In this document: piece by piece, positions 1 through 35,023 of the stretch
Layout: each line of letters starts with the position of its first letter
Numbering within the stretch: the stretch's first letter is position 1
Origin: Clostridiales bacterium
GTDB taxonomy: Bacteria > Bacillota > Clostridia > Christensenellales > Borkfalkiaceae
DNA: 35,023 nucleotides
Assembly (NCBI GenBank): GCA_015055725.1
Contig: SVHO01000012.1
Location: 1-35,023, forward strand
Reading direction: 5' to 3'
The notes under the pieces: generated by a model
Database searches by the model: none
Seen by the model: the letters and a program-made list of their open reading frames with translations, nothing else
Told to the model about the DNA's origin: nothing
Program-made: the position numbers and the translations under genes

Positions 1-237
1 AGATAACATTTCTGCGCAGAGGCGTAATCGGCGTATCGAAGGTAGGATACGTGTAAAGTGGCGACATTTTACGCATCACATCACTTTTCTTAACTCGTTT
101 ACGCACCGTTTGCGCGGTCTTTCGCAACGAAAGACAAACCCGAATTTGTTTCGGGTTTGTCTTTTGTTTTGTGTAGAAACGAGATTTTATTTTGGTTCTT
201 TGGTTCGGCTTTGCCAACGTAGCGTTAGCGTAGTTGT
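1..237. other. Unassigned GC-richer segment, no supported gene
   Basis: The first 130 bases are visibly richer in G+C than the rest of the window and match no protein or RNA I recognise. One forward frame stays open from base 2 to about 261, but its translation is arginine-rich, low in structure and reads straight through a terminator hairpin, so I do not call it a gene. Another frame ends at a stop near base 56 and could be the tail of a gene that begins outside the window. The stretch ends at a tRNA-Ser 3' fragment, so it may be the end of an integrated element; that is inference. Confidence 0.4.
131..170 (+). terminator. Strong rho-independent terminator
   Basis: A perfect 14-bp stem (AAGACAAACCCGAA at 131-144 with TTCGGGTTTGTCTT at 150-163) with a 5-nt loop is followed by a T-rich tail. 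It would end a transcript entering from the left edge. Confidence 0.85.
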
Positions 238-255
238 ATCCCTCGCTCTCCGCCA
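238..255 (+). other. tRNA-Ser 3'-end fragment (possible attachment-site remnant)
   Basis: ATCCCTCGCTCTCCGCCA reads exactly like the end of a tRNA-Ser: the 3' strand of the T stem (CCCTC), an acceptor 3' strand GCTCTCC that would pair with the usual GGAGAGC, discriminator G, and CCA. The sequence just 5' of it does not form the rest of a T arm or a tRNA body, so this is a partial copy. Integrases that use tRNA 3' ends leave such fragments at one end of the inserted DNA. The full tRNA-Ser would lie outside the window. Confidence 0.6.
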
Positions 256-260
256 AACAT

Positions 261-300
261 AACCTAATCCGAGCTAAAATCGGTTTAGGTTTTTTCTTTT
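261..300 (+). terminator. Terminator after the tRNA-Ser fragment
   Basis: The arms AACCTAA-T-CCGA and TCGG-T-TTAGGTT (one T-T mismatch, 7-nt loop) are followed by a long T run. It sits 5 nt after the CCA of the tRNA-Ser fragment, so it probably belonged to the tRNA transcription unit and was copied along with it. Confidence 0.8.
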
Positions 301-324
301 ATATAAAAATTTATAAATTTTTTA

Positions 325-345
325 ATATGACAAATGTTGTCATAT
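325..345. promoter_or_regulatory. Perfect 9-bp palindrome, possible operator
   Basis: The arms ATATGACAA (325-333) and TTGTCATAT (337-345) flank a 3-nt centre, about 100 nt upstream of the first gene. No T run follows, so it is not a terminator. The size and symmetry fit the binding site of a dimeric repressor, but I cannot name the protein. Confidence 0.45.
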
Positions 346-448
346 ATACATACTAAAATCTAAGTAGAAAAGCAAAGGGACGAAATAATTATGATAAATC
401 TATAAATTATGTAGTCGATTGTGTATTAAAGAAGAAAAGGAGTTAATT

Positions 449-1141
449 ATGGATGTTTTAATCTGGAAAGAAATTGAACAAGATTTTGAAACTGCGAAAA
501 AAAATCTTTGGTGTCCTAAAGGCGTTGAGACGTGGCATAGGGAAGAAGAGATTGGAAACTATTATTTATTAAAAGCGTATTTAAATGCTAAAAAAGAAGA
601 GGTAAAGGATAATTTACTATTTGCTAGGATACTTATGTCAATGTATTGGGTAAATACACATATACAAAGTGAGTGGTATTTGCTTAAAACATTTATCAAG
701 CCAGCTTTAGATAGCTATAACAAAGCAATTAAATTAGGTGAAAAACCAACTGAAGAAGAATTAAAAAGAGTAAATAGGATTTATGACGAATTGCAATATA
801 ATATGATGAAATATAGGCAAGATGACTGTGATTTAATAGCTTTAATTGATGGGTTAAGTGATATACCTGAATTCTATTTTCATGATTCAGAAGTTCATAG
901 TTTTTGCGTAAACGGAGATAATGCAACAATGCTTTTGGAATTTGAAGGCGTTTTTGTTGAGTTTACCTTTTATGGCGTTCTAGAATTTAATACTAATATA
1001 GATATCAACAATCAATACGTGTGTGATTATTATTGCTTTCAAACATATTATGCTAAAGAACTTCTAATTTTTATCTTAAACTGTGGGTATACAATTTATT
1101 GTAAAAAAATAAAAGCAAAAAGAGTTGATAAATTAGATTAA
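449..1141 (+). CDS. Protein of unknown function, possibly immunity-like
   Basis: I do not recognise this 230-residue protein with confidence. The ATG at 449 is chosen because AAAAGGAG lies 6 nt upstream; an in-frame TTG at 419 has no ribosome site. The N-terminal two thirds are rich in charged and aromatic residues and look helical. The C-terminal part (from about residue 140) contains FHDSEVHSF followed by alternating hydrophobic strands, an arrangement that from memory resembles C-terminal domains of DUF4085-type and some polymorphic-toxin immunity proteins. There is no signal peptide or membrane segment, and no toxin gene is adjacent. It writes Asp-Val as GATGTT at its start, unlike most of the window, which fits a recently acquired gene. 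Confidence 0.75.
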   Translation: MDVLIWKEIEQDFETAKKNLWCPKGVETWHREEEIGNYYLLKAYLNAKKEEVKDNLLFARILMSMYWVNTHIQSEWYLLKTFIKPALDSYNKAIKLGEKPTEEELKRVNRIYDELQYNMMKYRQDDCDLIALIDGLSDIPEFYFHDSEVHSFCVNGDNATMLLEFEGVFVEFTFYGVLEFNTNIDINNQYVCDYYCFQTYYAKELLIFILNCGYTIYCKKIKAKRVDKLD

Positions 1142-1327
1142 TATGAAATTTAAATATAGGGAAATGTCTTTAACATTATAAAATTTATTTTTGCGAGCGA
1201 ATTTGATAATTAAAATTGTTTGCCTTTAATTTAAAACTTTTTTATGAATTGGATTTTTTTATTGATTTTCTTTCTATAATCGTGTAATATATAATATATA
1301 AAAAGTTAAATTTTAGTGGGTGGTTTT

Positions 1328-2218
1328 ATGATGAATTTGGAAAGCTTAAAGCAGTTACTTTCTGATTTGTGTTTCCCTGAAAAAGCAAAGCAAAATGTAA
1401 TATCATATTATAATAAAATAAATGAGTGTTGCTCTAAAGATTTAGAAGAAATTATATCGAAATACGAGCAAAACTATGATATGCCGTGGAGCGAATTTGA
1501 AGTAATTTTTGCAAAAATGAAAGAAATCGCTAAAAAAACTGGTTTACACGAATTTAGTGTGGGGTTAGTATATTATTTATTGCTTTCAGAACCGCTTAAG
1601 CAAGTGTATATTAAAAAAGGCGTTTCTCTTGATATTTGGAAAACGTCTGTAATGGATTTGAAATATAAATTAGATGAAGCCGAAATTATGAACGGTGTTT
1701 GTGGTGTTATTAAATTTAGTTGGCCCGTTCAATTTTTTAGGTTTGAAAAATTCGGAATAGGTAAATTGCAATTTGAAGTAATTCCTTTTAGGCACGAATT
1801 TAATCTTAACGGAATTGAACTTAAACCAAATAGCAAGGTAATTAACGTTCATATTCCTAAAACAGGAGAGCCACTTGATAGAGAAAGTATGCTTGATGCA
1901 TATAAGCGGGCAAAAGAGTTTTTTGCTAACGTTAAGTACGGTGATAAAACGGTGTTCGTTTGTGAAAGTTGGATGCTATCCGAAAAAAACAAGCAAATTT
2001 TTAAGCCTGAAAGTAATTTGTTTAAGTTTATTAATGATTATACAATTGTTGAAAGCGGGGATTATTCTGATTACCAAGAAACGTGGCGAATTTTTGATAC
2101 GACGGATTTGTCAGATTTAGAAAAATTGCCCCAAAAAACTTCCGTTCAACGTGCTTATTTAGATATTATGAGAAAAGGAGAAAAGACGGGGTGGGCTTAC
2201 GGGGCGTTTGTTTTTTAA
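1328..2218 (+). CDS. GNAT-like acyltransferase domain protein
   Basis: This 296-residue soluble protein resembles the Clostridia 'acyltransferase domain-containing' family, in which a helical N-terminal domain precedes a GNAT-like C-terminal half. The C-terminal half carries NVHIPKTGEPLD, then a helix DAYKRAKEFF, then VFVCESWMLSE and a closing segment, the order I recall for that family. Substrate and role are not known. Tandem ATG codons at 1328 and 1331 are the likely starts; a GTG at 1316 in the same frame has no ribosome site. A TATAAT-like box at 1275-1280 may be its promoter. Its last 60 nt are overlapped from the other strand by a small convergent gene. The family call rests on recall and overall pattern, not a search. 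Confidence 0.7.
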   Translation: MMNLESLKQLLSDLCFPEKAKQNVISYYNKINECCSKDLEEIISKYEQNYDMPWSEFEVIFAKMKEIAKKTGLHEFSVGLVYYLLLSEPLKQVYIKKGVSLDIWKTSVMDLKYKLDEAEIMNGVCGVIKFSWPVQFFRFEKFGIGKLQFEVIPFRHEFNLNGIELKPNSKVINVHIPKTGEPLDRESMLDAYKRAKEFFANVKYGDKTVFVCESWMLSEKNKQIFKPESNLFKFINDYTIVESGDYSDYQETWRIFDTTDLSDLEKLPQKTSVQRAYLDIMRKGEKTGWAYGAFVF

Positions 2219-2437
2219 CTTTAATTGCCTTATTCTATTTTTGATTTTTATTAAGGGCAAATATTCATGCCATTTGTGTCTTCTTATTGGCATTATTGGG
2301 TGAGATTTGTCGTTGAAAACCAAAACCAAAGCTGGTGAAATTTTGTTGTGACGAGCAGTAAAATAGTATTTTAAAAGTTTTCCGTTCTCAATCAACTTTT
2401 TTGCCGTATTATGATAATTAAAATACTTTTTTCCCAT
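2159..2437 (-). CDS. Small conserved-looking protein, convergent with and overlapping the acyltransferase gene
   Basis: This minus-strand frame encodes 92 residues from the ATG at 2437. The core has the pattern NYHNTAKKLIENGKL ... HNKISPALVLVF ... PIMPIRRHKWHEYLPLI, which resembles a short family of uncharacterised Firmicute proteins (N-Y-H, then P-A-L-V-L and P-M-P-I-R with H-x-W near the end); I recall this pattern but cannot verify it here. The part after residue 70 is basic and less protein-like and runs antisense into the end of the acyltransferase gene for 60 nt. There is no clear ribosome site, so the start could be further upstream in the same frame (an ATG at 2473). Without it the stretch 2219-2493 would hold no gene. 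Confidence 0.5.
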   Translation of the reverse strand: MGKKYFNYHNTAKKLIENGKLLKYYFTARHNKISPALVLVFNDKSHPIMPIRRHKWHEYLPLIKIKNRIRQLKLKNKRPVSPPRLFSFSHNI

Positions 2438-2493
2438 ACAATAAGTATTGTTCAGTTTAATTTTATAATTCATTTTGAACTTAAAGGAGTAGT

Positions 2494-3075
2494 ATGAAAA
2501 TTTGTGTGTATGGCGCGGCGTCACCAACTATTGATGCTGAGTTTTTTTCTAAAACTGAAATGCTGGGTGAAAAAATGGCTTTACGTGGCCATTCGCTTGT
2601 TTTTGGCGGAGGTGCTTGTGGTTTAATGGGTGCAGTTGCTAAAGGTGTAAAAAACAAAAACGGCAGTATTTTAGGGGTTATTCCCAAGTTTTTTGATGAG
2701 CATGAAATTGAAGTTGTTTGTAATTTTTGTGATAAACTAATTAAACCCCAAACTATGAGAGAAAGAAAGCAAATTATGGAAGATAATTCTGATGCTTTTA
2801 TAGTCACACCTGGCGGCATTGGCACGTTTGAAGAATTTTTCGAAATTTTGACGCTTAAACAACTGTGCAGACATAATAAGCCTATTGCAATTTTTAATAT
2901 TAACGGATATTATGATGAAATAATCGTTGCTCTTAAAAAAGCGGTTGAAAAAAATTTTGTTCGCAATGAATGCCTATCTCTATTTAAGGTTTTTGATGAT
3001 GCTGATATATTGCTTGACTATATTGAAGCGCCCGTGACGGATATAAAAAGCGTTAAAGAACTTAAAAACGGATAA
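2494..3075 (+). CDS. LOG family protein (nucleoside 5'-monophosphate phosphoribohydrolase type)
   Basis: This 193-residue Rossmann-fold protein belongs to the TIGR00730/LOG family (YvdD type). Members cleave the N-glycosidic bond of nucleoside monophosphates, including cytokinin nucleotides, releasing a base and ribose 5-phosphate. The signature PGGIGTFEE is at residues 106-114 and the second signature, MRERK, at 88-92, so the catalytic Arg and Glu are present. AAAGGAG lies 4 nt before the ATG. The physiological substrate in a sporulating Clostridium is not known and may be AMP/CMP rather than a cytokinin. It stands alone between accessory genes and the tRNA-Trp repeat region. Confidence 0.9.
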   Translation: MKICVYGAASPTIDAEFFSKTEMLGEKMALRGHSLVFGGGACGLMGAVAKGVKNKNGSILGVIPKFFDEHEIEVVCNFCDKLIKPQTMRERKQIMEDNSDAFIVTPGGIGTFEEFFEILTLKQLCRHNKPIAIFNINGYYDEIIVALKKAVEKNFVRNECLSLFKVFDDADILLDYIEAPVTDIKSVKELKNG

Positions 3076-3124
3076 TTTTTTTCAAGTCTGCAATCGGCGA
3101 AGACGGTTGCGCAATAGGTAAAAA

Positions 3125-3164
3125 ATAAAATAAAAAATCCCAACCACTTTTGTGATTAGGATTT
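3125..3164 (-). terminator. Second copy of the tRNA-Trp terminator
   Basis: The stem 3135-3147 with 3152-3164 and a 4-nt loop uses G-U pairs only if read on the minus strand, where it is followed by T-rich sequence. It stands directly after the truncated tRNA 3' end and is the counterpart of the terminator at 3251-3290. Confidence 0.7.
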
Positions 3165-3184
3165 GGCAGGGGAGACGCGACTCG
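3164..3184 (-). pseudogene. Truncated tRNA-Trp 3' end
   Basis: These 21 nt are identical to the last 21 nt of the intact tRNA-Trp gene (T-loop 3' half, T stem, acceptor 3' strand, CCA). The anticodon arm, D arm and 5' acceptor strand are missing, so it cannot be a tRNA. It may be the second attachment site left by an excised element or a product of local duplication. Confidence 0.75.
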
Positions 3185-3250
3185 GGCGAAGCCCTGCGCA
3201 GTGAAACGGAGCAGTCAGCAATCGGCGGAGACGGTTGCGTGAAGGATTAT

Positions 3251-3290
3251 TAAAAATAAAAAATCCCAACCACGTTTGTGATTGAGATTT
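3251..3290 (-). terminator. Terminator of tRNA-Trp
   Basis: The hairpin 3261-3273 with 3278-3290 pairs fully only in minus-strand RNA (two C-A oppositions on the plus strand become G-U). It is followed on the minus strand by TTTATTTTTA and lies immediately after the tRNA CCA. Confidence 0.85.
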
Positions 3291-3366
3291 TGGCAGGGGA
3301 GACGCGACTCGAACACGCAACCGGCGGTTTTGGAGACCGCTGCTCTACCAATTGAGCCACTCCCCT
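3291..3366 (-). tRNA. tRNA-Trp (CCA anticodon)
   Basis: The minus strand gives a complete 76-nt cloverleaf. Acceptor AGGGGAG pairs with CTCCCCT, the D loop contains AATTGGTAG, the anticodon loop is CTCCAAA with anticodon CCA, the T arm contains GTTCGAGTC, the discriminator is G, and the CCA is encoded. It has its own strong promoter upstream (3380-3408) and a terminator directly downstream. Confidence 0.97.
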
Positions 3367-3379
3367 AAGAGCATTATTG

Positions 3380-3408
3380 ATTATATAATAAAACTAAATT
3401 TTAGTCAA
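3380..3408 (-). promoter_or_regulatory. Promoter of tRNA-Trp
   Basis: On the minus strand TTGACT (3408-3403) and TATAAT (3385-3380) are separated by 17 nt, and the -10 box ends 13 nt before the first base of the tRNA. Confidence 0.85.
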
Positions 3409-3434
3409 TCAAAATTGACAACAAAAGGTGAAAA

Positions 3435-4241
3435 ATGGAAAAGAAATTTAAATTAGGCGTAATTGGCGCGGGGTTTATGGCAACTGCAATAATAAAAGGT
3501 GCTTTGAAGGCGTCAATTTTGTCGCCAGAAGACGTTATCGTTAGTGACCCAAATGAGATATCGCTTGATAAAATGGCTAAAAACGGAGTTTGTGTCACTC
3601 AATCTAATTTAGAAGTTGCGTCTAATTCAGAATTTGTTTTATTTGCAATTAAACCACAAAATTTAAGTCAGGTTTTAGAAAGTATTAAAAGTGCGCATGA
3701 TTGCAAATTTATATCAATTATGGCAGGGGTGCGAAAAGAAAAAATTAAAAATTACTTCCCTTTAACAAAAATTGCAAGATGTATGCCTAATACGCCGTGC
3801 GCTATCGGTAGTGGCGCGGTAGGGCTTGACGTTTCCGATTTTAGTGACGATGAAGATATTCAATTTATAGTTAAGTTATTTGACTCACTTGCCTCAGTAG
3901 TTATGGTTAATGAAGATAAGTTGAACGCTGTGACAGGGGTTAGTGGAAGTGCTCCTGCGTATTTTTACCTATTCCTAAAAGGAATTATTGATGCAGGTGT
4001 TCAAAATGGCTTAACCGAAGAACAAGCAAAGGTCTTAGCAACGTCCACAATGATTGGCGCGGGTAAAATGGTGTTAAATAATGATGATAAAAGCCTTGAC
4101 GAACTTATAAATGCCGTGTGTAGCAAAGGTGGGACAACTATTGAAGCGGTTAAGGTTTATGAAAATGAAAGATTAAGTAATATTACGCTTAACGCAATTA
4201 ACGCTTGTGTTAAAAGGGCAACGGAATTAGAAAAACTATGA
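3435..4241 (+). CDS. proC: Pyrroline-5-carboxylate reductase
   Basis: The 268-residue enzyme reduces 1-pyrroline-5-carboxylate to proline with NAD(P)H, the last step of proline synthesis in the cytoplasm. The N-terminal Rossmann motif GAGFMA is at residues 11-16; the C-terminal dimerisation domain contains VTGVSGSAPAYFYLF and the family signature CSKGGTTIEAV near residue 230. Length is normal for ProC. AAAAGGTG lies a few bases before the ATG. The stop overlaps the rnhA start (ATGA), so the two are co-transcribed. Confidence 0.97.
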   Translation: MEKKFKLGVIGAGFMATAIIKGALKASILSPEDVIVSDPNEISLDKMAKNGVCVTQSNLEVASNSEFVLFAIKPQNLSQVLESIKSAHDCKFISIMAGVRKEKIKNYFPLTKIARCMPNTPCAIGSGAVGLDVSDFSDDEDIQFIVKLFDSLASVVMVNEDKLNAVTGVSGSAPAYFYLFLKGIIDAGVQNGLTEEQAKVLATSTMIGAGKMVLNNDDKSLDELINAVCSKGGTTIEAVKVYENERLSNITLNAINACVKRATELEKL

Positions 4242-4681
4242 AAAAACTGATTGATTTATACACTGATGGTGCTTGCAGTGGCAATCCGGGTGACGGTGGG
4301 TATTGCGCTATATTGCTACACAACGACCTTAAAAAAATAGTTAGTGGTTATGAGCCTGAGACGACTAATAATAGAATGGAGCTTAAAGCAGTTATTGAAG
4401 GTCTTAAATGTTTGAAATTTTCATGTAAAGTAAACGTTTACAGTGATTCTCAATACGTTGTTGACGCCTTTAATCGCGGGTGGTTTGATACTTGGCTTAC
4501 AAATGGTTGGAAAACTGCAGATAAAAAACCAGTTAAAAACGTTGACTTGTGGCAAGATTTATATGTGGAAATGCAAAAACACGACGTGTCGTTTATAAAA
4601 GTGCCTGGTCATGCTGATAATGAGTATAACAACGAATGCGATAAAATTGCCGTTGCTGAATATAAAAAGCATCAAAAATAA
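4238..4681 (+). CDS. rnhA: Ribonuclease HI
   Basis: This 147-residue type 1 RNase H cleaves the RNA strand of RNA-DNA hybrids, for example R-loops and primer remnants. All four catalytic acids are visible at the expected spacing: Asp10 (in DGACSGNPG), Glu48 (in NNRMELKA), Asp70 (in YSDSQYVVD) and Asp135; the catalytic-loop His125 is in PGHADN. Length matches the E. coli enzyme closely. It overlaps proC by 4 nt and has no strong ribosome site of its own, which suggests translational coupling. Confidence 0.97.
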   Translation: MKKLIDLYTDGACSGNPGDGGYCAILLHNDLKKIVSGYEPETTNNRMELKAVIEGLKCLKFSCKVNVYSDSQYVVDAFNRGWFDTWLTNGWKTADKKPVKNVDLWQDLYVEMQKHDVSFIKVPGHADNEYNNECDKIAVAEYKKHQK

Positions 4682-4735
4682 GTTTAATTATATATTTTTT
4701 GGATAAGTTTGCTTTTTAAATAATATAATAATATT

Positions 4736-5656
4736 ATGAATAAAAGTGATAAGGTGACGTTAATAAAAGAGATTTTTTATATAGCCCTAATTGCAATGCT
4801 CGGTTGCGTTGGGGTTATTTTTTGTGTTTTATATATAGAAACTTTTGAAAGCGGGGTGCTCTTTTATTATTCTAACCTTTTAAAAAGTATTTCTGTTGGG
4901 TTGGTTTCAGCGTTAACCATTACAACGCTTTTGCTTGTTAAAAAAGAAAAATCTTTCGTTTTTAAATTATTCTTTTTATTGTGTATACTTATTGCTAGTG
5001 TGTCGTCTGGGCTATATTTATTAAAAATTAGCGGTTTCTTAAATAGATTTCGTAGCATAAACGAATTTAGAGAATTCGTCAGTTCGTTTGGTGCTTACGG
5101 GGTTATAATTTTTATTGTCATACAGTTTTTACAAGTTGTTGTGTTGCCTATACCTGCATTTATCACTGTTGGTGCAGGAGTTTTGCTTTTTGGCGCTTTT
5201 TACGGAGCGTTATATAGTTGTGTTGGAATTATATTAGGCTCGATAGTTGCTTATTTTATAGGCAGGATTTTTGGTTTTAAGGTGGCAAAGTGGTTGGTTG
5301 GGGAAGAATCATTAAAAAAGGGGATTGAAACTATTAAAGGCAAAGATAGGCTAATTTTAACTTTTATGTTTCTTTTTCCATTTTTCCCAGATGACCTTTT
5401 GTGCTTTGTTGCCGGGTTAACGAGTGTCACTCCATTATTTTTTGTTGTTATGATTTTCATAACGAGAATTATTTCAGTTTTTGCATCCTCATACTCTATG
5501 AATAACAGTATAATTCCTTACGATACGTGGTGGGGTATCTTACTTTGGATTCTATTTTTTGCCCTTACAATCCTAATAACAATTCTAATTTATAAAAAAG
5601 GAAGTGTGTTAGAAGAAAAATTTTCAAAAAAGAAAAATAAAGATAATCACTTATAA
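4736..5656 (+). CDS. TVP38/TMEM64 (DedA-like VTT domain) membrane protein
   Basis: The 306-residue protein has about eight hydrophobic segments (near residues 12-36, 45-67, 70-94, 125-180 as re-entrant VTT segments, 205-255 and 265-290) and a lysine-rich tail. The central region, with VVLPIPAFITVGAG, FGAFYGALYSCVG, GSIVAYFIGR and FPFFPDDLLCFVAG, is characteristic of the VTT/SNARE-associated family. Relatives act in phospholipid translocation; no substrate can be read from the sequence. The first 100 residues, with three extra helices, are longer than the core domain. There is no Shine-Dalgarno site, and a TATAAT box (4724-4729) ends only 6 nt before the ATG, so the message could be leaderless. 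Confidence 0.88.
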   Translation: MNKSDKVTLIKEIFYIALIAMLGCVGVIFCVLYIETFESGVLFYYSNLLKSISVGLVSALTITTLLLVKKEKSFVFKLFFLLCILIASVSSGLYLLKISGFLNRFRSINEFREFVSSFGAYGVIIFIVIQFLQVVVLPIPAFITVGAGVLLFGAFYGALYSCVGIILGSIVAYFIGRIFGFKVAKWLVGEESLKKGIETIKGKDRLILTFMFLFPFFPDDLLCFVAGLTSVTPLFFVVMIFITRIISVFASSYSMNNSIIPYDTWWGILLWILFFALTILITILIYKKGSVLEEKFSKKKNKDNHL

Positions 5657-5802
5657 AAATTAATATAATTATGTCACACATAAAGATTTGAAAAATGATT
5701 TAGGAGGCTCTTTTTGTTTTAAAATCACTAAAGTGATTGCAAAAAGTGTTTAAAAATGTTATTATTAATAAGTATTTAAAACTTAGGAGTGTTGCGACTG
5801 AT
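5657..5802. promoter_or_regulatory. Intergenic region with two palindromes
   Basis: Two symmetrical motifs lie here: TTATG-TCACA-CATAA (about 5671-5685), repeated almost exactly upstream of the carboxypeptidase gene at 24780, and AATCACT-AA-AGTGATT (5723-5738). A consensus AGGAGG at 5702-5707 has no usable open frame after it. I cannot assign a regulator. Confidence 0.35.
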
Positions 5803-7023
5803 ATGCGCAAGGTTGTTGTAATTGGAGGCGGTGCATCGGGGCTTTTTGCTTCATACGCGTCTGCTTGCAAGGGTAATCAAACTATTTTGCTTGAAAAAAA
5901 CGAAAAGTTAGGTAAAAAAATTTATATTACTGGTAAAGGCAGGTGTAATCTAACTTCATCAGTTTCCATTGAAGAATTTTTTAACAACGTTGTTTCTAAT
6001 CCTAAGTTTTTATATAGCGCAATTAATAATCTTTCTCCAAAAGATACAATGTTGTTGTTTGAAAATAACGGACTAAAACTTAAAATTGAACGTGGAAATA
6101 GAGTTTTTCCACTTAGTGATAAGGCGAGTGACGTCACTAAAACAATGGAAAGGTTGATTGTTTCTAATGGGGTTGACGTTAGGTTAAATACAACTGTTAA
6201 CGATATTTTAATTGAAGATGGTTGCGTTAAGGGTGTGAATACTGATAAAGGTAAAATTAGTTGCGATAGCGTTATTATTTGCACTGGTGGTATTTCTTAT
6301 CCGCTCACAGGAAGTACGGGAGATGGGTATAGATTTGCTAAGGAGTTAGGTCACTCTATAACGGATATTAAACCTGCTTTAGTTGGTATTGAATTAGTTG
6401 GTAATGATTTCTTACAAATGCAAGGTTTGGCGTTAAAAAACGTTAAATTAACTGCAAAGCATAATAATAAAAGCGTATACGAAGACTTTGGTGAGTTGCT
6501 GTTTACGCATTTTGGGATTTCTGGACCAATCGTTCTATCTTGTTCATCAAAGATAAATAAATTAAACGTTAGTGACGTTGAGTTGTTTATAGATTTAAAA
6601 CCTGCGCTTGACGAACAGACTTTAGATAAACGCTTACTTAGAGAGTTTGCAGAAAATAACGTTAAAAACTTATCTAACGTTATGCGTTCGTTATTGCCAA
6701 GTTCTTTGATAAATTGCGTTATGCGACAAGCTAGGTTATACCGTGATAAAAAATGTTGTGAAATAACGGCAGTGGAAAGAAGAAATCTATTATTTGCGAT
6801 TAAAAGTTTATCGTTTAGAGTTAGCAAATTGAGACCAGTTAAGGAAGCAATTATTACTTCTGGCGGTGTAAACGTTAAAGAAATTAGCCCTAAAACTATG
6901 GAAAGTAAGCTAATTAAAGGCTTGTTTTTTGCAGGTGAAGTGCTTGACGTTGATGCCTTTACTGGTGGATTTAATTTGCAGTTAGCATTTTCAACAGGTT
7001 ATACCGCAGGGTTAAATAGTTGA
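5803..7023 (+). CDS. BaiN/HI0933-type FAD-dependent oxidoreductase
   Basis: The 406-residue flavoprotein starts at ATG 5803, because its FAD-binding motif VVVIGGGASG begins at residue 4; the frame is open further upstream but that extension lacks family features. GKGRCNLTS (about 44-52) and a C-terminal GLFFAGEVLDVDAFTGGFNLQLAFSTG-type ending are diagnostic for the YhiN/BaiN family of putative NAD(P)/FAD-dependent dehydrogenases. Gut relatives act in bile-acid reduction, but most members have no known substrate, so I do not assign one. AGGAG lies 13 nt upstream, a long spacing. All ten Asn/Asp codons before Val end in C in this gene. Confidence 0.9.
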   Translation: MRKVVVIGGGASGLFASYASACKGNQTILLEKNEKLGKKIYITGKGRCNLTSSVSIEEFFNNVVSNPKFLYSAINNLSPKDTMLLFENNGLKLKIERGNRVFPLSDKASDVTKTMERLIVSNGVDVRLNTTVNDILIEDGCVKGVNTDKGKISCDSVIICTGGISYPLTGSTGDGYRFAKELGHSITDIKPALVGIELVGNDFLQMQGLALKNVKLTAKHNNKSVYEDFGELLFTHFGISGPIVLSCSSKINKLNVSDVELFIDLKPALDEQTLDKRLLREFAENNVKNLSNVMRSLLPSSLINCVMRQARLYRDKKCCEITAVERRNLLFAIKSLSFRVSKLRPVKEAIITSGGVNVKEISPKTMESKLIKGLFFAGEVLDVDAFTGGFNLQLAFSTGYTAGLNS

Positions 7024-7100
7024 TTTTTGGCACGCGCAGGGTTCTTTTTGTTTTTTTAATCAATTTGCGTGTTTATTATAAAAAATAAAGGAGATACTTT

Positions 7101-7763
7101 ATGAAAAACATCATTAAAATCGCTCTGGACGGTCCGTCAGGGAGTGGTAAAAGCACTATAGCAAAAAAAATCTCGGCAAAATTAAATATTTTATACTTAG
7201 ATACGGGGGCTATGTATAGGGCAACGGCTTTAAAGGCATTAGCACTTGGTATTGACACTTTTGATGAAAAAGGTGTTTCAACGTTTATCAATGATATTGA
7301 TTTACAAATTAAATACGTTGACGGTACGCAGCGCACTATTCTCGATGGAGTTGACGTCTCTGAAAAGATAAGAGAACCACACGTTTCAATGGCTGCATCA
7401 AATATTTCAAGCCTTAAATGTGTTAGACTTAAAATGGTTGATATGCAAAGAAAGATTGCATCGCAAATGTCTTGCGTTCTTGATGGTAGAGATATTGGTT
7501 CATACGTCTTGCCAAACGCTGATTTTAAGTTCTATATTACAGCAAGTGTTGACGTAAGGGCGGATAGGCGTTTTAAAGAACTAACATTGAAAGGGCATAA
7601 AGTTGATTATGCAGAGCTAAAGAAAGAAATCGAACAGCGCGATTATAACGATAAAACACGCGAATTTTCACCTTTGGTGAAAGCTGAAAACGCAATTGAA
7701 ATCGATACTTCGTTTATGACTATCGACCAAGTTATTGGAAAAGTTTTATCATATATCGAATAA
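7101..7763 (+). CDS. cmk: Cytidylate kinase
   Basis: The 220-residue P-loop kinase phosphorylates CMP and dCMP using ATP. GPSGSGKST (11-19) is the Walker A motif, LDTGAMYRA the NMP-binding segment, and DGRDIGSYVLPNADFKFYITAS the family signature for the CMP-binding region; the REFSPLV-type lid follows. AAAGGAG lies 8 nt before the ATG. It heads the cmk-plsC-ispH/rpsA cluster, a common Clostridia arrangement linking nucleotide, phospholipid and isoprenoid supply with translation. Confidence 0.96.
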   Translation: MKNIIKIALDGPSGSGKSTIAKKISAKLNILYLDTGAMYRATALKALALGIDTFDEKGVSTFINDIDLQIKYVDGTQRTILDGVDVSEKIREPHVSMAASNISSLKCVRLKMVDMQRKIASQMSCVLDGRDIGSYVLPNADFKFYITASVDVRADRRFKELTLKGHKVDYAELKKEIEQRDYNDKTREFSPLVKAENAIEIDTSFMTIDQVIGKVLSYIE

Positions 7764-7775
7764 TAAAGGAATTTT

Positions 7776-8408
7776 ATGAACTTTTTTCACAAAACAGCAT
7801 TATTTTGTTTTAATTTAGTATATCCATATAAAATATTTGGAAAAGAAAATATTCCCGAAGGAGGCGCACTTTTTGTGTGCAACCACTTTTCTGCTATTGA
7901 TTGTGGTTTTGTTGCAGATGCTTATAGTAAAGACGTTTATTTTTTAGCAAAAAAAGAACTTTTTAAGAATAAATTTATCGGTGGTATCATTAAAAGTTTC
8001 GGTGCTATTCCAATAGATAGAGAAAAAGCGGACGTTAAAGCAATGGTTTCAGCGATAAAAGTGCTAAAAGAAGGGCATAAGTTAGTTGTTTTCCCTGAGG
8101 GAACGAGGAATAAAACAGGTACTAGCGAGTTGCAAGAAATTAAAGGCGGTTCAGCAGTTTTTGCTGTTAAAGCTAAGTGCCCGATAGTTCCAATGATGCT
8201 CTTAAAAAAAGCAAGACCGTTTTCTGTGACTAAACTTATAATTGGCGAACCATTTTATTTGGATGAGTTCTATAATAAAAAAATTACGCCCGAAGTTGTT
8301 GAAGAAATGGATAAAATAGTCGCAACAAAAATGAAAGAACAGCATGCAATTCTAAAAGAATTAACTGCTAGGAAAAAGAAAAAAGCGTTAAAAGAAAGTC
8401 AAAAATGA
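7776..8408 (+). CDS. plsC: 1-acyl-sn-glycerol-3-phosphate acyltransferase
   Basis: The 210-residue enzyme acylates lysophosphatidic acid to phosphatidic acid at the inner face of the membrane. The catalytic HX4D box is His37 to Asp42 (NHFSAID), and the glycerol-phosphate-binding box is FPEGTR (106-111); both are at normal spacing. The hydrophobic N-terminus likely lies on the membrane. AAAGGA precedes the ATG. It follows cmk by 12 nt and overlaps the next start by 4 nt (ATGA). The tail is lysine-rich. Confidence 0.95.
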   Translation: MNFFHKTALFCFNLVYPYKIFGKENIPEGGALFVCNHFSAIDCGFVADAYSKDVYFLAKKELFKNKFIGGIIKSFGAIPIDREKADVKAMVSAIKVLKEGHKLVVFPEGTRNKTGTSELQEIKGGSAVFAVKAKCPIVPMMLLKKARPFSVTKLIIGEPFYLDEFYNKKITPEVVEEMDKIVATKMKEQHAILKELTARKKKKALKESQK

Positions 8409-10534
8409 AAGTTTTAGTTGGAAAACATAGTGGTTTTTGTTTTGGCGTTAAAAGAGCGGTTGAGCAGGCGCAAAAACTACACGGCGACGGCAATTACGTT
8501 TTAGGCGAAATTATACATAACGAATCTGTTATTGAAAAACTTGAGCGTTCGGGTGTTAAAACCATAACGAGCCTAGACGACGTAAAATTAAGGCAAGGCG
8601 ATAACTTGCTAATTCGTACGCATGGCGAAAGTGAAGATACGTTTATTAAAGCAAACGAGTTGGGGGTAAACGTTATAGATTGCACGTGTCCGTTTGTTAA
8701 AGAGATTCACCAAATCGTGCAAAAATATTGTAAGCTTGGTTATACGATTGCAGTTATTGGCGATGAAAATCATCCTGAAATTAAGGGCATAGTAGGATGG
8801 TGTGGCGGAAAAGCAATTGTCACGCAGTCATCAGAAGAACTTTCCAGTATTAACACCGATAAGTTGTGCGTTGTTGTTCAAACGACCTATCCTGAAGAAA
8901 AATTTGATAAAATAATTAAAAATTTTAATCGTAGCAAGGTGAAAACAGTTGATATTTTCAAAACAATTTGTTATACTACAAAAAAGCGACAAAAAGAAGC
9001 CGAATTTTTAGCATTATTGTGTGACGCCGTCTTGGTTTTGGGCGGTGCAAAAAGCAATAATACAGATAAATTGTTTGATATTTGCGCTAAGGTTTGCAAA
9101 AACGTTTTTAGGCTTATTAATCCCGTCGATTTTGATTATGAAAAAATAAAAAGTTTTAATAAAGTAGGAATTGTCATGGGGGCTTCAACGCCTATCGAAC
9201 AATTTCAGGAGGTTATCTCAAACATGGAGAACATTACAGAAGAAATCATCACCACCGAAACGGTAGAAACCCAACCTGTTCAAGAACCGGTTAAAGAAGT
9301 AAGCGAAGTTTCAGTTAAGTCTGAAATGGAAAAAGCATTTAACAATATCAAGCCCGATAGAAATTTAAACGTTGGGCAAATTGTGACTGCGATTATCACT
9401 TCTGCTACCGATAGCGGTCTTACGTTGTCTATCAAAAATTCTAAAAGAGATGATTTATCGCTTCCCAAAGATGAAATCATGGGTGAATATAGCAAAGAAG
9501 AATATGCTAAGAAAGTCGGTGAAAAAATACGCGTTATGGTAATTGCTAAGCAACCTATCGTATTTTCTGAAAAAGCAATGGAAAGTGTTCTCAAAGAAGA
9601 AGCTGAAATTGAAGAAATCAAAAACGGCAAAATTTTTGAAGCCGTTATTAAATCAACTAACAAAGGTGGTTTAATCGGTGAATACGGCAGGTATAGCGTT
9701 TTCGTTCCTGCATCACAAATTAGAATTGGCTTTGTAAAAGATTTAGAAAAATACGTTGGTAAAACTTTAAGGCTTAAAGCTGAAAAAGTTGAATCAAGGG
9801 GCGCTCGTCGTCAAATCGTTGGTTCACAAAAAGTTATTATCGAAGCAGAAAAAGCTGAACAAGAAGCAATCAAGGCTCAAAAAGATGCTGAGTTTTTCGC
9901 AAGTATTCAAGAAGGAGACGTTGTTCTTGGCACGCCAGTTAGATTTGCTGCTTTCGGTGCGTTTATTGACGTTAATGGATTTGATTGTTTAGCGCATATT
10001 TCAGACCTTTCTTGGACTGGTTGCAAAGATTGTGCCGAAGTTCTTGAACTCAACAAGCAATATGAATTTATTATTCTTAAGATTGACGCTGAAGCAAAAC
10101 GCGTTTCAGTTGGTTATAAACAATTACAACCCAAACCTTGGGATTCCGTTGCTGATAAATATAACGTTGGTGACGTTGTTAAAGGTAAAGTTGTTAGAAT
10201 CGTAAGTTTTGGCGCTTTCGTTGAAGTTGAAAAAGGTGTTGATGGATTGGTTCACGTTTCGCAAATTTCTAATCAATGGCTTGAAAACCCTGTGACTGCT
10301 TTGCAAGTTGGTCAAGAAGTTGACGCTAAGATTCTTGACATCAACGTTGAAAAAGAAAAGATGACTTTGTCAATCAAAGCATTGCTTCCTGAAATAGAAA
10401 AACCTCAAGAAGAAAAGAAAGGCAAAAAAGCTAAACAAGTTGAAGAAGATGACGTTAGTGATTTGCACGAATGGAAAGATGACGATAACGGTGGCGCTTC
10501 AATTGCTGAAATGCTTGGTAATTCTGATAAATAA
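8405..10534 (+). CDS. ispH-rpsA: Bifunctional IspH (HMBPP reductase) / ribosomal protein S1
   Basis: This 709-residue fusion joins IspH (residues 1 to about 272) to an S1-type RNA-binding protein. IspH makes IPP and DMAPP from HMBPP in the last step of the MEP pathway; its three iron-sulfur cysteines are Cys12 (SGFCFGV), Cys95 (TCPFV) and Cys189 (TICYTTKKRQ), with HN at 38, THGE at 72-75 and the SNNT segment near 217. After an acidic linker come four S1 OB-fold domains at about 320-385, 406-475, 501-570 and 587-658, then a charged tail. The fusion is known in Clostridia. An internal AGGAGG (9207-9212) stands 11 nt before an in-frame ATG at 9224 (Met274), exactly at the domain boundary, so a free S1 protein may also be made. 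Confidence 0.95.
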   Translation: MKVLVGKHSGFCFGVKRAVEQAQKLHGDGNYVLGEIIHNESVIEKLERSGVKTITSLDDVKLRQGDNLLIRTHGESEDTFIKANELGVNVIDCTCPFVKEIHQIVQKYCKLGYTIAVIGDENHPEIKGIVGWCGGKAIVTQSSEELSSINTDKLCVVVQTTYPEEKFDKIIKNFNRSKVKTVDIFKTICYTTKKRQKEAEFLALLCDAVLVLGGAKSNNTDKLFDICAKVCKNVFRLINPVDFDYEKIKSFNKVGIVMGASTPIEQFQEVISNMENITEEIITTETVETQPVQEPVKEVSEVSVKSEMEKAFNNIKPDRNLNVGQIVTAIITSATDSGLTLSIKNSKRDDLSLPKDEIMGEYSKEEYAKKVGEKIRVMVIAKQPIVFSEKAMESVLKEEAEIEEIKNGKIFEAVIKSTNKGGLIGEYGRYSVFVPASQIRIGFVKDLEKYVGKTLRLKAEKVESRGARRQIVGSQKVIIEAEKAEQEAIKAQKDAEFFASIQEGDVVLGTPVRFAAFGAFIDVNGFDCLAHISDLSWTGCKDCAEVLELNKQYEFIILKIDAEAKRVSVGYKQLQPKPWDSVADKYNVGDVVKGKVVRIVSFGAFVEVEKGVDGLVHVSQISNQWLENPVTALQVGQEVDAKILDINVEKEKMTLSIKALLPEIEKPQEEKKGKKAKQVEEDDVSDLHEWKDDDNGGASIAEMLGNSDK
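9207..9226 (+). promoter_or_regulatory. Internal ribosome site at the IspH/S1 boundary
   Basis: A consensus AGGAGG is followed after 11 nt by an in-frame ATG (residue 274 of the fusion), at the end of the IspH domain and before the acidic linker and S1 repeats. The codons involved encode FQEV, which could be written many other ways. Confidence 0.5.
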
Positions 10535-10545
10535 TTATAAAACAA

Positions 10546-10573
10546 AAAACAAGTCGAGAGACTTGTTTTTTTT
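10546..10573 (+). terminator. Terminator of the cmk-plsC-ispH/rpsA unit
   Basis: The stem AACAAGTC (10548-10555) with GACTTGTT (10560-10567), a GAGA tetraloop and a run of eight T lies 14 nt after the stop of ispH-rpsA. Confidence 0.92.
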
Positions 10574-10591
10574 GTTTAGGATTACTTTTTT

Positions 10592-10627
10592 AAATTAAAG
10601 GTGCAACTAGCACCTTTAATTTTTTTA
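10592..10627. terminator. Bidirectional terminator between convergent genes
   Basis: A perfect 13-bp stem (AAATTAAAGGTGC at 10592-10604 with its complement at 10610-10622) and a 5-nt loop has A/T-rich tails on both sides. It ends just before the stop codon of the minus-strand dehydrogenase gene and can serve both strands. Confidence 0.75.
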
Positions 10628-11692
10628 TATCATATGTAATTTGTTTATCACTTCGTTTCCAACTTCTTGTGTAGACGCTGTTCCATTAAGGTCTGGAGTT
10701 AAAACTTTTTTCTCAACTAAAATTTCTTCTATAATTTCGATAAGTTTTGCGCCCCAGTTTTCATGCCCAAAAAAATCTAACATTTGGCTTGCTGACCAAA
10801 CTGTTGCTAGTGGGTTTGCAATTCCTTTCCCTGCAATATCGGGTGCTGAACCATGGATTGGTTCAAACATAGAGGGGAATTTTCTTTCTGGGTTTAAATT
10901 TGCGCCTGCTGCAAGCCCCATACCGCCTGCAATAGCTGCGCCCAAATCAGTTAAAATATCGCCAAATAGGTTGGATGTGACAACAACTTCAAAGCGTTTT
11001 GGGTCTTTAACCATAAACATGCTTGCGGCGTCAACTAAATATGAATAAGTTTTAACTTCGGGATACTCAAGTGAAATTTCTTTAAAAATTTTATCCCAGA
11101 AAACCATAGAATAATTTAACGCGTTTCCTTTGCTAATACTTGTTAAGGTTTTATTTTTTTGTTTGGCTAATTCAAAAGCGTATCTTATAATTCTTTCACA
11201 ACCGTGTCTTGAAAAAACACCGTTTTGAATAACGACTTCGTTTGGTTTATCTTTAAAAAGCCAACTACCGCTTCCAGCATATTCGCCTTCACTATTTTCT
11301 CTAACAAAAATCATGTCAACGTCAGTTGTTTTTGCTTTTTTAAGTGGGCAGGGAGCGCCGTTTAAAAGTTTAACTGGGCGCAAGTTTACGTATTGGTCAA
11401 AACTTTTTCTAATAACTAAAAGCAAGTCCCATAAAGAAATGTGGTCGGGGACGTCTGGTCTACCAACTGCACCTAAAAATATTGCATCAAATTTAGACAA
11501 TGTATGTATGCCGTCTTTTGGCATCATAACACCGTGTTGCGCGTAATAATCACAGCCCCAGGGGAATTTTGTAAATTCAAACTTAAACGTTTTATCAATC
11601 TTTGCTACTTCATTAAGGACTTTAATTCCTTCGTCAATGACTTCTGGTCCAATTCCGTCGCCAGCAATAACGGCTATTTTATGTGTTTTCAT
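10625..11692 (-). CDS. D-malate/tartrate dehydrogenase family protein (isocitrate/isopropylmalate dehydrogenase superfamily)
   Basis: The 355-residue beta-decarboxylating dehydrogenase has AGDGIGPEV near the N-terminus and EPIHGSAPDIAGKGIANP near the C-terminus. The substrate region WDLLLVIRKSFDQYVNLRPVK and FVRENSEGEYAG is the tartrate dehydrogenase/D-malate dehydrogenase (TtuC/DmlA) variant rather than LeuB or Icd. The likely reaction is NAD-dependent oxidative decarboxylation of D-malate to pyruvate, or oxidation of tartrate; the exact substrate is inferred. AAGGAG precedes the ATG. It is divergent from a LysR regulator, as dmlA is from dmlR in E. coli, and the promoter region carries repeated ACAAAT/ATTTGT half sites. 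Confidence 0.85.
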   Translation of the reverse strand: MKTHKIAVIAGDGIGPEVIDEGIKVLNEVAKIDKTFKFEFTKFPWGCDYYAQHGVMMPKDGIHTLSKFDAIFLGAVGRPDVPDHISLWDLLLVIRKSFDQYVNLRPVKLLNGAPCPLKKAKTTDVDMIFVRENSEGEYAGSGSWLFKDKPNEVVIQNGVFSRHGCERIIRYAFELAKQKNKTLTSISKGNALNYSMVFWDKIFKEISLEYPEVKTYSYLVDAASMFMVKDPKRFEVVVTSNLFGDILTDLGAAIAGGMGLAAGANLNPERKFPSMFEPIHGSAPDIAGKGIANPLATVWSASQMLDFFGHENWGAKLIEIIEEILVEKKVLTPDLNGTASTQEVGNEVINKLHMI

Positions 11693-11712
11693 AATATTTC
11701 TCCTTTCTGCTT

Positions 11713-11741
11713 ATTATAAAACAAATTTAAGTATTTGTAAA
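11713..11741 (-). promoter_or_regulatory. Promoter of the D-malate dehydrogenase-type gene
   Basis: On the minus strand TTTACA (11741-11736) and TATAAT (11718-11713) are 17 nt apart, 21 nt from the start codon. The palindrome ACAAAT-N6-ATTTGT lies inside it. Confidence 0.75.
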
Positions 11742-11762
11742 ATATATTATTTATTGACAAAT
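11721..11762. promoter_or_regulatory. Putative LysR operator array
   Basis: Three copies of the same half site occur: ACAAAT (11721-11726), ATTTGT (11733-11738) and ACAAAT (11757-11762). The first pair forms a palindrome within the dehydrogenase promoter and overlaps its -35 box; the third overlaps the -35 box of the lysR promoter. This fits activation of one gene and self-repression by the LysR protein. Confidence 0.55.
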
Positions 11763-11782
11763 ATAGTTTTTATCTATATAAT
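11754..11782 (+). promoter_or_regulatory. Promoter of the lysR gene
   Basis: TTGACA (11754-11759) and TATAAT (11777-11782), both perfect consensus, are separated by exactly 17 nt. The -10 box ends 16 nt before the lysR ATG, so the leader is very short and begins near the GAGGT ribosome site. Confidence 0.88.
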
Positions 11783-11798
11783 TATTTTGAGGTATGTT

Positions 11799-12665
11799 AT
11801 GAATTTAGTTCAGTTAAAATATTTTCAAGCAATTTGCTCTTATGGAAGTGTTTCGGAAGCGTCAGAATACTTATATATTTCGCAACCATCATTATCTAAT
11901 GCTATAAAGGAATTAGAAAAAGAATTTGGCGTTGCACTCTTTAATCGCTGTCATAAAGGTATGGCCTTAACAAAAGAAGGCGAAAAACTTTTTGAATTGT
12001 CGTCAAAACTGCTAGCTAACGCAAATGAAGTTGAGCGAATCATGTTAGACGTTGGGAAATCAAAAAAAACTCTAAAACTCGGCGTTCCGCCTATGTTAGG
12101 TTCAAAATTTTTACCAAAAATTTTTAAGGAATTTAATCAAAACGATGAATTTAATATTGAAGTGACTGAGTCGGGAAGTGTTGAATTGATAAAAGCTCTT
12201 GACGAAGATAAAATTGACGTTGCTTTTATAACGCACAATTTGCCACTTTCTAACTTTTATAAATCAATCACTGTTGCAAACTATAATATCGTTTGTTGCG
12301 TTGCAAAAAATTCAAATCTAAAAGATAAAAATATTATTACCCCAAAGGACATTGAAAATGAAAAAATTATTTTACTAAAAAATAGTTTTTTTCAAACTGA
12401 AGAGATAAAAAAATGGTTTAAGGTTGCAGGTGTGAAGCCAAGAGTAATTCTACAAACCGACCAGCTTTCAACCTTGAATAATATGATTGAAAAGGGGCTT
12501 GCCATTGGTTTTATGTTTAAGGAGTTTGTCGGTGATAAAAACATTTTATCAATTCCTATTAAAGAACCTATAAATGCAAAAATAAGTATAGCCTGGAAAG
12601 CAGAGGCAGGAGTTTTTAACACAATGAAAAATTTTATTAATTACGTTAAGGCGTCTAGTTTTTAG
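11799..12665 (+). CDS. LysR family transcriptional regulator
   Basis: This 288-residue LysR protein starts at ATG 11799, since the N-terminal helix-turn-helix (MNLVQLKYFQAICSYGSVSEAS ... PSLSNAIKELE) begins there; GAGGT lies 5 nt upstream. Residues about 1-60 bind DNA and about 90-288 form the periplasmic-binding-protein-like effector domain. It is divergent from the D-malate/tartrate dehydrogenase-type gene, so it probably senses that pathway's substrate and controls both genes through the operator half sites between them. The stop codon is part of the stem of its own terminator. Confidence 0.93.
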   Translation: MNLVQLKYFQAICSYGSVSEASEYLYISQPSLSNAIKELEKEFGVALFNRCHKGMALTKEGEKLFELSSKLLANANEVERIMLDVGKSKKTLKLGVPPMLGSKFLPKIFKEFNQNDEFNIEVTESGSVELIKALDEDKIDVAFITHNLPLSNFYKSITVANYNIVCCVAKNSNLKDKNIITPKDIENEKIILLKNSFFQTEEIKKWFKVAGVKPRVILQTDQLSTLNNMIEKGLAIGFMFKEFVGDKNILSIPIKEPINAKISIAWKAEAGVFNTMKNFINYVKASSF

Positions 12666-12690
12666 ACGCTTTATTTTTTTATTTTTGTTA
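12651..12690 (+). terminator. Terminator containing the lysR stop codon
   Basis: GCGTCTA (12651-12657) pairs with TAGACGC (12663-12669), followed by a long T-rich run. The TAG at 12663-12665 is the lysR stop, so coding sequence and terminator overlap. Confidence 0.88.
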
Positions 12691-12725
12691 TAAATTTATT
12701 TTATCAATAATATACTTTACTGATA

Positions 12726-13601
12726 ATGGATTTGAGTTTTTTTCCGGAAAGATACGTAGGTATCTTAAATAAAGTAAATTTAATTGAATTATATGAAATT
12801 AGATTAAGAATTGGTTATCCTGTCTTACTTAAATTTCCAAATAAAACTTTATATTTAGGGGATTGTGGGGAGACTTTACTTGAAGAAAATGCCTTGATTT
12901 GCGTTCAAAATGATATAAACGATATTATAAACAACGTGACAGAGCACTCATTATACGCTTTTAACGACATGATTAAAAAGGGATATTTATCGACTAATCA
13001 GGGAGTACGGATTGGTTTAGCAGGTGAGTGTGTTTTTGAAAACGGAAAAATCATAACAATAAAAAATTTTTCTTCATTAAATATTAGAATTCCTCACGAA
13101 ATAAGAAACTGTTCTGAAAACTTTTATAATAAAATTTATAATAAAAAAGATAAACACTTATTTAACACGCTTATTATATCAGCACCGCTGTATGGTAAAA
13201 CTACGGTATTAAAAGATTTAGCTAGAAAGATTGATAAAGAAGATTATGGTTCGATTTTGATAATTGACGAGCGTGATGAGTTTGTCAACGTTAAAGGTAA
13301 AAATATTGATTCTATAAAATATTCGGACAAGTTATATGCTTTTGAATTTTCTTTGCGGTCAATGGCCCCTCGAGTTGTTATAACTGACGAATTAACAACG
13401 GAAAATGATTGGCAATGCGTATTTAATGCTTCAAATAGTGGAACTGCGATTTTAGCAAGTTGCCATGCTCGAACGATAGAAGACGTTATATGTAAAAAAT
13501 ATTTTAAAAAAGGCGTTTTTGAAAGATACGTATTATTAAAATCGAGGGGAAATGCTGGCGTTTTAGATTGTGTTTATGATGGTGAATTCAATATAATATG
13601 A
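12726..13601 (+). CDS. spoIIIAA: Stage III sporulation protein AA, ATPase
   Basis: The 291-residue protein is the cytoplasmic ATPase of the SpoIIIA-SpoIIQ channel between mother cell and forespore; it resembles type II/IV secretion ATPases. NNVTEHSLYAF, QGVRIGLAGECV and the Walker B region ILIIDERDE (177-185) are typical. The Walker A segment is SAPLYGKTT (152-160), with Ser where the first Gly is usual and without the common PPGSGKT wording. The C-terminal part with ASCHA is present. There is no ribosome site; TATACT at 12711-12716 lies 9 nt before the ATG, so transcription may start near the start codon. It overlaps spoIIIAB by 4 nt. Confidence 0.95.
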   Translation: MDLSFFPERYVGILNKVNLIELYEIRLRIGYPVLLKFPNKTLYLGDCGETLLEENALICVQNDINDIINNVTEHSLYAFNDMIKKGYLSTNQGVRIGLAGECVFENGKIITIKNFSSLNIRIPHEIRNCSENFYNKIYNKKDKHLFNTLIISAPLYGKTTVLKDLARKIDKEDYGSILIIDERDEFVNVKGKNIDSIKYSDKLYAFEFSLRSMAPRVVITDELTTENDWQCVFNASNSGTAILASCHARTIEDVICKKYFKKGVFERYVLLKSRGNAGVLDCVYDGEFNII

Positions 13602-14056
13602 AAATTTTAATTAGTATTTCTATTATAATTTTATCCACTTACATCGGTTTTGTTATGAGTGGCAAATTTAAAGAAAAAGAAACTTTTTTTTCTTTATTTT
13701 ATTCTTTTCATGAAAAATTGAAAAGAGAAGTCGTTTACTCAAAAAAAACGATTAAAAGCATGTTAGACGAGCAAGAAGCTAATGATTTTAAAATTATAAT
13801 GGAAAAATTTTTAAAAAATGAAAAAATTAATTATAATATTAAATATTTAAAGCAAGATGATTTAGAATTTATTAAAACTTACTGTGAAAACATAGGCGTT
13901 GGGAATTCAAAATCACAAATAGAATATTTGTCAAGCGTAGATAAAGAGGTTGTAAAGATGCTTAATATTTGCCAAGATAATGCAAAAAAATATACTAAAC
14001 TGTATATTAAGCTTGGTTTTTTAATAGGTCTAATGATAATGGTGGTAATATTGTAA
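13598..14056 (+). CDS. spoIIIAB: Stage III sporulation protein AB
   Basis: This 152-residue protein has an N-terminal membrane helix (about 2-19), a soluble helical domain with FFSLFYSFHEKLKREVVYSKKTI, and a C-terminal hydrophobic segment (about 132-152). It matches SpoIIIAB, a membrane component related to type II secretion GspF. Its start overlaps the spoIIIAA stop (ATGA) and it is 4 nt upstream of spoIIIAC. Confidence 0.9.
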   Translation: MKILISISIIILSTYIGFVMSGKFKEKETFFSLFYSFHEKLKREVVYSKKTIKSMLDEQEANDFKIIMEKFLKNEKINYNIKYLKQDDLEFIKTYCENIGVGNSKSQIEYLSSVDKEVVKMLNICQDNAKKYTKLYIKLGFLIGLMIMVVIL

Positions 14057-14060
14057 AACT

Positions 14061-14258
14061 ATGCAAATTGAGTTGATTTTTAAAATAGCGGGAATAGGCA
14101 TACTAATCACCGTTATAACACAAGTGCTTAAAAAAAGCGATAGAGATGATATAGCAACCTTAGTGTCATTAGCAGGGTTTATAATCGTTTTAACTTTTGT
14201 TGTTGGTATGATAAGTGATCTATTTGAAACGATTAAAAATATTTTTTCTTTATATTGA
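14061..14258 (+). CDS. spoIIIAC: Stage III sporulation protein AC
   Basis: This is a 65-residue membrane protein with two hydrophobic helices (about 3-22 and 32-55) joined by the short charged turn KKSDRDD, the normal size and shape of SpoIIIAC. The motif KIAGIGIL ... ITQVLKKSDRDDIA is typical. It lies between spoIIIAB and spoIIIAD and overlaps the latter by one base (TGATG). Confidence 0.93.
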   Translation: MQIELIFKIAGIGILITVITQVLKKSDRDDIATLVSLAGFIIVLTFVVGMISDLFETIKNIFSLY

Positions 14259-14638
14259 TGCTTCAAATTATATCTTTTGTTTTACTTGGAGCGATGGTTG
14301 TTTTGTGTTTAAAAAACGTAAATAGCGAAATTGCAACTGTTCTTATAGTTGTTGTAGGGGCTATTCTTTTTGGGGTAGCACTTAAATATTTATCTCAAAT
14401 ATTTAGTTTCGTTAATTACTTGGCAAACCTAGGCGGTATAAATGAATTATTTTACAAAATAATATTAAAAACAATTGCGATAGGATATTTAACTGAGTTT
14501 GGGGCAGAGATTGTTAGCGACGTTGGGCTCAAAAGTTGGGCGGACAAGCTTGTTTTTATAGGTAAAGTGATGATATTTAGTGTTTCATTGCCTATTTTTT
14601 ACTCAGTTTTTAATTTGTTATTAGGTTTAGTAAAATGA
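14258..14638 (+). CDS. spoIIIAD: Stage III sporulation protein AD
   Basis: The 126-residue membrane protein has about four hydrophobic segments and matches SpoIIIAD (conserved FVNYLANLGGINELFYKIILKTIAIGYLTEFGAEI region, written here only as landmarks FVNYLA and YLTEFGAEI). The ATG at 14258 shares its A with the spoIIIAC stop TGA; a TTG one codon upstream is less likely. It overlaps spoIIIAE by 4 nt. Confidence 0.92.
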   Translation: MLQIISFVLLGAMVVLCLKNVNSEIATVLIVVVGAILFGVALKYLSQIFSFVNYLANLGGINELFYKIILKTIAIGYLTEFGAEIVSDVGLKSWADKLVFIGKVMIFSVSLPIFYSVFNLLLGLVK

Positions 14639-15807
14639 AAAAAATCGGTAAATTGCCTATTATCTTAATTTCTGTTTTAACTCTTTTAATAATAAATCCT
14701 GATTTATACTGTGGTGTTGTTTATGCAGATACGCTGAGCGAAAATATTGAAGAACAAATGAGCAAGTTGGATTTAAGTCAACTATCAATCTTTTTTGACT
14801 CCCTATTTCTTGATGGTAAAATTAATATAGACTTTTTTGAGTGCGTAAATTCAATGCTTAAAGGAGATATTACATTAGAGTTTAATTCAATAAACGAATA
14901 TTTATTTAAAACTATTCTTGGTGTCTTTTTTGAATTCCTACCAACATTTTTAAGTGTAATCGCAATATCTGTTCTTTGTGGGATAGTTCAAAATGCAAGG
15001 AGTAAATATTTATCTGAAGGGGTTGGTGAAGTGACTTTTTACGTGTGCTTAATGGGGGTTGTTTTGCTTTTAGGCACACAAATAATTTCTTTATGGCAAA
15101 ATATTGAAAACATCATTAAAAACATAGCAAAATTAACCGAGATTATGTCACCCATAATCTTAACTTTAATGATGGCGGTAGGAGGGAATGTTTCAGCTTC
15201 AGTTTATAAACCTGCGGTTGCAGTTCTATCTAACGGTGTTGTAAGCGTAGTTCTCTATTTAATCATGCCCTTAGTTGCTTTAATGACTGTATTTAACGTG
15301 CTTGGCAATTTTTCTACAAGCATAAAACTTTCAAAATTTTCAGAATTTATATCTTCAACGATTAAATGGATAATAGGTCTAATGGTTGCTATATTTGGAC
15401 TCTTTTTATCAGTCCAAGGTATTACAAGTGCTCATTTTGACGGAATATCAATTAAAGCAACTAAATATGCAATTTCAAATTCTGTTCCAATAATTGGTGG
15501 TTTTATAAAAGATGGGCTTGATCTTATCATTGCTGGGAGCGTGATAATAAAGAACTCAATAGGTGTGACAATTCTTTTTGCTCTTTTTTATATGATAATT
15601 TCACCAGTATTATATTTAGCTATATTTTCGTTGTTATTAAAGCTAACTTCTGCAATAATTGAACCAATTTGTGACGTTAGAATTCCTAATTTTTGTTTAA
15701 GTATTTCTAAAACGGTGACTTATTTAACCGTTTCGTTAATATCGGTTGGTTTTATGCTTTTTATTACTGTTTTACTAATGATTTTATCAGCAAACGCTTT
15801 TTTCTAA
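14635..15807 (+). CDS. spoIIIAE: Stage III sporulation protein AE
   Basis: The 390-residue multipass membrane protein starts with a likely signal/anchor sequence (residues 5-30, ending near VYADT), followed by an extracellular stretch and about eight hydrophobic segments from residue 95 onward. Segments such as LTEIMSPIILTLMMAVGG and the KATKYAISNSVPIIGGFIKDG region are typical of SpoIIIAE. It is the largest membrane part of the SpoIIIA complex. Its start overlaps the spoIIIAD stop; spoIIIAF follows after 1 nt. Confidence 0.95.
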   Translation: MKKIGKLPIILISVLTLLIINPDLYCGVVYADTLSENIEEQMSKLDLSQLSIFFDSLFLDGKINIDFFECVNSMLKGDITLEFNSINEYLFKTILGVFFEFLPTFLSVIAISVLCGIVQNARSKYLSEGVGEVTFYVCLMGVVLLLGTQIISLWQNIENIIKNIAKLTEIMSPIILTLMMAVGGNVSASVYKPAVAVLSNGVVSVVLYLIMPLVALMTVFNVLGNFSTSIKLSKFSEFISSTIKWIIGLMVAIFGLFLSVQGITSAHFDGISIKATKYAISNSVPIIGGFIKDGLDLIIAGSVIIKNSIGVTILFALFYMIISPVLYLAIFSLLLKLTSAIIEPICDVRIPNFCLSISKTVTYLTVSLISVGFMLFITVLLMILSANAFF

Positions 15808-15808
15808 T

Positions 15809-16291
15809 ATGAAAGAGTGGGTGGTAAATATTGCTTTTACAATTTTTTTTGTTTCTTTAATAACTTTGCTTTTGCCTAGTGGTAAGTTAAGCAAGCAAAT
15901 AAAAAGTGTTCTTTCATTAATTGTTGTAATTATTGTAATTCAACCTCTTTTATCTATTAAGGAAAGTGAAATTAATTTTGATACTTTTATTTATGGTGAA
16001 AATTATCAAGTTCAAGAAGATTATTTAGATTATTTTACTGCAGAAAAAATCCAAAATTTTAAGGATAAATGTTCTAGCATGCTTAAAGAAAATGGGATTG
16101 AAGGCGCAAAGTGTGAGTTTGAGTATAATTATGTCGAAAATTACGTTTTAGAAATTAAACAAATCGTAGTTGATATAAAAAAAGCAGTAATTAAATTAGA
16201 TAAGCAACATATAGATATTATTGAACAAATCAAAACACTTGTTGCTAATTCTTTTAACGTTGAAAAAAATTGCGTGGTGGTTTATGAGTGA
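15809..16291 (+). CDS. spoIIIAF: Stage III sporulation protein AF
   Basis: The 160-residue protein has two N-terminal membrane helices (about 6-23 and 33-50) and a soluble C-terminal domain exposed to the intermembrane space, as in SpoIIIAF. The first residues MKEWVVNIAFTIFFVSLI are typical. Sequence conservation in this subunit is low, so the call leans on operon position. Confidence 0.88.
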   Translation: MKEWVVNIAFTIFFVSLITLLLPSGKLSKQIKSVLSLIVVIIVIQPLLSIKESEINFDTFIYGENYQVQEDYLDYFTAEKIQNFKDKCSSMLKENGIEGAKCEFEYNYVENYVLEIKQIVVDIKKAVIKLDKQHIDIIEQIKTLVANSFNVEKNCVVVYE

Positions 16292-16796
16292 CAGTATTTT
16301 TGATAGAATAAAAAGTTGTTTTACAAACATAAAGAAGAATAGAAAAATTCAATACTTTTTACTTTTGATTTTTATTGTTATTTTAGTTTTTACTCTTTTT
16401 TTTAGTAAAAACACGAACGAAAAAGCTGTAAAAGTTCAAACTGATGAAGTGACCTTATACGTTGAAAATTTAGAAAAGAGATTATCTAGCACGTTATCTA
16501 AAATTTCAGGCGCAGGCGATGTTTCTGTTATGATAACGGTTGAATCTGGAAAAGAAACGGTTTTAGCCACAAAAATTATTACAACTCAAAATTCAAACGG
16601 CACGATTATTGAAGAAACGCCTGTTTTGGTTAACGGAAAAACAGTTGTGTTAAAAGAAATGTTTCCTAAGATTATTGGCGTTTTAATTGTGGCGAGTGGT
16701 GCTGACAATATTGTGACAAGAAGCAATTTGCAAAACGCCACGTTATCATTACTTGATATTGAATTAAATCAAATAGAAATTTTAACAAGAAAATAA
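16284..16796 (+). CDS. spoIIIAG: Stage III sporulation protein AG
   Basis: This 170-residue protein begins at the ATG overlapping the spoIIIAF stop by 8 nt; the frame is open upstream, but a start there would lack a ribosome site and add antigen-like hydrophobic residues before the real N-terminus. One membrane helix (about 22-42) precedes the ring-forming domain with EKRLSSTLSKISGAGDVSVMITVESG and VLIVASGADN, which are typical of SpoIIIAG, the subunit that forms a 30-mer ring between the two membranes. Confidence 0.93.
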   Translation: MSDSIFDRIKSCFTNIKKNRKIQYFLLLIFIVILVFTLFFSKNTNEKAVKVQTDEVTLYVENLEKRLSSTLSKISGAGDVSVMITVESGKETVLATKIITTQNSNGTIIEETPVLVNGKTVVLKEMFPKIIGVLIVASGADNIVTRSNLQNATLSLLDIELNQIEILTRK

Positions 16797-16807
16797 AGGA
16801 GAATACT

Positions 16808-17287
16808 ATGACAAAAAAGAGAAAAATTATCGTATTATCTTGTATGATTGCATTGCTCGCCGTGACTGCCGTTTTCAATTTTATATTGACTACGGAAACC
16901 GTGCCAAACAATCAAACTGCGATTGTAAGTTCAGCAAATTATTTTGCTCAATACAGAACTGAACGTCTTACAACTCGCAATGAAGAATTGCTTCAATTAG
17001 ATGCAATTATTGAAGCGTCGCCTGAAAATAGTGACGAACGCTTAGACGCATTGGCAATGAAAATTGAATTAACTGAAATTACAGAAAAAGAACTTTTGCT
17101 TGAAAACTTGATAAAAGCATATGGCTTTGAAGATGCTGTAGTTGTTATAGGTTTAGAGTCTCAAAACGTTAACGTTATAACAAAATCTCAGCAATTATCC
17201 ACCGATGATGCTATTTTAATCTATTCAATTTTGTCGGAAGAGGTAAACGTTTCACCAGAAAACGTAAAAATTATTCCGATTTCTTAA
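16808..17287 (+). CDS. spoIIIAH: Stage III sporulation protein AH
   Basis: The 159-residue protein has one N-terminal membrane helix (about 7-27), a linker and a YscJ/FliF-like domain in which SANYFAQYRTERLTTRNEELL and the EKLLLENLIKAYGFEDAVV-type stretch are typical. In other spore formers SpoIIIAH in the mother-cell membrane binds SpoIIQ from the forespore. AAAGGAG lies 6 nt before the ATG. It is the last gene of the spoIIIA operon; no clear terminator follows, and a new promoter starts the next unit. Confidence 0.95.
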   Translation: MTKKRKIIVLSCMIALLAVTAVFNFILTTETVPNNQTAIVSSANYFAQYRTERLTTRNEELLQLDAIIEASPENSDERLDALAMKIELTEITEKELLLENLIKAYGFEDAVVVIGLESQNVNVITKSQQLSTDDAILIYSILSEEVNVSPENVKIIPIS

Positions 17288-17314
17288 AAAACACTATGCA
17301 AAATGAATATTTTG

Positions 17315-17323
17315 TGGTACAAT
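17315..17323 (+). promoter_or_regulatory. Extended -10 promoter before the asp23 gene
   Basis: TGG-TACAAT (TG one base before the -10 hexamer) lies 32 nt upstream of the ATG of the Asp23 gene. The -35 region is weak, which is common for extended -10 promoters. Confidence 0.5.
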
Positions 17324-17355
17324 AAATGTGAAAATTTATTTATCGGAGAATATTT

Positions 17356-17745
17356 ATGGCTCGCTATATGAAATTGCCTATAAGAGGCGAAGAGGGTAAA
17401 CTTGTTTATGGTGACGATATTATTGATAATATCGTGTTGCTTGCGGTTGAAGAAATTTCAGGTGTGGAACTTTATTCATCTAACCCTAAGAAAAAGAGCA
17501 ACGCAATCAAGGTGACCAAGCTTAAAGACGGGGTTCACGTTGACGTGGTTGTTAAGATTTATTACGCACAAAGCGTTTCTGAAACTGCGTTTAAAATTCA
17601 AGAATCAATTAGGCATAACGTTGAAGCGATGACTGAATGCCATATCGCAAGCGTTAACGTTTCAATTAAAGGTGTGTCTTTTGATGATAAAACTGAAGAA
17701 AGCAACGTTGCTTTAACCAACGTTAAGCAGGACGGTCACGTATGA
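17356..17745 (+). CDS. Asp23/Gls24 family protein (YqhY type)
   Basis: The 129-residue small soluble protein has the Asp23 domain: GKLVYGDDIIDNIVLLAVEEISGVE at the start, then VDVVVKIYYAQSVSETAFKIQESI. In Firmicutes the YqhY member sits next to nusB and accBC and affects fatty-acid synthesis; here it is directly before nusB (4-nt overlap) but accB/accC are missing. CGGAG lies 9 nt before the ATG. Confidence 0.92.
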   Translation: MARYMKLPIRGEEGKLVYGDDIIDNIVLLAVEEISGVELYSSNPKKKSNAIKVTKLKDGVHVDVVVKIYYAQSVSETAFKIQESIRHNVEAMTECHIASVNVSIKGVSFDDKTEESNVALTNVKQDGHV

Positions 17746-18137
17746 GAAGTTTAGCAAGGGAATGCGTTTATAAATATATATTCTCACGGCTCTTCAATCC
17801 GAGTGATGAAGGGCTTTTTGCTGTTTTATGCAAAGATTTAAATGATGAAGATAAATGTTTTGCAAACGATTTGCTTTCTGCCATAGACCGTGGACAAGAT
17901 AAATTTATTGCAGAAATTGAAAGGCTTTCTATTAGATTTAGCGTTAATAGATTGCACGCTACAGATAAATGTGCCTTGATTTTAGGTATGGCTGAACTTG
18001 AAGAATTCGCCAATACACCCGTTGCTGTTATAATTAACGAAGCAGTCGGATTAACTGCAAAATATTCTACTGAAAACAGCACGGATTTTGTCAACGGTAT
18101 ACTTGCTCAATATTTACGGGAGAAAAATAATGGCTAA
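17742..18137 (+). CDS. nusB: Transcription antitermination factor NusB
   Basis: The 131-residue all-helical RNA-binding protein works with NusE (S10) at boxA to keep RNA polymerase going through rRNA operons. RECVYKYIFSRLF at the N-terminus and VAVIINEAVGLTAKYSTENSTDFVNGILAQ at the C-terminus (here landmarks INEAVGLTAKY and FVNGIL) are the family signature. The start overlaps asp23 by 4 nt, the end overlaps folD by 8 nt. Confidence 0.95.
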   Translation: MRSLARECVYKYIFSRLFNPSDEGLFAVLCKDLNDEDKCFANDLLSAIDRGQDKFIAEIERLSIRFSVNRLHATDKCALILGMAELEEFANTPVAVIINEAVGLTAKYSTENSTDFVNGILAQYLREKNNG

Positions 18138-18984
18138 AATTATTGACGGAAAAGCACTATCACAAAAAATAAAAGATGAGTTAAAGCAAAAAGTAAGCGA
18201 TTTTGAGCAAAAGTTTGGTAGAAAAATAACGCTTGCCGTAGTTTTAGTGGGTGAAAATCCTGCATCACAAGTTTACGTTAGAAATAAAATTAAAGCTACT
18301 GAATATGTCGGTATGAAATCTCTTTCTTTTTATATGCCCGAAAATTCAACCGAAGAAGAAGTTTCTCAAACCGTTTTAAGCCTTGCAAAAGATGACGGTG
18401 TTGACGGGATTTTAGTTCAGTTGCCATTACCAAAACACATAAATGAAACCAAAATTTTGAATTTAATACCCGCCGATAAAGACGTTGATGGTTTTTTAGC
18501 GCAAAACGTTGGTAATTTACTGCTTGGTGAACCGTGTACTATTGCTTGCACTCCGTTTGGCGTTATAAAAATGTTGCAAAGCCAAAATATAGAACTGTCT
18601 GGTAAAAATGCTGTGGTTATCGGAAGAAGTAATATAGTTGGAAAACCAATGGCGTTGCTTTTATTAAAAGAGAATTGTACGGTCACCGTTTGTCATAGCA
18701 AGACCAAAAATCTAAGTGAAGTTTGTAAAAACGCAGATATTTTGGTATCTGCAATTGGTAGACCAAAGTTTGTCACAGCCGACATGGTTAAACAAGACGC
18801 TGTGGTTATTGACGTTGGTATAAATAGAACTGAGCAAGGGTTGGTAGGCGACGTTGATTTTGAAAACGTTAAAGAGATTGCTTCTTATATTTCGCCAGTT
18901 CCTGGTGGTGTTGGACCAATGACTATTGCTATGCTACTTGAAAATACTTATCTTTGTGCGCTAAGGAGAAATAATATTGAATAG
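18130..18984 (+). CDS. folD: Bifunctional methylenetetrahydrofolate dehydrogenase/cyclohydrolase
   Basis: The 284-residue FolD interconverts methylene-, methenyl- and 10-formyl-tetrahydrofolate in one-carbon metabolism. The active-site region VYVRNKIKA has the catalytic Lys at 53; the NADP-binding region is VIGRSNIVGKPMALLL, and PGGVGPMT is near the C-terminus. The ATG at 18130 has GGGAG 7 nt upstream and overlaps nusB by 8 nt. In other Clostridia xseA/xseB come next; here ispA follows directly with an 8-nt overlap. Confidence 0.97.
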   Translation: MAKIIDGKALSQKIKDELKQKVSDFEQKFGRKITLAVVLVGENPASQVYVRNKIKATEYVGMKSLSFYMPENSTEEEVSQTVLSLAKDDGVDGILVQLPLPKHINETKILNLIPADKDVDGFLAQNVGNLLLGEPCTIACTPFGVIKMLQSQNIELSGKNAVVIGRSNIVGKPMALLLLKENCTVTVCHSKTKNLSEVCKNADILVSAIGRPKFVTADMVKQDAVVIDVGINRTEQGLVGDVDFENVKEIASYISPVPGGVGPMTIAMLLENTYLCALRRNNIE

Positions 18985-19855
18985 TTATAAGGCGGAATAT
19001 TCAAGATATCAAACCTTGTTTGAAGATTGTTTATCAAGCGTTCTTGCTAACCTAAAACAAAATGCGCCTAAAACTCTAATCGACGCAATGAATTACGCGA
19101 TAATAGACGGTGGAAAGCGCGTTAGACCAGTTTTATGTTTTTCTACGTGTGAAATGCTTGGTGTTGACCCGTTAAAAGCAAAAGAATTAGCGATTGCTTT
19201 AGAATGTATTCATTCTTATTCTTTAGTACACGATGATTTACCCGCAATGGATAACGACGATTTTAGAAGGGGGAAACTTTCAACACATAAAAAATTTGGC
19301 GAAGCAAACGGGGTTTTGGCGGGAGACGCCCTTTTAAACTTTGCTTTTGAAGTTGTTCTTTCTAAAAAAGATTTTTCTCAAAAAGATGCAAAAGCACTTG
19401 CGATTTTAGCAGATTGCGCAGGTTATAGTGGCATGATTGCGGGGCAAGTTTTAGACCTTGAAAACGAAAACTCTAAAATAGTCGATTCCGATATTTTATA
19501 TAAAATATATGAAAATAAAACCGCAAAATTGATAACTGCGCCATTACTGATGGCGTCCGTACTCGCAGATTATAAACATTTTGAAGACTTAAAAGAACTT
19601 GGCTATCATTTAGGGATTACTTTTCAAATGGTTGACGACCTTATGGACGTTGAGGGCACACTTGAAAGTATTGGCAAAACTCCAAATAAAGACCTAAAAG
19701 ATGATAAACTGACTTCTATTAAAGTTTTTGGTGTAAATGGGGTTAAGGAGCGAATAAAATACCATCACGGCAAGTGTAAAGAACTTTTAGCCACAATTAA
19801 CGCGAGCGAGTTTTTAACTCAATTAGTTGATGCAATGGCTGTTAGGAAAAAATAA
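18977..19855 (+). CDS. ispA: Polyprenyl/farnesyl diphosphate synthase
   Basis: The 292-residue prenyltransferase condenses DMAPP and IPP to geranyl and farnesyl diphosphate for quinone, undecaprenyl and tRNA modification. The first Asp-rich motif is DDLPAMDNDD (86-95) and the second DDLMD (220-224); GGKRVRP (45-51) binds IPP. It starts with TTG at 18977, with AAGGAG 9 nt upstream, and overlaps folD by 8 nt. It would use the products of the IspH encoded 9 kb upstream. The usual next gene dxs is absent. Confidence 0.95.
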   Translation: MNSYKAEYSRYQTLFEDCLSSVLANLKQNAPKTLIDAMNYAIIDGGKRVRPVLCFSTCEMLGVDPLKAKELAIALECIHSYSLVHDDLPAMDNDDFRRGKLSTHKKFGEANGVLAGDALLNFAFEVVLSKKDFSQKDAKALAILADCAGYSGMIAGQVLDLENENSKIVDSDILYKIYENKTAKLITAPLLMASVLADYKHFEDLKELGYHLGITFQMVDDLMDVEGTLESIGKTPNKDLKDDKLTSIKVFGVNGVKERIKYHHGKCKELLATINASEFLTQLVDAMAVRKK

Positions 19856-19869
19856 TTTAGGCGTTAAAT

Positions 19870-20628
19870 ATGCGTTTAGATAATTATTTAGTTGAAAAAT
19901 GTTTTTTTGATTCTAGGACCAAGGCAAAACAAGCAATTCTTCGTGGTGAAATTTTTATTGACAATGATTGTATTCAAAAACCTTCATTTGATATGTGTAA
20001 TGATATAACCTATAAAGTTGAAAGGGTATGTGAAGATAGTTTCGTTTCACTTGGTGGTTTTAAATTAAAAAAAGCGTTAACCGATTTTAATTTTATAGTT
20101 AATGGTTTAACCGTTGCGGATATAGGTGCAAGCACGGGTGGTTTTACTGATTGTTTGCTTCAAAATGGAGCAAAGACCGTTTTTGCAGTTGACTTAAACG
20201 ACGATTTGCTTCACCAATCTCTTAAAGATGATAAGCGAGTAAAAAGGGTAATTAAAAATGCTAGGGAGCTTAAAAAAAGTGATTTTTCTTTACCGATTGA
20301 CCTTATCGTTGCAGATTTAAGCTTTATATCTATAACTTACGTTTTGAACGTTTTTTCTAATATATTGGATAACGATAAATATCTTTTGGTTCTAATAAAA
20401 CCACAGTTTGAGGCAAATAAAAAGCGAAAATTAAAAAACGGCATAGTTAAAGATAAGAAAGAAATGATTGATGCTTGCCGAAGCGTTTTAAACAAAGCAA
20501 TTGAATATAATTTTGCGCCAATTGCATTTACTAACGCTCCTCTTGTTGATGGTAAAAACGTGGAATTTTTAATGCTTTTCCAAAAAAATGGTGTTCAAAA
20601 GTTAACCGAAAACGACTTAAGGTTTTAA
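19870..20628 (+). CDS. tlyA: TlyA family rRNA (cytidine-2'-O)-methyltransferase
   Basis: The 252-residue protein combines an N-terminal S4 RNA-binding domain (about 1-60, MRLDNYLVEKCFFDSRTKAKQAI) with an FtsJ-like methyltransferase domain (ADIGASTGGFTDCLL near residue 79 binds SAM; VADLSFISI and LIKPQFE follow). TlyA methylates ribose of cytidines in 16S and 23S rRNA. Some family members were once called haemolysins, without good support. It keeps its Clostridia place between ispA and nadK. Confidence 0.95.
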   Translation: MRLDNYLVEKCFFDSRTKAKQAILRGEIFIDNDCIQKPSFDMCNDITYKVERVCEDSFVSLGGFKLKKALTDFNFIVNGLTVADIGASTGGFTDCLLQNGAKTVFAVDLNDDLLHQSLKDDKRVKRVIKNARELKKSDFSLPIDLIVADLSFISITYVLNVFSNILDNDKYLLVLIKPQFEANKKRKLKNGIVKDKKEMIDACRSVLNKAIEYNFAPIAFTNAPLVDGKNVEFLMLFQKNGVQKLTENDLRF

Positions 20629-20668
20629 TTTTAACAATAAACATTGGCTCTTATATACAAGGTGGATT

Positions 20669-21484
20669 ATGAAAGTTTTAATTTATGATAATAAAGAAAA
20701 AGATTTTGATGGAACGCTTTTTAATAGGTTAACTGAGCTATTTAAAAAGTATAACGTTGAATTTTCTTTATTAAAAGACGAAGAGTTGTCAAATTCCGCA
20801 ACTGCGGACGCAATTTTCGTGCTTGGCGGTGACGGAACAATACTTTGGCTTACTGAATTTGCAATAAACAACGATATTCCAATAATCGGCATTAACACAG
20901 GTAAACTTGGCTTTTTAACCGAGTTTGAACTTGCTGAAATGGATCTTGCTGTTGAACTTTTTGTTTCAAAACAACTTAAAAAAGACTACCGCTCAACCAT
21001 TTGTGTTAGTGTTGGCGATGATTCTTATTATGCGCTTAACGATGCGTATATTTGCCGTTATTATGAAAAAGAAATTGGTTCTTTGACTGCTGAAATCACC
21101 GTTTTAATTAACGGAAAACCAGTTGAAGAAGTTAAGGGCGACGGAATTATTCTTTCAACGCCAACAGGTTCAACGGCATATTCTTTGTCGGCTGGTGGCC
21201 CAGTTATTTCGCCCGATTCTGAAGTTCTTGCAATTACACCTATTGCATCTCACGATATTAGTCAACGTACATTAATATGCCCATCGAAAATTGATTGTCA
21301 ATTAGTTATGAAAGGTAAATCGGGCTGTGAACTTTTTGTTGATGGGAAATTTATTTCTAAGTTAGTGAAGGGTACCGTTATCTCTATTAACGTTCCTGAT
21401 AAAAAAATGCAATTTTTAAGAAAAAATACTTTTGATTTTTATAATAGATTAAATTTTAAGTTAAAAAGAAAAACAGATTTGTGA
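20669..21484 (+). CDS. nadK: NAD kinase
   Basis: The 271-residue enzyme phosphorylates NAD to NADP using ATP or polyphosphate. GGDGT (53-57) is the catalytic/phosphate motif; KGDGIILSTPTGSTAYSLSAGGP holds the NE/D-type and glycine-rich second motif, and PIASHDIS is typical. AAGGTGG precedes the ATG. It is followed after 4 nt by argR. Confidence 0.96.
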   Translation: MKVLIYDNKEKDFDGTLFNRLTELFKKYNVEFSLLKDEELSNSATADAIFVLGGDGTILWLTEFAINNDIPIIGINTGKLGFLTEFELAEMDLAVELFVSKQLKKDYRSTICVSVGDDSYYALNDAYICRYYEKEIGSLTAEITVLINGKPVEEVKGDGIILSTPTGSTAYSLSAGGPVISPDSEVLAITPIASHDISQRTLICPSKIDCQLVMKGKSGCELFVDGKFISKLVKGTVISINVPDKKMQFLRKNTFDFYNRLNFKLKRKTDL

Positions 21485-21488
21485 TATT

Positions 21489-21935
21489 ATGACGAAAAAA
21501 GAGAGATTATTAGTAATTAAAACGTTGATTGAAAATTACGAAATTTCAACCCAAGAAGAATTGACTCAACTTTTAACTGAAAAGGGGTATAACGTTTCGC
21601 AATCAACTATTTCGCGTGACATGAACGAACTTGGATTGACAAAAGTTGCGGGACTTGAGAAAAAGTTTAAATATGCTTGCGCAGATATTCGTGAACAAGA
21701 AGTGACGCCACAAATGATTAGTTTGTTTAATCAAGTGACGCTTTCAATGGAAAACGCTAACAATTTAATTGTAATAAAAACGCTTGCAGGAAACGCTGGG
21801 ACAGCCGGCATGGTTATAGACCAAATGCATTTTAAATGTGTTTTAGGTACGGTTGCAGGCGACGATACTTTGCTTGTAATAGCAAAATCAAATTCTGATG
21901 CTGAAATGATTTTAAGGGTTTTAAGGAACATTTAA
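21489..21935 (+). CDS. argR: Arginine repressor ArgR
   Basis: This 148-residue regulator has an N-terminal winged helix (YNVSQSTISRDMNELGL) and a C-terminal oligomerisation and arginine-binding domain (AGNAGTAGMVID, LGTVAGDDTLLVI). It controls arginine synthesis and breakdown genes elsewhere; no arginine genes lie in this window. Its place before recN is conserved in Firmicutes. The stop TAA shares its last A with the recN start (TAATG). Confidence 0.96.
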   Translation: MTKKERLLVIKTLIENYEISTQEELTQLLTEKGYNVSQSTISRDMNELGLTKVAGLEKKFKYACADIREQEVTPQMISLFNQVTLSMENANNLIVIKTLAGNAGTAGMVIDQMHFKCVLGTVAGDDTLLVIAKSNSDAEMILRVLRNI

Positions 21936-23644
21936 TGCTACAAACGTTATTGATAAAAAACGTTGCGCTTATTGATTGCGCCGAAATAAATTTTTCAAAC
22001 GGTTTAAACGTTCTCTCTGGTGAAACTGGTGCGGGAAAATCCGTCATTATAGAGTCGCTAAACTTTGTATTAGGGGCAAAGGCGGATAAAAGTATGATTC
22101 GCACTGGTGAAAGCGAGTGCTACGTTCGAGCTGAGTTTTTTATTGACGATATTGATTTTTTGGCTGATTTTTTTGAGCAACTTGAAATTGAATGTGAGCA
22201 AACGCTAATCATATCGCGAAAATTTAACCTTGACGGTAGAAGTACTATAAAAGTCAACGGTGTAAGTGTAACGGTTGGTATGTTAAAGCAACTTACTTCT
22301 CACCTTGTTGACGTTCACGGTCAAAGTGAACATTTTTATTTGCTAAACACTTCAAATCAACTTAAATTGATTGATAAAGTGGGTGGAAAGGATATTTCCG
22401 AAATAAAATTTAGAATCGCGCATGCTTTTAAGGAATATAAAGACGTTGTAAGTGAGTTAAATAAACTTGGTGGAGATGAAACGCAACGCATTATGCGCTT
22501 GGATATATTAAATTATCAAATAAACGAAATCCAGGCGTGTGACCTAAAAGAAAATGAAGAAGACGAACTTTTAGAAATAAAGCAAAAACTTAATTCTTAT
22601 GAAAAAATTGCAAACGCATTAAACGGTGTTAAAAATTCCATTAAAGATGAAGGTGGAGTTGTTGATATTCTAAGCAATACAATGCGTCTTTTATCAAATA
22701 TAACATCTTTAGGTAAAGAGTATTCTGACCTTGATGAAAGACTTACAGCCGTTTATTCTGAACTTGACGATTTGGGTGATTGCGCCTCAAATTTATTAGA
22801 AGATTTTGATTTTTCAGAATATGATGCGGACAAAATTGAAAATAGACTTGATAAAATTAAAAACATAAAGAAAAAATACGGCTCTAACTACAGCGAAATT
22901 TATTCTTTTTTAGAAAATGCATTAGCAGAGAAAGAAAAACTTGAAAACTTTAACGAACTTGCAAGTTCATTAATCTCTAAAAAAGAAAAACTTGAAAATG
23001 ATTTGTATGAAAAATATTTAATTTTAAGCCAAAAAAGAAAAGAGAGTGCCAATGGTTTTGCTAAAGCGGTTTTAACTGAATTAGTACAATTAGGTATGCC
23101 TAAAGCAAAATTTGAAGTGAATTTTTCAGATTTTCCAAACAAAAGTGATTGCCAATTTAATAGTGCAAGTGGTGTTGATTCTATTGAATTTTTATTTTCT
23201 GCAAATATGGGTGAGCCATTAAAACCATTGTCAATGGTTATTAGTGGTGGAGAAATGAGTAGGTTTATGTTATCTATAAAAACCCAAACTGCAAAATATA
23301 ATGAAATTAAAACGTTTATTTTTGATGAAATTGATGCGGGAATAAGTGGTTTTACGGCTCGTGTAGTTGCTCAAAAGTTTGTTGACGTTTCTAAGAACGT
23401 TCAGATTATTGCAATTTCACATTTGCCACAAATTTCAGCTATGGCGGATAATAATTTACTTATATTAAAGCAAGAAGCTGGTGAAAAGACAATAACTACG
23501 GTTAAAACGTTGTCTGAAGAAGAAAAGGTTTTAGAAGTTATGCGTTTAATTGGCGGTGAAAATTCAAGCCTTACTGCAAAAGAACACGCTAAAGAACTCA
23601 TTACACAAGCTAATCAATATAAAAAAGAAAAGAAGGTCATTTAA
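21935..23644 (+). CDS. recN: DNA repair protein RecN
   Basis: The 569-residue SMC-like ATPase acts early in double-strand-break repair. Walker A GETGAGKS (29-36) is near the N-terminus; a long coiled coil spans about residues 150-370; the ABC signature VISGGEMSRF and Walker B FIFDEIDAGISG follow. Length is normal. The start shares one base with the argR stop. The TAA stop lies in the loop of its own terminator. Confidence 0.97.
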   Translation: MLQTLLIKNVALIDCAEINFSNGLNVLSGETGAGKSVIIESLNFVLGAKADKSMIRTGESECYVRAEFFIDDIDFLADFFEQLEIECEQTLIISRKFNLDGRSTIKVNGVSVTVGMLKQLTSHLVDVHGQSEHFYLLNTSNQLKLIDKVGGKDISEIKFRIAHAFKEYKDVVSELNKLGGDETQRIMRLDILNYQINEIQACDLKENEEDELLEIKQKLNSYEKIANALNGVKNSIKDEGGVVDILSNTMRLLSNITSLGKEYSDLDERLTAVYSELDDLGDCASNLLEDFDFSEYDADKIENRLDKIKNIKKKYGSNYSEIYSFLENALAEKEKLENFNELASSLISKKEKLENDLYEKYLILSQKRKESANGFAKAVLTELVQLGMPKAKFEVNFSDFPNKSDCQFNSASGVDSIEFLFSANMGEPLKPLSMVISGGEMSRFMLSIKTQTAKYNEIKTFIFDEIDAGISGFTARVVAQKFVDVSKNVQIIAISHLPQISAMADNNLLILKQEAGEKTITTVKTLSEEEKVLEVMRLIGGENSSLTAKEHAKELITQANQYKKEKKVI

Positions 23645-23657
23645 TTGACCTTTTTTG
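23633..23657 (+). terminator. Terminator overlapping the recN stop
   Basis: AAGGTCA (23633-23639) pairs with TGACCTT (23646-23652), followed by TTTTTTG; the TAA stop is in the loop. It separates recN from spoIVB, which has its own promoter immediately after. Confidence 0.88.
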
Positions 23658-23685
23658 TATATTTAACGTTTACTTACCCATAATA
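23657..23685 (+). promoter_or_regulatory. Sigma-G/sigma-F-type forespore promoter of spoIVB
   Basis: GTATA (23657-23661) and CATAATA (23679-23685) are separated by 17 nt, close to the B. subtilis sigma-G pattern (GNATR, about 18 nt, CATNNTA). The -10 element ends 18 nt before the spoIVB start. In B. subtilis spoIVB is transcribed in the forespore under sigma-G, so the site and gene agree. Confidence 0.7.
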
Positions 23686-23703
23686 ACGAAGTAGTGGGGA
23701 AGT

Positions 23704-24690
23704 ATGAAGAGAAAAATTAAATTTATTTTATCATTAGTGTGCTTTTTAATGGTGTTTGTCTTTTCTTCAAGTGTAAGCGTTTGGGCAAATTCAGTAGATA
23801 ATAAAATTTATCTTGGCGGAATGACGGCAGGTTTTTCGTTAAAAACACGCGGTGCTAACGTTGTAGGCATTTGTGACGTTGTCACAAAAGACGGCGTTTC
23901 TTCACCAGCAAAGGACGCCGATATTAAGGTAAACGACGTTATACTTAATATTGACGGAAAAGAAATAAACAATGCCTTAGACGTTGAGAATAATATAAAA
24001 AATAAAAATGAAGTTTTAATTACTATTGATAGAGATGGTGATTTAGAAGAAAAAAAGTTAATCCCAGCAAAAGATATTTCAGGAAACAATAAAATTGGGG
24101 TTTTTATAAGGGAAGACGTTAGTGGAATTGGAACAATCACATTTATTAAAGGTGGAAGATTTGCCTCACTTGGTCACCCTGTTATTACTGAAAACGGAAA
24201 AACGTTAAATATTATTGGAGGAAAACTCTTTAATTGCAACGTCACGGGATGTGTAAAAGGAAAAAGGGGAAAAGCTGGCGAATTGAAAGGAGTTTACCTA
24301 AAGAATAATCCTATTGCAACAGTTGAAAAAAACCTAAATTGTGGTGTTTATGGAACTATTTCTAAAGATTTTAACTACGAAAATTTAATCGAGATTTCAG
24401 AAGGAGAAGCTCACGTTGGTGAGGCGAAAATATATTCTACAATCTGTGGAGATAAACCGTGTTTTTATCAAATTTCAATAGTTAAGGTTGATGATTTAGG
24501 AAAAAGTAAAAATTTCGTTATAAAAGTCACCGATGAAAATCTCATAGAAAAAACAGGTGGTATAGTTCAGGGTATGAGTGGTAGTCCGATTATTCAAAAT
24601 GGTAAACTTGTCGGTGCGGTCACTCACGTTTTTATCAACGACCCAACAAGAGGGTTTGGCATATCAATTGATAATATGATAAATAATTAG
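23704..24690 (+). CDS. spoIVB: SpoIVB serine peptidase (family S55)
   Basis: The 328-residue protein signals from forespore to mother cell by cleaving SpoIVFA, which frees the SpoIVFB protease to process pro-sigma-K. A signal/anchor helix (about 5-28) precedes a PDZ domain (about 45-115, SPAKDADIKVNDVILNI) and the S55 domain with His158 (SLGHPV) and the nucleophile Ser in GMSGSP (290-295); GFGISIDNM closes it. It is about 100 residues shorter than the B. subtilis protein (426). GGGGAA lies before the ATG. The gene normally after it, spo0A, is not here. Confidence 0.95.
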   Translation: MKRKIKFILSLVCFLMVFVFSSSVSVWANSVDNKIYLGGMTAGFSLKTRGANVVGICDVVTKDGVSSPAKDADIKVNDVILNIDGKEINNALDVENNIKNKNEVLITIDRDGDLEEKKLIPAKDISGNNKIGVFIREDVSGIGTITFIKGGRFASLGHPVITENGKTLNIIGGKLFNCNVTGCVKGKRGKAGELKGVYLKNNPIATVEKNLNCGVYGTISKDFNYENLIEISEGEAHVGEAKIYSTICGDKPCFYQISIVKVDDLGKSKNFVIKVTDENLIEKTGGIVQGMSGSPIIQNGKLVGAVTHVFINDPTRGFGISIDNMINN

Positions 24691-24716
24691 CCAACAAATG
24701 ATATTCATAGTTAAAT

Positions 24717-24732
24717 TATGTCACGCATAATG
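24717..24732. promoter_or_regulatory. Palindrome shared with the region at 5671
   Basis: ATTATG-TCACG-CATAAT forms an inverted repeat upstream of the carboxypeptidase gene; the same arms with a nearly identical centre occur at about 5671-5685. The right arm also resembles a sigma-F/G -10 element (CATAATG), with TCATA 16 nt upstream, so it might instead be part of a forespore promoter. Confidence 0.4.
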
Positions 24733-24779
24733 AATAAAAAAATCTAAATTACAGAAAATATTTTCATAATGGAGGTTTT

Positions 24780-25961
24780 ATGAAAAATAAATTTTCTGTA
24801 ATTTTTCTTATATTGGCATTTATGATGATAATAACGTGTTTTTGTGGGTTTACAAACATAAGTAATAATATTGTAAGTGCTGATGAAAAAATAGAAATAA
24901 AAAGTAAGTCTGCTTACGTTATTGATGCAGATACAAAAACTGTAATATTTTCTAAAGATGAAAATAGGCGTTTACCGATTGCTAGTATGTGTAAAATCAT
25001 GACTTTATTGTTGTATTTTGAAGCACAGGATTGTGGTGATATTAGTATTGATGAGCAAATTAAAATTAGTGAAAATTCAGCAGGTATGGGTGGTTCACAA
25101 GTCTTTTTAGAAGCTAATGCCGAGTATTCTGCGGGGGAATTAATTAAATCCATAGTGGTTGCATCAGCTAATGATGCTTGTGTTGCAATTGCTGAGAGAT
25201 TGTATGGTGATGAGCAAGATTTTGTTCAAAAAATGAACGAGAAAGCACAAGAATTAGGTATGAACAACACTGTTTTTGTTAACTGTACGGGTTTACCAAA
25301 ACCAGGGCAATATTCTTGCGCTCAAGACGTTGCAACTATGTTTACAGAGCTAATTAAACACGAAGATTATTTTAGATATTCACGCATTTGGACTGATAAA
25401 GTTTTGCATCCGAAAGATAGGGTGTGTGAAATATCCAACACTAATAAACTCATTAGATTTTATAACGGTTGCGATTGTGGTAAAACAGGGTATACCGTTG
25501 AAGCAGGGCATTGTTTAGTTGCCTCTGCTAAAAGGGGTGGTATGCGATTGATTTCAGTTGTAATTTCCGCACCCGATGGTAAAACGAGATTTAAGGAAAC
25601 ATCATCAATGTTTAACTATGGTTTTGCTAACTATACTAATAAAATGATTTTGGATCAAAATAAACCTTTGGAACTTGATGTTAAAGTTTTGGGTGGAAAA
25701 CCAGATAAATTAGAAGTGGTGTCAGAACGTTCTGTATTTTTATTTTCAAAAAAGAACGAAAAAAGAAGTGTAGAGCTTGATTTTGTTCCTATAAATAAAA
25801 TAAAAGCACCAATAAAAAAAGGTGATATTGTTGGAAAAATCTGTGTCTACGAAAACAATATTGAAATTGACTGTGTAAACGTTTTAGCAAACGAAGACGT
25901 TGAAGGAAAAACTTATTTTGACGTTATAAAAGATATTTGGCAAAATTGGGCGCTAATTTAG
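24780..25961 (+). CDS. D-alanyl-D-alanine carboxypeptidase (DacF-like, S11)
   Basis: The 393-residue penicillin-binding protein trims the terminal D-Ala of peptidoglycan stem peptides. A signal peptide (about 5-34) is followed by the three active-site motifs: SMCK (69-72), SAN (129-131) and KTG (235-237). The SxxK box is unusual in having Met-Cys between Ser and Lys, where TT is common. A C-terminal PBP5-like beta domain and an amphipathic end (IKDIWQNWALI) are present. GGAGG lies 6 nt before the ATG. Its place beside spoIVB suggests a sporulation role like DacF, which lowers cross-linking of spore cortex; that is inference. Confidence 0.93.
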   Translation: MKNKFSVIFLILAFMMIITCFCGFTNISNNIVSADEKIEIKSKSAYVIDADTKTVIFSKDENRRLPIASMCKIMTLLLYFEAQDCGDISIDEQIKISENSAGMGGSQVFLEANAEYSAGELIKSIVVASANDACVAIAERLYGDEQDFVQKMNEKAQELGMNNTVFVNCTGLPKPGQYSCAQDVATMFTELIKHEDYFRYSRIWTDKVLHPKDRVCEISNTNKLIRFYNGCDCGKTGYTVEAGHCLVASAKRGGMRLISVVISAPDGKTRFKETSSMFNYGFANYTNKMILDQNKPLELDVKVLGGKPDKLEVVSERSVFLFSKKNEKRSVELDFVPINKIKAPIKKGDIVGKICVYENNIEIDCVNVLANEDVEGKTYFDVIKDIWQNWALI

Positions 25962-26014
25962 TTTGATATAAGGCTACGTTAATTTTTTAATAAATAAAAG
26001 TTAAGCCACAACAA

Positions 26015-26044
26015 TTGACTTTTTGTATGTAATTTTGTTAAAAT
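26015..26044 (+). promoter_or_regulatory. Promoter of lysA
   Basis: TTGACT (26015-26020) and TAAAAT (26039-26044) are separated by 18 nt, 26 nt before the lysA ATG. Confidence 0.65.
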
Positions 26045-26070
26045 TTAAAAAAACAAATAAAGGTTTAAGA

Positions 26071-27372
26071 ATGAACGAACGAGAAACTCTTAAAAACGTT
26101 GACGGGAAGTTAGTTGTTGGTGGTGTCAGCTGTGAAAGTTTATCAAAAAAGTATGGCACACCATTATACGTTGTTGACCAATGTTATATTGAAAATATGT
26201 GCACCGTTTTTCGCGACACGTTAAAAAGCGAATATGGTGACGGAATGATTGCTTATGCGTCAAAAGCGTTTAGCTGTAAAGAAATATATCGCATAGTTAA
26301 TCGTATGGGGATTGGTGCTGATTCTGTTTCGGGGGGCGAAATTTTCACGGCAAAAAGCGTGGGCTTTCCTATGGAAAAAATATGTTTTCATGGAAACAAC
26401 AAAACGCTTAATGAATTAAATTTGGCTTTAGATTGTGGCGTTGGATTAATAGTCGTTGATTCTTTTTATGAAGCAGATTTATTAAATTCACTTTGCGAAC
26501 AAAAAAACACCGTTCAAAGAGTTTTAATACGTGTAAATCCAGGTGTTGAAGCGCACACCCATCATTTCATACAAACGGCTAAGGTAGATTCAAAGTTTGG
26601 CTTTTCTATCGATAATGGTGATGCTCTAGAAATAATTGAACACGTTCAAAGTTTATCAAACTTAAAACTTGAAGGTTTGCACTGTCATATAGGTTCTCAA
26701 ATTTTTGAAAGCAAGTCCTTTATTCTTGCAGTTGAAAAAATGACTGATTTCTATAAGCTACTTAAAGAAGAAAATGGCTTTGAATTTGACGTCTTAAATC
26801 TTGGTGGTGGCTTTGGAATTTGGTATGCAGATGGGGATTCAAAAAAATCTTGTAATGATTACGCTGAATATATTAAATTAATATCTAAAACTCTTTTAGA
26901 CTGCGTTAATAGAAAAGGCATAAAAAAACCATTCCTTATTTTAGAACCTGGCCGTTCTATTGTTGGGGAAGCAGGGTTGACTTTATATACGGCAGGTGCT
27001 GTCAAAGAAATTAAAAACGTAAAGAATTACGTTGCGATTGACGGTGGTATGTTTGACAACCCACGATTTGCCCTCTATCAAGCAAAATATACGGTTGTTA
27101 GCGCAAACAAACTAAACGAGCCCAAAAATTTCAAATGTACGATTGCAGGGAAGTGTTGTGAAAGTGGCGATATTATTGCCGAAGATTGCCTATTACCAAC
27201 TGTAAATACCGGGGATTTGATTGCCGTGCTTTCAACTGGTGCATATAACTATTCGATGGCTAGTAATTATAACAGGAATTTAATTCCACCCGTCGTTATG
27301 GTTAAAGATGGCGAGTCAAGATACGCTGTTTTACCACAAAATTATGAAGATTTAGTTAGAAATGACGTTTAA
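26071..27372 (+). CDS. lysA: Diaminopimelate decarboxylase
   Basis: The 433-residue PLP enzyme converts meso-diaminopimelate to lysine. The ATG at 26071 is chosen since the promoter lies between it and the upstream open frame. The PLP lysine is Lys65 in AYASKAFSC; the glycine-rich phosphate site is GGGFGI, and the C-terminal catalytic Cys is in GKCCESGDI. HHFIQTAKVDSKFGF and HCHIGSQ are typical. A strong terminator follows immediately. Confidence 0.97.
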   Translation: MNERETLKNVDGKLVVGGVSCESLSKKYGTPLYVVDQCYIENMCTVFRDTLKSEYGDGMIAYASKAFSCKEIYRIVNRMGIGADSVSGGEIFTAKSVGFPMEKICFHGNNKTLNELNLALDCGVGLIVVDSFYEADLLNSLCEQKNTVQRVLIRVNPGVEAHTHHFIQTAKVDSKFGFSIDNGDALEIIEHVQSLSNLKLEGLHCHIGSQIFESKSFILAVEKMTDFYKLLKEENGFEFDVLNLGGGFGIWYADGDSKKSCNDYAEYIKLISKTLLDCVNRKGIKKPFLILEPGRSIVGEAGLTLYTAGAVKEIKNVKNYVAIDGGMFDNPRFALYQAKYTVVSANKLNEPKNFKCTIAGKCCESGDIIAEDCLLPTVNTGDLIAVLSTGAYNYSMASNYNRNLIPPVVMVKDGESRYAVLPQNYEDLVRNDV

Positions 27373-27377
27373 AAATT

Positions 27378-27405
27378 AACGCTTAACAAAGTTAAGCGTT
27401 TTTTC
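27378..27405 (+). terminator. Terminator of lysA
   Basis: AACGCTTAAC (27378-27387) and GTTAAGCGTT (27391-27400) form a perfect 10-bp stem with an AAA loop, followed by six T. It begins 5 nt after the lysA stop. Confidence 0.93.
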
Positions 27406-27434
27406 TTGCAATTTTTTAGTTAATAATATATAAT
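27406..27434 (+). promoter_or_regulatory. Promoter of the site-2 protease/scpAB unit
   Basis: TTGCAA (27406-27411) and TATAAT (27429-27434) are separated by 17 nt, directly after the lysA terminator and 29 nt before the next start codon. Confidence 0.65.
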
Positions 27435-27463
27435 AATATTATATAATTAAAAGGTGAACTATT

Positions 27464-28129
27464 TTGACTGAGAAGATTTTAGAGTATATTGCAAGGTTTC
27501 TTGCTCTATTATTGGTGTTGCCTATCCATGAATTTGCTCACGGTTTAATTGCCGTTAAATCAGGGGATATAACGCCAAAACTTTGTGGTAGATACACTCT
27601 TAACCCTTTGGCGCATTTTGATGCTTTAGGGTTATGTTGCTTTATGTTTGCTGGTTTTGGTTGGGCAAAGCCTATGCCTGTTAATCCAAACAATTTTAAT
27701 CATTATAAGCGTGGTTGTTTTGGTGTTGCGATTGCGGGCGTCGTTGCTAACTTTTTACTCGCTTTTATTGCTTATCCTCTTCTAATTTTAGTTTTGTTAT
27801 ACGTTCCCGCTTTTGGTTATTATACTGACGTTTTGTTTTTAACAATTTTAAACGTTTATTCGTTTAGTTTAGCGTTTTTCGTTTTCAATTTGTTGCCACT
27901 TTATCCGCTAGACGGCTTTAGAGTGGTTGACGTTTTTAGTAAAAAAAGAAGTAAAATTTATTGGTTTTTGCGTAATTATGGCACGTATATTTTATATTTT
28001 TTCTTTGCGCTAAGTATTTTTGCCGACATAACTGGGATTTATACGTTTGATATTCTTGGCAATTTTATTTCATTTGTCTCTGGTTATTTAAGTATACCAA
28101 TAACAATGTTTTGGGGGCTAATTTTTTAA
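27464..28129 (+). CDS. Site-2 protease family (M50) membrane metalloprotease
   Basis: The 221-residue intramembrane protease homologue has the zinc-binding HEFAH (22-26) in its first hydrophobic segment and the second ligand motif NLLPLYPLDG near residue 150; about five hydrophobic segments are seen. It is the short, PDZ-less type often found before scpA in Firmicutes (YpuD/rhomboid-independent S2P group). Substrate unknown. It starts with TTG, with AAGGTG 7 nt upstream. The stop TAA overlaps the scpA ATG by one base. Confidence 0.9.
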   Translation: MTEKILEYIARFLALLLVLPIHEFAHGLIAVKSGDITPKLCGRYTLNPLAHFDALGLCCFMFAGFGWAKPMPVNPNNFNHYKRGCFGVAIAGVVANFLLAFIAYPLLILVLLYVPAFGYYTDVLFLTILNVYSFSLAFFVFNLLPLYPLDGFRVVDVFSKKRSKIYWFLRNYGTYILYFFFALSIFADITGIYTFDILGNFISFVSGYLSIPITMFWGLIF

Positions 28130-28899
28130 TGGCGGAATTTGAATCGGTTGTAGATTATTCTACCAAACTTGATAATTTTGAAGGACCTCTCGATTTGCTT
28201 TTGCACTTAATTAAAGAAGCAAAAATTGAAATTAAAGACGTTTTTGTTTCGCAAGTGACTGAGCAGTTTTTAGCATACATAAACGGAGTGTCCGTACTTG
28301 ACGTTGATAAAGCTAGTGAATATTTAAATATGGCGTCAACACTTTTAGAAATTAAATCTAAATCTATATTGCCAAAAATCGAAGATTATATCGATGACAT
28401 TGAAGACCCTGAAACAGCGCTTATTAGGCAACTTGAAGAATATAAATTGTTTAAGGAAGCAAGCGCAAAACTTAAAGAACAAGAAAACGTTGAAAGATTT
28501 TACAAAGAGCCGGATAAGTCGGTTGGAGACGTTAAAATCGTATATAATGATTTTAATTTAGAAGGGTTAATTAACGCGTTTTCAAAACTATTAATGCGTG
28601 TTGACGATAAAAAACGCCAAGAAAACGTTCTTAAAGAAATCCCAAAAGAAGTTTTCACCGTTAAAGATAAAGTTGACCATATTAGAAGCGTTTTGTTAGA
28701 CCGCAAAGAAGCAAGTTTTTTTGAATTGTTTTCAAGTTATTACACAAAAAACGAACTTATAACAACTTTCCAAGCAATGCTTGAATTGTTAAAACTTCAA
28801 TACGTGACAGTCGTTCAAAACGGTGTTTTTGACGATATAACTATAACATTAAGGGAGGATAGAAATGAAGAACTTGGAGAAATTGACGAATATAATTGA
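28129..28899 (+). CDS. scpA: Segregation and condensation protein A
   Basis: The 256-residue kleisin binds SMC heads and ScpB to form the condensin that organises the chromosome. The N-terminal signature KLDNFEGPLDLLLHLIKEAKIEI (landmark FEGPLDLLLHLI) and the C-terminal winged-helix region are present. The ATG at 28129 shares its A with the upstream stop. It overlaps scpB by 35 nt, more than usual. Confidence 0.96.
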   Translation: MAEFESVVDYSTKLDNFEGPLDLLLHLIKEAKIEIKDVFVSQVTEQFLAYINGVSVLDVDKASEYLNMASTLLEIKSKSILPKIEDYIDDIEDPETALIRQLEEYKLFKEASAKLKEQENVERFYKEPDKSVGDVKIVYNDFNLEGLINAFSKLLMRVDDKKRQENVLKEIPKEVFTVKDKVDHIRSVLLDRKEASFFELFSSYYTKNELITTFQAMLELLKLQYVTVVQNGVFDDITITLREDRNEELGEIDEYN

Positions 28900-29602
28900 G
28901 TCTATTTTGTTTGTTTCAGGCACTCAAGTTGCCATTTCTGATATTGCAGATAAACTTGAAGTTAGTGATAAGGAAATAAACTCTGCAGTTAAAGATTTGC
29001 AGGAAAAATATTCGGGTGAAAGTGGAATCCAACTTTTAACTTTTAACAAGAAATTACAATTTTGCTCTAATCCAAAGTATTCTGAGCAAGTTTCTTCAGT
29101 TCTTAATCCTATCAAGGAAAAAGAGCTTTCGAAGAGTATGCTTGAAGTTGCTGCAATTATTGCATATAAACAGCCTGTCACTAGAATTGACTTAGAGGAA
29201 ATCCGCGGTAATAGTGAATATGCAGTTCAAAAGCTTTTAGAACTTGGCGTTATTGAACCTGTTGGGAGAAAAGATGCTGTTGGTAAACCTGTTTTATTTG
29301 GAACTACTGACAAGTTTTTAAAACGTTTTCAAATTTCTTCTTTAGATGAATTACCTGATTATGACGAACTTATAAATAGAATTCAACTTATACGTGGTGA
29401 CGTTAAGGAAGACGACTATTTGTATAGTAAAGACGTTTACGTTGAAGACGCGGATAATAAATCAGAGGTTGCGGTTACGAAAGACAATCCAAAGAAAAAT
29501 GTTAAAAAACCTGTGAACGACAATAACGATTTTGATTTGCCTGATATTAGTGAAGAAGAAATTCCAGACTTTCTTAAAGACGAGGAAATTGAAAGGTTTT
29601 AA
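28865..29602 (+). CDS. scpB: Segregation and condensation protein B
   Basis: The 245-residue partner of ScpA has two winged-helix domains; LEVAAIIAYKQPVTR and EIRGNSEYAVQKLLELGVIEPVG-type landmarks (EIRG, LLELGVIEPVGRKD, GKPVLFGTT) identify it. A GGGAGG inside scpA, 6 nt upstream of the ATG, sets the start. The acidic C-terminal tail (from about residue 185) is longer than in many ScpB proteins. Confidence 0.96.
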   Translation: MKNLEKLTNIIESILFVSGTQVAISDIADKLEVSDKEINSAVKDLQEKYSGESGIQLLTFNKKLQFCSNPKYSEQVSSVLNPIKEKELSKSMLEVAAIIAYKQPVTRIDLEEIRGNSEYAVQKLLELGVIEPVGRKDAVGKPVLFGTTDKFLKRFQISSLDELPDYDELINRIQLIRGDVKEDDYLYSKDVYVEDADNKSEVAVTKDNPKKNVKKPVNDNNDFDLPDISEEEIPDFLKDEEIERF

Positions 29603-29622
29603 CTTCTATAAATTTAATCATT

Positions 29623-29650
29623 AAAAGCACTGCTAAATGCGGTGCTTTTT
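29623..29650 (+). terminator. Terminator after scpB
   Basis: AAAAGCAC (29623-29630) and GTGCTTTT (29642-29649) form an 8-bp stem with an 11-nt loop and a short T run. It lies at the start of the next open frame. Confidence 0.65.
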
Positions 29651-30215
29651 GTATATAAAAATAGTTAATGCAAATATTAAATATATAGTGTTATATGCCG
29701 TAGTAATTATTTTTTCTTTATTGATTTTTCCTATATTTATAACAGTAAAAGCGAATTTGTCTAAAGAAAAAAATAAGCTGTTTTTTGCGTTCAATTTATT
29801 TGGTTTAAGGCTTTTTCGTGGGTACGCTGAACTTATCACAGAAGGCATAATAATTCATTTAACAAAAACTAAAGCAGTGATTATTCCTTTTGATAAAATT
29901 TTTGAAGTTAGAAAAAGTGTTGAACCATTAAAAGATTATCATTTTATAAAATTAACGACTAAGGTTGATTTAGGGAACGAAACTAGCGTCATAGAACCTT
30001 TGTTTTTTTCATTGTTAATAGATTATTTTTATAATATTATAGGTTGGCTTGTGAAAAACAAGAAGCCTTACGTTAAACTTTCAAATAATTTTAACGTTTA
30101 CGAGGGGGAAGATAAACTTGAAATATATTTAAGCATAACAATTGTATTAAATATTTTAATGGTGTTATTAAGTTTAATAAAAATTTTAGTAGGTAAATTA
30201 GTTTATGGAAAGTAA
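29637..30215 (+). CDS. DUF2953 family membrane-anchored protein
   Basis: The 192-residue frame has an N-terminal membrane helix (about 15-36), a soluble region and a second hydrophobic segment (about 165-187). It matches the DUF2953 group that precedes ytfJ in many spore formers; function unknown. The start is doubtful: the first ATG (29637) lies in the loop of the scpB terminator hairpin and has no ribosome site, so TTG 29649 or GTG 29688, just before the membrane helix, may be used. It overlaps ytfJ by 11 nt. Confidence 0.8.
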   Translation: MRCFLYIKIVNANIKYIVLYAVVIIFSLLIFPIFITVKANLSKEKNKLFFAFNLFGLRLFRGYAELITEGIIIHLTKTKAVIIPFDKIFEVRKSVEPLKDYHFIKLTTKVDLGNETSVIEPLFFSLLIDYFYNIIGWLVKNKKPYVKLSNNFNVYEGEDKLEIYLSITIVLNILMVLLSLIKILVGKLVYGK

Positions 30216-30594
30216 AAATAAAGATAAAATAAACAATAGTATTCAAACAGCGATTAAAAGTTTAGGTGAAATGATTGACGTTAACACAGTTGTTGGTAAA
30301 CCAATTAAAGGTGAAAATGGCGAATATATTATTCCCGTCACAAAAGTCACGCTTGGCGTATTGTCGGGTGGCGGAGAATATGGAAAAATATCTATTTTTA
30401 AGAAAAACGAAGATTTGCCGTATTCTGCGGGGAATGGCGCTGTAATATCAATTAGGCCAACAGGTTTTTTAATAAAAGAAAAAGGGAAGAATTATAAATT
30501 GTTGCCTGTTTTAGATGGCCCTTATGAAAAGATACTTGATAAAGCGAGCGAATTTTTATCACAATTAAGCATAGACAGGGGAACAAATGAATAA
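30205..30594 (+). CDS. ytfJ: GerW family sporulation protein YtfJ
   Basis: The 129-residue protein matches GerW/YtfJ: MIDVNTVVGKPI near the start, IIPVTKVTLGVLSGGGEYG in the centre (landmarks VTKVTLG and GGGEYG), and GNGAVISIRPTGFLI. B. subtilis YtfJ is made in the forespore and is needed for L-alanine germination. It is nested between DUF2953 (11-nt overlap) and a D,D-carboxypeptidase gene (8-nt overlap), a conserved sporulation arrangement. Confidence 0.95.
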   Translation: MESKNKDKINNSIQTAIKSLGEMIDVNTVVGKPIKGENGEYIIPVTKVTLGVLSGGGEYGKISIFKKNEDLPYSAGNGAVISIRPTGFLIKEKGKNYKLLPVLDGPYEKILDKASEFLSQLSIDRGTNE

Positions 30595-31648
30595 AAGAAA
30601 AATAATTTTAGTTATATTGGTTTTTATTAGTTTATTAAATGTTTTTTCAATAATGTTTATGTCTAACATAAACGTATATTCCGATTCATCTTCGGAAATA
30701 GTTATGGAACTAAATTCAAATAGAATACTGTATGAGAAAAATGCTAATGAAAAAAAATATATGGCAAGCACAACTAAGATTTTAACTGCAATTACTATTA
30801 TTGAAAATTGTAAACTTGACGCAGTTATTACAGTTGGTAAGGAAACGATTGGTGTTGAAGGGTCGAGTATTTACTTAATAGAAGGGGAAAAATTATCAAT
30901 AAAAGATTTGCTTTACGGGTTAATGCTTAGGTCTGGAAACGACTGTGCTGAAACACTTGCTATTGCTTGTAGTGGGAGTATAAGCGAGTTTTCAAAACTC
31001 ATGAATGAAACGGCGAAAAAAATTGGTGCTAACAATAGTAATTTTGTTAACCCACATGGCTTGCATAACGATAATCATTATACTACCGCACATGATTTAG
31101 CGCTAATTTCGTGTTATGCTATGAAAAATGCTGATTTTAGAGAAATCGTTGCAACAAAAAAAATTAAAATACCTAATACAATGGGCAATTATGACAGGAT
31201 TTTAATAAATAAAAACAAAATGTTAACAGAGTTTGATGGCTCAAACGGAATCAAAACGGGTTATACGAAAAAAGCGGGCCGTTGCCTCGTGTCAAGTTGT
31301 GTTAGAAATGGTTTAGAGCTTATTTGTGTTGTTTTAGATTGTCCGCCAATGTTTGAGCACTCAAAAAAACTTTTATCTATAACTTACGATAATTATAAAT
31401 CATATAATCTTGTTGAAAGTGATAATATTTTAGGATTTATTTATGATAAAAGTGGAAAAAATCATGCAATACACATAAAAAAGGACGTAGTTTTACCGTT
31501 GACTGATAACGAATATAAAAACGTTAAAATTGTTTATAATTACCCTAAAAAAATTGATTCTGAATTGAGCAATAATCAATTTGTTGGTTTTGTTGAAATT
31601 TATTGTCAAAATAACTTGATTTTTAAACAAAAAATCTATACTATATAA
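30587..31648 (+). CDS. D-alanyl-D-alanine carboxypeptidase (S11), DacB-like context
   Basis: This 353-residue penicillin-binding protein is the second S11 enzyme in the window. A signal/anchor segment (about 5-30) precedes STTK (61-64), SGN (116-118) and KTG (223-225). The C-terminal domain is shorter than in the enzyme at 24780. Position after ytfJ is like spore-cortex dacB, which in B. subtilis sits with spmA and spmB; those two are not found here. The start overlaps ytfJ by 8 nt. Confidence 0.93.
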   Translation: MNKRKIILVILVFISLLNVFSIMFMSNINVYSDSSSEIVMELNSNRILYEKNANEKKYMASTTKILTAITIIENCKLDAVITVGKETIGVEGSSIYLIEGEKLSIKDLLYGLMLRSGNDCAETLAIACSGSISEFSKLMNETAKKIGANNSNFVNPHGLHNDNHYTTAHDLALISCYAMKNADFREIVATKKIKIPNTMGNYDRILINKNKMLTEFDGSNGIKTGYTKKAGRCLVSSCVRNGLELICVVLDCPPMFEHSKKLLSITYDNYKSYNLVESDNILGFIYDKSGKNHAIHIKKDVVLPLTDNEYKNVKIVYNYPKKIDSELSNNQFVGFVEIYCQNNLIFKQKIYTI

Positions 31649-31674
31649 AATATAATTAAAAATTAGGTGAAATA

Positions 31675-32379
31675 ATGAGAATAAATAAGTTTTTAGCATA
31701 TAGTGGCGTGGCTTCAAGAAGAACTGCAGACAAAATGATCGAAGACGGTCAGGTTAAAATTAACGGCAAGATATGCAATCCTGGTGATGACGTTGATATT
31801 GGCTCTGATAGTGTTTCAGTTAATGGAAAATTGGTTAACGTTATTAAAAAATATGATTATTATATTATGAATAAACCCAAAGGATACGTTTGTACGGTCA
31901 AAGATGATAAAGGCAGAAAAACCGTTATGGATTTATTGCCAAATAATTCTAAAAGACTGTTTCCAGTTGGTAGGCTTGACTACGACACGGAAGGCTTGTT
32001 GATTTTAACCAACGATGGTGATTTAACATACAAGCTAACGCACCCAAAAAACGAAGTTCCTAAAACCTATTTAGTAAAAACCGAAAAACCAGTAAGCGAC
32101 GAAGACCTTATTAAATTGCGTTCTGGGGTTTACATAGACGGTGTAAAAACAAAAAAATGCAACGTTAGGCTTATTGAAACTACGAAAACTGGTTCAAAAC
32201 TACACGTCACGATAACAGAAGGTAGAAACAGGCAAGTTCGCAAAATGTTTGAAGCAGTTAACAACAACGTTGACTTTTTAAAACGTATAAAAATCGGTGA
32301 CTTGGTTTTAAGTGGGCTAAATCGTGGCGAAGTTAGGCCTTTAAGTGCTAGAGAAATTGATTATTTATTAAACATATAA
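31675..32379 (+). CDS. rluB: 23S rRNA pseudouridine synthase (RluB/RsuA family)
   Basis: The 234-residue enzyme converts a uridine of large-subunit rRNA to pseudouridine. An S4 domain (1-60, MRINKFLAYSGVASRR) precedes the catalytic domain with the nucleophile Asp102 in GRLDYDTEGLL and GRNRQVRKM near residue 183. RluB at 2605-type position versus RsuA cannot be fully told from sequence; Firmicute context favours RluB. TAGGTG precedes the ATG. Confidence 0.92.
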   Translation: MRINKFLAYSGVASRRTADKMIEDGQVKINGKICNPGDDVDIGSDSVSVNGKLVNVIKKYDYYIMNKPKGYVCTVKDDKGRKTVMDLLPNNSKRLFPVGRLDYDTEGLLILTNDGDLTYKLTHPKNEVPKTYLVKTEKPVSDEDLIKLRSGVYIDGVKTKKCNVRLIETTKTGSKLHVTITEGRNRQVRKMFEAVNNNVDFLKRIKIGDLVLSGLNRGEVRPLSAREIDYLLNI

Positions 32380-32394
32380 ATTAAAAGTATATAA

Positions 32395-32424
32395 AAAAGC
32401 CCTTGTTTAAGGGCTTTTAATTTT
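32395..32424. terminator. Bidirectional terminator between rluB and padR
   Basis: AAAAGCCCTT (32395-32404) and AAGGGCTTTT (32409-32418) form a perfect 10-bp stem with a GTTT loop; T runs follow on both strands, the longer on the minus strand. It serves the two convergent genes. Confidence 0.92.
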
Positions 32425-32432
32425 AGCAGAGT

Positions 32433-33632
32433 TTATCTTTTTGATTTGAAAAAAGCTTTATTTTTTGATAAAAGTAATTCCAATGCGTGGTAAACGATAA
32501 CGATTAAAGATAAAACTATTGGTAGTGCAAGTGTAAATGCGATTACGTTAACGTTATAAAAATCAACAGAAAACAAGAGATTTAACGCAACGGTTATAAG
32601 CGCAACGTTAAAAATTACAATGCTTGCAGTTAACAACTTTTCAGTCGTAATTTTCTTTGACGCAGTTTGCAAAGGATTTGATATATACTTAATAAGGCAA
32701 ATCGATGGATGTATCAATAAAATTGTTAAAGTGCCTACAAATAAATATGGATTAACCACTCTCAATGCAACGTTGAAAATTAAAAAATATGCTAATAAAC
32801 CAAAAAACAAAGTTAACAACGAAGCGTTTAATCTTAATTTATTGATTAATAAGTTTGTTTTTGACACAAAAGAATCTTTTGAAGATATTTTGATTTTATA
32901 ACCTTCTTGAATTGCTTTTAAGGTTAAATCACCAAAATCAATTTTGCCGTTATTATTTTTTTGTGCGTTATAATCAATCATTGAAATTGTTTCGTTGAAT
33001 TTTTGAACGTCGGCTTGTTTTTTATCGTCGTTTAACTCTCTTTCAATAGGTTCAAGTGGTTGAACGTCGGTTTTTTTAGTAGGTGCAGATGCCTTAATTA
33101 AGCCATTTAAAACGTTTCTAAAATTGATTTCTTGTATAGATTCACTATCTTCAATCGGCTTATCATCAATTTTCTTAGAAGAAAGGTCGGATTTTTCTAC
33201 AATTTCAACTTTTTCTTCCGTTTTATCGTTTGAGTTAACAAGTACGGGTTTTTCGACTTCAACAATTTTTTCTATAATCTGAGTCTTGAAAACGGGTTGT
33301 GGCTCACAATCCATCAATTTATCAATAATAGAGCGTGAAAACGACCAGTTGGATAGGTTAGTGTCAACCGTTGTTTTTCCTAAGACGGTTAACTTAAAAT
33401 ACTTACGACGCCCGTTATCAGAATCATTCCAATATGATTGAACGTATTTTAAACTTTCAAGCCTTTTAAGCGAGCTATACAGAGTTGCTTGATTAATTTT
33501 ATATTCTTTTTGGCTTTTTTCTTCAATTGAATCGCTTATTTGTTGTGCAAATTTGTCACCGCTAATTAACGTATGGAGAATAATGGTATCAATATGACCG
33601 CGGATTAAATCACTGCTGATTGCTTGTTCCAT
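32433..33632 (-). CDS. PadR family regulator fused to a membrane domain
   Basis: The 399-residue protein has a PadR winged helix at the N-terminus (about 1-105: LIRGHIDTIILHTL, YKINQATLYSSLKRLESL, GRRKYFKLT), a long polar, low-complexity linker (about 105-260), and four hydrophobic helices (about 268-290, 294-313, 330-352, 358-390) ending in a basic tail. A DNA-binding domain tied to the membrane could sense envelope or membrane state. PadR proteins normally have only about 100-180 residues. AAGGAG precedes the ATG, and a 10-bp palindrome over its -10 box suggests self-repression. No partner efflux gene is adjacent. Confidence 0.88.
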   Translation of the reverse strand: MEQAISSDLIRGHIDTIILHTLISGDKFAQQISDSIEEKSQKEYKINQATLYSSLKRLESLKYVQSYWNDSDNGRRKYFKLTVLGKTTVDTNLSNWSFSRSIIDKLMDCEPQPVFKTQIIEKIVEVEKPVLVNSNDKTEEKVEIVEKSDLSSKKIDDKPIEDSESIQEINFRNVLNGLIKASAPTKKTDVQPLEPIERELNDDKKQADVQKFNETISMIDYNAQKNNNGKIDFGDLTLKAIQEGYKIKISSKDSFVSKTNLLINKLRLNASLLTLFFGLLAYFLIFNVALRVVNPYLFVGTLTILLIHPSICLIKYISNPLQTASKKITTEKLLTASIVIFNVALITVALNLLFSVDFYNVNVIAFTLALPIVLSLIVIVYHALELLLSKNKAFFKSKR

Positions 33633-33655
33633 AAAAAAACTCCTTGCTTTTTTAA

Positions 33656-33686
33656 TAGTATACTACTAAAATGATATCAATGTCAA
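33656..33686 (-). promoter_or_regulatory. Promoter and putative operator of the padR-like gene
   Basis: On the minus strand TTGACA (33686-33681) and TATACT (33662-33657) are 18 nt apart. The perfect palindrome TAGTATACTA (33656-33665) covers the -10 box, and TGATATCA (33672-33679) sits in the spacer. A repressor bound there would block transcription. Confidence 0.75.
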
Positions 33687-33798
33687 GAATTAGATATTAA
33701 AATAATTTAAATAAATTTTGTTAGATAAATTCATTTCAAAAATTATCAGTAAATCATTAACGATTTGATTTTATTTATTTAAATCGTTTCATAGTGCC

Positions 33799-33832
33799 AA
33801 CTATGCGCAAAAGCCGTGTTTTGCGCATAGTT
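33799..33832. repeat. Perfect 14-bp inverted repeat (hairpin)
   Basis: AACTATGCGCAAAA (33799-33812) and TTTTGCGCATAGTT (33819-33832) surround a 6-nt loop. No T run follows on either strand, so it is not a typical terminator. It shares the 10-mer GCGCAAAAGC with the other hairpin at 34157-34187, in inverted orientation. Confidence 0.85.
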
Positions 33833-33878
33833 GTACATCTCTAACCTACCAAATGAATATAAAAAACAAAATATAATA

Positions 33879-34148
33879 CTAAGTATTTTTATACAGATAA
33901 TACATTTTATCAATCACCTCACGACAAGAACGAAAACTAAAATAAAGTATATTTTTAGTTTTAGAGTTAACATAAGTTAAACGCCAACATTTAGAAGAAG
34001 AACGAATAATAACAAAACTATCAAAAAGACTATACCCTTTACGCCGATAGAAGCAATAATTATGCCTGTCATAATCATAAAAAAGACTATAAGCACGTAA
34101 AAAATCAACAGGTAAAGAAATTAAAAGCCAATGTACACGATATTTCAT
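33879..34148 (-). CDS. Unrecognised small basic, tyrosine-rich protein
   Basis: This 89-residue frame starts at ATG 34148 and is unlike any family I know. It is rich in Tyr, Phe, Arg and Lys and low in Ala and Gly, with no membrane helix; KCWRLTYVNSKTKNILYFSF looks like alternating strands. Most codons end in T, as in the two frames upstream. There is no clear ribosome site; translation may be coupled or the start may differ. It lies between two hairpins that share an inverted 10-mer. Confidence 0.5.
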   Translation of the reverse strand: MKYRVHWLLISLPVDFLRAYSLFYDYDRHNYCFYRRKGYSLFDSFVIIRSSSKCWRLTYVNSKTKNILYFSFRSCREVIDKMYYLYKNT

Positions 34149-34156
34149 AGATTAAA

Positions 34157-34187
34157 GCTTTTGCGCGGGGTACAAACCCCAGCGCAA
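34157..34187. repeat. Strong GC-rich hairpin
   Basis: TTGCGC-GGGGT (34161-34171) pairs with ACCCC-A-GCGCAA (34176-34187), with an ACAA loop and a single bulged A. It is far more G+C-rich than its surroundings. It contains GCTTTTGCGC (34157-34166), the inverted counterpart of the 10-mer at 33805-33814. Confidence 0.8.
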
Positions 34188-34194
34188 CGCTCCC

Positions 34195-34512
34195 CTAATT
34201 TATAAAGTCTAAAATTTTAATAATAATCAAACAACCAATTATAAACGTTAAATGAGATAACAAAAATAACCATAAAGGCTGACTTAAGTCAAACCCAGCG
34301 AGATTAAAGAAAAAATCAATTACAGGATTAGTAGTTGAGTGATATTTACGAATACCAAGCCAACTCAAAAAGACGTCAAACCAAGGCGTTTTTCTAAAGT
34401 AATAACGCGAAAAAAGAGAGTTGACAGGAGTATTAAAAAAGTCAATAGCACGTTGAAAAAACACAAGAAAAGAAGATTTTGATATATCATAAAGAGATAA
34501 AAAAAAATGCAT
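34195..34512 (-). CDS. Small membrane protein, possibly a pVI-like minor coat protein
   Basis: The 105-residue protein starts at ATG 34512, one base after the upstream stop; AGGGGG 5 nt before it is a suitable ribosome site. It is rich in Phe and Leu, with hydrophobic segments near residues 8-25 and 80-102, and a more polar middle (KYHSTTNPVIDFF). No family is recognised. Tight coupling with the YNDG-repeat gene and the membrane character suggest a joint structural role in the phage-like element. Confidence 0.7.
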   Translation of the reverse strand: MHFFLSLYDISKSSFLVFFQRAIDFFNTPVNSLFSRYYFRKTPWFDVFLSWLGIRKYHSTTNPVIDFFFNLAGFDLSQPLWLFLLSHLTFIIGCLIIIKILDFIN

Positions 34513-34513
34513 A

Positions 34514-35023
34514 TTAACCCCCTGCAAAAATCTTTAGAACAATCAACACAAGCATAACACCAACACTAACCATTAAAACGTCACCAATAGAGAATAAACC
34601 GAATATTTTAACGTCTAAAATATTTAAAGAAGATTGCAAAAACCAACCCAATGAAAATTCATTATCCTGACCAGCACGCCAGCCGTCATTATAACCGTCA
34701 TTATATCCGCTCCCCACATATTCAGCCTTTGCGTCATTATAACCATTACTATAACCGTCACGATTACCAACAGCTACACCGTCATTATATCCGTTTTGAT
34801 AAATAATGTTATCAGTTATAGAAGAAGCTGTATAATAAGTACGAGTATCAAGTAAAGATTTATCAGAATTACCCGAATAAACAGCAAATTCAATATAATT
34901 ATCATTAACGTCATAATATCTTATATAATTACAAGCAACAGTTTTAGCATATAAAGCGTAATAATCAGGATTAGCGCCGTTAGGTTGAATACCAATATAT
35001 TTAAACCTAAAAGAACTATTAGA
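34514..35023 (-). CDS. YNDG-repeat surface protein with C-terminal membrane anchor, 5' end outside the window
   Basis: The frame is open to the right edge, so the 169 visible residues are the C-terminal part of a longer protein. The visible part begins with a polar, Tyr/Asn-rich domain, then repeats GYNDG, GNRDG, GYSNGYND, GYNDGYNDG (about residues 78-112) as a flexible spacer, and ends in one membrane helix (FSIGDVLMVSVGVMLVLIVL) plus a short tail. This arrangement (outer domain, Gly-rich repeat linker, C-terminal anchor) recalls filamentous phage pIII, but similar architecture occurs in other surface proteins. Most codons end in T. Confidence 0.75.
   Translation of the reverse strand, partial: SNSSFRFKYIGIQPNGANPDYYALYAKTVACNYIRYYDVNDNYIEFAVYSGNSDKSLLDTRTYYTASSITDNIIYQNGYNDGVAVGNRDGYSNGYNDAKAEYVGSGYNDGYNDGWRAGQDNEFSLGWFLQSSLNILDVKIFGLFSIGDVLMVSVGVMLVLIVLKIFAGG

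Follow-up and report, generated by a model that had tools for sequence, protein, structure and literature searches.

The palindrome GTWAC (GTTAC or GTAAC) is strongly depleted in the genome of the Clostridiales gut bacterium analysed here, and prolonged selection against this very site, of the kind that a Type II restriction enzyme imposes, has very probably purged it. Related species of the genus differ in the half of the degenerate palindrome GTNAC that is missing, and the avoidance appears to reach the protein sequence. Site avoidance is usually regarded as a modest effect at the DNA level, and the depletion described below lies far beyond the usual cut-off. Avoidance as such is known; the new part lies in the genus, in the switching of GTNAC states and in the effect on dipeptides.

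The window, i.e. the whole stretch of 35,023 nucleotides that was analysed, contains three GTWAC sites, compared with 44.9 expected from a maximal-order Markov model (Poisson probability of three or fewer sites, 5e-16) and with a mean of 59.4 (standard deviation 7.8, minimum 40) in 200 dinucleotide shuffles. A first-pass annotation of the letters had located all three sites exactly (Table 1), and the several tens of sites that it expected agree with both calculations. GTSAC occurs 64 times (39 GTGAC and 25 GTCAC), compared with a mean of 23.1 and a maximum of 35 in the shuffled sequences. The gene set of the window consists of 38 open reading frames that were called by length, with no gene finder, and accepted as genes. 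These frames contain 37 Val-Thr pairs with the Val codons GTG (19), GTC (16), GTA (1) and GTT (1), exactly reproducing the earlier hand count of 35 GTG-AC or GTC-AC pairs, and GTT is indeed the commonest Val codon, with 558 of 828 occurrences. The 3,896 bases outside the 38 frames hold no GTWAC and five GTSAC sites. The stretch of widely shared genes listed in Table 1 supplied 13 of the 16 tree genes and many of the column comparisons described below.

Table 1. Features of the window and the evidence on which they are based
Feature	Position	Strand	Evidence
GTWAC-poor (3), GTSAC-rich (64) window	1..35023	.	site counts, Markov model and shuffles
GTTAC survivor, phase 2 of ORF 1316-2218 (NAT_N and GNAT_C domains)	1354..1358	+	site count; phase from ORF start
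GTAAC survivor, phase 0 of ORF 21935-23644 (RecF/RecN/SMC N-terminal domain)	22268..22272	+	site count; phase from ORF start
GTTAC survivor, phase 0 of ORF 28865-29602 (ScpB)	29474..29478	+	site count; phase from ORF start
Stretch of genes whose orthologues are widespread in the genus	12726..24690	+	ortholog comparison
Spore_III_AE gene, inside 12726..24690	14635-15807		domain match

The count was extended to 22 pieces of the source genome, G000, including the window and comprising 356,428 of 1,477,682 bases. In this sample GTWAC was observed 81 times with 552 expected, and GTSAC 645 times with 460 expected. With expectations from codon shuffling, GTWAC was low in all three codon phases (34 of 280 expected in phase 0, 18 of 200 in phase 1 and 5 of 55 in phase 2), and intergenic DNA contained 15 sites, compared with 65 expected at order 1 or 42 at maximal order. 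Accordingly, the counts beyond the window are far from expectation and the depletion is confined to no single codon phase, which bears out the statement of the first-pass annotation that the motif is missing in other frames and between genes as well. GTWAC is its own reverse complement, a short palindrome with a degenerate centre, and has the lowest z-score among the 5-letter words of the genome, as GATC has among the 4-letter words. The depletion of GATC (38 observed, 720 expected) exceeds that of GTWAC, and that of GCNGC outside phase 0 (11 observed, 230 expected) is likewise stronger.

The surviving GTWAC sites of the source genome cluster in island-like stretches, which were delimited after the sites had been seen: all 17 sites of locus L017 lie inside 6.2 kb, all 11 of L011 inside 4.4 kb, 13 of the 16 of L015 past 5 kb and 5 of the 9 of L005 inside 1.3 kb. 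The GTWAC-bearing stretch of L015 encodes the antirestriction protein ArdA. These stretches are less purged than the core genome and were probably acquired recently.

Under selection against the site, any change that destroys it would be kept, by whatever route it arose. In Val-Thr codon pairs the site would be escaped most cheaply at the third position of the Val codon, with GTG and GTC replacing GTT and GTA and GTSAC rising as a result; in the other phases escape would proceed through other bases, yielding AAT, TAT and so on. We infer that restriction is the cause of the depletion and that the enzyme was at some time resident in the cells rather than carried by their neighbours. No cognate GTWAC methylase or endonuclease was recognised in profile searches of the source genome, and no report of a GTWAC-specific enzyme was found in a search of one open-access library. 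The DNA methyltransferase with a Vsr-like or restriction neighbour that the first-pass annotation suggested looking for was not recognised in this genome. PF02086 gave only a weak match, and the one PF01555 enzyme, a methylase encoded beside rho (L021), was rejected as the cause, as the loci with its orthologues (59-81% identity, the 80 best of 361) come from species in all GTNAC states. A protein of approximately 600 residues behind many weak PF07669/PF02384 matches was set aside on the basis of its G052 copy, which is a DUF1385-PrmC fusion and no DNA methylase. It is unlikely that the RE_TdeIII-family cassette of G046 acts as the sole cause, because a PF01555/PF02086 pair in a similar position occurs in G003, where GTWAC numbers are normal (124/122). 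PF06300 (Tsp45I endonuclease) matched none of 41 genomes, but no control either, and PF06044 (DpnI) gave only sub-threshold matches in 4 of 44 genomes and again none in a control. The cognate enzyme may have been lost, missed or imposed from outside.

The last of these cases, in which exchanged or mobile DNA passes through GTWAC-cutting cells and no resident enzyme is needed, is the rival that survives best, although it is rather unlikely. It is consistent with the outcome of the enzyme search and with the number of purged words, which does not track the number of visible methylases (rho -0.24, p 0.19; 32 genomes, methylases counted by hand); both observations also count against selection on the site. 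Moreover, the available portion of Rusinov et al. (2015; PMC4687349) reports avoidance of sites whose systems occur only in relatives. However, exchanged DNA should be purged first, yet the islands of the source genome and small contigs of G046 carry GTWAC. In addition, a resident enzyme could have been missed, given a completeness of 95%; the methylase of MaeIII, according to PMC10113651, escaped standard annotation.

Avoidance differs by species of the genus and affects GTWAC alone (the source genome and G046), GTSAC alone, which is avoided in several species, or both, a pattern that different restriction specificities would cause. Many other short palindromes are purged in the genus: of 1,454 combinations of genome and site, 132 had an observed/expected ratio of 0.15 or below. 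The depletion of GATC showed no link to PF02086 methylases (p 0.30). Orthologous columns were compared in reciprocal-best pairs with at least 40% identity, each site being counted once per relative, so that the following totals are not independent. At columns with GTW-AC in the relative and Val-Thr kept, GTSAC was present in 195 of 212 cases in the source genome and G046 but in 68 of 1,808 in other species.

The pressure on species of the genus has probably come from specificities for GTWAC, for GTSAC or for the whole of GTNAC. If the whole of GTNAC were targeted, Val-Thr would be left without a synonymous escape, and Val would therefore mostly change to Ile and the dipeptide become rare. In G052, 12 of 347 aligned Val-Thr pairs are retained, compared with 18-40% in species with GTWAC, the replacement being mostly Ile-Thr, and avoidance of the whole GTNAC seems to have nearly removed Val-Thr from the core proteins of this species. 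Among the dipeptides tested in one species, Val-Thr had the lowest observed/expected ratio, with Ile replacing Val. A minimum of 3,000 residues was required for the dipeptide counts, which left 35 of the 42 samples from the genus and 41 of the 51 loci from the outgroup; 18 of the 26 loci L032-L057 were merged into the G genomes, to which most of them belong, the others being left out owing to overlap with other stretches (L048, L050, L052) or lacking a placement (L040, L041, L043, L053, L057). The outgroup excluded L090, L101 and L109, and three short stretches without readable bases contributed nothing.

Across 35 genomes the frequency of Val-Thr tracks off-frame GTNAC, and GCNGC and Ala-Ala behave alike across 33 genomes. 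Base composition or a context bias, in place of site avoidance, is quite improbable as the source of the dipeptide effect. Ala-Ala and off-frame GCNGC each follow the G+C content in the genus (rho 0.68), the correlation of Thr-Val with ACNGT (rho 0.40) loses its support when G+C is held (reached in 230 of 2,000 permutations), and in the outgroup both Gly-Pro (rho 0.50) and Pro-Gly (rho 0.39) track their own sites, Gly-Pro showing no correlation with GGNCC in the genus (rho 0.10). However, Val-Thr is independent of G+C in the genus (rho 0.07) and keeps a partial correlation of 0.64 with off-frame GTNAC, reached in none of 2,000 permutations, Ala-Ala keeps 0.59 (4 of 2,000), and in the aligned columns of G052 only Val-Thr was lost among four pairs.

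With respect to these data, restriction-like word pressure in the genus is probably strong enough to forbid dipeptides for which no codon pair is free of an avoided palindrome (Val-Thr with GTN-ACN, Ala-Ala with GCN-GCN and perhaps Pro-Gly with CCN-GGN); species would switch their forbidden words, and hence dipeptides, and GTWAC would represent a separate restriction specificity in addition to GTSAC and GTNAC. No earlier report of such a dipeptide effect was found in a literature search. If this is true, past restriction systems of uncultured bacteria could be read from dipeptide statistics and protein alignments, and the strength with which restriction shapes host genomes could be measured in proteins.

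Tsp45I is a system with the specificity GTSAC. The same site is recognised by the M.Hpy99II system of Helicobacter pylori, as given in the accessible part of PMC3936762; both systems address the other half of one degenerate palindrome, the half avoided in several species of the genus, whereas GTWAC is the depleted half in the source genome. MaeIII, with the specificity GTNAC in the available text of PMC10113651, would target the whole palindrome as avoided in G052, whereas the source genome and G046 avoid GTWAC only and are rich in GTSAC. The avoidance of restriction sites by host genomes, with traces left by systems since lost, is described in the accessible portion of PMC4687349 and resembles the present case in that short palindromes are under-represented, patchily among relatives and often without a resident system. 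The cut-off applied there is a ratio of 0.78, compared with 0.15 and below in this study, and effects of avoidance on protein sequences are not treated in that portion of the article.

Very-short-patch repair of the Vsr type, which would turn T to C at methylated GTSAC and thereby convert GTWAC into GTSAC, is very improbable. Such repair, too, would make the T form of the site scarcer and its C form commoner, and the excess of GTSAC in the source genome is in line with it, as are GTGAC in phase 1 (192 observed, 143 expected) and GTCAC in phase 2 (31 observed, 25 expected), whereas GTCAC in phase 1 fell below expectation (35 observed, 43 expected). However, neither PF03852 (Vsr) nor PF00145 (C5 methylase) was matched in the 95% complete source genome, although the same searches matched 5 and 10, respectively, of 14 control genomes. 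Where the central base of the relative's GTWAC decides the residue, no clear excess of Vsr-type changes was detected in the source genome and G046, neither of Asp for Asn (13/136, compared with 76/1,091 elsewhere) nor of His for Tyr (1/76, compared with 14/631), and AAT and TAT rise instead. The Vsr reading is not supported because its enzymes were not detected and its substitutions showed no clear excess, and it leaves the opposite avoidance of GTSAC in other species unexplained. Of the two causes named in the first-pass annotation, avoidance gained support from the codon phases, the intergenic DNA, the islands and the lineage-specific pattern in relatives, and Vsr-type repair was not supported. 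The phase 1 excess of GTGAC is not explained by synonymous escape and counts against selection on the site.

An effect of codon pairing or of tRNAs on Val-Thr has a negligible probability, and the tRNA version had already been set aside in the first-pass annotation: the clearest sign does lie in this pair (35 of 37 in the window), but phases 1 and 2 and the intergenic DNA are depleted too.

The first-pass annotation had described GTWAC (GTTAC/GTAAC) as nearly absent from the window, with sites only at 1354, 22268 and 29474 and with 35 of 37 Val-Thr codon pairs using GTG or GTC for valine. The positions and the codon-pair count were both exact on recount, against expectations of about 45 sites under a maximal-order Markov model and 59.4 sites in 200 dinucleotide shuffles, with a minimum of 40 in any shuffle. 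The near absence was confirmed in a sample of the source genome of the window (G000), comprising 22 pieces including the window and 356 kb of 1.48 Mb, with 81 GTWAC sites observed versus 552 expected; the other half of GTNAC, GTSAC (GTGAC/GTCAC), occurred 645 times versus 460 expected. When the synonymous codons of 271 ORFs were shuffled gene by gene, the observed and expected numbers of GTWAC sites were 34 and 280 in codon phase 0, 18 and 200 in phase 1, and 5 and 55 in phase 2, and intergenic DNA contained 15 sites versus 65 (order 1) or 42 (maximal order). The depletion therefore extends over all three phases and intergenic DNA. Moreover, GTGAC in phase 1 (192 versus 143 expected) and GTCAC in phase 2 (31 versus 25) showed an excess that is not predicted by synonymous escape.

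A past or present restriction system is the most likely cause of the GTWAC avoidance, the main rival being that the avoidance was imposed by restriction pressure from outside. The annotation had offered site avoidance or Vsr-type repair, which would convert T to C at the centre of the site. At alignment columns with a phase-0 GTWAC in a relative and with Val-Thr retained, GTSAC was found in 195 of 212 cases in G000 and in G046, a further genome of the genus, versus 68 of 1,808 in the remaining species. At phase-1 columns, where the centre base sets the amino acid, the T-to-C products were not clearly over-represented in G000 and G046 (Asp 13/136 versus 76/1,091 elsewhere; His 1/76 versus 14/631), and AAT and TAT increased in their place. 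Since, in addition, neither Vsr (PF03852) nor a C5 methylase (PF00145) was detected in G000, selection against the GTWAC word is the better mechanism; site avoidance is thus supported, and Vsr repair is not. Vsr is present in a relative, G045.

The genus assignment gave 43 further genomes, of which 40 were sampled in stretches; loci of named genomes were added and loci from one genome merged, resulting in a GTNAC table of 35 genomes with order 1 expectations. The observed/expected ratios of GTWAC and GTSAC were 0.11 and 2.17 in G000, and G046 likewise combined low GTWAC (0.13) with over-represented GTSAC (1.52). Depletion of both halves was seen in G052 (0.19 and 0.17), with a less even pattern in G023 (0.34 and 0.32), G045 (0.41 and 0.18) and G048 (0.38 and 0.05). 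Further species were depleted in GTSAC only, for instance G056 (0 observed/16 expected), G012 (3/24) and G002 (4/26). A midpoint-rooted tree of 22 genomes (16 genes, 4,558 columns) placed G000 with G042 and G003 (support 0.976; one adjoining node 0.228), and G046 was distant. Since G042 and G003 have GTWAC close to expectation and G046 is remote from them, GTWAC-only avoidance is most simply explained by two origins.

Loss of palindromes is widespread in these genomes: 132 of 1,454 tested genome-site pairs (32 genomes) had an observed/expected ratio of at most 0.15. GATC was depleted more strongly than GTWAC in the G000 sample (38 versus 720 expected). In G048, 17 of 48 tested palindromic words were nearly absent from 33 kb (L194 and L054), among them ACGT (1/97), AGCT (1/158) and CTAG (1/85); in G044, none of 36 words reached this level. 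G048, listed as 77% complete, yielded two PF01555 matches, a weak PF02086 match and one stronger PF02384 match, and no PF00145 match. GATC is also missing in further species, such as G049 (0/36) and G018 (1/68). The window contains 5 GATC sites versus 65 expected (14217, 15520, 20942, 25653 and 31737), and CTTAAG (22 versus 111) and GGCGCC (6 versus 32) are depleted in the G000 sample.

If both halves of GTNAC are forbidden, Val-Thr (GTN-ACN) cannot be encoded. In the species classed as avoiding both halves (G052, G058, G023 and G045), Val-Thr was retained in 149 of 1,096 cases with a phase-0 GTWAC in a relative, versus 1,808 of 5,622 in the others. A per-species test with 16 source genomes used Thr-Val, Val-Ser and Leu-Thr as control pairs. 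G052 retained 12 of 347 Val-Thr pairs, 119 having become Ile-Thr (controls 31-38%), and G023 retained 58 of 360 (controls 30-37%); in G045 (69 of 302) Val-Thr is not singled out, because the control pairs were also low (17-32%). Retention was 18-40% in 16 species having GTWAC, 129/364 in G000 and 67/333 in G046. In a larger sample of G052, Val-Thr (56 versus 183 expected) had the lowest ratio of any dipeptide expected 40 times or more, an effect weaker than in the first 20 kb (1 versus 25); two loci, L241 and L242, contain 28 of the 71 GTWAC sites of this sample.

Each of the amino acids Val, Ala, Pro, Thr and Gly has a fourfold degenerate codon box, and their 25 dipeptides correspond to 25 words XXNYY, five of which are palindromic. 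Over-dispersion among the 35 genomes was greatest for the palindromic Ala-Ala (11.4), Val-Thr (5.4) and Thr-Val (2.5), followed by the non-palindromic Ala-Pro (2.3); in an outgroup of 41 loci, the eight most dispersed dipeptides were all non-palindromic. With avoidance measured from off-frame sites only, Val-Thr correlated with GTNAC (rho 0.63, p = 5e-5, n = 35; 0.64 with G+C held, 0/2,000 permutations), Ala-Ala with GCNGC (0.78, n = 33; 0.59, 4/2,000) and Pro-Gly with CCNGG (0.50, n = 30; 0.53, 6/2,000), these p values being too small since related genomes are not independent. Val-Thr amounted to 121/305 (observed/expected) in the 3 genomes with an off-frame GTNAC ratio below 0.3; the 15 genomes at 0.3 to 0.7 had 1058/1269, and the 17 with higher ratios had 730/676. 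The Thr-Val correlation (0.40) failed with G+C held (0.28, 230/2,000), and Gly-Pro did not correlate with GGNCC in the genus (0.10). Neither Val-Thr nor Ala-Ala was correlated with its site in the outgroup, where Gly-Pro and Pro-Gly did correlate with theirs. A restriction-like pressure on DNA words strong enough to forbid dipeptides is probable in this genus, a judgement slightly lowered by the low G045 controls and the Thr-Val result. The G000 sample contains 219 Ala-Ala versus 484 expected and 11 off-frame GCNGC versus 230.

The surviving GTWAC sites are unevenly spread over the G000 sample. Four island-like stretches, picked after the sites were known and inferred to be recent acquisitions, include all 17 sites of L017 (7984-14166, none elsewhere in 20 kb), all 11 of L011 (11971-16320), 13 of 16 in L015 (past 5 kb) and 5 of 9 in L005 (first 1.3 kb). 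GATC is absent from all four. In G046, many survivors lie on small contigs, for instance 23 in L262 (12 kb).

Restriction-related and other features noted in G000 and its relatives (L, fetched loci)
Feature	Location	Strand	Genome and context
ArdA antirestriction protein	L015:8306-8854		G000; inside GTWAC-rich stretch
PF01555 methylase beside rho	L021:240-1166	-	G000
DUF1385-PrmC fusion, 600 residues	L238:14531-16330	-	G052
RE_TdeIII-family endonuclease with methylases of families PF01555 and PF02086	L263:8683-11421		G046; contig end
Cluster of Vsr, C5 methylase, AIPR protein and DUF4420 protein (PADLOC Mza matches)	L287:5611-11111		G045

Family searches of G000 did not reveal a cognate GTWAC enzyme. 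They yielded a single PF01555 methylase, adjoining a gene with rho domains, a weak PF02086 match in a 188-residue frame, and a weak PF07669/PF02384 match in a 599-residue frame resembling the DUF1385-PrmC fusion of G052; comparably long frames, again with weak matches to these families, occur in most of the genus. The PF01555 methylase shares 59-66% identity with loci titled Treponema, Brachyspira, Lachnospiraceae, Alphaproteobacteria and others, some of which may be misbinned contigs. In a library of 5.39 million open papers, GTWAC as a whole word led to two papers, whose titles concern an SOS box and retroviral integration, and to no report of GTWAC as an enzyme specificity; among the papers listed there on restriction avoidance, no title pointed to a proteome effect (dipeptides, amino acids or codon pairs); the species difference in the missing GTNAC half and the dipeptide loss go beyond the descriptions of site avoidance that were found. 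Published parallels are M.Hpy99II for GTSAC (PMC3936762) and MaeIII for GTNAC (PMC10113651). The MaeIII methylase was overlooked by standard annotation, so a relative in these genomes could have escaped the family searches.

The gene-poor end of the window (33640-35023) carries repeated CCGTCATTATA-like words and an ORF (34195-34527) without a match in Pfam or PHROGs, and our guess is that it is possibly a small mobile element.
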